Shown here piece by piece: positions 1-64,000 of a DNA stretch of 64,000 bases. Location of the stretch: positions 31,909,001-31,973,000 of the forward strand of contig NC_133064.1 of the NCBI RefSeq assembly GCF_048771995.1, in the 5' to 3' direction. The notes below the pieces were generated by a model. The model did no database searches, had not been told where the DNA came from, and saw only the letters and a program-made list of their open reading frames with translations. How positions within the stretch are numbered: the stretch's first letter is position 1; each line of letters opens with the position of its first letter. The translations under genes were made by a program, and so were the position numbers. This DNA comes from Taeniopygia guttata (lineage: Eukaryota; Chordata; Aves; Passeriformes; Estrildidae).

Positions 1-4
1 TCAG

Positions 5-1324
5 GTGCTGGAGGAGGTTCAGCAGGCTGTTTCTGCCCGTCAGGTTTATCGCATTGATCTTTCCGTTGATGTCACTGTGTTCGTTACCACTCCAGATTCA
101 CATCCCACAGGTATCATTGGTCAATGGAGTGACAAATGGTCCGATCCCTTGCACATCTTGGAATGGGTTTTCCTGCCCCATCAGCCGCAGAAGACGGCAA
201 CGACATTGGCTGAGTTGATTGCTCGGTTGATAATCAAATGCCGGCAACGGTGTTTGCAATTGATGGGTGCGGATCCTGCAAAGATCATACTCCCGATATC
301 CCAGGAGGACTTTGACTGGAGCTTTGCACACTGTGTGTCCCTGCAATGTGCTCTAGAAAATTTTTCAGGGCAGATCACTTATCATCTGCCCAGCCACAAG
401 CTACTGCAGGTGGCAAAATCTATGCAGATCTCTTTGCGGCCCAAAAATAGTCAGGAACCTGTGCAAGGACCCACCGTCTTCACTGACGGTTTGGGGAAAA
501 CAGGAAAGGCCATTGTTACTTGGAAGGACGGATCTGAGTGGAAGGTTCTGAAAGGTCATGAGGATTGGTCGGCCCAAGTGGTTGAGTTGAGGGCCACTGT
601 TATGGCATTTGAGAGATTTTCCCAGGAACCTTTCAATTTGGTCACGGATTCTGCCTATGTGGCTGACATCGCACAGCGGTTGGGTCACTCAGTTTTGAAG
701 GAGGTCAGTAACCCTGCCTTGTTTCATTTACTGAAGACCTTGTGGTGTGCTATTCAGGCCCGGGTTCATCCGTTTTACGTTCTGCATGTGAGAAGTCACA
801 CCAATTTACCAGGGTTTGTAGCAGAAGGTAACGCGAGGGCTGACAAGTTGGCTAATCCGGCGTGGGTAGCACCCCAGCCTGATACACTCGCACAGGCCAA
901 GGCATCGCATGGGTTTTTCCATCAGAATGCACATACTCTGCAGAAGCAGTTTCAGCTGACGCCAACAGAGGCTCGTGGCATTGTTGAGTCCTGTGACGAC
1001 TGCCATGCACTTGCTCCGCCTCTACCAGCAGGGGTAAACCCTAGAGGCCTTAGGGCCTTGGAGCTTTGGCAGACTGATGTCACCCAGATTGCCGAGTTTG
1101 GCCGGCTCAAGTATGTGCATGTCACAGTGGACACTTTCTCCTCTGCGATGTGGGCTTCCGCTCACACTGGAGAAAAGGCTCGTGATGTCATTGCCCACTG
1201 GAGGCAGGCCTTTGCCGTTCTGGGCATACCTTCTGCTGTGAAAACCGACAATGGTCCTGCTTATGCATCGCAGCAGGTGCGGCAGTTCCTGCAGTTGTGG
1301 GGTGTGTCACACAAGTTTGGTATC
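5..1324 (+). pseudogene. ERV-1 pol fragment (end of RT, RNase H, start of integrase), first part
   Basis: Retroviral pol of beta/ERVK type, entering from the left window edge. Visible in order: the C-terminal part of reverse transcriptase; RNase H with its four acidic positions at 485-487 (D in TDG), 584-586 (E), 647-649 (D in TDS) and 842-844 (D); the integrase zinc finger (H-x3-H near 925, C-x2-C near 990); and the integrase core with its first Asp at 1076-1078 and second Asp at 1247-1249 (TDNG). The frame is open without stop or shift up to 1324, where a solo LTR interrupts it before the catalytic Glu. The open frame running on to 1351 is LTR sequence. The element sits in FCHO2 intron 1, antisense to the gene. 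Calling it beta-like rests on domain style and LTR structure, not on a phylogeny. Confidence 0.9.
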
Positions 1325-1673
1325 TGTTGCCTTGCAAAAGACAACAGGTGACCTGGTTCCGGGGGCAGCACGGCGGTCTGGCCTCTCCAGACCACTCGGG
1401 CTATCGACAAAGATGCTTGCACCAGTGTGGCGGACGGTCGAAAAGCCTTTATTATCTCATCTCGTGGGTTTAAATAGTCTTGGGGGTCTTTGCTACGTCA
1501 GAGGGGGGTTGTGGGGTCTCAGGGGTTAGTCGGTAGTGGAAAACTGCTGGAACAGGTGTGGTCACATGCTCTGGGGTTAATAGACAACGTGGGGCAGGGA
1601 GAAGAAGGGGGGAAGGGTCTCTCTCTTTCCGTCACATCCCGTGATCTTCCGTTCGCCTGTCCCTACTACTACA
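1325..1673 (-). mobile_element. Solo LTR (LTR-a) inserted in the ERV-1 integrase
   Basis: A 349-bp insert that begins TGTTGCC and ends CTACA on the plus strand. It is flanked by a perfect 6-bp duplication GGTATC at 1319-1324 and 1674-1679. Read on the minus strand it has a TATA-like TATTTAAA near 1469-1476 and a polyadenylation signal AATAAA at about 1448-1453, so the LTR points left. A 6-bp TSD is usual for ERVK/alpharetrovirus-type integration. No internal viral sequence remains, so it is a recombined solo LTR. Confidence 0.9.
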
Positions 1674-2156
1674 GGTATCCCCCATTCTCCAACCGGCCAA
1701 GCTATTGTAGAACGCGCTCATGGTACTCTGAAGCAGGTTCTTCAAAAACAAAAACAGGGAATGCAGGGTGAGACTCCGCACAGTCGGTTGGAGAAAGCAT
1801 TGTACACCATCAATCATCTTACAGTGCAGCAGAATTCAAATAACCCTGTCATTTTAAATCATCATCTCTCATTGCAGGCTGCAGACGAGGCACATCAGCC
1901 TCGAGCAAAAGTTCGAGTGCGGAATTTAGTCACTAAACAATGGGAAGGTCCCTATGACCTTATCGCTTCGGGGCGCGGGTATGTTTGTGTGTCCACAGAT
2001 ACTGGGGTACGCTGGGTACCTTCAAGGTGTGTTCGTCCTGATCTGCAACCGCAGAGGCAGAATCCAGCCAACGGGCAACATAGAAGCCGTGACCAAACTG
2101 AAAGTCATCAAATGGATGGATCGAGTGATGACTCAGTTGAAGATGACGGTGGGTGA
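1674..2156 (+). pseudogene. ERV-1 pol fragment, second part (end of integrase)
   Basis: The integrase frame resumes right after the LTR-a target duplication and stays open to a stop at 2154-2156. It contains the third catalytic acid, a Glu at 710-712 of the second kilobase (1710-1712), in the usual context VERAH, then the C-terminal DNA-binding region. The last 50 or so residues are rich in Gln, Asp and Ser and are not a known domain. No env follows: only 78 bases separate the stop from the 3' LTR. The element is inactive because LTR-a separates the catalytic residues. Confidence 0.88.
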
Positions 2157-2218
2157 TCACTCTGATGATTCCTCCATGAACAGACACTGAACCTTATTCA
2201 TTTTTCCTTTTCTTTTAA

Positions 2219-2234
2219 ACTAAAAAGGGTGAGA
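2219..2234 (+). promoter_or_regulatory. Polypurine tract of ERV-1
   Basis: A purine run (AAAAAGGGTGAGA) lies immediately before the TG that opens the 3' LTR, the expected place for the plus-strand primer of retroviral reverse transcription. Confidence 0.7.
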
Positions 2235-2525
2235 TGTCGCCCTGATTGTTGAGTTTTCTAAAGCCTTCTGAGTTTACATTCTATTGGGAAACTTTCCCAC
2301 ACAGTTTCTGTAAATAACGTGTTGTTTTGCATTCCTACATGGGGGTGGAGAGACTTGATGTACTAGTGCTTTGTCCAATGTCTTTGGAGAGGTGGCCCAT
2401 TCACTCTCCAATCCACTGTCACCTTTGGAGAAGTATAAAAGTTAGAGTCAGAAAATAAACTCTCTCTTTTGCCTTGCAAGGTGGCAGGTGGCTCGCGTTG
2501 TGCTTTCTCGTGTTCTATAGCGACA
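2235..2525 (+). mobile_element. 3' LTR of the ERV-1 provirus
   Basis: A 291-bp LTR with perfect inverted ends TGTCGC and GCGACA. It has a TATA box (TATAAAA, 2434-2440) and an AATAAA signal (2454-2459) in the right order for a plus-strand LTR. It follows the polypurine tract directly. The short length and 6-base ends fit an ERVK-like element. The 5' LTR is outside the window. Confidence 0.88.
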
Positions 2526-2534
2526 AATATCACC

Positions 2535-3237
2535 TGTCGGAACTCAAAATGTCCCTCAGACATTTTCAGAGGTTCCAGGCCTTGGTCAGAAGCATTTTAG
2601 ACCCTGGCAAGCAGCTGAAAACAGCTGTGATCTTGAGTTTGAGCCATGGAATGAGTTACCAACTTTGAAGGTAGAACAAGCCGTCACAGAGAGTTAAATG
2701 GTATAGTAAAAGTAGTCACAAATTAGAGGGGAATTTTTTTTAGTATTGTACAGGGTGGTTTTAACACCTGTACAGGGGGGTTTTACTTTGTACAAGGGGG
2801 TCAGGAGTTCTAAGATGGAGGAAAGTGGGCCTGATCCTGTTCTTCCTCCTTCTTCCTTACCTCCATGTTCTTGGTGATGTTGGCACTCACAGATTGGTTT
2901 AGAGTAGAAGAGCACATTGTAACATAGATAGTAGGTATTGAAGAAAATCTGTAAATATATAATACGTAATATATCATATAAAAGATAGCAGCAGCCTTGG
3001 GCAGGGAGAGAGACGACGGAGACACCGGACAGTGAGGGTGTCAGGAGAGTGTGTGTCTCTGCCTGGGCCGCTGATCTAGGCAGCCGCAGCGGGCGAAGAC
3101 AATCTTTTAGATAGCTAGCAATAAACTGCCTTGAGACCAAACCACAAGAGGCTGCGGAGTCTTTCTTTGGAAGCACCGGTTGGAGGAGAGACTTTACCAC
3201 CACACGAGACCCCTGAATCAATCCCAGGGTTCTCACA
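2535..3237 (+). mobile_element. Solo LTR (LTR-b family), full length
   Basis: A 703-bp LTR that starts TGTCGG and ends CTCACA, flanked by the 6-bp duplication ATCACC (2529-2534 and 3238-3243). The TATA box is at 976-984 of the third kilobase (2976-2984) and AATAAA is at 3120-3125. A close relative of the same length sits in both palindrome arms. It landed only nine bases past the end of the ERV-1 3' LTR. Confidence 0.9.
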
Positions 3238-3243
3238 ATCACC

Positions 3244-4017
3244 AAGCAGGAAACCCTGTGTCTGTCAGTAGCCATCCCTGACAATGCCTTTTCCACCTGT
3301 TTCGTTGGGTTACCAACTGTGCTTATAGATCATCTACTTTGATACCAGGGTTGTTTGTACTGCCAGGAGTCATTGACTCTGACTCGGTTGGGGAAATAGT
3401 GATCATGGCTTGGATCCCCCAGCAGCCCTGTGTGGTCCCAGCAAGGAGCAATATAGCCCAACTCATACTTGTCCTGGCAGCACCCCAATCTTCACCCCTG
3501 ATAGCTGAACAGAGGGAATGGGGGGTTGGTTCTATAGGGGTCACACAGAGTTTTTGGACACAATGTATTACATCTCAGCATCCCACATGCCAACGCAAAG
3601 TGACTCTGAAAGTCAGGGACATAATTTTAACAGGACTCATTGATAGTGGTGCAGATGTGACTGTTATCTCAAAAAGCCAATGGTCCAGTGATTGGCCATT
3701 AACGACTGTGCCTCAGGTACTCTCTGGCTGTGTGGGAATAGTCAAAATTTGCAAAGCCAACACTTTTTGCAACTAACAGGGCCTGATGGGAGGATAGCCA
3801 CAGTTAAAATTTTGTGCTGTCTGTCCCCCTGGTTTTGTGGGGGAGGGATGTATTAATACAGTGGGGAATTTTTATGCATTCTAATTTTGTATAGGAGTCA
3901 TTGTGAAGCCCCCACAATGGTCCCTTGCTGAAGTGCCTCAGGCACTTTCAAGCATTGGAAGGAGCAGCCCAGCTATCAGAGACACTCAATACAAATTTAA
4001 AGCCATGAGTGATATCT
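3244..4017 (+). pseudogene. ERV-2 fragment: dUTPase-like and protease region, decayed
   Basis: A second retroviral fragment in plus orientation. The open stretch 3339-3776 shows a dUTPase-like segment (LPGVIDSDSVGEI at its start) followed by an aspartic protease active site LIDSGADVTVIS near 3637-3672. Here the usual Asp-Thr-Gly is Asp-Ser-Gly. After 3776 the frame is broken, although protease-like and then pol-like words can still be read in other frames to about 4000. If LTR-b is mentally removed, ERV-1 appears to have inserted into this older copy. Dead element. Confidence 0.75.
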
Positions 4018-4554
4018 TGAAATGGAGATTTTTGGAATTCACTTATGTTAACAAAATGAATTAAGCATTTATATTTTAGTTTGTAGAGTTATGTGTTGAA
4101 TTTTAACCTTTTACTTAAGAAACCTCTGCCATGGTACAAAAGGGCATGAGAAAATGCAAATTTCTGAAGCTTATTGCACAAAGAACAATGCCTAAGGATG
4201 CAAAGAACCCAAATAAAGAAGCTTCCCTCTCTCCAAGCCTATCAAGACTGACAGACTACACAGATAAGCACCGGACCGAAAGCACCACAGCAAACCACAC
4301 GTGCCCAGAAGGGTGTGGACCTATTTAGCATGAGAGGCAAAGACAGGCGGGGCCAGGGGTTGAATATGCATTGAAAAGTTGTGCAATGTACTGCATATGG
4401 AACACCTTTCTGAATAAAAGTGTGGGCCAGACTGAGGCCCGGCGCACAAGTTTTTGGAGAGATATCTCACTTGTGCCGGGCACTGACAATACATACCCAC
4501 TTCATATCTACCCCAGGTTGTGGAGTCTATTTATTTATTCTGCGTATTGCTTCA
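4018..4554 (+). mobile_element. Solo LTR (LTR-c family), copy 1
   Basis: A 537-bp LTR that begins TGAAAT and ends GCTTCA, flanked by the 4-bp duplication ATCT (4014-4017 and 4555-4558). AATAAA is at 4413-4418. A 4-bp TSD is typical of gamma-like (ERV1) elements. Two other copies occur in the window (6507-7730 and 33536-34157), each with its own TSD, so they are independent insertions. Confidence 0.88.
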
Positions 4555-4620
4555 ATCTCACCTTAGTCAAACCGTTTCTGCTTCACGTTACTTGCCTTAT
4601 TAACAAAGTAATTTTATTGT

Positions 4621-5257
4621 TGTTATAAATGAAAATTTGTCCAGCCAAATTAATATGAAAAATAAATTATTTATTTTGCAATCAAATTTTATCTAGCCAG
4701 ACACAAGGAAAGAACAGAGCTGAGCCCAGGGTCGGCCCTGGGTGTGCAACAAGGAGTCAGCCTCAGCAGAGGTTTTCCTCTATGCCCACACACTTCCATC
4801 CTGGCACAAGTGGTTTTTATAGGGAAAATTCCACCTGAGGCCAAGACTTCAGCAATCAGTCTTTTCTTCTATTCAGAGTCCATATGTTAATAGGATTTTC
4901 TTTTTTGGTGATGAGGGAGAACAAATCAGTGTCTGGAGTTTGTTGAATCCCTTGATGAAATTTACGGTAATTCGGGAACGCTGTATTCACATGTATCTGC
5001 CTGAGGATTTCCATGATATCCATCTCGGGTCGTTCACGCGGACGATCAGCACCTGGGGTTTCTGTATCTCCCCAGACATGGCCCATCTCCTGGCGAGCTG
5101 TACCTTCTTACTTGTAAATCAGTTTCCAATCTACACCCGGTCTCACCTGCGCCTGTGAAGGTGGGGGGGGAATCCTAATACAAACATGTATACTCTAACA
5201 AATATTCAATATCACATATATCAGAAATGGCGTGAATTATATCTACTACACATAACA
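4621..5257 (-). mobile_element. Solo LTR (LTR-d family), copy 1
   Basis: A 637-bp element with inverted ends TGTTAT and ATAACA and the 4-bp duplication TTGT (4617-4620 and 5258-5261). Minus-strand signals set the direction: TATAAAA at about 4813-4820 and AATAAA near 4670. A 76-codon antisense-looking frame inside it (4856-5086) matches no protein I know. Copy 2 is at 7128-7724. Confidence 0.85.
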
Positions 5258-5261
5258 TTGT

Positions 5262-5617
5262 GAATCTTTCAGTACAGCTATTTAGTACTATATAACTTAA
5301 TTTTTATTGTTTAGACTTCGATGTTTCTATCCCATTACTTTTATTAAGCCCAACTTAAATCTATCCTACAAGCAATCTTTAAAAGCTGCTACAGGGGGTG
5401 TGCCCCCCCCCCCGCCCCGGCACCAGCCAGTGTTAAAATTTATCTTCTCTTTTTAGTAACTTGTGATTTGTGATTTTTAACAGGATTGTTACTAGAAAAA
5501 TTCAAAGGTGTTTGTGTAAAAGTGGTGTCTTCCTACATATTAGTAACATAGCAAAACTGCATAGTTCACTGAGAGTAATTAGATAAGTTGTAAATTCAAG
5601 ATTCTTTAGCTCACATA
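5262..5617. other. AT-rich filler with a C run, no gene seen
   Basis: About 350 bases of AT-rich sequence in FCHO2 intron 1, with a run of C near 5404-5414. Part of it resembles 6250-6330, so both may be pieces of an older repeat. No coding or RNA feature seen. Confidence 0.5.
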
Positions 5618-6080
5618 TGTGAGAGACAACTGCTCACTTAAAAATTTTTAAAAGGTTTATTAAACCTTAACAAAAATTCAACAAAGGATTAAATAAGGCC
5701 GCCTATCACGTGGCTGGTTCATCTTCAAGATGGATGCTCAGTCTTTTATACTCCTGGGGGTTGCATCAGCCAACCCTGGTCCCTCCCAAAGCCTGTCAGT
5801 CAACTCTTCTTTGCCATTTATTGGTGGAGACTGCTTTCTTGCAACTTGATTGGAGGGTCAGGTGTTGTCATGCTGTGCCCCCCAGCAACAAGCTTTTCCA
5901 TGCCCAACTACCCCATGTAAGGGGCACATGTGCACGTCTTCTTTCTACCTGTCCTAGGCAACCCAGGCAGTTTGATGGCAACACTACAGAGGGGAGGGGA
6001 AAGGTAAATATGGGGAGAACAGAGGACATCTAAACTACAGTAACATAACTATACATCAGTAAAGTTTCTGTTAAAATTCA
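5618..6080 (-). mobile_element. Probable solo LTR (LTR-e)
   Basis: This stretch reads as an LTR on the minus strand: TATA-like GTATAAAAG near 5743-5751, then AATAAA near 5655, ending in TCTCACA at 5618. The other end is near TGTGTGAA at about 6080. I found no clear target duplication, so the edges are approximate. Confidence 0.55.
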
Positions 6081-6506
6081 CACAATATTCATCCCTTAAT
6101 TACGAGAGTCAATCATCTCATTATCCATCTATAACACATACAAGACAAACTTTGATCTTTATTTGTAGTAGTTATTTGAGATGTAACTATAATTAGTATA
6201 TAAAATCCACTGTCAGCTTTATTAGTTACTTACTTCTACTCCACAGTTTTAACAAAGTAATTTTATTGCAAATTTTTCAGAACAGTTATTGTTTACCTTG
6301 ATGTTTAATTGTTATATGACAAATTTTCAGTACCCTTTTTGTAATAATAGAGTTTAAATGAGTTAATTCATCTTAAGATTAATTTTGTTTAGTCTCAGTG
6401 ATGTTAACTTTAAGTTCTTTTAAGTATATTTTTGTAATGTTTTACTGAAGTTGTTTTAGTGAAGTTGATTTAAAATGTCATTGAAATATACCTGTTTTAA
6501 TGATAA
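6081..6506. other. AT-rich intron sequence, nothing recognised
   Basis: FCHO2 intron 1. AT-rich, without long frames. A short part near 6250-6330 is similar to sequence flanking LTR-d copy 1. Confidence 0.5.
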
Positions 6507-7730
6507 TGAAATAGAGATTTTTGGAGTTCACTTGAGTTAACAAAATGAATTAAGCATTGAAATTTTACCTTGTAAAATTATGTGTTGAATTTTAACCTTT
6601 TACTTAAGAAACCTCTGCCATGGTACAAAGGGCATAAGAAAATGCAAATTTCTGAAGCTTCTTGCATCAAGAACAATACCAAGAGATGCAAAGAACCCAG
6701 ATAAAGGGGGTCCTCTGTCTCCAAGCCAATCAAGACTGACAGACATATTCAGGTAAGCACCAAAGGACCAAAAGTGCACGCACAAAGAGGAAAAGTTCAA
6801 AAGTTCAATCATGAGGAAGACCACAATCTTCAGCCTCAGAGACGACCGAGAGACCCCCAAAGGACGACCACAGCAAACCACACATGCCCATAAGGGCGTG
6901 GACCTATTTAGCATGAGAGGCAAAGACGGGGGGCCAGGGGTTGAATATGCATGGTAAGGTTGTGCAATGTATTGCATATGGAACACCCTGTGAATAAAGG
7001 TGTGAGTCAGACGAGGCTCCGCACACAAGTTTTTGGAGAGATATCTCACTTGTGCCAGGCGCTGACAATACATACCCACTTCATAACTACATCAGGTTGT
7101 GGAATCTATTTATTCAGCGTATCGCTTTGTTATAAATGAAAATTTGTCCAGCCAAATTAATATGAAAAATAAAATATTTATTTTGCAATCAAATTTTATC
7201 TAGCCAGCCACAAGGAAAGAACAGAGCCGAGCCTGGGGTCGGCCCTGGGTGTGCAACAAGGAGTCAGCCTCAGCAGAGGTTTTCTTCCATGCCCAGACAC
7301 CTCCATCTTGGCACACGCGGTTTTTATAGGGAAAATTCCACCTGAGGCCAAGATTTTTGCAATCAGTCCTTTCTTCTATTCAGAGTCCATATGTTAATAA
7401 TTCAGTGTCTGGAGTTGTTGAATCCCGTGATGAAATTTACAGGAACGCTGCATTCACATGTATCTGTCCGGGGATCTCCAAGATATCTATCTCGGGTCGT
7501 TCACGTGATGATCAGCGCCTGGGGTCTCCCACAGCTTTCCAGACATGGCCCATCTCCTGGCGAGCCGTATCTTCTTACTTGTAAATTAGTTTCCAACATA
7601 CACCCGGTCTCGGAGGGGAGAAGGGGGGGGGGAGGCTAGTACAAACGAGGTATAATCTAACAAGTATTTAACATTATATATTCTATACAAGGAATGGCGC
7701 AAATTATGTTTATTACCCATAACAGCTTCA
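6507..7730 (+). mobile_element. Solo LTR (LTR-c family), copy 2, split by LTR-d
   Basis: LTR-c sequence runs from TGAAAT at 6507 and stops at 7127, three bases short of completing its GCTTCA end region. The end reappears at 7725-7730 after a complete LTR-d. The outer 4-bp duplication ATAA is at 6503-6506 and 7731-7734. The polyadenylation signal AATAAA lies near 6993. Confidence 0.9.
7128..7724 (-). mobile_element. Solo LTR (LTR-d family), copy 2, nested in LTR-c
   Basis: About 600 bp with ends TGTTAT and ATAACA, flanked by GCTT (7124-7127 and 7725-7728). It inserted into the last bases of LTR-c copy 2. It is similar along its length to 4621-5257 but carries small deletions. Direction is minus by the same TATA and AATAAA signals. 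Confidence 0.9.
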
Positions 7731-7734
7731 ATAA

Positions 7735-8350
7735 GATATATTTCTTTGCTATACAAGTGAATGACATAAACCTTAAATGAATTTTATAAAAATTTGCTCA
7801 ATTAAATTATGTGATACAGCTATTTTGTTATAGAAAAAAGAACAATTTTTTCTTTTTTTTTTTATAAGTACTACTAAAGAATGAGTAACAATTTTATATT
7901 ATGATTGCTATCAGTTGTATGCTGTTTAATGCCTTTTTTGTTTTACTACTATTTAGCTAAAGACAAATTACAAAGCCCTCTGCTTTACAAACCTTTACAT
8001 ATTGTTGCGTGGCTATTTATAAGACTTATTATTTTAAAGAACTTTTCTAACTACTATTACTAAGAGGTTTTTAAAATACATTGAAGAGCCTCTTCCCGTT
8101 AGAGCCTGGGCCCTGGCCAAGTCCTAGTCTTAACGAGTGGAGAAATATACCAATAAACCCAAGCACTTTCTACATCAAAACTATACTCAAGTCATTTGGA
8201 CTTGCCAAATTTGGATCTATAATAGCTTGGCCTGATATTAAAGTGAACTTGGAAAACTTACCCAGAAATAGTTCTCTAAGCCCTCACTTTAAAATAAAGC
8301 CTGCAAATTACTACAGACTCTAAGTAATAGTACAATATTTAAGAAATTGA
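7735..8350. other. AT-rich intron sequence, nothing recognised
   Basis: FCHO2 intron 1. AT-rich, with short poly-T runs near 7850. The 80-codon frame at 8081-8323 shows no recognisable motif and is probably chance. Confidence 0.5.
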
Positions 8351-8354
8351 TAAT

Positions 8355-8748
8355 GCATTGTGTTGCAGCATTTTTGAGAGAGAGAGGGCATGATTTATGT
8401 CTGGAATGAGATTTGAGCTACTCCAGCCTAGGCCTCAGATACGGGCCTTGTGAGCCTGTGACACAGTTAGAAATTAAGAGCTTGTGCCAAAGTTAGAAAT
8501 TATATTAAGGTGTGATGTGAAGCACTGGGCTTTCTGGGTGTGAAGTAGTATAGGTTTATAGTGTGAAGTTTAGTCCACCTTAAGACAAAGACAAACAATG
8601 TTGGCTTGCCAATGAGAGTGCCTTTGTAGACTGTAAACTATATAGAAGTGTATATAAACTGCCATCTTCTCACTAATAAACGGAGAATGTTTTAATGACC
8701 ATATTGGTTTGACATGCGTTTGTCCAGTCCAGTTTTCCTGTCTTATGA
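8355..8748 (+). mobile_element. Probable solo LTR (LTR-f family), copy 1
   Basis: Starts near TGTTGCAGC. It has a TATA box (GTATATAAAC near 8650) and an AATAAA signal (near 8677) in the correct order, and ends in a segment resembling the end of 58331-58640. The style fits ERVL-type LTRs of songbirds. The TSD is not clear and the edges are approximate. Confidence 0.55.
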
Positions 8749-9419
8749 GGACCCTGGCTTTGGCATTGTTCTAAATCACCAATCTATTTTTCATGTACTA
8801 CTAATTGTATATATTATCTGATTTATTTTTACTTAGTATAAGTTTGTTTTGTTACATATTGTTATGTTTTTATGTTTCCTTCATGCTTATAAAGAGAAAC
8901 ACATGGTTTTAAAAAACAAAAAAATTAGGGGGGAATATAGCTGCTCAAGAACTTTACGCTAATATTTACACTAAAACTTTTGAAAGCAAATCAAATCAGA
9001 TCAAATTTAATCCCTTACCCTCCTGAAGTACCCTTGGAGCCCCAAGAAATAGAGCTCCTGTGTTCTGTGAAACATGGATTTTTTGTGTTAATTTTAAATA
9101 CACGTGAAGAAATCTGTCTAAAATTTTTTAAATGTTTCTCCCTATCACCTCGTGTATAAGAATCAAACCTTTTGGTGCAATTATACATCTGGCAAACCTT
9201 CTAAATCCAGTCATGTCCCCCCTGCAGCTGCCAATAACCTATTTAGTGGCCAGGGTTCAACACCATAGCTAAAAGATTCTTTTTAAGATGGGTATGTATG
9301 TGATGATGTTGATAATAATTGTATTAATCATGACACCTTGCTTGTTTCAATGTGTGCAGATATTAATTAATAAGGCCATTAAAGGAGTGTTTTTGGTTGA
9401 AAAGAGAAGGGGGAGAAAT
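8749..9419 (+). mobile_element. Probable remnant of ERV internal 3' region
   Basis: No coding frame survives. Two purine-rich tracts, near 8925-8935 and at 9401-9417 (AAGAGAAGGGGGAGAAA), look like polypurine tracts. The second sits directly before the likely start of LTR-g, as expected in a provirus 3' end. Otherwise AT-rich. Confidence 0.4.
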
Positions 9420-9734
9420 TGGGACACACAAGACAGATGATGTACTTTGGACCTGATTAGCATAGGAGATCTGATAATCAGGATGCCTTGGCAAGAACAA
9501 ACAGCTTTGAAGATTGCAAGAAGATTAAATCAGACTGACTTACTGAAAAATAAGATTATATCAAGACTTCTGCAAGCAAGAGATATTGTAAAATGCATAA
9601 GTTTGTTTATGGGATGATTAATCCAATCATTGTAGTGAAACATTACTAGCCTTCCTAGAATAGTATATAAGCATATGTAGTCCACAATAAATTTGGATTC
9701 TGACCATCTTTCAGTCTCCCCGTCTCTCTCATCA
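9420..9734 (+). mobile_element. LTR (LTR-g family), copy 1
   Basis: About 315 bp with TATA box AGTATATAAGC near 9662 and polyadenylation signal CAATAAAT near 9686, ending at CATCA (9734). The body matches 58793-59058 closely, which supports a dispersed LTR. The preceding polypurine tract suggests it is the 3' LTR of a decayed provirus. Confidence 0.7.
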
Positions 9735-11452
9735 TCGCTGATATTGTTTAACTAACTGAATTGTTTCTGTGCGTTGGGAGTGAGAAAGAAAAGGTTGTGG
9801 GGGGAGTACAAGTGTTCTGAAAGTTTTGTTCTGATTCTTATAACTCTTTCTTTTAGTTACTGTTAATAACTTTTTTCTTTATACCCTTTAAAAGTTTTGA
9901 GCCTGCTTTACCTTTCTCCTAATCCTATCTCACAACAAAAAATAAATAAGTACATTCTAATAAGTACACTAGTGATTAGCCAACACAGTCATGGTTTGAC
10001 ACTGGCACAATGCCAGTGCCCCCATGAAAATGCAATCTCTCAATTGAATGCTGTGAAATGCGATCGAGAACAGAGCAAAGCAGGCCCAAGCTTAATAACA
10101 AGGAAAAAAACTTTATTAAGCTACTACTACTATACTACTATAAAAGGAAAAAGAAAGAAAAAAAAACCACACACAAAAATCAAAATGAAAACCTTCCAAA
10201 GCATTCCTCCTCCCACCACCCAACTCCAACAAACCACAGTGAGACACAATCTGGACCCCAATCAGGTTTCCACCCTCTAGAAAATTGATTCTCAGTCCAT
10301 CGAGGGAGAGAAGAGCCCCTCCTGTGCCACAGACCCCCCAAGAAACACAGCTGCCACACCCTGTGCTTCCATGTCACACATGGCACCACCCGGAGAAAAA
10401 AGTTTACCAATGGTGACTCTCTCCTTTCCATGCACAGTGCTCTCACCACCAATGCATGGATGGACAGACTGTGTTTTAGGATTTTTCCTTTCAAGGATGC
10501 CCTGCCAAGAGGGGCAAAAACAACAGTTCAGTTTTTCATTTTTGGGACCACAGTCCCCCCCATTTTCCCCTGGGGCCGAGGGTCCAAGAACAGAGATCTT
10601 CTTCTCTTCTTCTTCTCTGAAGACAGGGGGCACCACCACAAACCTCCTTAACTTTTCTCTGTTCGCTCCACTTCTGTCTTTTCCCAGCTGAAGCAGGTCT
10701 CTTTGGCTCACCGGCATCCTCCTAAAATACAGTCTCTCTTGGAGGAGAAGATTGGTTCAGTCTGTGGCTACCAAGAAAAAGTCCAGCCAAAAACCACTCC
10801 ATCATCTCCTCCCACCTAGAATTTCTCCTTCTAACATCCCAGGGTCCAAGCTGTCTCTCTTCCTCTCTTTCAAACTGAGGAGGAGAAAAATTTCACAAAG
10901 TTTTAATTTCTCAAGGAAGGGTTAAAAGTCCTGACTCCCAAGGATGGCTCGCTGCCCAAGCTCCAGCTCCCACAGCCCGGCTGGGCACCTTGCGGCCTCC
11001 CCACTCTCCTCCTTCCCCGCGGTGAACTGCTGGCAAAACCATCGCTGTCTCTTTCTCTCTCTTGGGAGAGAGAGAGACTCTGGGGGGGAATGGAGACATC
11101 CCAGATTTCTCCACCCTTCCATCTGCAGGGGGCCAGCCCGGTTCCAGTCCCTCCACCCTTGGGCCTACCTCCGAAGGCCACATGGCTTTTCCCGTCCCCC
11201 ACCCAGCTCGTTGCTGGGCAGGGGAGAGTCTGCACTGCACCCTGACTGGAACCAAAGAGAGCGAGTTCTCCTGGGAATTCTGCTTTTAACCCCTCTGTGT
11301 TCTCAGAGGTGTGTCCACCTTCAATTGGTCAATATCCAAATTGACCTCTTCCTTCCGAGAAAAATTCTTTTTCCGTGTCAAACCGCAACACCCACCACAC
11401 TAATTAGTGCGTTAGCCAAGAAATCTCAAACTGGCGAACCAAAACCACTACA
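9735..11452 (-). mobile_element. Repeat X family, copy 3 (long LTR-like element)
   Basis: Read on the minus strand this begins TGTAGTGGTTTTGG at 11452, runs through a GC-rich part (about 10900-11230), has AATAAA near 10105, and continues through words shared with the X copies at 23705-24670 and 34160-34626 (for example GATTAGGAGAAAGG). It looks like a long avian ERVK-type LTR plus leader. The several 100-177-codon frames in both directions here have repeat-derived composition and no domain. The far end is cut at LTR-g. Confidence 0.65.
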
Positions 11453-11529
11453 TGATTGCACAGAAAAAACAGTGTAGATGAAACAATGAAAGGAACAACA
11501 CAGTTCTCAAACACATTTTTATTTTTATG

Positions 11530-11990
11530 AAATCACAGAATGTTTTGGGTTGAAAGGGACCTTGAAGGTCATCTAGTTCCAACTTCTGGCCATGGGCAGG
11601 GACACTTTCCACTAGACCAGGTTGCTCAGAGCCCCATTCAACCTGGCTTTGAACACTTCCAGGGATGGGGCATCCCCAACTTCTCTGGGCAACCTGTGCC
11701 AAGGCCTCACCACATTCACAGTAAAGGATTTCTTCCTAATAGCTAATCTAACCCTGCCCCTCTGTCTGTATGAAGCTATTCCCCCTTGTTCTGTCACTAC
11801 AGGCCTTTGTGAAAAGTCCCTCTCCAGCTCTCTTGGAGCCCCCTTTAGGCACTGAAAGGTGCTCTAAGGTCTCCCCAGAGCCATCTCTTCTCCAGGTTGA
11901 ACAGCCCCAACTTTCAGCCTGTGTCCATAACAGAGGTGCTCCAGCTCTCTCATCAGGTTTGTGGCCCTTGGTCTTTGGTCAAATTGCAAA
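11530..11990 (-). mobile_element. CR1 LINE fragment (3' end)
   Basis: The plus strand shows the reverse complement of the conserved CR1 3' region (CACAGAATG..., then words such as GTTCCAACTTCTGGCCATGG). The element therefore points left, with its 3' end at about 11530. It is heavily 5' truncated, as is normal for CR1. Confidence 0.88.
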
Positions 11991-14640
11991 AGATTGATGA
12001 GAGAAGTTCAGACAGTTCAGCAAGTAAAGAAACATTTGACAGTAATTGAATTACCATAATTTCGACCTATGCTTTTATAATGTGCATTAGTAGTGGTTAA
12101 ACATTCACAATCATCTTTATTCAACCCTTTAAACATGACCATATAAGCACATTACGCTGAATAAATCAGACTGAGAAAAAACTATACTTTTGATTATAAA
12201 TAAAGTAATAACCTGCTTAATCATCTTTTTAAAATAGCCTACCAAGCCCACAACTTATTATCCAGGAAACAAGCAGAAAAGTATTCCAACTGCAACATTT
12301 GGAAGTGGCAATCAACCATAAAAAGTTTAGGTTCCTAATTTACTTAAAATTGTCATAAAATGAAAAATGGATCATCTCCTAATTAAGTTTCCAAACCCTA
12401 TTTAAGCCTTACCACTGCCTACAAAAAACATGATATATCAATGAAATATGACCAAAAAATCCATCCCCTCTTCTTAGATAATCTCTAAATAGGAAAAGCC
12501 TAGAAAAGAATGAATGTAGGAAATAATTATTTGCTTCAATTTCTAGGGTGAGAATTGAAAAAATTGTATCCTTTGACTCTTGTTTTGGTCAGCTCCAGAG
12601 AAGCTGTCCTACAGCTAGATTTACACTTAAAAGTACTACCCATACTATTCTGTCAGATAGCAGAATGAAAAAAAAAAAAACAAAAACACACACACCCCTG
12701 GCCAACAGATCATGCATGTAAGAATACTAATACAGATAAGTGATAATGGCATAGAAGTCCTTTTGGCAGAAAAAGTTTGTCCATATCAAGAAAATTTTAG
12801 TTATTCCAGAGTTGCACCAATATACACAACTCCCTCATATGGGTGAAATAAAGTATTTGTTGTAACCAGGTACAACTTTTCAACAACTACAAGATTTGAT
12901 TTATGCTGCTTAAAGCTACCCCATTTAATAATTATTTGCAAATTTTAGTGCAACAAACTGATAGAAACTGTGCGTACATTCCTGTGATTCTAAAATGAAA
13001 GTTTCAAATATCAACCAAAACCAATCTTCTCTTTACCCACAAATTTAGAAAGACATATACTAGTCATTATTGTTTGTTAATTTGTATTGTCAACTTCTTT
13101 TCATTCATCTAACTCCAGGTAAATTTAAACTCATTTTAGATGCTCTGATAAATATCACATTTTGTTTAAAACTGTTGCTGCTTGCTGCAGTTTCAAATAA
13201 GTAACATGTGTTTCATACATTCCACCTAGGCAATTACTTAATTGACCCTGCATAGATGAAAATATTCCTGTGATTAATATTATGGTGTTATATTTTTGAA
13301 AGCTAGCTAACAGTAATTTTCAGTGACAAAGTGTCCAAAAGAGCTACATAAAATTGAGAGCATCATTTTTTATTTTTTTTTTTAATAGTCACCTAATATT
13401 TATACTGGCAACATATCTTCAGTTCTGAAAGTTTTGAGACGTTTGAACACAAAAGCAACCTGGCAATTTCAATTTTCTTCTTCTAGCTGCAATAATTTAA
13501 ATAAAAATAATCTCCAGAGAAATACTATGTATATGAAGAACAGACATTTTATCTATATAATTAAAAATATTTATTTTGAACAAAAAGATGAAAAGTTGCC
13601 AACTCATGCTAAAATACACACACAAAGGGAAGAGACTGAGCAAATATTGCACAACAGCTCTCTTGAAACAGAGTATCCAACTGTATGCCAAGCAGAAGAG
13701 TAGCACCATGTAAACATGTGAATGGAATTCCAAGTGGAAACAGGACAAGTTTCATTATCACTCATATCACATAAGTGCATAAGAGAATGTGTCTTATTAG
13801 AGTGAGCATCTTCACAGTAATAACTCTGGACACAGCCACATGTTGCAAAAGAACTTGAAAAGAAAGGAATCTTCCTCACAACCATTTCTCAAAAATCTAC
13901 AAGTAACATCAGCAATTAAAAAGATAAAATTAAATTGTTTTTGATGAATTCTTTTTAACACATATTTTTATATCCCAGAATTTTCAAACCATGGTACAGC
14001 ATTACAGAGAGACCAATCTCAGCTATATATAGAACTTACAAAACCTAAAACAATTATACTGACTGGCTTAAGAAGTGGTTTATTTTGGTTGACCTGAAGC
14101 ATTTTAATAGACTCACAATTAACAAGGGTGCCTGCACCAGTCAGTTAAAAAAAAAATTAAATCAAACATGTCAAAGCTTATGCAACACTTCCCAAGAAGT
14201 GCTAAGAAAACAGTAAGTGAAAGATAATGAATACTGTACCAGTATGGGTATACTCAAAATGACAAAACCTAGCTATGTATAATGGAAAGTACTTACAAGA
14301 ACACTTACTTTAATGTTTCAAACCAGCTACAGTCACAACGAAAACAAGTTTCATTTCATGCAAGGATCAATAATCCAAATTTTAAATTTTTCCTCCATGT
14401 ATAACTATCCAATTAAAATATAAATATTTGCACAGAAATTGCTGACAAATTATGTTTCTAAAACAGACTGGAAAGTGTAGTTTCTCTAGTTGACTGCTGT
14501 TCAGACTGTACCTTCTGTCATGCAGATAGAACTAAGTTGTCAGTACAGAAGTATAAAGTTCCGGGACGCAGTTTTGCTTTGACATGAAAGAACTGTGTAA
14601 ACTGTTACAGTTAACGCCGTTCCCCCAAACATCTGTATTG
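11991..14640. other. FCHO2 intron 1, single-copy-looking AT-rich DNA
   Basis: About 2.6 kb with no transposon, RNA gene or convincing exon. There are only short frames (for example 13434-13703) without motifs. A CA run near 12690 and poly-T near 13375 are the only simple repeats. Confidence 0.55.
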
Positions 14641-14759
14641 TATGGGAGACAACGAAGAGAGATCAGACTGCAGTAGAAGCCCCATCTACGCACCAGTGGC
14701 TGCAAGTGTTAAGACCCCCCAGCGAATGCTGTCCTCCTCGTATCTACACATCCCTTGGA

Positions 14760-15330
14760 CTAGCAAACCCTCTTCCCCATCGTTTCTCCCTAATGAGCCC
14801 CTGAGCACTGCGCGGGGCAGGGCGCTTCCCCCACGGCCCAGCCCGGCCGAGGAGAGGCTAGGCGCGGCAGGCGAAGGAGGCAGAGAAGGCCGCGGAGAGA
14901 ACAGCAACCCCCATCCCTCCACCGCACTCCCCGCGGCAAGGCCCAAGCCCAGTCCCCAGGGTGACGTAAGAGTCTAAGTTGCTCCTGCGAAAAGTACGCC
15001 GGCTGCTCTGCACTGCGCTGAACCGCAGCGTGCCCTTTCTGTCCGATTCGCGACACGGAGGAACGGGCTCGCGGCACTTCCCTACCCAGAAGCTCTCCAC
15101 GAAGTACGCCATCATCGCGCCGCCGCCACAGCCCTGAGCGAACCCAGCCTCAGCCGCCGAGACGCAACAGAGAAACAGGCGCCGCCACGGCGCACCACCC
15201 TTCCCGTTACGATGGAACCGCCTCCTTCCACACTGTTTCGCGACCCCCAGTCACGCGCATGTGCTCAGCTGCCGTCAGGCGCCACAGCTCCTGCGCAGGC
15301 GTGTCGCATTCCCCTGGGTGAAGGAACGGC
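14760..15330 (-). promoter_or_regulatory. FCHO2: CpG island and promoter of FCHO2
   Basis: A sharp rise in G+C and CpG in otherwise AT-rich DNA, covering FCHO2 exon 1 and its 5'UTR. Visible motifs include a CRE-like TGACGTAA at 14961 and NRF1-like GC palindromes near 15253 (GCGCATGTGC) and 15292 (TGCGCAGGC). There is no TATA box. This is typical of a broadly expressed gene promoter. Frames of 85-111 codons here are side effects of GC richness. Confidence 0.8.
15086..15115 (-). CDS. FCHO2: FCHO2 coding exon 1
   Basis: Encodes the N-terminus MMAYFVESFW, followed at once by a splice donor GTAGGG (15085-15080). FCHO2 begins MVMAYFVENFW in mammals as I recall it, with the same exon end after the Trp. 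FCHO2 is an F-BAR membrane-bending protein that nucleates clathrin-coated pits; these residues start the F-BAR domain. The second ATG has an A at -3 and a G at +4 and is the better start; the first lacks both. The rest of FCHO2 is beyond the left edge, making 1-15085 intron 1. The position just downstream of TNPO1 in the same orientation matches vertebrate synteny. Confidence 0.85.
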
Positions 15331-15579
15331 TACCGCATACCCAGAGCATTGGCCCTACTGCAGTTTAGAAGTGAAGAAACTCTAATGTCTATAGAAGTAT
15401 GAATATAATTGCATAAGGCACACAGAAATCTTGAGTTAAAATCCCTCTAAGATATTCAGTTACCACTAAGGAGTGACTATACAGAAGGCTACAATGCATC
15501 TGAATTATTTGACACCCAGGAGAATAGATTCATGCTGTTTGAAGTGATTTCATAACCAAGCATCTTTCCATCGACATAT
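15331..15579. other. Intergenic DNA upstream of FCHO2
   Basis: About 250 bases without a recognisable feature between the CpG island and the next LTR. Confidence 0.5.
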
Positions 15580-16112
15580 TGTTGGGAAAATCTTTAATTG
15601 TAACAAATAGCGTTTAAGTCTTGTGAATTCTTTTAGCTTTAACTGACAGTGCTTAATCCTGTATTAATATGTGCAAGTGGTTATCTTAGCCCTAAAGACT
15701 GTGGGTCTGAGCAATGCCAATAAGAAGGTATATCTTGGCCAGACCACATTGCCAGGATGCATTCAAATAAACATTTTTGTAGGCCTGTAACTGGGAAAGG
15801 ATAATTTGAGGAATGGGATGTTCCCCAAATGACCAACAGACACCCTCAAAAGACCCCCTACTCTAATGCAAATAAGCTCTGAGAAGTGATTTAAATATGC
15901 AATAGTGGGAATGTTTAGCATATATGTATGAGTTTCAGAAAATGTAATGAATATGCATTAGTTACATAGATATAAACTAGTCTGTTAGATAGCTGTAGTA
16001 TGTGTGATAGGAGGAGAGATCCCCTGCATGTCTGATGCCAAAGTAAAGGAATTATGCTTTCTAATACTGAAATTAGAGTGTTAGAGAGTTTTATTCCCAA
16101 CTTTCAATTACA
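15580..16112. mobile_element. Possible solo LTR (LTR-i)
   Basis: Starts TGTTGGGAA and ends near TTCCCAACTTTCAATTACA. The TGTTGGGAA/TTCCCAAC pairing near the ends and a possible 4-bp duplication ATAT (15576-15579 and 16113-16116) suggest an LTR. A TATA-like GATATAAAC lies near 15969. Orientation and edges are uncertain. Confidence 0.45.
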
Positions 16113-16116
16113 ATAT

Positions 16117-17739
16117 GATAAGATCTTTCAAGGCATTTGATGACTACTAGGCACTTTATTAACAAAATGTAGCTTACCCTCTCCAGTACCTACTCTTTCA
16201 GTATTTTACAGTTTCAGTGACAGGGTCCTAAAAAGTATACACTTCATCTAAAGTCACTCTGAAGAAACTGTTTACTTCAAACCTTTATCTGCTTCAATGA
16301 TAGTTCAGTTTTCCAGACTCTTCTTTTGCTTGATGTAGATTATTAGCCACTTTGGATCATATTGATTCCTGGAATACAGATCCATTGAATTGCTGTCTGC
16401 GGCCAGTCTGTACTTGGACTGCTGCTTTTCAGTAAGAATATCTTTAGATATTCTTCATAAGAGAGTCAGCACTACCGGTCTCTTTCTGAGATACCAAAAA
16501 CTTTGTTATTCTACCTTAAGAAGATAATTCAATGTTCAAGACAGCAGTCGTTTTTCATAATTAACTAAAAATAGCAGTCCAGATCTAAGTAATGATGTAA
16601 GGGGCTGCAGCTCACAGTCCTAGGCACACCAGTGGTTAAGTGCTTTATCAAAATTTTATTTATGATTTTGTCAACACAAAGGTTTATCCAAGACTGAAAA
16701 AAAATTAAGAATCTCATATTCTATGTTGGGTTCCCCATCAAGGGAAATTCTATCAGTTCTGGTTTGAGAATCTCCCCTACCTCCCATCTTAACACTGATG
16801 TCTGCCCTTTGTGCTGCAAGATATTACGTAAGGCATATAGCAGAACATTAAAGTCATCCCGAAGAACCTGACAAATCCACAACTTATGTCAAATTTATGT
16901 TACTTAAAAACTTCCATGAAAGTCAAGTGGTTAGGAAAAATGAAGTTCAAAAGTTTACAGAAATATACACATTCATCAGGCAAAAAAATATTAGGGTAAA
17001 CTTACGACAGCCAAATCAGTATTAGTGATATAAGTCAGTATGACTCATTCTACATTATGAAATTTCAACTATCATTACCAAAGATACGTTCATGAAAGAT
17101 GAACAATATCATTCTTATTCGGTATAACAATCACTGGTAACTGGGTATACCTTCAGTACACCACTTCCTGTAGCTCCATGGTAACTTTAGGAGTTCCTTT
17201 CTTTCTAGGAACATTCTCCCAAAGTTTCAGTATATTCAAAGTTTGCTAAGTTGCCAATGCCAAAACAGAAAAAACTTCTGGACTCCTTTCATGGTTAAAG
17301 CTTCTTTAAAAGACTCAAGACCTAGATCTGGATCTCTGTCTTTTGATAATAGGAGTAAGCATGTGTATTTTAAACAATAACAACATGCTGTAGGACTACA
17401 TTTTTAAAAAAAAGTACAGTATGTATCTGTTTGCTTGACATAAGTAAGCAGCCTGTATTATAATTATCTTAGCCTCATGGAAGACATTACTATAGTACTT
17501 TTTGCAGTCTGTCTTGGTATCTGTAAAGATATACACCAGGGCAAACAATGAGACAAAAGCTGCATGATCAGAGCTGAAGCTTTGGGATTGTTTTCCCAAA
17601 TACCTTTTACATGGACAGATAGTATGCGATGAAGGAAGGAGAGTCAGATTCACTTCTACATTTCAGAGAGAAGTCCACATCTTCCACATTTTCAAAGGTA
17701 TACAGCAATCCTTTACCTACTGCTACATCAAGATGTGCA
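16117..17739. other. Intergenic DNA between FCHO2 and the palindrome
   Basis: About 1.6 kb of AT-rich sequence with no recognised repeat or gene. Just left of the palindrome edge there is a 44-codon minus-strand open stretch (about 17607-17738) that I could not identify; its length is within chance. Confidence 0.45.
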
Positions 17740-19694
17740 GCACTGAGGTGAGGCTGACTGACCTGTAGTTCCCTGGGAGTTCCTTATGTCCCTTTTTAAA
17801 AATGAGGTTTATGTGTCCCCTTTTCCAGTCAGGGGAAACTTCACTGGACTGCCATGACTTCTTAAATATCTTTAATATGATGGATATCCTTGGCCAGTTC
17901 CCTCAGGACCAGTGGATGTATCTTGTCAGGTCCCATGGACTTGTGCACCTTCAGGTACCCTAAATGGTTTCAAACCTGGTCTCAAGTCCCTGCTTTCATC
18001 TTCTGCAACTTGAACAGTGTATCTGGAACACTTGTTGATGAAGACTGAGGCAAAAATGTTGCCGAGTACCTCAGCCTTCTCCATGTCCTGGGTAACCAAG
18101 TCTCCCATATCCTTCCTGAGAGGACCCACATTTCCCCCAGTTTTTCCTTTATCTCTGATGTACCTAAAGAAGCTTTTTTGTTACTCTTGATGTCCTTGGC
18201 CAGGTTTAATTCTATCAGGGCTTTAGCTATCCTAACCTGATCCCTGACTGTTTGGACAATCTCTCTGTATTCCTCCCAGGCTACCTTTCCCTGCTTCCAC
18301 CCTCTGTAAGCTACCTGTTTGTGTTTAAGTTTGTCCAGGAGCTCCTTGTTCATCCACACATGTGTTCTTCCCTGATTTCCTCTGTTGGAATACATTGCTC
18401 TTGAGTCTGGAGGAGACAATCCTTAAATATCATCCAGCTCTCTTGGGCCCTTCTTCCCTCCAGGGCTCTATCCCACAGCACTCTATCAAGCAGATCCCTG
18501 AAGAGGCCAAAGTCAGCTCTCCTGAAATCCAGGACAGTGAGCTTGTTGTGCACCCTCCTTGCTGCCTCAAGGGTCTTGAACTCCACCATTCCATGGTCAC
18601 TGCAGCCAAGGCTGCCCTTGAGCTTCACATTCCCCACCGCCCCCTCCTTGTTGGTGAGAACAAGGTCCAGCATAGCACCTCTACTCATGGACTCCTCTTT
18701 CACTTGGAGAAGGAAGTTGTCATCAGCACATTCCAGGAACCTTATGGATTGCCTGTGCCCTGCTGTATCATCCCTCCAACAGATGTCAGGGTGGTTGAAG
18801 TCCCCCATGAGGACCAGGGCTTGTGAATGTGAGACCACTCCTATCTATCTGCAGAACTCTCATCAGCTCAGTCTTCCTGGTTGAGTGGCCTTTAGCAGAC
18901 CCCCACTATAATGTCACCTGTCCTTGCCCTCCCTTTAATCCTGACTCACAAGCTCTCAGTCAACTCCTCATCCATCCCCAAGCAGAGCTCCATGTACTCT
19001 AGATGGTCACTGACATAGAGGGCAACACACCCTCCTCATCTCCCCTGGGCTATCCTTCCTAAAGAGCCTGTATCCTTCCATTCCAGCACTCCAGTCATAG
19101 GAATCATCCCACCATGTCTCTGTGATGCCAATAAGATTATAGTCTTTCTCCTCCTGTTTGTTCCCTATGCTGCGTGCATTGGCATAGAGGCATTTATGTT
19201 GGGCCCCAGATGAAGCTTTCTGTCTTGGGTGGATGGAATTCCTTTGTGCTGCCCTTCAGGTTCTCTCCTGCTGACCTTTGATCCTTCTTCAGGCTCCAGG
19301 CATCTCCTGCTGGCTCCAGCATCCATCTACTATGAGTGAGATGGCATGCCATCCCACACCTTATCACTGTTAAACCTGATGATGTTCCCCTTCCCCATCA
19401 ATCTAGTTTAAAGCCCTGTCAATAAGCTCCGCTAGCTCTTGACCCAAGATCCTCTTCCTCCTTTGAGAAAGATTAATCTCATTGGAATCCAGCAAGCCTG
19501 CACCTAGAAGAACAGAGGAAAAAATAACCTGTGCTCCTACTTCCCTCACTAACCATCCCAAGGGCTTAAAGTCTCTTTTGATCACCCTTGAATTATGCTT
19601 TGTGACTTCATTGCCACTCACATGGAAGATAAGCAATGAATAGTAGTCCAAAGACCGAACCAGGCTAGGAAGTTTCATGGACTTCCTTTTTCTC
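17740..19694 (-). mobile_element. CR1 LINE, 5' half only (left-arm copy)
   Basis: Inverted copy of the first 1.95 kb of the CR1 at 39605-43275. It covers a degraded ORF1 end and the start of the endonuclease/RT ORF2, then stops dead at the palindrome edge. In the right arm the same CR1 continues naturally, so this is the derived copy. Confidence 0.9.
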
Positions 19695-19846
19695 TTAGTA
19701 ACATTTGAATATTAAACTGAGAAATTCAAATGGACATATGCAGAATCCAGCAGTTTATTGCTTACTGCATATGCTGCTAGTAAATAATGATCGTGTATCT
19801 ACTGTTTAATGATTATTTTTATTTCCCTCCCCCCTCTCATTTGTAG

Positions 19847-19989
19847 ATTCTTCATGGATTTAAAAATCAAGTCGGGGATGAGAATTGGAGGCGTTTCTCT
19901 GACCAGTTTCCTCTTCCCTTAAAAGAGCGCCTTGCAGCTTACTATGGAGTTTAGCCTTATGCATTGTGGCTGCAGTCCCACAATTAGAG
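19847..19989 (+). pseudogene. TNPO1: Inverted duplicate of the TNPO1 terminal coding exon
   Basis: An exact inverted copy of 39310-39452. It keeps the acceptor (TTGTAG before 19847), 35 codons ending YYGV, the stop at 19952-19954, 35 further bases and the donor GTAAGT (19990-19995). It lies on the plus strand, downstream of and opposite to TNPO1, with no upstream TNPO1 exon in this orientation, so it cannot be spliced into TNPO1 mRNA. It is an orphan exon created by the palindrome. A transcript across the plus strand could in principle use its splice sites. Confidence 0.95.
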
Positions 19990-20373
19990 GTAAGTACACA
20001 AATCTTCCTTGCTTAACAGAGCTGTATAACAAGTCTTCCTCCCTGTTTATATTATATGAAGCATAACTAATTCACTAGAATACAATTTTACTGATATGTT
20101 GGAACAGCTACCTTTCCATACACAAGATAAGGTTGGAAATGCAGGTGTAACAAAGTGCCTGTTTAATAAGCAAAATTATTATTATAATCCTCAAGCCATC
20201 ATGCTAAAGTAGCAGGCTCCCTTATGACTTATGAATTAGTAGATGGCTGTTGTAGTTGAAGGCAGGGATATTGACCTAGGATAGGAAAGCAACTTTGTTA
20301 AGACACTAGCAATGAGAAGTTAAATGCATTCATAACCACATACTATATTACCTTGGCATTGAATAAAGAATGT
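19990..20373. other. Copied TNPO1 intron sequence
   Basis: Left-arm counterpart of 38926-39309. Unique-looking AT-rich intron DNA, no other feature. Confidence 0.8.
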
Positions 20374-21173
20374 TATGTTAATCATAGAACAATAGAATAT
20401 CCTGAGTTGGAAGGGACCCATCAGGATCAAGTCCATGTCCTGGCCCTGCACAGGACACCCCAAGAATCATACCATGTGCCTGAGAACATTGTCCAAACAC
20501 TTCTTGAACTCTGTCAGGCTTGGTGCTGTGACCACTTCCCTGGGGAGCCCAACCACCCTCTGGGTGAAGAACCTTTCCCAAATATCCAACCTAAACCTCC
20601 CCTGACACAGCTTCATGCCATTCCCTTGGGTTCCGTCACCGGTCACTAGAGAGAAGAGGCAGTGCCTGCCCCTCCGCTTCCCCTCATGAGGAAGCTGTAG
20701 ACTGCAATGAAGTCTACCCTCAGTCTCGTCCAGGCTGAACAAGCCAGGTTACCTCAGCCACTCCTCGTATGACTTCCCCTCTAGGCCCTTTACCATCTTT
20801 GCTGCCATCCTTTGGACTCTCTCTAATAGCTTTATATCTTTCTTATATTGTGGTGCCCAAAACTGCACACAGGACTAAAGGTGAGGCTGCACCAGTGCAG
20901 AGCAGAGTGGAACAATCCCCTCCCTTGCCTGGCTGGCAATGCTGTGCCTCATGCATCCCAGGATACGGTTGGCCCTCCTGGCTGCCAGGGCACTGCTGAC
21001 TCATATTCAACTACCCATCGACCAGGACCCCCAGGTCCCTTTCTGCGGCACTGCTCTTCAGCCTCTTCTTCTCCTGTTTGTCTGTACATGTAGGGTTGCT
21101 CCATCACAGGTGCAGAATGTGGCACTTTTCTTTGTTGAACTTCATACAGTTGGTGATTGCCCAGCCCTCTCAT
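20374..21173 (-). mobile_element. CR1 fragment (left-arm copy)
   Basis: Inverted copy of the CR1 at 38126-38925. It includes the conserved CR1 3' region, and the 3' end faces left at about 20374. It differs from the right arm at 20878. Confidence 0.88.
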
Positions 21174-21423
21174 TTAATAATGAGTTCTACCAGCAACAAA
21201 GAGCTGCTCCTAAATTTTGCCTTCCCATATTCTGTATGCTGATCTTGTCATCTGTCTCTAAAGTAGCACATACTGAACAATCCTTACTAAGGACAATCCT
21301 ATTATGCACACTATTCCTTTTGAGACTGGGCTGGTTAAGAAAGTCCTAGATTACTGATTGCCTTACTTTAAGTGATGCTGGATATAAGAAGAGTGATATG
21401 ACATAAATATATATAATATAAAG

Positions 21424-21725
21424 AGAGAGCACAACTTTTTACATAGGCAGATAGTGAAAAGACAAGAAGGAATGGTTTTAAACTAAAAGAAGAGAGATTT
21501 AGATTAGAAGTTAAGAAGAAATTAATTACTCAGAGGGTAGTGTGCCACTGGAAAAGGTTTGCGCAGAGATGTGGATGCCCTATCCCTGGAAGGGTTCAAG
21601 GCCAGGTGGGATGGGGCTTGGAGCAACCTGGGATAGTGGAAGGTGTTCCTGCCCATGGTGGGGGGTTGGAACTAGATGATCTTTAAGGTCCCTTCTAACA
21701 CAAGTAATTCTGATTCTATTATAAC
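21424..21725 (+). mobile_element. CR1 3' fragment (left-arm copy)
   Basis: Short CR1 3' tail in plus orientation, ending with the usual GATGATCTTTAAGGTCCC-type segment and an ATTCTATTAT end near 21725. It mirrors 37574-37875. Confidence 0.85.
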
Positions 21726-22888
21726 ATTCTTTTCATTTAAGATGCTAGTACTTACTCTACTCATCTTGTTTGTATATAGAAGTAGTAATTAAGCTCAGAC
21801 TCAGGCCTGGGTCAATAGTCAGATGTTTTGTTCAAGTTCCCCCTTGACAGCAGCATGCTCCAACACAAGTACCCCATGACAGAATGGGAGTGGGGAGGGC
21901 TATTTGAATGAAGACAAAACAAAAACTACACCCTGCCTTCCCAGTCACTGGTTTACTCATGTCTTATAGCCAACAGGAACTGATCTCTTTTCTAATCAGC
22001 TCGGTCTCTACACACTTACTGTGCTGCCAACATCTATTCCATGGTCTTCTCTTTCTGGAGGCAGAAATCAAAGTCCTTATTTAAGCAGACTTTCAGCCAA
22101 ATATGCAGCAACTAATTTCTACTATACATTTTATTATGAATTTACTCAGTAGTTATATCATGATAATGTATTTTATTGAATTTGTTACAATACAGAAGGT
22201 CCCTATGCTAGACATGTAGTTGTCTAGATTGTTTATATGTTATTGACCAACTGTAAATAATGGAAGCAAATATAAACAATCACATTGACATGGGTAAATT
22301 TTGTACAGGGAGCTACTACTGTTAGTTTCATACTTTCATTTTAGAGACTCCTGTATCAAGAAGTTAAATAAGTTTAAGAACAGACCTTTAAACAGTTAGC
22401 ATTATCACCCCATAAAAGCTAGATAAAATTAGAATAAGACCATTGCAAGACTTGGTTCAAGGTCTTGAATAGTTTTCATTTAGTTTTAGCTTATTCAAAT
22501 TTTTACTCAACTATTGACAAACACAAGTAATGAGAATGACACCACAAGGCCCCATTGAGAGGTGAGAACAATATAACACCATACATCTACTCAATAAGTG
22601 AGCAGCAGAGGAGGATGGGACCATAAATTTACCAAACAAGGAGATAATGCAGGAACAAACTATTGATAAGACCAAACAAGTCTTTGGCTTGAACTTTTGT
22701 GCTAACTTTAGTCAGATAACCAGCATAGCAAAATTCACATCTATAGAAGCCACTTACTCACATAAGCTCCTTCCCTATAGAGCATGTGTGATAAAATAAA
22801 TGGGTACTGTGTCTTTAAGTGAAAGTGAAAAAATATTTAGCCAATTGTGATAGTTTCAGTTCAAAACTGTGCAGAAACACTAATTTTG
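21726..22888. other. Copied TNPO1 intron sequence
   Basis: About 1.15 kb of unique-looking AT-rich DNA, mirrored at 36411-37573. No gene or repeat recognised. Confidence 0.7.
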
Positions 22889-25725
22889 TGTAGTGGTTTT
22901 GGTTTGTTAATTTAAGATTTTATTTAAGTTTAAGATTTCTCGGATAATGCACTAAAGAGTGTGGTGGGTTTTGGTGTTGGTTAATCACTAATTGTCGGAA
23001 CTCAAAATGTCCCTCAGACATTTTCAGAGGTTCCAGGCCTTGGTCAGAAGCATTTTAGACCCTGGCAAGCAGCTGAAAACAGCTGTGATTTTGAGTTTGA
23101 GCCATGGAATGAGTTACCAACTTTGAAGGTGGAACAAGCGGTCACAGAGGGTTAGATGGTATAGTAAAAGTAGTTACAAATTAGAGGGGAAATTTTTTTT
23201 GTATTGTACAGGGGGGTTTTAACACCTGTACAGGGGGGTTTTACTTTGTACAAGCGGATCAGGAGTTCTAAGATGGAGGAAATTGGGCCTGATCCTGTTC
23301 TTCCTCCTTCTTCTTCTTTGCCTCCATGTTCTTGGTGATGTTGGCACTCACAGATTGGTTTAGAGTAGAAAAGCACGTTGTAACATAGATAGTAGGCACT
23401 GGGGAAAATCTGTAAACATATAATACGTAATATATCATATAAAAGATAGCAGCAGCCCTGGGCGGGGAGAGAGACGACGAAGACACCGGACAGTGAGGGT
23501 GTCAGGAGTGTGTGTGTCTCTGCCTGGGCCGCTGACCAAAGCAGCCGCAGCGGGCGAAGACAATCTTTTAGATAGCTAGCCATAAACTGCCTTGGGACCG
23601 AACAACAAGAGGCTGCAGAGTTTTTCTTTGGAAGCACAGGTTGGAGGAGAGACTTTACCACCACACGAGACCCCTGAATCAATCCCGGGGTTCTCACAAC
23701 TAATGTACTTCCTGCTGTGAGATAGGATTAGGAGAAAGGTAAAGTAGGTTTAAAACTTTAAAAGGGTGTAGGAGTGACAGTCGGGACGGACGGAGACGAG
23801 AGATCTCTGAAGCCAGGTTTTGGAACTTGCGGTTTATTGCAAAGGGTGTGGGTGCAGGGGCCCTGTTTGGAGCTGCCAGCCGCAGCTCTGAGAAGGCCTG
23901 AAAGAGGAGCCTGAAAGAGAGACCCAACAGAGCAAGAGGGCAAGAGAGGGGCAAGGGAGGCAAGAGAGAGAAGTTCCCGTTACAATACAATAAATCTTCT
24001 GTGCTGAATACAAGTACAAGATACAAATCCTATAACATTTACATACAGCCTATAAGAATCATTACATTCCCATACTGTGTTACATTTTAAACCCTAAAAA
24101 CTACTCTTTGGACCCCTTCTGCCAAGCTACTTGGGTCTGCTCTGACCCTTGGACCTGTCTGCAAGCAGAGGGTATTGTTTAATCAAAAGGGGATTACCTT
24201 CAGCTGGCCATACTATTGTTTTCCAGTTGATCAATAACTAAGGCTTGGTATCTCAAAGCTTGCTTTCATTTCAATCTCGCTTGTAGTTTCCATATTCTCA
24301 AAATCTTTTGCCAGGCAATCATATTTATAAGGCTTTCCTGTTTCATCTTCCCCAACAAAAGGGTATAAATAAAATTTTATAAACAGTAACTAAAATAAAA
24401 AAGTAGTAAGAATCAAGATAAATCTTTCAGAACACTTCTTCTCACAACCTTTTCTTTTCTACTGACAATGTAAAGAAACAAAATTTTCAGTCAGTTTATG
24501 ACTTCTAAAATAGTCCTTTTTTCAGTTTACTTAGAGAGAGAAATCTTTCTTGTTAATGTTATGGAGACTTCTCTATAAGAGGAAAAACTGGTTTTTTGTG
24601 GTTCTCAACTTGGTCATGAATAGCAGATGCCCGGGGAAAATCTGCTATTGTGAAGTATCTCCCATTTTCTGCAAGCCTTCCCACAGCTTGTTTATGGGCT
24701 ATGTCAACTTATGGGGTATTGTTTTAAAGATGAGTTGGTCAAAGCTAAAAGTTCTCATTATCTATATTTAAAATTATCTTTATCTCTGGGAACAGAGATC
24801 TTCTCTTGGGGGTATAGGACTACTTTTTCTCTGTTGAAACTTCTCATGGGATCACAGCTACTTTAACATCTCTTTACTTTGCATGGAGGCCTTTGCTTGA
24901 TATAAATTTGAACTTTTCATATTTTCATAGTTTCATGTGTTATAGGGAAAAGAGTTTTTTCTCTATAGCTTACAAGAGGATTTCAGCTCTAAAATCAAGG
25001 CATCTCTTCATCCGTCTTATCTGGGACTTAACTTTTTTCTCACTGACTATGATGTCTTCATGTTCTTTTACATGTTTGTATCTTGTTCTTTTCTCTTACT
25101 TGAGGGAGGATTGAAGCACTGAAAGGGTTAGCATTTTGTTTGAAGCTTGTAGATGGTCAACTTGACCCCGGTGGCTGGGTGTTACAGACGGTGGGAGCTG
25201 CAGCTGGGGGGGTGGCTCGGATCTAATTAGCTAGGCTAGAACCTAGTAGCACCAGCACTCTGTGTGTGTGTGTGTGGGGGGTGGCTTCTCCTTCCCCCGG
25301 CCTGATGGTTGCGGGTAACTTCTATGGGGGTAAAATCTCAGTGCTGACCTGGGGCTGCTCTCGGGGCCCAGCAGACTCGGCTGGGCCTCGTGCTTGGAGG
25401 GGTTTTAGTAAGCAGCTAGATGTTAGTAAGGCTGGTTCTATCTGGCCCTATGGTACCCCTCTCTCCTTGCCTGGTAGCTGATGGGGGGGTCAGCAGACGG
25501 TCCAGGGGAAAGGGGGCCCAGCTCCGCTGCAGGGCCGTCTACCCCGACCCCCTGTGGCAGGGGCCGCCTAGCCATGTGATTTTGCTCCCAGCTGGAAGGG
25601 AAAGAGGAAGATCCTGGGTTTCTTTCGTCTTTTAACATGTGTTTTTCACAGAGGCGTGTCTAGCTTTCTAGTGGTTGGAAGTTTTGCATCACTTCTCTAA
25701 ATGTTTCTCATGCAAAACCATGACA
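22889..25725 (+). mobile_element. Repeat X, intact left copy crossing the inner arm edge
   Basis: One continuous element from TGTAGTGGTTTTGG (22889) to CAAAACCATGACA (25725). Its ends are inverted relative to each other. It is interrupted only by solo LTR-b at 22993-23698. The part up to 24671 lies in the palindrome arm and the part after it lies in the spacer, with no disturbance at the edge. The spacer part is GC-rich near 25190-25620 and contains a TG run near 25260. No TSD found. It is related to 9735-11452 and, diverged, to 32706-34627. Confidence 0.7.
22993..23698 (+). mobile_element. Solo LTR (LTR-b family) in left arm
   Basis: A 706-bp LTR from TGTCGG to CTCACA, flanked by a perfect 6-bp duplication ACTAAT (22987-22992 and 23699-23704). 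It is very similar to 2535-3237, but the polyadenylation signal AATAAA of that copy reads CATAAA here (near 23580). The long minus-strand frame (23152-23697) is antisense noise shared by all LTR-b copies. Confidence 0.92.
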
Positions 25726-26215
25726 CCAATGAATATAGTTTACATTGTTGCATATACTGGAGGTTATGATCTTTCAATGTTTGAAGTTTATGGAAGCGGG
25801 TAACTAGCATACTGAAGGTGTGCCAGCTTTGTGGATTCATCACCCAGCACCCATGTCTGTGCAGACATGAATTAAACAAATACCTTGACTGTGTGTGGAT
25901 AGGTTTCTTGCACACTGGGTAGAATCTATATTTGGGACAACATCCTCATTTGGCCAGATTTAGCTAGCTAGTCTCAGCTGTTTCAAACAAAAATATAGGC
26001 AAAGTAACTTCTCAGTAGTAGAGCAGTTACCAGTATCACCTCATGAACATTAATTTCAGTTCAGGCAAACCTCCTATGTCTACATTTATTGGCCCCAAAG
26101 CAGCATAAAACATCTAAACTGAACTGACCTTAACTTATCCAAAGATCATTTTCATTCACAAAAAATTAAAATCCTCCTTATTCAAGAGACTCCAGAACTT
26201 ACATGTGTGAACCAG

Positions 26216-26921
26216 TGTCCTAGGGTGACGTTATGGTGTTTGTATCTCCAATCCTGTGTTCTGTTTACGTTTGATATTATATTCTGTGCTTTCAGAACTG
26301 ACTCTGAAAGTGAAGGTTTGTTTTGCCTTGTTATCAGCTGGTTCACCTCCCCCCATTGTCGGCTGCCTAGAAAAGGCTAGGGCTGGCTGGCTGGCTTTGC
26401 TTTGCTTGCTTGCTTGCTTGGCTTGCTTGCTTTGCCTGCTTGCTTGCTTTGCTTGCTTCTGCTTTTGCCTTTGCTTCCTAGTTAGTTTAGCTAAGCAGTC
26501 CAATTCTTTCCCTGGACTGTTGCTTTTTCCTTTCCTCTTCCTGAATACCATCCAACCTGCTCCGGACTGGGATCTGGGAAACACCAAGGAACACCAGGAG
26601 CCTGCATGTTGTGATCTGCAGCAGCCATCCCCAGTGCTGGAGAGCAACCCCCAGAGTCCAGACCCGGGCGACCACTCCCAGGAAGGACTTTCTGGATTTG
26701 TTCATCTCTTCAGAGTGGTGAAAGAGTTTTGTTGTCATCTGGTGTTGTTAATTGTTTTGGTGCTGGGGAGTGCTTTGTTCGTTGAATAAACAGGTTCTTT
26801 TCCACTTCTCTCTCAGAGGAAATTTTTCCTTGAACCAGGTGGGTGGGGAGGGGCCGTGGGGGTTTATTTCCTGGGGGCTCCTTTCAGAGGGTTTTCCCCA
26901 AATTTGCCCTAAACTAGGACA
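26216..26921 (+). mobile_element. Solo LTR (LTR-h), ERVL-like
   Basis: A 706-bp LTR with inverted ends TGTCCTAG and CTAGGACA and a perfect 5-bp duplication ACCAG (26211-26215 and 26922-26926). A 5-bp TSD is the ERVL/ERV3 norm. AATAAA is near 26784. A degenerate CTTG/GCTT tetranucleotide stretch (26385-26470) lies in its U3. It sits about 80 bp beyond the presumed distal end of the TNPO1 3'UTR. Confidence 0.92.
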
Positions 26922-27019
26922 ACCAGAAGAGTACCTACTGAGTCAGACAAAACACAAGCTGAACATGACATTTTCATCTTTCATCAAATATTGGAATGCA
27001 ACATATATAGTTTAACAAC

Positions 27020-27025
27020 TTTATT
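27020..27025 (-). promoter_or_regulatory. TNPO1: Candidate distal poly(A) signal of TNPO1
   Basis: AATAAA on the minus strand close to where the transposon-free stretch ends and the LTR-h region begins. Chosen by position; many other AT-rich sites exist between 27 and 32 kb. Confidence 0.35.
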
Positions 27026-30000
27026 AACATAGTCAAGCAGTGATTGGCATCCACATCTATTATGTCACATCATACAAATGTAGATACAAAATTACTACAG
27101 TACAATATATATGCTCTGCATGATTCAAAATGTTTGGTGGCCCCAAAAGCTCTAAAATTCAGCAGCTTATCAAAAATTAAAACAATATTCTATTTAAATG
27201 AAGTTCTGTTAGCAAATAGGCAGACTTCAAGAAATATCACTCAATTTAGTACAGTTTGAAAGGTTGCAGGAGGATATGTTTGAAGGATACATTCCAACAT
27301 TGTGGCAGACACAGAAACATCAGTTTTAAAGCTTTCAAGCAAAACTCATACAACCTAAGTTGTCAGCAGAAAGATCAGTCATCTTTAATTTTAAATTATT
27401 TTCTATACTGCATCCAATTGAAAATGTTAGAAGTGCTCAGTATTAATAAGTCAGCAATACATAGCTACCTATTTCTTCCCATGAAAAAAGAAAGTATTAC
27501 AGTGAAGATTTCAACAGCCAGAGAAACCTGCTTATACCCATCTTTTTTTTCCTAATCTCTTTCCCACAAAGATCACCTAGGCCTTCTCAGTTTTGTTGTT
27601 CACCCAAAGTAAGGAATTAGATACCTTAGGTGAAAGTAGCATAATAGAACCAGCTTATAGGAAAGTGATATACTATAAGCACTGAATTCTTTGAGATGCG
27701 GACTTGACTTACTTAAAAAGGATAGTCTAACAGCAGACAGGGATCCAGCTTTCATGGAGACATTTTAACTGCCCTCACAAATACATTCAAGTAAGTATCC
27801 TTATTATTTTAGGAGAATATACTCTACAAGGCAAGCAACAAGAGTATTCACCTCAGAGTCTTCCATTTAAACTGATTTTCCAAAACTGGCTTGCTCCAAC
27901 CATTACATGCAAAGAGCAAGCATCAGTGTCAGCCCCAAAAAAGTAGACTGATGGTGCAAGTCATTCTGGTGAATGCATAGGTGAGTGAAATACACAGCTA
28001 CCAATCAAGCTTTATTTACTCAACATGAGGTTACTGGAAATATGTAATATATCACAAATATGTATGCAAACCATATCAGCATCTACCTGAAGTAACTGCA
28101 GGATGTTTTGTAATTTATAGCAGTCATTTCACTGTAGAGCTTAACCTTTATCTAAGATAAAAAGTTACTCTTTAGACCCTATGTAGAAGCTTTATGCATT
28201 TATGCTCATAAAAGAGAGAGCATCAAAGCAATTCATCTTAATTTGCAACTTCTTTCGGCAGCAAAATCTGAAAGAAAATATTTCTAACACAATGTTACTT
28301 AAAAGCATTTTTCAAGAAATATTTCAGTTGTTTGAATATGGATGCATTCTCCTCAAGGGAAGAAGATTTTTGCACTTTTATCTGCTAATACATTCAATAT
28401 GAATAAAATAGGTGAAGCAAAAGTCATTATTGTCTAACAGTAGAAGGTTAATTTAGAGTAAGTTTAAGACAGAGCTCCATAATATGAAATACATAAACTG
28501 ATATAATTGACACGTTTTTATAAGCATGTGTTCTGAACAAAAAGGGTACAAGAGTATTCACCTGAGATAAAGCTAATATTTGAATATTTCTAAGTAGCAA
28601 TGAGTTTCACTTGAGTAAAACTACTTGAAGTTTTTAAATATACATTTTATTATTATACAATATATGCAGTATAAGTAAATAAAATTGATGTTTACATAAA
28701 AGTTCTAAATAAAACCCCACCAAATCCACAGTGTATCACCAATTCTAGTTACAAAACTTATGCTGCTTCATAACTTTTAAAAATTATAATTATTATAAAT
28801 TTTAAACTCATTCTTCCAAAACGGATCTTTTGAGTACAAGCTTTAAGGAACAATAAACCAAAGCATAAGAATTAGCTCATTACAGTTTAAATATATACAT
28901 ATTCACCAATTTAGAATATAATCAAGCTTTGGAAAAAAAATTATAAAATTTATTATATTTTATTGTCCTCTTAGAATAATGAATCTTCTAATAAGTTTTT
29001 CCCAAATGAAAATAGTTGTTTCCTGAATATATAAATAAAAAGAATTTAGTATTGAACATATAATTTCACAGCAATTTAGAACTGCCAAAAAGATGTATTT
29101 TATAAGGATTTTAAATACCCTTTCTGTTATCAACTTAGGTTGATCAGCAGCTTTTCTTCACTCTGAATCCTTCAAAAAGGTAAATGTAAAACAGAAAAAA
29201 GACATATATGAAAAACAGTAAACACTGACCTCCTGAGGCTCCTACAACAAAACTATTCAAGTAGAAAATCTACACCATTACTTAGCAGCTGCTATTTTGT
29301 AGCTTAGCAGACTAACAGCCCTTTATTCAGCGTGAAAGGAGCAAATGAAGCCGTACTTTTATCATGCCAAGAGGCAGAAATACTGGAATGTAACAAACTC
29401 ACAATTCTACCAATATGAACATTCAGTCAACATTCAAGAACTTTCAAGCCTACACTACGAGAATTGAAATGCTTTTTATTTATCCCATGATGCAATAATT
29501 GAATTATAACTGTTAATGCTGATTCAGAACTTTTCTTGCCTCAGATTAGACTCGAAATGGTTTCTGCCAATCTCTGCACTATACTATGCATTAGGAATAT
29601 AGTTTATCCGCTTTAAAATATACCACAAGGGAACTTACTGATACAACAGACTATTCTGTCAGTACTGTTTATTTCTGCCTTAATTATTTTCTTTGCTGTT
29701 ATACTAGATCAGTTCATATCTGTACAAATACCTATTAAAATACTATGTACAAAAGCGGTATCCTATGGTAATGTGAGGTGAAGTGGATTTATTTGGTTAA
29801 AGGGGCTTTCTGAAATTTAAACAGGTTAGTTAAACCCAGATTCTAGCTGTAATGCTACAGTATTATTTAGGTAGCTTTTCTATTCTACAGTTTGTTTTAA
29901 TGTCATTTCTCTGAAACTCTTCCCTAATGTTCAAATGCACTCAAAACTATAGCTAATTTGTGTCTAAAATAATATCCTACTGTTTTTTTTTCTTCTTAGA

Positions 30001-32038
30001 AAACTGATTTCAAAGTTTTTTTAGTGACTAAAACTCTTACGAATTTTCTTCAGTGCTATTAGTTAAGAAAGAATTTTGTATTTGCTACCAAAGCAATGTA
30101 ATTTGAAAGGAAGTTATCACATGCAAATTTGACCAATTTGAATAAATACTATGTATGAGCATTAGTGAATGTACTTCATACAGTACATATTCAAACTATT
30201 CTTCAGGCATAATCCATTCATATTTGCAAAGCCACAAAAATAAAAAAAATGATGGGGTGGAGAGCGGGACACATTTAAAATGTGCATGTAAACCTCTCCC
30301 CCCCCCCCCCCAACTTTTAAAACAGCATAATAGCATTTATAAGTCCACAGTCATACAGCTCAAACTTCAGTGCAATGGCTAAATCATTTAACACTCAAAG
30401 AACAGAACCATGCAAAGAGTAGCAAGTTCTTAAAAAATACTACACAACTGCAAACAAACAAAACAAAAAATCCCCCACAAACAAACCACAAAACACCAAA
30501 AAAAGCCAAACCCCAAACTGTTATCCAATAATCAATTTTGCAATGCAAAGGTGAGAAAAGAAATCTATAAAAAGGCTGTTATGGCTTAGTTTTGTTTTGC
30601 AGGTTAATTATGCAGCACTTGAAAAATGGAAAGCTGCAGTTTCACCTCTGACCAGCACAGTTAAGTCTCTCCATTTTCCTTTAACATCATGGGATACTCT
30701 TTAGGCAATCTAAATAGAGACTTGCCATTTTCAGATAAACATAAGATCAAGTTTACCAGTTAGGATTTCACCTTCACAGTACATAAAAAAAACACATAGA
30801 AAGAAAAGTAAAGGATTACCTTAACAAAGATTTATTCACAGGAATACATGTAAGTAGAGGAAAAAAAGAAAAAAAAATCAACAGAAAAGCTAAACAAATG
30901 AAATTAAGAGGATCCAAACCAACTTTCACTCTTTAGCTTTAAACTTGCACCCTTGTGCATTTAATTATATCACAAAGGGCCACCAACACATGCCAATACA
31001 TTATAGATACCCTGCATTACATCTACTAACTTAAACATCTCTAAGATCATGCTGTGAACAAAAATTAAGCATAAAAGGTACTACATTGAGTGGGAATAAA
31101 CACAAAGATAGCAACTGTCATCAACTTCTACAATTGTCTTTATGTGCGAATTAACATTTATGCAGCCTTTAACAGGTCTTACCATGTAAATAATTTTTAG
31201 AGATTCTGCTAAAAATCACTAGTATATAACCATGCAGAAAGCACATCACACTGACAGCACAGAGGCAAATATTTTGCACAGTTATATCAGCTTTCCACAT
31301 TGTGCAGGTTACACACAATACGATATGAATCTTAATCTTAACAGATCCTAAAAAGGTATTTCAAGGCCTAATTGTTAACCACAGTACTTTATAACTATAT
31401 TCTTAATAAAAATAAGACCCACAGAATCTCAGAAAAAAGAATTTTAACTGCAGGTATATTTTGAATTTGTAAACTGCAACATAAGACTGATGTCACATAG
31501 GAAATGTATACCAATTTCATTCTATATGATGCAAGCATGATACTTTCCCACTAATTTAAATTACCTCTGATCACTATGAGCCAGAATGCATGCCTGAACC
31601 TTAAACTGCATGTTAAGAATAATGCCTTACTCTAGAAATTAAAGCTAATTAATTACAATAACCACATGATGCTACTTTAATTTTTTTAAATGCAAAAATT
31701 AAGACGTGAATCTTTCCTTTGATTTGTCCCTCCCCTTACCCCAAAAATGAAAGGAGTGACTCATTTGCAGCTTGCAGGTTACTTCATTTTGTCCAGTTTA
31801 ACCTCTTTTAATTTTCGACAGGGTTTCTATATTGTACACTGCAAGTGCCTGCTCCTAATACTGACACAAGCTGCATTTTAACTGCACTAATTTAATTTGA
31901 GCTATTCATTAACATGCAAATTATCTAGGAGTCCCATTAAGCAGGATGAAATTATGTAGAAAATCCTTACTTAAAAAAAAAAAAACATAAAAAAGGAGAA
32001 AGCCTTTTACTGTCTGTGACCTCAATTTGTAGGTTTCC

Positions 32039-32044
32039 TTTATT
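32039..32044 (-). promoter_or_regulatory. TNPO1: Proximal poly(A) signal of TNPO1
   Basis: AATAAA on the minus strand in the context CACAATAAAGG, about 355 bases into the 3'UTR exon. It would give a short-UTR mRNA. Confidence 0.5.
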
Positions 32045-32705
32045 GTGCGTAAAATAGTTTTACTCTTTATGCATCCCTATGGTTCAATTATATGGTTCTT
32101 AGTTTGGTAGAATTCCCCAGAATAATCCAGAATGTGCTGTTTTGTTAATAGACTTTTTTTTCTTCTTCACATCCAGTGCAGAGTTGTAATAGGAGACTAT
32201 TTCCACCGACAAAGGCTCCAGATGTTAAAACATTTCCCAACATCGACTTAATACAGTGACAGCAACACCTCCCTCCCACCCCTCCCAGTAGGGTTGGGAC
32301 TGTACTGTATTCCCTACTGGTTTACCCTTCCCCCCAGTAAAGGGTAACATTTTCCCTGGGTGCAGAGTCTCCCTCATAGTCTCCCAGACTGAAGGACCTG
32401 TAAAAGGAAAAGACAGAAGTATAGTTAAATCTTATCTTGAACCTTAACTGACAGATCAGTGCATAAACAAAGAGCTTTTTGCCTTTTTTAAGGGGCAGGT
32501 GCCAAACTTTAATACAAAAACAAATTTAAGCCTAGATCTTCCCTTTTAAGAAAAGAGCCCATTTGTACCAAATAAATTCATTAAACAACACCATTTACTT
32601 TAAAGCTAGACTGACAATTCCACTATTGTGGCTTAGATTTAAGATAAAAGCAGTCCTATATATTCTAACAGGCTTGTGCCTTTTTAGTACAAGATTATGA
32701 GGTAA

Positions 32706-34627
32706 TGTGGTGGTTTTGAATGAGAGGCATTTACGGAAGTGATGCAAAGATTCCTGCCACTAGGAAGCTGTCCACGCCTCTGTGAAAAACACATGTTAAA
32801 GACGAAAGAAACCCCGAGAACTTTCCGTTCAGGCGACCAGGTAATACAGCCGGCCCAGCCCCTGTCTCGACCAGGCTGGGTCCTGATGGCCCCTTCCGCG
32901 GGGCGCCCGCTGGGCCCCCGCCATTAGCTACCGGGCCGGGTCATGGCTGTGATTTCTAACATCTTGCTGCTGGGCCCTGCCCGGCCGCCAGCCCGGGACC
33001 GAGCTGAGTCTGCCGGCCCCAAGGAACAGCCCCGGGCCGGGCGGGCTCGGCCAAAATTCTACCACAACCACCGGGCAGGGGAGAGGAGAAAGCCATCAAT
33101 TCCCCATTACCCGCCCCCCCCCCCCCCCCCCCCCGGCTGCAGCTCCCGCTGCAAGCTACCAAACCCAACTGGGGCGAGATATTAACTCTTTCAGTACTTC
33201 AATACTCCCTCGAGTGAGAAAAAAAACAAAATGCAGACAATATAGAAGAACAAAATGAAAACACTGAAGTCAATGAAGAAATAGTCAAGTCCCAGATGGG
33301 AGGGATGAGGAGATTCCTTCATCTTGGGGCTGAAATTCTCTTATAAGACTATAAAGAAAAACTTTTTCCCTATAATGCATGAAGGTATGAGGAGATAAAA
33401 GTGTTCAGATTGCAAATATCGAACAAAAAGCTCCATGCTAAGTAAGCAAATGTTAAAGTAGCTGTGTTCCTATGAGAAGTTTGAACAGAGAAGGAGAAAA
33501 GAGTGATGAAAATCCTGTGCCCCCAAAAAGAAAGTTGAAATAAAGATTTTTGGAGTTCACTTGAACTAACAAAACAGATTTAACTTTTAGCTTGTAGAAT
33601 CATGTGTTGAATTTTAAGAAACCTCTGCCATGGTACAAAGGGCATAGGGAAATGTAAATCTTTGAAGCTTCCTGCATAAAAGACAATACCGGAGAAGACC
33701 AGGGAATGCAAAGAACCCAGACAAAGAGACCTCTCAGTCTCCAACCATGTCAAGGCTAACAGACATACTCAGATAAGACACCAAAGGACCAAAAGCGCAT
33801 GCACAGAGGAGGAAAGTTCAAAAGTTCAATCCAGAGAAAGACTACAATTTTCAGCCTCAGAAGACCACCAGAGACCCCCGCGGGACCACCACAGCAAACC
33901 ACGCATGCCCAGAAGGGCGTGGACCTATTTAGCATGAGAGGCTAGGAGAGGCGGGTCCAGGGGTTGAATATGCATAGAAAAGTTGTGTAATGTATTGCAT
34001 ATGGAACACCTTTGTGAATAAAGATGTGGGACAGACTGCAGCTCGGGGCACAAGTTTTTGGAGAGCTATCTCGCTTGTGCCGGGTGCTGACATACATACC
34101 CACTTCATAACTACATCGAGTTGTGGAGTCTATTTATTTATTCCGCATATAGTTTCAAAGTGATTTCAGAAATAGATAATAAGCACCTTTGCCTTTAAAT
34201 AACTCATCTTTAAAACAGTACCCCAAAAATTGACATAGACCATAAACACAAGTATGAGAAAAACTTGTAGAAAATGAAAGGGATTTCACAAGTGCAAATT
34301 TACCCAGGTGGATGCTATTCGTGATAATTGAAAGCCACGAGAAAACTTTTCTTGTGGAGAAGTCTCCATAACATTAACAAAAGAGACTTCTCTCCCTAAG
34401 TAAACTAAAGAAAGACTATTCTAAAAGTGATAAACTAAGTGAAATTTTAGGTTTTGTTTCTTTACATTGTCATTGAGAAATAAAAAGTTGTAGGGGAAAG
34501 AGAAGCATCCTGAAAGATTTGTTTTGATTCTTATTACTTTTTCTTTTAGTTACTGTTAATAAATTTCTTGTTATATGCTTTTAACGGTTGGAGCCTACTT
34601 TACCTTTCTCCTAATTTTATATCACAA
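32706..34627 (-). mobile_element. Repeat X family, diverged copy (Y), interrupted by LTR-c
   Basis: Inverted and clearly diverged relative of the X copy at 23713-25725. The outer end is TGTGGTGGTTTTG at 32706 on the plus strand. The GC-rich part is at 32820-33140, with a run of about 20 C near 33115-33134, then leader-like sequence. Its other end at 34627 stops in the middle of the element and is fused to the right palindrome arm. LTR-c copy 3 is inserted at 33536. Confidence 0.7.
33536..34157 (+). mobile_element. Solo LTR (LTR-c family), copy 3
   Basis: A 622-bp LTR, TGAAAT to GTTTCA, with 4-bp duplication AAGT (33532-33535 and 34158-34161). AATAAA is near 34017. It is absent from the corresponding place in the X copy at 24.7-25.1 kb, so it arrived after the copies separated. 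Confidence 0.9.
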
Positions 34628-36410
34628 CAGAAAATGGGAGATACTTCACAATAGCAGATTTTCCCCGGGCATCTGCTATTCATGACCAAGTTGAGAACCA
34701 CAAAAAACCAGTTTTTCCTCTTATAGAGAAGTCTCCATAACATTAACAAGAAAGATTTCTCTCTCTAAGTAAACTGAAAAAAGGACTATTTTAGAAGTCA
34801 TAAACTGACTGAAAATTTTGTTTCTTTACATTGTCAGTAGAAAAGAAAAGGTTGTGAGAAGAAGTGTTCTGAAAGATTTATCTTGATTCTTACTACTTTT
34901 TTATTTTAGTTACTGTTTATAAAATTTTATTTATACCCTTTTGTTGGGGAAGATGAAACAGGAAAGCCTTATAAATATGATTGCCTGGCAAAAGATTTTG
35001 AGAATATGGAAACTACAAGCGAGATTGAAATGAAAGCAAGCTTTGAGATACCAAGCCTTAGTTATTGATCAACTGGAAAACAATAGTATGGCCAGCTGAA
35101 GGTAATCCCCTTTTGATTAAACAATACCCTCTGCTTGCAGACAGGTCCAAGGGTCAGAGCAGACCCAAGTAGCTTGGCAGAAGGGGTCCAAAGAGTAGTT
35201 TTTAGGGTTTAAAATGTAACACAGTATGGGAATGTAATGATTCTTATAGGCTGTATGTAAATGTTATAGGATTTGTATCTTGTACTTGTATTCAGCACAG
35301 AAGATTTATTGTATTGTAACGGGAACTTCTCTCTCTTGCCTCCCTTGCCCCTCTCTTGCCCTCTTGCTCTGTTGGGTCTCTCTTTCAGGCTCCTCTTTCA
35401 GGCCTTCTCAGAGCTGCGGCTGGCAGCTCCAAACAGGGCCCCTGCACCCACACCCTTTGCAATAAACCGCAAGTTCCAAAACCTGGCTTCAGAGATCTCT
35501 CGTCTCCGTCCGTCCCGACTGTCACTCCTACACCCTTTTAAAGTTTTAAACCTACTTTACCTTTCTCCTAATCCTATCTCACAGCAGGAAGTACATTAGT
35601 TGTGAGAACCCCGGGATTGATTCAGGGGTCTCGTGTGGTGGTAAAGTCTCTCCTCCAACCTGTGCTTCCAAAGAAAAACTCCGCAGCCTCTTGTTGTTCG
35701 GTCCCAAGGCAGTTTATGGCTAGCTATCTAAAAGATTGTCTTCGCCCGCTGCGGCTGCTTTGGTCAGCGGCCCAGGCAGAGACACACACACTCCTGACAC
35801 CCTCACTGTCCGGTGTCTTCGTCGTCTCTCTCCCCGCCCAGGGCTGCTGCTATCTTTTATATGATATATTACGTATTATATGTTTACAGATTTTCCCCAG
35901 TGCCTACTATCTATGTTACAACGTGCTTTTCTACTCTAAACCAATCTGTGAGTGCCAACATCACCAAGAACATGGAGGCAAAGAAGAAGAAGGAGGAAGA
36001 ACAGGATCAGGCCCAATTTCCTCCATCTTAGAACTCCTGATCCGCTTGTACAAAGTAAAACCCCCCTGTACAGGTGTTAAAACCCCCCTGTACAATACAA
36101 AAAAAATTTCCCCTCTAATTTGTAACTACTTTTACTATACCATCTAACCCTCTGTGACCGCTTGTTCCACCTTCAAAGTTGGTAACTCATTCCATGGCTC
36201 AAACTCAAAATCACAGCTGTTTTCAGCTGCTTGCCAGGGTCTAAAATGCTTCTGACCAAGGCCTGGAACCTCTGAAAATGTCTGAGGGACATTTTGAGTT
36301 CCGACAATTAGTGATTAACCAACACCAAAACCCACCACACTCTTTAGTGCATTATCCGAGAAATCTTAAACTTAAATAAAATCTTAAATTAACAAACCAA
36401 AACCACTACA
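34628..36410 (-). mobile_element. Repeat X head (right-arm copy), truncated
   Basis: Mirror of 22889-24671. Read on the minus strand it starts TGTAGTGG at 36410, contains solo LTR-b, and ends abruptly at the palindrome's inner edge. Confidence 0.75.
35601..36306 (-). mobile_element. Solo LTR (LTR-b family) in right arm
   Basis: Mirror of 22993-23698, with the same 6-bp duplication (ATTAGT at 35595-35600 and 36307-36312 on this strand) and the same CATAAA change. The insertion therefore predates the palindrome. Confidence 0.92.
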
Positions 36411-37573
36411 CAAAATTAGTGTTTCTGCACAGTTTTGAACTGAAACTATCACAATTGGCTAAATATTTTTTCACTTTCACTTAAAGACACAGTACCCATT
36501 TATTTTATCACACATGCTCTATAGGGAAGGAGCTTATGTGAGTAAGTGGCTTCTATAGATGTGAATTTTGCTATGCTGGTTATCTGACTAAAGTTAGCAC
36601 AAAAGTTCAAGCCAAAGACTTGTTTGGTCTTATCAATAGTTTGTTCCTGCATTATCTCCTTGTTTGGTAAATTTATGGTCCCATCCTCCTCTGCTGCTCA
36701 CTTATTGAGTAGATGTATGGTGTTATATTGTTCTCACCTCTCAATGGGGCCTTGTGGTGTCATTCTCATTACTTGTGTTTGTCAATAGTTGAGTAAAAAT
36801 TTGAATAAGCTAAAACTAAATGAAAACTATTCAAGACCTTGAACCAAGTCTTGCAATGGTCTTATTCTAATTTTATCTAGCTTTTATGGGGTGATAATGC
36901 TAACTGTTTAAAGGTCTGTTCTTAAACTTATTTAACTTCTTGATACAGGAGTCTCTAAAATGAAAGTATGAAACTAACAGTAGTAGCTCCCTGTACAAAA
37001 TTTACCCATGTCAATGTGATTGTTTATATTTGCTTCCATTATTTACAGTTGGTCAATAACATATAAACAATCTAGACAACTACATGTCTAGCATAGGGAC
37101 CTTCTGTATTGTAACAAATTCAATAAAATACATTATCATGATATAACTACTGAGTAAATTCATAATAAAATGTATAGTAGAAATTAGTTGCTGCATATTT
37201 GGCTGAAAGTCTGCTTAAATAAGGACTTTGATTTCTGCCTCCAGAAAGAGAAGACCATGGAATAGATGTTGGCAGCACAGTAAGTGTGTAGAGACCGAGC
37301 TGATTAGAAAAGAGATCAGTTCCTGTTGGCTATAAGACATGAGTAAACCAGTGACTGGGAAGGCAGGGTGTAGTTTTTGTTTTGTCTTCATTCAAATAGC
37401 CCTCCCCACTCCCATTCTGTCATGGGGTACTTGTGTTGGAGCATGCTGCTGTCAAGGGGGAACTTGAACAAAACATCTGACTATTGACCCAGGCCTGAGT
37501 CTGAGCTTAATTACTACTTCTATATACAAACAAGATGAGTAGAGTAAGTACTAGCATCTTAAATGAAAAGAAT
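36411..37573. other. TNPO1 last intron, unique-looking DNA
   Basis: AT-rich, mirrored in the left arm. No exon or repeat recognised. Confidence 0.7.
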
Positions 37574-37875
37574 GTTATAATAGAATCAGAATTACTTGTG
37601 TTAGAAGGGACCTTAAAGATCATCTAGTTCCAACCCCCCACCATGGGCAGGAACACCTTCCACTATCCCAGGTTGCTCCAAGCCCCATCCCACCTGGCCT
37701 TGAACCCTTCCAGGGATAGGGCATCCACATCTCTGCGCAAACCTTTTCCAGTGGCACACTACCCTCTGAGTAATTAATTTCTTCTTAACTTCTAATCTAA
37801 ATCTCTCTTCTTTTAGTTTAAAACCATTCCTTCTTGTCTTTTCACTATCTGCCTATGTAAAAAGTTGTGCTCTCT
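37574..37875 (-). mobile_element. CR1 3' fragment (right arm)
   Basis: Minus-oriented CR1 tail, with its 3' end at about 37574 (ATAGAATCAGAATTACT on the plus strand), followed by the reverse complement of the conserved CR1 3' block. 5' truncated. Confidence 0.85.
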
Positions 37876-38125
37876 CTTTATATTATATATATTTATGTCA
37901 TATCACTCTTCTTATATCCAGCATCACTTAAAGTAAGGCAATCAGTAATCTAGGACTTTCTTAACCAGCCCAGTCTCAAAAGGAATAGTGTGCATAATAG
38001 GATTGTCCTTAGTAAGGATTGTTCAGTATGTGCTACTTTAGAGACAGATGACAAGATCAGCATACAGAATATGGGAAGGCAAAATTTAGGAGCAGCTCTT
38101 TGTTGCTGGTAGAACTCATTATTAA

Positions 38126-38925
38126 ATGAGAGGGCTGGGCAATCACCAACTGTATGAAGTTCAACAAAGAAAAGTGCCACATTCTGCACCTGTGATGGAG
38201 CAACCCTACATGTACAGACAAACAGGAGAAGAAGAGGCTGAAGAGCAGTGCCGCAGAAAGGGACCTGGGGGTCCTGGTCGATGGGTAGTTGAATATGAGT
38301 CAGCAGTGCCCTGGCAGCCAGGAGGGCCAACCGTATCCTGGGATGCATGAGGCACAGCATTGCCAGCCAGGCAAGGGAGGGGATTGTTCCACTCTGCTCT
38401 GCACTGGTGCAGCCTCACCTCTAGTCCTGTGTGCAGTTTTGGGCACCACAATATAAGAAAGATATAAAGCTATTAGAGAGAGTCCAAAGGATGGCAGCAA
38501 AGATGGTAAAGGGCCTAGAGGGGAAGTCATACGAGGAGTGGCTGAGGTAACCTGGCTTGTTCAGCCTGGACGAGACTGAGGGTAGACTTCATTGCAGTCT
38601 ACAGCTTCCTCATGAGGGGAAGCGGAGGGGCAGGCACTGCCTCTTCTCTCTAGTGACCGGTGACGGAACCCAAGGGAATGGCATGAAGCTGTGTCAGGGG
38701 AGGTTTAGGTTGGATATTTGGGAAAGGTTCTTCACCCAGAGGGTGGTTGGGCTCCCCAGGGAAGTGGTCACAGCACCAAGCCTGACAGAGTTCAAGAAGT
38801 GTTTGGACAATGTTCTCAGGCACATGGTATGATTCTTGGGGTGTCCTGTGCAGGGCCAGGACATGGACTTGATCCTGATGGGTCCCTTCCAACTCAGGAT
38901 ATTCTATTGTTCTATGATTAACATA
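38126..38925 (+). mobile_element. CR1 fragment (right arm)
   Basis: Plus-oriented CR1 3' part, about 800 bp, with the typical words GGGCTGGGCAATCACC and TTCAGCCTGGACGAGA, ending GGTCCCTTCCAACTCAGG and TTCTATGATTA. It inserted in the TNPO1 last intron, antisense to the gene. Short open frames here are remnants or chance. Confidence 0.9.
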
Positions 38926-39309
38926 ACATTCTTTATTCAATGCCAAGGTAATATAGTATGTGGTTATGAATGCATTTAACTTCTCATTGCTAGTGTCTTA
39001 ACAAAGTTGCTTTCCTATCCTAGGTCAATATCCCTGCCTTCAACTACAACAGCCATCTACTAATTCATAAGTCATAAGGGAGCCTGCTACTTTAGCATGA
39101 TGGCTTGAGGATTATAATAATAATTTTGCTTATTAAACAGGCACTTTGTTACACCTGCATTTCCAACCTTATCTTGTGTATGGAAAGGTAGCTGTTCCAA
39201 CATATCAGTAAAATTGTATTCTAGTGAATTAGTTATGCTTCATATAATATAAACAGGGAGGAAGACTTGTTATACAGCTCTGTTAAGCAAGGAAGATTTG
39301 TGTACTTAC

Positions 39310-39452
39310 CTCTAATTGTGGGACTGCAGCCACAATGCATAAGGCTAAACTCCATAGTAAGCTGCAAGGCGCTCTTTTAAGGGAAGAGGAAACTGGTCAG
39401 AGAAACGCCTCCAATTCTCATCCCCGACTTGATTTTTAAATCCATGAAGAAT
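39310..39452 (-). CDS. TNPO1: TNPO1 terminal coding exon, in place (coding 39345-39452)
   Basis: The acceptor TTTGTAG precedes [14 protein letters not shown], and the exon ends the protein at YYGV with stop TAG at 39347-39345. The exon continues 35 bases to the donor GTAAGT (39309-39304), so the 3'UTR is split by an intron. Mammalian TNPO1 ends AAFYGV as I recall; here it is AAYYGV. It forms the last HEAT helix. A perfect inverted copy lies at 19847-19989. Confidence 0.97.
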
Positions 39453-39604
39453 CTACAAATGAGAGGGGGGAGGGAAATAAAAATAATCATTAAACAGTAG
39501 ATACACGATCATTATTTACTAGCAGCATATGCAGTAAGCAATAAACTGCTGGATTCTGCATATGTCCATTTGAATTTCTCAGTTTAATATTCAAATGTTA
39601 CTAA

Positions 39605-42600
39605 GAGAAAAAGGAAGTCCATGAAACTTCCTAGCCTGGTTCGGTCTTTGGACTACTATTCATTGCTTATCTTCCATGTGAGTGGCAATGAAGTCACAAA
39701 GCATAATTCAAGGGTGATCAAAAGAGACTTTAAGCCCTTGGGATGGTTAGTGAGGGAAGTAGGAGCACAGGTTATTTTTTCCTCTGTTCTTCTAGGTGCA
39801 GGCTTGCTGGATTCCAATGAGATTAATCTTTCTCAAAGGAGGAAGAGGATCTTGGGTCAAGAGCTAGCGGAGCTTATTGACAGGGCTTTAAACTAGATTG
39901 ATGGGGAAGGGGAACATCATCAGGTTTAACAGTGATAAGGTGTGGGATGGCATGCCATCTCACTCATAGTAGATGGATGCTGGAGCCAGCAGGAGATGCC
40001 TGGAGCCTGAAGAAGGATCAAAGGTCAGCAGGAGAGAACCTGAAGGGCAGCACAAAGGAATTCCATCCACCCAAGACAGAAAGCTTCATCTGGGGCCCAA
40101 CATAAATGCCTCTATGCCAATGCACGCAGCATAGGGAACAAACAGGAGGAGAAAGACTATAATCTTATTGGCATCACAGAGACATGGTGGGATGATTCCT
40201 ATGACTGGAGTGCTGGAATGGAAGGATACAGGCTCTTTAGGAAGGATAGCCCAGGGGAGATGAGGAGGGTGTGTTGCCCTCTATGTCAGTGACCATCTAG
40301 AGTACATGGAGCTCTGCTTGGGGATGGATGAGGAGTTGACTGAGAGCTTGTGAGTCAGGATTAAAGGGAGGGCAAGGACAGGTGACATTATAGTGGGGGT
40401 CTGCTAAAGGCCACTCAACCAGGAAGACTGAGCTGATGAGAGTTCTGCAGATAGATAGGAGTGGTCTCACATTCACAAGCCCTGGTCCTCATGGGGGACT
40501 TCAACCACCCTGACATCTGTTGGAGGGATGATACAGCAGGGCACAGGCAATCCATAAGGTTCCTGGAATGTGCTGATGACAACTTCCTTCTCCAAGTGAA
40601 AGAGGAGTCCATGAGTAGAGGTGCTATGCTGGACCTTGTTCTCACCAACAAGGAGGGGGCGGTGGGGAATGTGAAGCTCAAGGGCAGCCTTGGCTGCAGT
40701 GACCATGGAATGGTGGAGTTCAAGACCCTTGAGGCAGCAAGGAGGGTGCACAACAAGCTCACTGTCCTGGATTTCAGGAGAGCTGACTTTGGCCTCTTCA
40801 GGGATCTGCTTGATAGAGTGCTGTGGGATAGAGCCCTGGAGGGAAGAAGGGCCCAAGAGAGCTGGATGATATTTAAGGATTGTCTCCTCCAGACTCAAGA
40901 GCAATGTATTCCAACAGAGGAAATCAGGGAAGAACACATGTGTGGATGAACAAGGAGCTCCTGGACAAACTTAAACACAAACAGGTAGCTTACAGAGGGT
41001 GGAAGCAGGGAAAGGTAGCCTGGGAGGAATACAGAGAGATTGTCCAAACAGTCAGGGATCAGGTTAGGATAGCTAAAGCCCTGATAGAATTAAACCTGGC
41101 CAAGGACATCAAGAGTAACAAAAAAGCTTCTTTAGGTACATCAGAGATAAAGGAAAAACTGGGGGAAATGTGGGTCCTCTCAGGAAGGATATGGGAGACT
41201 TGGTTACCCAGGACATGGAGAAGGCTGAGGTACTCGGCAACATTTTTGCCTCAGTCTTCATCAACAAGTGTTCCAGATACACTGTTCAAGTTGCAGAAGA
41301 TGAAAGCAGGGACTTGAGACCAGGTTTGAAACCATTTAGGGTACCTGAAGGTGCACAAGTCCATGGGACCTGACAAGATACATCCACTGGTCCTGAGGGA
41401 ACTGGCCAAGGATATCCATCATATTAAAGATATTTAAGAAGTCATGGCAGTCCAGTGAAGTTTCCCCTGACTGGAAAAGGGGACACATAAACCTCATTTT
41501 TAAAAAGGGACATAAGAAACTCCCAGGGAACTACAGGTCAGTCAGCCTCACCTCAGTGCCAGGCAGGGTCATGGAGCAGATCCTCCTGGAAGCTACGCTA
41601 AGGCACATGAAAAACAAGGTGGTGATTGCTGACAGCCACCATGGCTTCACCAAAGGCAAAACAAGCCTAAAAAACTTGGTGGCCTTATATGATGAGGTTA
41701 CAGTAGTGGTAGATGAGGGAAGAGCAACTGACATCATCTACCTGGACTTGTGCAAAGCATTTGACCCTATCCCGCATGACATCTTGGGCTCTAAACTGAA
41801 GAGATGTGGATTTGATGGGTGGACCACTCAGTGGATAAGGAATTGACTGGATGGTCACACTCAAAGTGTGGTCAACAGCTCAATGTCCAAGTGGAGACCA
41901 GTGACAAGTGGTATCCTCAGGAGTCAGTGTTGGGACCAGCACTGTTTAACATCTGTGTCAGTGACATGGACAGTGGAATTGAGTGCACCCTCAGCAAGTT
42001 TGCCAATGACACCGAGCTGTGTGGTGGGGTAGATACACTGGAGGGAAGGGATGGCATCGAGAGGGACCTAGAGAGGCTTGAGAGGTAGGTCTGTGTGAAC
42101 CTCATGAAATTCAACAAGTCCAAGTCCCATTGCCCATGGGAATCACATGAGGTTTAATAAAAACAAGTGCTGGTGCTGCACCTGGATCAGGTCAACCCCT
42201 GGTATACAACAGGCTGGGGGGTGAACAGATTGAGAGCAGCCCTGCTAATAACAACTTGGGGGTGCTGTTGGATGAGAGGCTGGACATGAGCTGGCAATGT
42301 GTGCTTGCAGCACAGAAAGCCAATTGTATTCTGGGTTACATCAAGAGGTGTGACCAGCAGGTTATGGGAAGGGATTCTGCCTCTCTGCTCTGGTGAGACC
42401 CCACCTGGAGTACTGCATCCAACTCTGGAGTCCTCAGCACAGGAAGGACATGGACCTGTTGGAGCAAGTCCAGAGGAGGCCATGAAGATGATTAGAGGGA
42501 TGGAGCACCTCTCCTACAAAGATGTGCTGAGAGAGATGGGGTTGTTCAGCTTGAAAAAGAGAAGGCTTTGGGGTGACCTAATTGCAGCCTTCTGGTACCT

Positions 42601-43275
42601 GAAGAAAAATGGAGAGGAACTTTATACAAGTTGTGTTTGTGGACAAAAAGCTTGACATGACTCAGCAATATGCACTTGCAGCCCAGATACCAACTGTATC
42701 CTGGGCTGCATCCAAAGTAGCATGGCCAGCAGATGGAGAGAGGGGATTCTCCCCTTGTACTCCGCTCTCCTGAGACCCCACCTGAGTATTGCATGCAGCT
42801 CTGGGGTCCTCAACACAAAAAAGATGTCTACCTGTTGGAGTGAGTCCAGAGGAAGCTACTAAGCTGATCAGAGGGCTGGAGCCCCTCTTCTATGAAGACA
42901 GGCTGAGAGAGTTTGGGTTGTTCAGCCTGGAGAAGTGAAGGCTTCAAGGAGACCTTAGAGCACCTTCCAGTACCTAAAGGGGGCTTATAAGAGCTGGAGA
43001 GGGACTTTTCACAAGGGCATGGAGTGATAGAACAAGGGGGAATGACTTCAAATTGAAAGAGGGCAGGTTTAGATTAGATGCTGTGAAGGTGGTGAGACAC
43101 TGGAACAGGTTGCCCAGAGAGGCTAACTCCCTATCCCTGGAAGTGTTCAAGGCTAGGTTGAATGGAGCATTGAGCAACCTGGTCTAGTGAAAGGTGTTTC
43201 TGGCCATGGTGGTGGGTTGGAACTAGATGATCTTAAAGGTCCCTTCTAACCCAAACCTTTTTATGATTCTATTAT
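39605..43275 (+). mobile_element. CR1 LINE, long but defective
   Basis: About 3.7 kb in plus orientation, antisense to TNPO1. It shows an ORF1 end with an internal deletion (39621-39896), an endonuclease-like region (40461-40949, with a GDFNHPDICW motif), a linker, the RT (about 41500-42090) and the 3' end with the usual CR1 tail near 43275. Frames are broken at several points. In the RT, the block YLDLCKAFD (about 41740) is kept, but the catalytic FADD box reads FAND (near 41998-42009). The right palindrome arm ends inside it at 41559. Confidence 0.93.
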
Positions 43276-45867
43276 GCTAATGTCTTTCTTAAAGGAAAAA
43301 AACCCAACATTTCAGTTAAGGGTGACATATACAATATCACTACGATTAGCATAAAGTATATAAATATATATTCTATATAAATATAAATATAACTAAATAT
43401 AAATATAAATGTGTGTGCAGTTTTAATGACTATGGTGACAACCTAGAGTTAGGCTAAATATTTTGTCAATTGACACAGTTTATATGTTAAGATTACTGAG
43501 TTCACATTCATGTTTTTAAACCTGTAATATGTTCTGGGAGGAAAGCTGAGCCAGAACCACTGCCAGCATTTGACAGAATGAATGCCTGTCAATTTCTTGC
43601 AAAAAACCAAAAGTATCCTGTGAGAGCTGTGTTTTTTCCATGGAACTTGTAGAAAACTGTTACTAAAAAGGAAGCTATTAAAATCTTTTGTGTTTTGAAA
43701 GAACAGGGATCCACAACATAAGAGGGGAAAAAAAATCAAATCTATAGGTTTCAGTCTGGACCCTCCAATGTAATAAATTAACTGAAAGCTACAAAAATTG
43801 AATGACACTGTCAGAAAGGTCTTAGTATTTTAGCTCCTCTTAATAGAAAATAATGCAGTCTCTAAAGTTTTGGGTTGTTTTTCTTTTTTAAACTCAAGGG
43901 TAGATAATTGTGGAACAGTCTATCATGAAAACATCCTCACAAAAAAGGCAATGTCAAAGTTAAAGCTCATGATACTGAGTTCACCCTCAACACAACTTTC
44001 TCACACAGAGCTGTTTTTAAACAGCATGTAGCAATAATATTATAGTGTCACAAATTAATTTACTGCTTTTCTCCCTGAAAGAGACCTTCCACAGACAGAT
44101 TCACCTCTCTTTCCTGACCCAAAAAGTCTGATTTGCCAGCTGCCAAGAAACTACCAAAAAAATCTAAATGTTCAGGTACAACAAAAGGAACACTTTAAAA
44201 AATTATCTTACAGGACAATTTTAGCAATTGAGCTTCAGTTACAGTATTCAGATATCTTGCTTTTATAAAATGTGATACAATTAGGGTATATATCAGATCT
44301 CAACACTGGGAGCTCATGCACCTTTGCTCTTGGAAGGAGTATTTTATCTCTTAGCTCTAGTGCTCCAAAACCAACAAACCAATCAACCCACCCCCCCCCC
44401 CAAAACCCAAACACTATGCACTATCAAGAGAAAGACCTTGGGGGACTACAAATTCTTTTTCTCATTATTTCTAAAAGGCATAATTATAGTTGGAAAATAT
44501 GTAACTGCACTACAATAATCATGTATTCAACTAACATAAAAACTCATTCCAATGAGGAAGTAATCTAAAAAATTTGTATGCCATCACTCGAAGAAAGCTT
44601 TGTCTCTGTCCTTGCTTGGCAAAAACCACAAAAAATGCACTTTAAAAAGCAAGGATGTCCTTATGCCAAGTGACCAAGAAACACTGTCTACTTTGAATGC
44701 ATTAGATCCCACATGGATATCCTGGAAAGAATCTCAAAAAGTGGAGCATAGCTTATTGAAGTAAGCATTGAATGCTAAAGGACCAGGACAGAAACATGTA
44801 CTGAAACTGCTTTGGACAACCATCACAGACAGCATCCTGGACTTTCTTTTAAGCTTGTATTTCTCATTTCCTTATGCTGATGCTAGAATACACACAGCCA
44901 TGCATTTCCTGACTCTGATATTCCTTTGAAGCTTCTCAGATATTTGGTCTCCTAACTAGGACAGTGAGAATTTTTGTCTTTGATACTCAAGACATGATTC
45001 CAATGTTCTAGTCCGTTCTGGTGCACACACTTGGCATTACTTGAAGAGGAAGTGCCAGTATTGGCCCACAATCCAAGTATGTACTTAGAAATATGTTCCA
45101 TTTTATCTTTAAGAGGACCATTAACTTTTGACATACATCTTTCCTAAAACTAGAGATTTCACTTTACAACATACGAGAAAAACCACACAACTGAACAAGA
45201 ACAGCATCCGTGCATGAAACTGAAATAAGTTTATTTTGTTCTGGTTTTTAACTGAAGACACTAGTTCATAAACACAATACATTACTTTGCGTCTCTGTGT
45301 GTGTTTTGTTTATTTCACACAAGGCAAACAGTCCTTTTGATTAAATTCTGTTGACACTGTCTAGGGATGCATTCTTGGCTATCTCTCTGCATAAGTCTCT
45401 TGAAGACTTGCTTATCCAACAGGAATTCTGAGGAGGGTTAAGCAGTCCCAAAAACTTATTTTCAGCTGGAGCAAGATAAACAGATCAGAATACTACCAGA
45501 AGATTTTCCATTTTCAATTTTCTAGATATTTAAAAAAAAAAAAACCATTCTTCTTGGGGGGGATGAGTCTTAAACCACACAGATATCATTTTCTAGAAAA
45601 GCAAAAAAAAAAGGGGGAAAAAAAGTTTTCTATGTGGTATAAAACCCCCTGTTCTTCCAAATTTAGCCAAAACATAGTAGGCTGGGCATTATAAAAACAT
45701 AGGTTAAAAAAACCCCAGATTTTTATGATGTTTTGTTTGAAAGTTTATGACTTTGCAAGAAAGCCTTCATGACCATGAATACAATAAGTGTTAATAATGG
45801 AAATAAAAAACAAGAAAAAAAAAAGGACTCAAAAATAACCACAGTTTAAATATACTAGAAACATTAC
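43276..45867. other. TNPO1 intron without recognised features
   Basis: About 2.6 kb of AT-rich intron between the CR1 and the next exon, with ATAAAT-type low-complexity sequence near 43360-43410 and a C run near 44391. The 98-119-codon frames lack motifs. Confidence 0.6.
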
Positions 45868-45942
45868 CTTACAGAACATGTCTCGGAGATCATCTTTTGG
45901 GTTAATCCACGATGCAACAGCATCACAAAAAAAAATAAAGTC
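45868..45942 (-). CDS. TNPO1: TNPO1 coding exon, penultimate
   Basis: 25 codons ([15 protein letters not shown] to DMFCK) between acceptor CTTATAG and donor GTAATG, phase 0 at both ends. It contains nine consecutive T in the sense strand (the IFF codons), a slippage-prone run that is still in frame here. Part of the last HEAT repeats. Confidence 0.96.
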
Positions 45943-47368
45943 CTATAAGATTAAACAATCACATGGGTTAGGAACCTCACATTTATAGGTCTGAAAACAA
46001 TGTCCAATGTTTGTTCTATGAACTATGCAGGGTATCTAATCCTAACTCACAACTTTTAGTTTTATGCCTTTATTTTCTAGTTAATTCAGACAAAAATGGT
46101 AAGCTATTGTATGTTTAAGTATATGGAAATAGAAATAGCTGAGTGTAGGAATACCTTTGTTTAATAGGATTTTTTATTAAATTGAACCACAGTTAAAAAC
46201 ACCCCAAAACAACAAACAAACACCTCTTCCCCTCCCACACTACACTTGCCTAACTAATCCTTTTAGTACACATTACAAGTTTGAGAACCAACCATTTTAG
46301 TAACAATCAACAAACTCAGGATCACACTTGCAACTTACTCTCATGTATTTTCAGTCGGGAAAAAAGCTGTTGTATTTTTTTAAGCAGAGCCAGAAGTTGT
46401 TTCTGGGAAACCCAGAATGTGTACATGTTCAAAACTAAAGTCCCCCTAAAATCACTATTTTGCATTACCTCCTACTATACCATTAAAACATCAGTCTTAA
46501 TTATTAAGGTGATAGTGCATGTTTTTGGATAGGAACTGAGGATAACAACTACATTGGAGGAGAGCTTGGATAATGAAGAGTCTCCTTAATTGCTCACTCC
46601 ATTTAAGATGTGTGAAAGAACAGACAGCAGAAGAGGAAAATGCTAAGTACAAGATAGGGGATACGTGAAATGAACTGAAAAATTCAAAACAAGATAAAGG
46701 TTCAATTGTTGTATTTCAGGAAGAAGGATTCCAGGCAAAGGAGAGGGAAATTCACCTTTATTTTCCTCTTAGAAAATATTGCCTTCATACAGCTTTACCT
46801 TGGAGCTGCACAGACTAAAGAGCAAATAATAATCTATTCTTGAGATGTACAATTTATTTTAAAGGGATGCATCTTCCTTGTCATGTTGACTCTTTAAGCA
46901 ATATATCCTAAGCTGAAAGAGAATCTTCCCTGACCAAGTTTTAAGAATGAAGGGGTGGTTATTGTTGTTGTTCTCTTTCTTTTATTAAAAGCCTAGATTG
47001 TATCTGAAAAATAGGTTTCAATATGTCAGCTTTTGCCTTGTATTTTCATACATATCATCAACATAAAAAAGACTGATAGAAGTATCAAAATACAGTTAAT
47101 CAAAGTTCATTATTGACATATTCCTTGTAAGTAATAGACAAAAAATTAATTTAACAATGCTATCTTAGTTCCATAAGTGATAATTACTGAAGCAGAAATC
47201 CTGAAGTATCATGATATGTATAATTTGAAATAGAAACATTTTGGTCTCCTTGAGACCTAAAAAGAAGTTACAGCACATACTATTGGGAATCGACATCAAG
47301 CTAAATATTTTTCATACTCCGTATACAGCTTTCATTAAATTTCCCATGAGCAAAGAAAAAAGAAGTTA

Positions 47369-47515
<147 letters not shown>

Positions 47516-48197
47516 CTAATTCTATTACTTTTTGATTCAATCAAGTCAGGACTAGATGACAGCATTTGATGGAATAAGTCACACTGATAAGATTATCTGA
47601 AACACTATTTTGAACACTTAGAAGGATACTTGTTGCACACAATATTTACTAGTATATTCCCATTAGGTATCATCTACAGAATCTTGCTTTCCTGTTGCAC
47701 TATATGCACTATATAGTTAGAAAGTGTGACCTGTATTCCATTAAATACAAAAGAAACACATATAAAATAATTATAGAAATGATCATTATTAGAAATGGAA
47801 CATATAATACTATTGCAATATGAATTACGTCAGATATCACTTAAAGAACAATTATTTAACCTTTATAGCAGCAAGCAAGCTATTTTATACATAACAAGTA
47901 TAGAAATAGATTCCTTACAACAATTCAAGCCTCAGTAAGTAATGCACAGTTTAAATTTTAGTGTATTTGCATGCATTGTATTATCATTCTCATGGATTTT
48001 AAAATGCTCTTTCATAGTCAAGCTATAACACGCAAGCATGTGACAATCTTATCCCATGCATAAATTAGTCGTTAGCCACAACATAAAGAATACATGACAG
48101 TGCTACTAAAAACTCACAAACCTGATAGGACAAGATTAGTCACATGGTTGGCAATGATTAAGGATTGAGATTTTGTAACCAACTGAAAATATATCTA

Positions 48198-48551
<354 letters not shown>

Positions 48552-51177
48552 TCACCACTGCTGTTTATTACAACCCCCTGAATAGGAGGCAGCAACATAT
48601 ATGGTATAGTCTCCAGGGTAAAAGAAAAATTAAAGAGGTAAATGAGAGAACACCAAAAAACACAATTTGAAATACAAAGGCTTTCTGATGTAAATAGTCA
48701 TTCTGCTCTCTTCAGAATCACCTCTTACAGTAAATTTACCTACTATACACTTCAAATTTTTTAATAAAAAGTACTATTATGGATACTATTGATAGAAAGG
48801 AATTAACCATTTTCAGTTTTAGTATCAAGTAGTCCTAAATATTTTATTTTTTCAATATTTAGAATTCAAGATTTTAATAGGACTACTATCAGTAAAAATA
48901 CATTTATAAACACTTTTACATGGAATACATTGTGGTCTATCTAATAAACACTAAATAGATTAAACACTCTCAGAGAGACCCAAATATTTGCTTTCTTCAT
49001 AATCTTGTAGAAAAATTGAAGTGGTTGCTAGCTCATAGCAAGTGACTGGATAAAATTATTTTTTTTAATCCAAATATTTTTCCTGTTTAGAAAAACTTCC
49101 TCATAAAAGTTGTATAATTGGCTTCTGATACAAAAGCATAAAGAAAAAAAAAAAAGTAAAACTGCTTCTCTGAATGATTAGGTATTGTGGTCCTTTGTTC
49201 TGAGGGCCAGACTGAAGATAATATCATCATGCAAGTGTGTTTTAATGGTGTTTGCTCAACTCACAAAAGATTAATCTTCAGAAAAAAGAGAAGGTGGGAA
49301 ATAATGTATCAGGATTACTTGAAGCAAAATACATGAATAATACTAAAATCCAGCAGATTTATATGAAGCAAAGAAACCTATGTTCAAGGGACATACTATG
49401 CAACACTAATTAACAGGCATTTGTGAACAGTTTCATGAAACATGCAATAAAGCAGATGATGCTTTCTCCAGTAAAAATTTAGTGTAGAATACACTAGCAG
49501 TTTTAAATGTACCCATTCCATGAAAGCTACATCTCACTGGCAATGTACTATTTTGCCCATACATTGATTTCAAATTTTCAGCAGATCTAACATAAAACTG
49601 CATTTGAAGAGATACTTTAAAATAAAAGTGCACTTTTAAGTTTTATCTGTAAATTCTCACAGCTAGAGTCTGTATGAGGAATAGTAATTTCTGTCAAAGT
49701 GTAACTTTTTGGCATGTACTCATTATTTTCTATGCAACTATTTTACTTAAGCTGATCTCATATGTTTCCATAACAGAAGTGCTTTCATAACTCATTACAT
49801 AACAACCTACAGTAGAAAACATTAATACTTTTGCGCATACCAATGGCATGTACACAATATCCCACAACAAACCTATCATACCTATCATTACACCACACTC
49901 AACATTTATTTACAGTTTTTAATCTGCATTTAAAGTAACTATTAAGATACTAAAAAAAAAAAAATCAGTGTTTGGATGCCTAAAAAATTCTCTACCAGTG
50001 ATGGAAGTAAACTTTTAGGTACTGGATGTTTCTCAGATACAGATATTACATATCCATCAATGCAGACAAAGGGGGTTGGGAGCAAGGGGTAAGAAAATTT
50101 ATATTGCTATACTATTCCATGGTGCATTTCATAACAAGCAATTAGCATGAAAATTATATTTTCAAAAAGCAGTACCTATAATATGCCAGACAACTAGGCA
50201 ATTTTTCCTTCAAGTTCACCTTCCATACTAAATGAGGGGATGGGGTGTGGAGAAGACTGAAGGAAAAATATGCATACTTAGCTCAAGCCCAAATACTGAA
50301 TTTGCAACAATTTCAATTATGTTCAGTATAATGACTAATCTATCATTTTTCTTACAAGATAGTTTTCAAACAGAAAAAAAATCAAAAGATTCTCAAATAG
50401 TAAAATAGTAAACCTGAAACCTGTTAAATTATTAATAAAGTTTTGCTGAAGTATGGAAGGTGCTCCTCATACCAGAACATGCCCTCTATAAATGCAAAAA
50501 AACTAAGCCTCAGAAATTTCAGTTCAATAAGGCATTTGGGGACTGCTTCCAATTTGGAAGGCAAAGCAGCTGGTCAGCACATAGAAACATACATGCCACT
50601 GTTAAGACTTCTTTTCAGAAATTTGTTATTAAGTGACCAGGTAATATAAATTATACATAATTTCAGTTATGTTGTGGTAAAACTGCTATCACAGATCTAG
50701 ATTTTGTGCATATTACTACAAATTAATGTTTTAAAAAAAAGTACATGAATGTAAATTCAAAGAGTTCATTATTTGTTATATATATGCCAATTACATTTGT
50801 TTCAAACACTAGACATATACATACAGTACACATGAAAAGACATGCATATATTAAAATCAGTGTAAAGCCACTAAGTCTTTAAGTGTTACTGCATACATCT
50901 GTCATATTGTATGCATAAATAAAATTGGAAGAATACTTAAATAGATGGTAAATAAATATAAAATGCTATAAAGGTGAGAAAGCAATAACTTTAATAATCT
51001 AGATATATGATAGATGCTTTTCTGCAAGACTGAGACTTTTAAGAGTTTTTCTAAAACAGTTTTTTTGCTTATAAAAGCCAAATATATAGCAATAAAATAA
51101 GTTCTGTTCAATTTTTTTAAATCATTGTAGAAAAAAAATTAATTCCCTTAACCATAAATGATTCAGTTTTTGGATAC

Positions 51178-51273
51178 CTGTGTTCTCTAACAAAGTCTTT
51201 GGTGTGTTGGGTCTGTTAATTATTTCTACAAGCTGGTGCAACACCATTGGAATATAATGCTGCATCTCCATAC
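51178..51273 (-). CDS. TNPO1: TNPO1 coding exon
   Basis: 96 bases: [19 protein letters not shown] to TLLENT, split codons at both ends. Two changes against the mammalian sequence as I recall it: I to M and P to H near the start. Donor GTATCC is slightly off consensus. Confidence 0.95.
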
Positions 51274-51487
51274 CTGAAACAGCAAAAAAAAAAAAAAAAT
51301 TCAGAAGAAAATGACCATTAATATATATAATCTATTTAGATCTGGTACATTGAACTTACCGTCAAAGACAAGAATGTAAAACTGAATTTAAAATTTTAAC
51401 ATGAAAGCATCACTAGAAATAAAAACAATCCACAACCCAAACAAAGCATTCTAAATATGCAAATATTCAAAGAAAAAAAAATCTTAC

Positions 51488-51586
51488 CCATTTGGATGGA
51501 GATTTCTCCAATGGCCCAGGTGGCATTGTTACACACAGAAATGAATTCAGGGTTTAGGTTTGTTCCCAAAATAGGCATGAAATCAG
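51488..51586 (-). CDS. TNPO1: TNPO1 coding exon
   Basis: 99 bases: [14 protein letters not shown] to EISIQM, in the HEAT arch. It includes NNATWAIGE, whose Trp corresponds to W730 of the 890-residue numbering, one of two tryptophans known to grip PY-NLS cargo. Donor GTAAGAT, acceptor TTTCTAG. Confidence 0.96.
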
Positions 51587-52481
51587 CTAGAAAGAACATT
51601 TTAAAATCTCATCATACAATACAAGTACCCATCTTGTTCTATTACTGTAAGATCACAAGGAGAGGGAGTTAAAAAAATCATATAAGTCTATTTAAATTCT
51701 TGTAAAGCATTACACTTGAATTAACAAGAGCTGTATTTTTGCTATATATCAGATTAATCTGGATGATACAACCTAAGCAGATCAATGCAAATCCTTTCAA
51801 ACTATGATTTAAAAATATTTCTAATAGATTTTACATTGATGTAACTCTAGAAACCTTTTTTATCCCCTTCCCGGTAATAAGGAAAGAAAAGCACATCTGG
51901 ATAGCCATGTATTCAGCTTTGCTAAAAAAAAAAAATTACCAAACACCTCTCCCCAAAACAAACACCCCCTTCAGCAACAAAAACAAAAAAACACCAAACA
52001 CAACACCAAGCCCCCCAAAAAAACCCCAACAGCCAACAACAATGAAACCTAGAAAGCAAATCTCAGCTTTGATTAAAATGATAGATGTTATAATCTATCT
52101 TTGTGACTAATATTTCACTAAAATTAAAATTCCAAACCTATCCAAGTATTCATAGATTGTAGTAGAGCAAAAAACCTACAAAGCAACTGTTCTAATTGAA
52201 GTCTAAGTACATCTGTTTTTCTGTATTCCAGCAAAACAGAAAGCATGTTACATTATAAAAATCAAGCAACAAAATGAATTTTTGCACTGTCTACAAAAAG
52301 AACAACACATCTTAAAACATACAGTTTAAAGGAGAAGACTACAGGCCCTTGCTGATAAAGGAAAACTAAAATCTACACTATGACAAGGTAACCCACAGAA
52401 AAGGGAACTTAACAATGGCTAAACCAGCCTCCTATCAGTTTGTAAACCAAATTAATTATTTAATATGTAAAAGAAACATAC

Positions 52482-52569
52482 CGATGCAAGGCTTAACATG
52501 CTGAAAACACGCCTTTGTCAGATCACCTAACAATGCGAAAGAACTCTGCCGCACCTCAGGCATTTTATC
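52482..52569 (-). CDS. TNPO1: TNPO1 coding exon
   Basis: 88 bases: [15 protein letters not shown] to HVKPCI plus one base of Ala. Acceptor CTTTAG, donor GTATGT. Phase fits the following exon. Confidence 0.96.
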
Positions 52570-52665
52570 CTAAAGAGAGGAAGAAAAAAAACCTGCCAAT
52601 TCTAGAAGTGTTTCTGATTCTCTTTAGAAAGAAAATTCTTGGATTAAACAGATTACTCATCTCAC

Positions 52666-52824
52666 CTGCATACATTGGTACATTAGTGTCAGGATATTGC
52701 TGCAAGCCACTAGCTGTTCAATGTTGCCTCCAAGTCCTTCAGCTAAACCACTGAGTAAATCAAGAGCTACAATCATGAAATCTTTATCTGGAGCCTCATA
52801 TTGGTCTGGCTGAGCATTGTGCAA
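52666..52824 (-). CDS. TNPO1: TNPO1 coding exon
   Basis: 159 bases, 53 codons: [16 protein letters not shown] to LMYQCMQ. Relative to mammals (recalled) N to H in the second residue and R to C in LVACSN; the latter is a C-to-T change at a likely CpG. Acceptor TTGCAG, donor GTGAGA. Confidence 0.96.
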
Positions 52825-53037
52825 CTGCAACAAATAATTATGCATTTTCAAAATGAGTATTAGATTTTCTCAGGGGCATGCATAAAAGTAAAAACAAACA
52901 AGTTTCAGAACTGCAGCTTCATTTAAATATTCAGTAATTAATACTACAAATCTCCCTGCAAACCCCTAACTCTACATAGTTAATACATTGGTTTAAGGAG
53001 ATATTCTGAAAACATTGGAATAGCAATAGAAAAATAC

Positions 53038-53145
53038 CATGGCTTGTGCAAGAGTCTTCTGCACCAGATTTACACAACGCTGGTACACAGGCTCACAGTA
53101 CGGAAGAAATCCAGATTGCAAGGCAGTAGCAACTGATGACAGGCA
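53038..53145 (-). CDS. TNPO1: TNPO1 coding exon
   Basis: 108 bases, 36 codons: [16 protein letters not shown] to KTLAQAM. Acceptor ATTCCAG, donor GTATTT, phase 0 both sides. Confidence 0.96.
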
Positions 53146-53908
53146 CTGGAATAAAATAAAGAAGGAAAAAAAAAGTGAGAGAGACACTCACTTTCTTCAC
53201 CTCCCCCAAGTACCCTTTACTTGTGTGTAGTAAATTAAAAGCATTTTAAGTATACCCACAAGTAACTGTTTAAGTAAAAATAACCTGGAAAGGTAGTACT
53301 GATTAGCTGAGCCAAGGCAACCATCAGCTAATTGTTATTCTCTCCTATGTATGTCAGTTGAGAAAATTTCTCAGGAGCAGCATCTTCTTCAAGGTGCCAA
53401 GACAGTTCATATGAAGACAATTACTATAATTCAGATAGCATTTACACTAAACTTCACTATGCTGACAATGTACAAGCCCTATCATTACCCAAGAGTTATG
53501 AAACTAATTTCTCTAGAAGTGTTTTCCTGCTTCACACTTGGAAAGTACAGAGAACAGACTACATTGTCTAGTTCATACCTTCAGCCTGTTGGTAATTTTT
53601 TTAATGAAGGGACGAAGGGAAAGCAGGGAGACAAGACAAGAAGAACAGAGATGGAACAATTTTTTAAAAACAAAGAAAATCCCAAAGAAAACACCCAAGA
53701 ATAGCAGGGAAAAAATAATTCTAAAAGATTTCTGATAAACTTAATAACATTTCCTCAGTTAAAAGAATTTCTCACTATTGTAATAATATTTTCTCCATAG
53801 TGGGAAATACCTAACACTGACAGCATTTATAGTCGCACTTCCTAGTAGGAACATCCTTAGTAAAAGAGGCAATTCTCAAAAGACACTTATTCAAATTTTA
53901 ACATTCAC

Positions 53909-53995
53909 CTCCAATAAAGGGAAGAGATCTTTATCTTCATCCTTCAACATGTTCCACTTCTGGATTAATGGAGGCATTAGCATCTGAATATATTC
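53909..53995 (-). CDS. TNPO1: TNPO1 coding exon
   Basis: 87 bases, 29 codons: [19 protein letters not shown] to FPLLE. Acceptor AAACAG, donor GTGAAT, phase 0. Confidence 0.96.
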
Positions 53996-55419
53996 CTGTT
54001 TAAGATGAAAATGCATCAGCTACTGAAGCACTCAATTGCATACTAGTTTATTTCAAAGCTAGAAAATTTATATATTCTACATTTTCAGGAGAAAAAAATT
54101 ATATACTGTAATTCAACCATTGTTGAAATATATAGAAGTAGTTGAATATTAGAACTTAAATTTTATGTCTTAAGATTTTTTGCTGAGGCACATAAGTACC
54201 TTTGCAAAACAAATCTTTTCCTCCAGGTTTGGCTTCAGTCTAGCAACTTTTAATAGCTGCCTGGGTTGTTACATATCTATAGGATTGACTCAGGGGCTAC
54301 AGAAAATGCTTTTACCAGCAATACAATCTGGCTGTGCATCTGCCACCTGCTTTTCTCAATCATCTTCCATTGCCCAGATGCTACAACTCTATCCCCAGAA
54401 GTTCCTGAAACCTCTTCCTCATTCAATTACTCATCCATGAAGAAAGTAATTTTCTATCCCTCCAGAAATGCACACTTACCAATTCTGTATAAAATGTTGC
54501 ATCTTCTCGACCACTGCTGTCACAGTCACAAGGACATTAAGCAAGGCATCCCTGTAGTACTGTTGCTCCCAGAAAGTATCCAAAGAGACAACAGATGCTG
54601 CCAACTAATGCTATGTCCAAAGATACAATATTTTAAGTGACTGAAGAAAGTCCCACCATTATCAGGAGCTCCCATTTAGCTTCCTCCTGGTGGTGTCAAA
54701 AGTCAAGCTGGCCAGGGCCAGAGAAAAATTGGAAAATATGTCCTTTGATAGTGTTGAGTCTTGAATGGCAAATAAAATGCCATGGCAACAACCCAAATTG
54801 TTTTATTCTAGTTTGTCTATGTCATGTGAAGCACTATAGAGAAATAAACCAAATTTCAACAGTATGCATGTGACATGTATGTATATCCTATTAATGAACA
54901 TGTATACTACAAAAACCCCACTACACTTGCCTGTGCTCTCTGTGCTTTACTCAAAGGATTCTGTTTTTAGATATAAAATGCACATCTATCCTGCTCTTGA
55001 AAAAAGCAATCTCTAATGATGATGTGCTTTGATGCATTGGAAAGACACTCAGAGCAGTTTAGCTGTACTGAAAGTGGTTACAAACAACAAAAAAGTAATT
55101 AGAAATTAGCACACACATTCTACAAATTTCTTTAAAATCCCATTTCATATCTATATATATCTATATATATCTCCTTTGAGCTGAAAAATTCTGAGAGTAA
55201 GAAAAAAAAGTCACAAAAATAAGAAGTACATTTTGCAAGCCACCAAACACGATTATTTATTCAAAATGGGAAATATTTGTGTAGTGTGAAAGTTACATAC
55301 AATCTATGTATATTACATGTAAATATTTATTATTGAATCCAGATTTTTTGTTTAAAAACATATAAAGCACACTACAAAAGCCACTCAACCAGTTTTTCAA
55401 TATATGATGAGTGTTTCTA

Positions 55420-55647
<228 letters not shown>

Positions 55648-56554
55648 TCAGTATCTTGTAAAAAACAAAACAAGACCACCCCAAAATGCCCTACACTACC
55701 CATTCCTGTTTAAACATAGAACTGTATTTAGTCTTTAAATTCATCCAAGGTATGTTTTCACAATGGTATTATTGAGACAAACTCAATCTATTTTGACTGA
55801 ACACAAAGATTCAGCTCTTAAACTGTGATGAGCAAAATTTAAAAATATTCTGTTAAATACCATTTATGCATATGTTACAGATAGAATCCTGCTTTATGAA
55901 GAAACTTTCTCGGCAGTCTGCTGTGTACTCCTGCCCTACACAAACTGATATGTAAAAGCTGTATTTGCTGAGCTTCCTGCACAAGTGGTATACCCATTCC
56001 ATTAATGGTGTGTCCATTCTTTTTTTTTTTTTTATTTTAATATCGGCAGACAAGGGACAGAAGGGAATCTTACCTCCAAGGATCTCCTTTCAAGAGAAAG
56101 GGAATATCCCTTGAAATAGTTGTAACCCAGACTTTTTGGTAATTCTGAGCTAAATATAAACATTGCTAATGCAATGATAGTATAGTTTTCCCATATTGAC
56201 CTTGCTCATAGGCCCATAAAAGCCAGATTCCTGGTCAATGAAATTTCAAATATTGAAAATAAACGGGTGTGACATACAGATAATTTCTTTTACAGCAATT
56301 TTTTACAGTTTAGTTTGCTTTTCATATATTCTAAAAACAAACTGGACAAGAGAAAGACAAATTATCTGGTTTTGTTTTACCACAACTCAGTTGTGATGAT
56401 TTCAGAAGAAGCCGAACCCACCCCAATTTAAAAGGAAAAAAAAAATACATTAGGAGCTAGAAACGGAGTTATAGAATAATCAATTGAGGCATTAAAATAT
56501 TTTCCCATGAAAAAGCAGTGTAATGGATAGTTCTTTTTTTTAAGCTTTGGCTCA

Positions 56555-56848
<294 letters not shown>

Positions 56849-57904
56849 CTAGAAGGGATAGATCTTCTTCCTCTATCATGTAGCAATACATTTTACCAAT
56901 ATACAAAGCAAGTCTACCTAATTTATGTTAAGTCCTAAAATGAAACTACATCATAAACAGTAATTAAAATCCTCAATAGAATTTACATTCATTCCAACTA
57001 CATTTCTACTTTAATGCTTCCCCAATCTCCATAAATTATGCTTAATTAAAGGGAGTATAGCAAGAACATCCAAATAAAATTGTTTTACAAAGCTTGGAAG
57101 TCTTATGCCAGTCTACTCAGCGTGACCAAGACAACAAGCAGAGAAAGATTAGGCCTTGATAACTAATCATCATATCATTAAAAAAGATTTCTTAAAAAAT
57201 TTAATTTTCTTCTTGTTTTCTCCCAATATAACACAAATACTGACCAACAATAAAAGCTGCACACTTTGAATCAGCAAGGGAAGTAATACACTGAGATTTG
57301 CAAGAAGTACTTTTACCTTGCTTGACTTGAAATCAAAACCAACAGAAATACTTTCTAGCAACAAAGAAAACATATGTTCACTAGGCACTGTTGGAAAAGA
57401 TAGATAATCCAGGCATGGACTCAAACATATTCCTTCAATTTCCAAACTGGACAGAGATTATGGAAATACAGGCAAAAAGCCAAGAGTGTAAGTAAATACA
57501 ATTAATTGGAAGTTAACACATTTAAATCAGACAGCCATCCCCAAAAAGCAGCTCAGGGCACTGAAGTCATGGGACTTGTATTTTCCATTTCTGAAAACAC
57601 TGAATGAAATGTAAATTTTCCTGTTGTATCAAATCAAGGTAGTATTTCATGAGAGACCAAAAAATATATGTTACAGAGTTAAGAAGGGGAGGAATAAAAG
57701 AAATTATCTAAGTTATTGAAGCCTCCAAAAAATGCACAGATTTGAAAATGAAAAATTAAACAAGTAACTGCAGTCATCAACCAGTAGATGTAGAGATTAA
57801 TCACTTAAAAAAAAACCCCAACAAAACAACAAAAAAAAACAGCTAAGGATGTATAGTTGCTTGCACAAGTAAATTCATCTAGAAGGAATCCCAGAACTGC
57901 TTTA

Positions 57905-58120
<216 letters not shown>

Positions 58121-58330
58121 TTAATCTTCTTATTATACAAAAAGTTGTAGTTAAACAGTATGATCCTCGTTTTAACTTTGAGCTGCCAGTGATGCCTTTT
58201 GTCTTTCATATTTTTCAGATTTTGTACTGCCTTAGTGTATAACTCTGAACTTCATATTAAGTGTTAGCAAGTTCTCTTCACAGTTTAGTTAAACAAAACA
58301 ATCCTTTTCCAGCATGAAAACCAAGGACAC

Positions 58331-58640
58331 TGTTGCAGCTTCAGGTGCAAAAAGCATAAACCAATGGTGAATTGAAGAGAGCAAAGCAGGAGGATGTGAC
58401 TTCATAACCTGAAGCTGTAATTGGACAATTAACCCAAATATAAATGAACCAAAATTTATAAAAGTGTGAAAGCTAGTGACTGGTTGTCCCTCTTGTGACC
58501 ATCTTGGGTCCATCTTGGGTGCAGCCCTGGCCAGGCTCCTGTACTGCCCAAGGTGTATCCATTAAGGCCTTTTAATAAATACCTACTTTATTCTTTAACT
58601 CTGCCTAGCCTCTGTTCTAGGTCAGCCTCTTTAGGCATCA
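58331..58640 (+). mobile_element. Probable solo LTR (LTR-f family), copy 2
   Basis: Starts near TGTTGCAGC. It has TATA-like TTATAAAAG near 58457 and AATAAA near 58573, and ends ...GGCATCA at 58640. ERVL-like LTR of songbird type by its end region. CCAAGG occurs at 58321-58326 and 58641-58646 but is offset by four bases from the putative start, so the TSD is unproven. Confidence 0.6.
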
Positions 58641-58792
58641 CCAAGGTATCAGGAGGAAAGATACTTTAATTTCATTACAATACAGGGATCCACTGTGCTC
58701 TGGTACAAAGCCAAAGCTTTTAGAGAGCCATTTTTGCAGCATTTTTATAGCCACTAAAAGGACTTGTACACTAGGGATATTAAAACACTCAG

Positions 58793-59058
58793 TGACAGGT
58801 GATATACTTTGGACCTGATTAGCATAAGAGATTTTGATAATCAAGATGCCTTGGCAAGAACAAACAGAGTAAGAAGATTGAATCGAGTTCTACAAACAAG
58901 AGATGTTGCAAAATGTATAAGTTTGTTTATGTGATGATTAGCCCAATCATTGTAGTAAAAAATTACTAGCCTTCCTAGAATAGTATATAAGCATATGCAG
59001 TCCACAATAAATTCGGATTCTGACCACCATCACTCAGTCTCCCCGCCTCTCTCCATCA
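58793..59058 (+). mobile_element. LTR (LTR-g family), copy 2
   Basis: Close match to 9420-9734, with TATA (AGTATATAAGC near 58981), AATAAA (near 59006) and end CATCA at 59058. Lies 150 bases from LTR-f copy 2 in the same TNPO1 intron; edges approximate. Confidence 0.7.
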
Positions 59059-60330
59059 CCAATAGACAGGAACCACACCATTATATTGCAACATTATATA
59101 CACTACATAATTTCAGGATGGTGTAACAAAACAAAAGAGGGAAGGTCTGTGACATGAATGCAACATACCAAAGAAATTAAGGAGAAATAGCCAAAAAATA
59201 CTAGCAAGTGATTAAAAAGAAAATGTTCAAACATGACCTATGTCTCAAAGCAAAAAGAAGTCAAAATCATCAATCTCTAGAGACTGAAAGAAATTTACTG
59301 ACTTTTGCTCTGAGCTAACTCCTAATTCTGTGATGCATCTATACAAAGAGCACTACTTTGAAATTTGTTTGAAAGTTTTTAAACTCATATTTTAGCACAC
59401 AGAAGCTCATAAAACAAGAGCTTCAAAACACGATTCAAAAATAATTTCTCTGTTTTTTTGCTGTGGGGCTGACATGTCTAGAAAAATAATGCTAAGAGGA
59501 TTTATAAGGAATGCTCGTATTACAGAATTTATACTGTATTTTTTTTCCAGCTTATTATGATCTCAGTTCCTTGATTCAACTGAAACAAAAGTATAAACAA
59601 AACAGGTAATCAGGCAAAATATACATAGCAAATGTAACATGCAAAATTCCTAAACTGGATCTAAACTGGTAGTGGGCCCAAGCAAGACACAGACAGTTTT
59701 TCACTTGGGAGGTAGCAACTACTAGAATAGATAATAAATACAAAATTTTTTCTACTCTGCTTCTAGATGATGTCCAACAGGTTTGAATAAAACCAAACAT
59801 GAGCCCTCAACTCAGAGCAGATCTCCACTAAAAAACAATAATAAACACCACAGACCAGCACCTGCTGCTTCAGTTTAGACTGTTTCAGCTTTCTACTAGA
59901 GGAAAAAAATGTGGACTCTCATATTTAGTTATCAGGTCTAATTAGTAACCAATGCTGCTGTGTCAGGCTGTGCTGACATTTCCTCTCTGTTCAAATTGGA
60001 AGTCAAATATAGAACAGTGGATAAGAAATAGGGCATACAATTCTGAAATTCAGATAATCCAAATTCTGTCAAGTACAGATAACATACATCAAAACAGATT
60101 TTTTAACTGTTCTCCTCTCTCTCTTTCCTAGAGAGCTTTTCTTCCTCATCTTCTTAACCAAAACTGTGGACCACAGAGCAGTCTCTGTCATTTCAGTTAT
60201 GTTTTCCAGGAAATATTGATTTAATTCTGCAATCTCTACACACAGTGGCTACAAGAATAGCATTATGAATTTAAAACTATAAAAAAGATACTTTACAAAG
60301 GAAAATATATTTGTGCTTTTTGTCTTCTAA

Positions 60331-60338
60331 ATAATAAA

Positions 60339-60386
<48 letters not shown>
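60331..60386. repeat. (AAT)n microsatellite
   Basis: An uninterrupted AAT run of roughly 17 units after a short imperfect start, in a TNPO1 intron. Confidence 0.95.
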
Positions 60387-60387
<1 letters not shown>

Positions 60388-60587
60388 GTATTAGTAGTAT
60401 TTTAAAATTTACATATGTCTCAAAATTGTTTGATCCATAAGCTTCAAGGCACATTCATCTGTACTACATCTGAACTACTGGTAATAGTGGTTAGTAGTAG
60501 CATGTAGGAGGAAGAAAAAAATCAAACACATAGAGGGAAGACTGAACTAAAAGAAAGCATTTTTAAGTTAAGAACAATGTGTAAGAT

Positions 60588-61176
60588 TGTATTGGATCTG
60601 GCTAAGCTGGAGTTCATTTCCACATAGCAGCCCTCACAGCGCTGTGCTTTGCATTTGGAGCTTGTAAAGTGTTGTTTACATACCAGTGTTTTGGTTACTG
60701 CTGAGCAATGCTGGCATAGCATCAACATTGTTTCAACATTCCACCCCCCATCAGTAGGGTAGGGATGGGCAAGATCCTGGGAGGGGATACAGCCAGGCCA
60801 GCTGACCCAAACTGACCAAAGGGATATTCCATACCATATGATGTCAGCTCGGATATAAAAGTTAAGGGAGGGAGGAGGAAAGGGATGGCATTCATTATTT
60901 ATAATGTTTGCCTTCTGGAGCAACCCCTACGAGTGCTGAAGCCCTGCTTCTGGGAAGGTGCTGAACATCGCTCACTGATGGGAAGAAGGAAATAAACCTA
61001 TTTTGTGTTCCTCTTTCTTTGTGTGCACATTAACTTTCACTTTTGCTTTAGTAAACTGCCTTAGCTCAACCTACTAGTTGTTTTCCATCTTATTTTCTCT
61101 CCCCGTCCAGATGGGAAAGGGAGTGATAGAGTGGCTTAGCAGGCACCTGGCATCCAGCCAAGGTCAACTCACCACA
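60588..61176 (+). mobile_element. Probable solo LTR (LTR-j)
   Basis: About 590 bp from TGTATTGGATCTGG to CACCACA, with TATA box GGATATAAAAG near 60851 and AATAAA near 60993 in order. Resembles common songbird ERV LTRs. I found no clear TSD, so the ends may be a few bases off. Confidence 0.6.
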
Positions 61177-61524
61177 GATTTTTACTAAAGTAAACAGTAA
61201 TACATGTTTTTTTATTACCTTGTAGAATTAAAATTCAAAATCCAAAGCTTCTGTTGAATGGCATCTAGTAGATGTTTGCAGCTCTATTGGCCATATTCAA
61301 AATAAGTTTAGAGGTGGTAAGATTTTTCCATACTTATATAGCCAAAACATCACCTGAAAGACTCCCCCCTCTGCCCAAAACACCAATTATATCAGCAGAT
61401 AGTTCATTTTGCATTCAAAAGCAAAGCCTCAGTATTCCTATACAAAAACTCCTCTGTTTACTGTGGTTCTTGTATTATGCAAGTAGCTATATTTTAAAAC
61501 ATTTTACACATTACTTTGACATAC

Positions 61525-61699
61525 TTAAATTCCAGTCAGAAATAGTATCATCATCATCAAGATCATTGTCGTCATCGTCATCATCATCATCATCTTCAAT
61601 ATGATCTTCATGTGGCTGAGCTACTGTCCGTGAACGATGAAAACGAGGTCTTATGTCCTGCTCACTATCTGGAATAGCTTCATCTTCTTCAACATCTCC
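61525..61699 (-). CDS. TNPO1: TNPO1 coding exon, acidic H8 loop
   Basis: 175 bases: [18 protein letters not shown], then the acidic stretch, then [11 protein letters not shown] and one base of Arg. This is the long loop of HEAT repeat 8 that Ran-GTP uses to push cargo off. The acidic run is nine Asp followed by Asn-Asp-Leu and four Asp, coded mostly by GAT repeats, and seems two residues longer than in mammals. Acceptor TTGACAG, donor GTATGT. Confidence 0.96.
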
Positions 61700-62365
61700 C
61701 TGTCAAAAAATGTTTTATCAGATAAACCAGTGCAACAATATTACTCAAGGAAGTTAAGAATTTAGTGCAAATTTTAGTTCAATATTTTATAAACATGTGA
61801 AAAATTCACATCCCACTTGTGCTGCCTAGCTAACTAAAAATGCCATTGTTCCTGCATTGTGATACAGTATTTACCAGAAAAATTTGGAGAAAACAGAAGC
61901 AACAGAGGTAATCTCACAGAAAAGCACAAAGTACTCTTCTTATTAAGAAATTACTCTTGATGGGATGGAATTAGAAAGAAGAAGAGATAGAGAAATTCAA
62001 GTACACAGACACATTCTAAAATATTGTGATGGAAAAAGCTGCGTAGTTCAAGCTAGAAGGGCATTAAAATTAATTCTGATAATTTCTTTATAGGCTGCTT
62101 TGCTGCAGTAATTAATGGGTAAAAGTATCCCAGCTCTGCCAAAATTAGGTGGGAGAGGAGCAAAGCAGGAAAACCCACAATTATTTTCCAACAAACATGG
62201 CAGCAGTCACATTCAGTTTTTGGAACAGCACACCTTGCCTCAGAAAGCTAAATCTCCATTGAACAGATGGCAGACCAGATCTGATCTATCAGCTCAACCA
62301 TTCTGATTTACAAGTCAGAAGCTAACCAGATATTCTTACTGAGTATAAAAGAAAGGAATGCTTAC

Positions 62366-62426
62366 CTTTAACAGAATAATATCAATCTCTGAATATTTCA
62401 TACCATTTACCAGCACAGGTATCAGT
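62366..62426 (-). CDS. TNPO1: TNPO1 coding exon, first in the window
   Basis: 61 bases: one base of a split codon, then LIPVLVNGMKYSEIDIILLK. Acceptor TTTGTAG, donor GTAAGC. Mammals have D for E in KYSD (recalled). Upstream exons are outside the window. Only about 24 intron bases separate this acceptor from an inserted CR1. Confidence 0.95.
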
Positions 62427-62450
62427 CTACAAAGAAATATTGATACATGT

Positions 62451-63797
62451 CAAGAAGGAAGACCCTGGTAACTACAGGCCTGTCAGTTGCACTTCAGCAC
62501 CTGGTAAAATTATGGGGACATTTATTCTGGGACTTATTGAAAAACACTTGAGAGACAATGCAGTCATTGGTCACAGCCAGCACGGGTTCACGAGAGGGAA
62601 GTCCTGCTTAATCAACTTACTTTCCTTTTACAAGGACACCCATCTAGCTGACAAAGGGACACCAGTAGATGTGAGGATTTTTGGATTTTAGCAAAGCTTT
62701 AATACTGTTTCTCACAGTATCCTTCTGCACAAAATGTCCAGCACACAGCTAGAAAGGTTTATAATAGACTGAGTGAACAACTGGCTGACAGGTCAGGCTC
62801 AAAGGGTTATAGTAAATGGGGTCACATCAGACTGGCAACTGGTTATCCGTAGATTCTCCAGGGTTCAATTTTAGGGGCAGTACTCTTTAATGTTTTTATA
62901 AATTATCTGGAAGCAGGAATCAAATGTACATTAAGTAAGTTTGCTGATGATACTAGAGTAGGAGGAGCTGTGGACTCCCTGGAGGCAGAAGCACTCTGCA
63001 GAGACAGACAAATAAGAGGGCTGGGCAATCACCAACCATATGGAGTTTCAAAAAGAAAAGTGCTGGGTTCTGCACCTGGGATGGGGCAACCCTGGATGTA
63101 CAGACAAACAGGAGAACAAGAGGCTGGAGAGCAGTACTACAGAAAGGGACCTGGGGGTCCTGGTCAATGGGTAGTTGAATGTGAGTCAGCAGTGCCCTGG
63201 CAGTCAGGAGGGCCAACCGTATCCTGGGATGCATGAGGCACAGCATTGCCAGCCAGGCAAGGGAGGGGATTGTTCCAGTCTGCTCTGCACTGGTGTGGCC
63301 TCACCTCGAGTGCTGTGTGCAGTTTTGGGCACCACAATATAAGAAAGATATAAAGCTATTAGAGAGTCTCCAAAGAAGACGGTGAAGGGTCTCAAGGGCA
63401 AGACTTATGAGGAGTGGCTGAGGTCACTTGGTCTGTTCAGCCTGGAGAAGAGAAGGCTCAGGGGTGACCTCATTGCAATCTACAACTTCCTCAAGGAGGC
63501 CAGCGGAGGGGGAGGTGCTGATCTCCTCTGCCTATCGACCAGTGACAGAACCTGAGGGTATGGAATGAAGCCACATCAGGGCAAGTTCAGACAGGACATT
63601 AGGAAAAGGTCAAGTCACTGGAACAGGCTCACTAGAGAAGTGGTCATGGCACCAAGCCTGACAAATGTTCAAGGAGCATCTGGACAACACTCTTAGTCAT
63701 ATGATTTAGTGTTAGATAGTCCTGCAAGCAGCAGGGAGTTGGACTTGATGATTCTTATGGGTACCTTCCAACTTAAGAGATTCCATGATTCTATGTC
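62451..63797 (+). mobile_element. CR1 LINE fragment next to a TNPO1 acceptor
   Basis: 5'-truncated CR1 of about 1.35 kb in plus orientation, antisense to TNPO1. It begins in the RT (DPGNYRPVSCTSAPGKIM), passes through HSQHGFTRGKSCLIN and a FADDT-type box (near 62940-62955, with shifts), and ends in the conserved 3' tail with ATGATTCTATG at about 63797. Multiple frame breaks. Confidence 0.92.
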
Positions 63798-64000
63798 AAA
63801 ATAACACATAAATAAAGCAAGCTGGTTTTCAGTTAGCTGGTCCATAATTTTGGCTGTAACCACACTCCCCCCCCCCCCCAACAACAACAAAATAAAACCA
63901 AATAAAAAAAACCCAGATAAAAACTCATCCTGATAACAAGTCAGCACCTTAACCATACTCCATTTCATGAGGTTCATTAATACTTTGTAATCTGAAAAAG
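63798..64000. other. TNPO1 intron at right window edge
   Basis: Short intron piece with a C run near 63868-63878. No feature. Confidence 0.6.

Follow-up and report, generated by a model that had tools for sequence, protein, structure and literature searches.

How a palindrome begins on a sex chromosome, and how its arms come to be so alike, are the questions raised by a locus around the last exon of TNPO1 in the zebra finch (Taeniopygia guttata; RefSeq assembly GCF_048771995.1, contig NC_133064.1, positions 31,909,001 to 31,973,000 of the forward strand). A protective role for genes on non-recombining chromosomes has been ascribed to palindromes. The mechanisms of their origin are described in a report on human Y palindromes as having received little attention so far (PMC6790999). 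In the window, that is, the whole stretch of 64,000 nucleotides analysed here, an original prediction had pointed to two inverted arms of 6.9 kb and had offered three readings for their identity: a very recent event, gene conversion between the arms, or an assembly fold-back.

Results

Geometry of the palindrome

Self-BLAST of the window returned the two arms as a single ungapped inverted match of 6,932 bp with 99.957% identity, in which paired coordinates sum to 59,299 (Table 1). The near-perfect 6.9-kb palindrome was thus confirmed, and the arm and spacer coordinates of the original prediction proved exact; its impression of near-identity also held, but its count of two mismatches has to be raised to three (17782/41517, 20878/38421 and 23617/35682), with no gaps. 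A match of this length cannot be due to chance. With long inverted arms of more than 99% identity on the two sides of a spacer, the structure is a palindrome, measuring 23.8 kb from end to end. Identity is uniform up to sharp limits and the similarity between the arms ends abruptly at all four edges, while the spacer is mirrored solely by diverged copies of one repeat, repeat F, at its two ends.

Table 1 Positions of the palindrome, genes and repeats in the window
Feature	Position	Strand	Basis and remarks
Probable FCHO2 exon 1 (MMAYFVESFW)	15086..15115	-	tblastn against human FCHO2; GT after the frame; CpG-rich stretch
New junction J1, outer left	17739..17740	.	CR1-like element cut, with unrelated DNA beyond
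Left arm	17740..24671	+	Ungapped inverted match to 34628-41559; outer edge a new junction, inner edge native
Orphan duplicate of TNPO1's final coding exon	19847..19954	+	In the left arm; stretch identical to the native exon
Solo LTR-like insert in arm	22993..23698	+	ACTAAT direct repeats at 22987-22992 and 23699-23704 (flanks by eye)
Repeat F, left copy	23705..25720 (start approximate)	+	Uninterrupted through the inner-left edge 24671 (native)
Second solo LTR-like insert in arm	23767..24357	+	AAAGGG direct repeats at 23761-23766 and 24358-24363 (by eye)
Spacer	24672..34627	.	9,956 bp; probably inverted relative to the ancestral order (edge analysis)
Repeat F_R, inverted second copy of repeat F	32711..34627	-	Interrupted by another repeat at about 33536-34158
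New junction J2, inner right	34627..34628	.	Repeat F of the arm breaks off here and abuts the 5' part of inverted F_R
Right arm	34628..41559	-	Inverted match; covers the native last exon of TNPO1 together with part of the intron before it and sequence downstream
Native last coding exon of TNPO1, including the stop codon	39345..39452	-	tblastn, splice sites and PDB match; inside the right arm
TNPO1, 15 exons (C-terminal 593 residues)	39345..62426	-	One open frame and stop; 14 introns, all GT-AG
CR1-like reverse transcriptase frame	41397..41843	+	Uninterrupted through the outer-right edge 41559 (native)

Genes at and around the palindrome

The 5' exons of TNPO1 fall outside the window, and the visible part of the gene is intact. 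Its predicted fragment aligned over the full length to the PDB entry for transportin-1 and matched the human TNPO1 sequence in 573 of 594 columns. The last intron spans 39453-45867 and contains the outer edge of the right arm. As had been predicted, the palindrome includes the terminal exon of TNPO1, with the native exon in the right arm and an identical copy in the left. The left copy is an orphan, a feature missing from the original prediction: it runs in the opposite direction to the native exon, is separated from the gene and lies outside TNPO1.

On the far side of the left arm, a short frame probably represents the first exon of FCHO2. The tblastn match to the start of human FCHO2 was weak, its E value of 0.05 being the lowest in that search, and the surrounding CpG-rich stretch (about 14751-15500) has a CpG observed/expected ratio of 0.91-0.97. 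The palindrome probably lies between the end of TNPO1 and the start of FCHO2. These two genes are neighbours in human too, and in birds both are Z/W genes; the neighbourhood of TNPO1 and probable FCHO2 agrees with the predicted placement in the avian Z/W block. The W gene table of the flycatcher lists TNPO1W, and the same work gives FCHO2 as one of five likely W pseudogenes (PMC4468903).

As judged from the protein sequence, the W chromosome is the likely location. The TNPO1 fragment differed from the Harpia protein at 6 of 590 aligned positions and had three extra residues in the acidic loop. The most informative position is residue 368 of the fragment, where it carries Cys, as do three of the 46 proteins, out of 240 retrieved, in which the motif was readable by pattern; the other 43 have Arg. 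The three carriers are all birds, namely a Pithys 'transportin-1-like' protein, a partial TNPO1 of Cercotrichas and a fragment from the goose Anser cygnoides that carries several further changes, and these records may represent W copies. Arg368 was found in Malurus and in the 'transportin-1-like' protein of Colius, which makes a '-like' name a poor guide to W status. The Malurus protein has other residues in common with TNPO1 of the window, and the Cercotrichas record is without one residue common to Pithys and the window. Arg to Cys is an easy change, which counts against the W reading, and the case for W depends on a single residue and a handful of records, which are themselves only presumed to be Z or W copies.

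Edges of the arms

By the sequence on both sides of each edge, 41559 and 24671 are native and 17739/17740 and 34627/34628 are new; the native edge is the inner one in the left arm and the outer one in the right arm. At the outer-right edge the reverse transcriptase frame continues without interruption, and the Pfam domain RVT_1 covers frame residues 38-148 (41508-41840), that is, both sides of 41559. The similarity to a CR1-like copy at 62.4 kb also crosses this edge, at 72% over 46 columns and, past 41559, a weak 59% over 80 columns; the native call therefore depends chiefly on the open frame and the RVT_1 match. We call these elements CR1-like, Pfam giving the reverse transcriptase and endonuclease domains only. 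At the outer-left edge, local alignment of 17590-17739 with the CR1-like sequence past 41559 gave a chance-like score of 19, against 64 for a control pair of CR1-like sequences.

Repeat F runs from the left arm into the spacer, and its match to F_R amounted to 82% of 303 columns on the arm side (24357-24671) and 80% of 103 columns on the spacer side (24672-24774), with additional matches at 24827-25130 and 25616-25720. At the inner-right edge, local alignment with the left continuation scored 19 (control 64), which amounts to no similarity. F_R starts near the point where its relatives read TGTTGTGAG, and the inner-right edge could partly be an old repeat end. No long homology was found at the joints, from the joint bases by eye and the flank pairs (19 and 19, against 64 for the control), and no overlap was seen by eye at the two new junctions. 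Such an arrangement of native and new edges is what an inversion with staggered breaks leaves behind, a connection missing from the original prediction.

Two solo LTR-like inserts lie within the arm. The one at 22993-23698 has a paralogue with 94.5% identity at 2535-3238, and by eye neither the F copy at 9.9 kb nor F_R has the other at the corresponding point.

Arm differences and age

With the paralogues in the window as reference, the differences at 20878 and 23617 were polarised as derived in the left arm and that at 41517 as derived in the right arm. The polarity of 41517 is weak, its paralogue being distant and the alignment ending three bases away from the site. On the strand compared, all three are G to A in the derived arm. 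Mutations polarised to both arms support a real duplication.

Under assumed rates of 1.0 to 2.3 substitutions per site per 10^9 years, the three differences (95% interval 0.6-8.8) give a divergence of about 94,000 to 216,000 years, with an interval of 19,000 to 632,000, if gene conversion has been absent. The palindrome would then have an age of the order of 10^5 years.

Discussion

Origin of the palindrome

On balance, we favour a real, recent inverted duplication that arose from one small inversion with staggered breaks. A single event of this kind, with the spacer flipped, is preferred because the observed edge pattern is exactly the one expected from it; a plain inverted copy beside its source is disfavoured because both new junctions would sit on one arm. 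The ancestral order would have been FCHO2, the sequence up to 17739, the spacer in the opposite orientation, a single arm and the rest of TNPO1. One break would have occurred at 17739, adjoining repeat F_R, and the other would have been staggered by 6.9 kb, with its cuts in repeat F and in the CR1-like element of the TNPO1 last intron. The 10-kb segment would have been rejoined flipped, and fill-in of the staggered ends would have duplicated the 6.9 kb between the cuts, so that one copy went with the flipped piece and the other stayed on the fixed side, one at each end of the segment. In this way TNPO1 would have retained its native last exon, and the left copy would have become the orphan exon. 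Against this order, no repeat was found among the paralogues in the window that crosses the predicted ancestral joint (17739 to 34627).

Two-step histories yield the identical end product, either by an inverted copy followed by a crossover between the arms that flips the spacer, or by an inverted copy followed by a deletion. The crossover history would take the structure as an older inverted duplication on a sex chromosome, with arms kept identical by arm-to-arm gene conversion and edges mixed by the later flip. We regard it as rather unlikely, though it draws on an avian record in which W palindromes exist, with signs of conversion in the white-throated sparrow (cited in PMC3403216) and 38 cases on the duck W (PMC7787181), and though recombination between arms would produce just the observed swap of edges. 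It requires more events, there are no diverged shoulders beside the arms, and the edges are sharp. Recency explains the arm identity; conversion is possible but is not needed, because identity is uniform up to those sharp edges, and three differing sites give no power to judge it. The deletion history supposes that a longer block, made up of the arm and the inner part, was duplicated in inverted orientation and that the inner part between F and F_R was then deleted on the right side. The inner-right edge does join two copies of the same repeat family in direct order, and by eye a related copy shows ATTTTTTG in front of the position at which ATTTTCTG stands in the arm, which may be a microhomology. 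This route, however, would take two events and one more junction within the spacer, where none is seen, and we consider it improbable.

An artefact of assembly, whether a fold-back read, a misjoined haplotig or a chimeric contig, appears very unlikely. Assemblies that duplicate a sequence typically leave near-identical copies, and the structure is known from assembled sequence alone. A fold-back, however, should leave hardly any spacer at the mirror centre and a single new junction, whereas here 9,956 bp separate the arms and two new junctions show no overlap by eye. The differences polarise to both arms, although, were the region diploid, a pair of alleles could give the same picture. Of the three readings originally offered, a recent event fits best and a fold-back fits badly, and gene conversion is possible without positive evidence.

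Possible consequences of the proposed staggered-break origin

A small, recent inversion would be a genuine, if fairly unremarkable, route to a palindrome. A wider reading, which we put forward only tentatively, is that the locus may be a sex-chromosome palindrome near its birth, with a staggered-break micro-inversion on a passerine W forming the arms in one step and backing up the last exon of TNPO1W, a retained W gene, for later gene conversion. If this is true, staggered-break inversions would be a general seed of sex-chromosome palindromes. A young palindrome with readable edges would show a concrete route, in which the inversion comes first and the palindrome is its by-product. If the arms are able to pair, the 10-kb spacer should flip between individuals.

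The presumed start of FCHO2 is about 2.6 kb from the beginning of the left arm and about 4.7 kb from the orphan exon, which has its splice acceptor and points away from FCHO2. This distance, the splice acceptor and the direction make a chimeric transcript of FCHO2 and the orphan exon conceivable. Read-through of TNPO1 into the left arm would be expected to yield a long hairpin RNA.

Comparison with known systems

The CHD1W palindrome of the white-throated sparrow, from the work of Davis et al. in 2010, reportedly measures about 22 kb and flanks the 5' end. W palindromes of sparrow and blackbird are on record (cited in PMC3403216, PMC7787181 and PMC7692361), and the sparrow CHD1W case resembles the present one in that both are passerine inverted repeats reaching a conserved Z/W gene. 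It differs in the gene involved and in the gene conversion reported for it. Among the matches listed, no title dealt with a TNPO1 palindrome or with a sex-chromosome palindrome born from staggered breaks, which does not establish absence from print.

The W chromosome of the Pekin duck is described as having 38 palindromes of 15.2-345.5 kb (PMC7787181). They too are repeat-rich inverted repeats on an avian W, but they contain nested repeats and span that size range, whereas the TNPO1 palindrome measures 23.8 kb and includes the end of a gene. For the human Y palindrome P8, as here, origin and change were inferred from the structure of breakpoints; its arms are 38 kb long, however, and the routes described are others, namely deletion by end joining, and inverted and tandem duplication (PMC6790999). 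For Drosophila, staggered-break inversions have been described whose duplications measure 7.1, 4.3 and about 1 kb (PMC3355041), and D. subobscura provides further examples (PMC5080602). In these, as in the TNPO1 palindrome, inverted stretches reaching several kb bound a segment on either side, and genes have been copied in part (PMC3355041, PMC5080602). The Drosophila cases are whole chromosomal inversions, whereas here only about 10 kb was presumably flipped, so that the two copies read as one palindrome.

Repeat elements in and around the palindrome

A repeat family without a name, F, at most about 2 kb long, occurs in the window in three copies, whole or partial. Each end of the spacer between the palindrome arms carries one of them, the pair lying in mutually inverted orientation, which may have helped to bring together the breakpoints of the proposed staggered-break inversion. 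Reading by eye placed both solo LTR-like inserts of the arm within or adjoining F, the older element. The inverted second copy, F_R, also holds a 21-G run in the spacer (33114-33134, minus strand), a possible sequencing trouble spot. Retroviral open frames, separate from one another, were observed at 2-3773.

Repeats and retroviral matches in the window
Feature	Position	Remarks
RNase H and integrase open frames	2-1348, 1584-2153	
LTR-like repeat	2535-3238	after RNase H/integrase frames
Protease and dUTPase matches	3282-3773	after LTR-like repeat
Diverged repeat copies, clustered (4-7.7 kb)	4018-7724	72-88%, self-comparison of window
Further diverged repeat copy	33536-34158	inside F_R
F copies	9750-9951, 23705-25720, 32711-34627	
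Solo LTR-like insert 1	22987-23704	including flanking 6-bp repeats ACTAAT; by eye
Solo LTR-like insert 2	23761-24363	including flanking 6-bp repeats AAAGGG; by eye
AGAA repeat, 22 copies	48204-48291	TNPO1 intron after exon 48325-48400

Sequence features of TNPO1

In the transportin-1 gene TNPO1, the AGAA repeat lies about 33 bp from the splice donor of the preceding exon. Protein comparison showed that the acidic loop (61525-61699) has three residues (DDN) more than the Harpia protein, one of which is present in Cercotrichas and Malurus.
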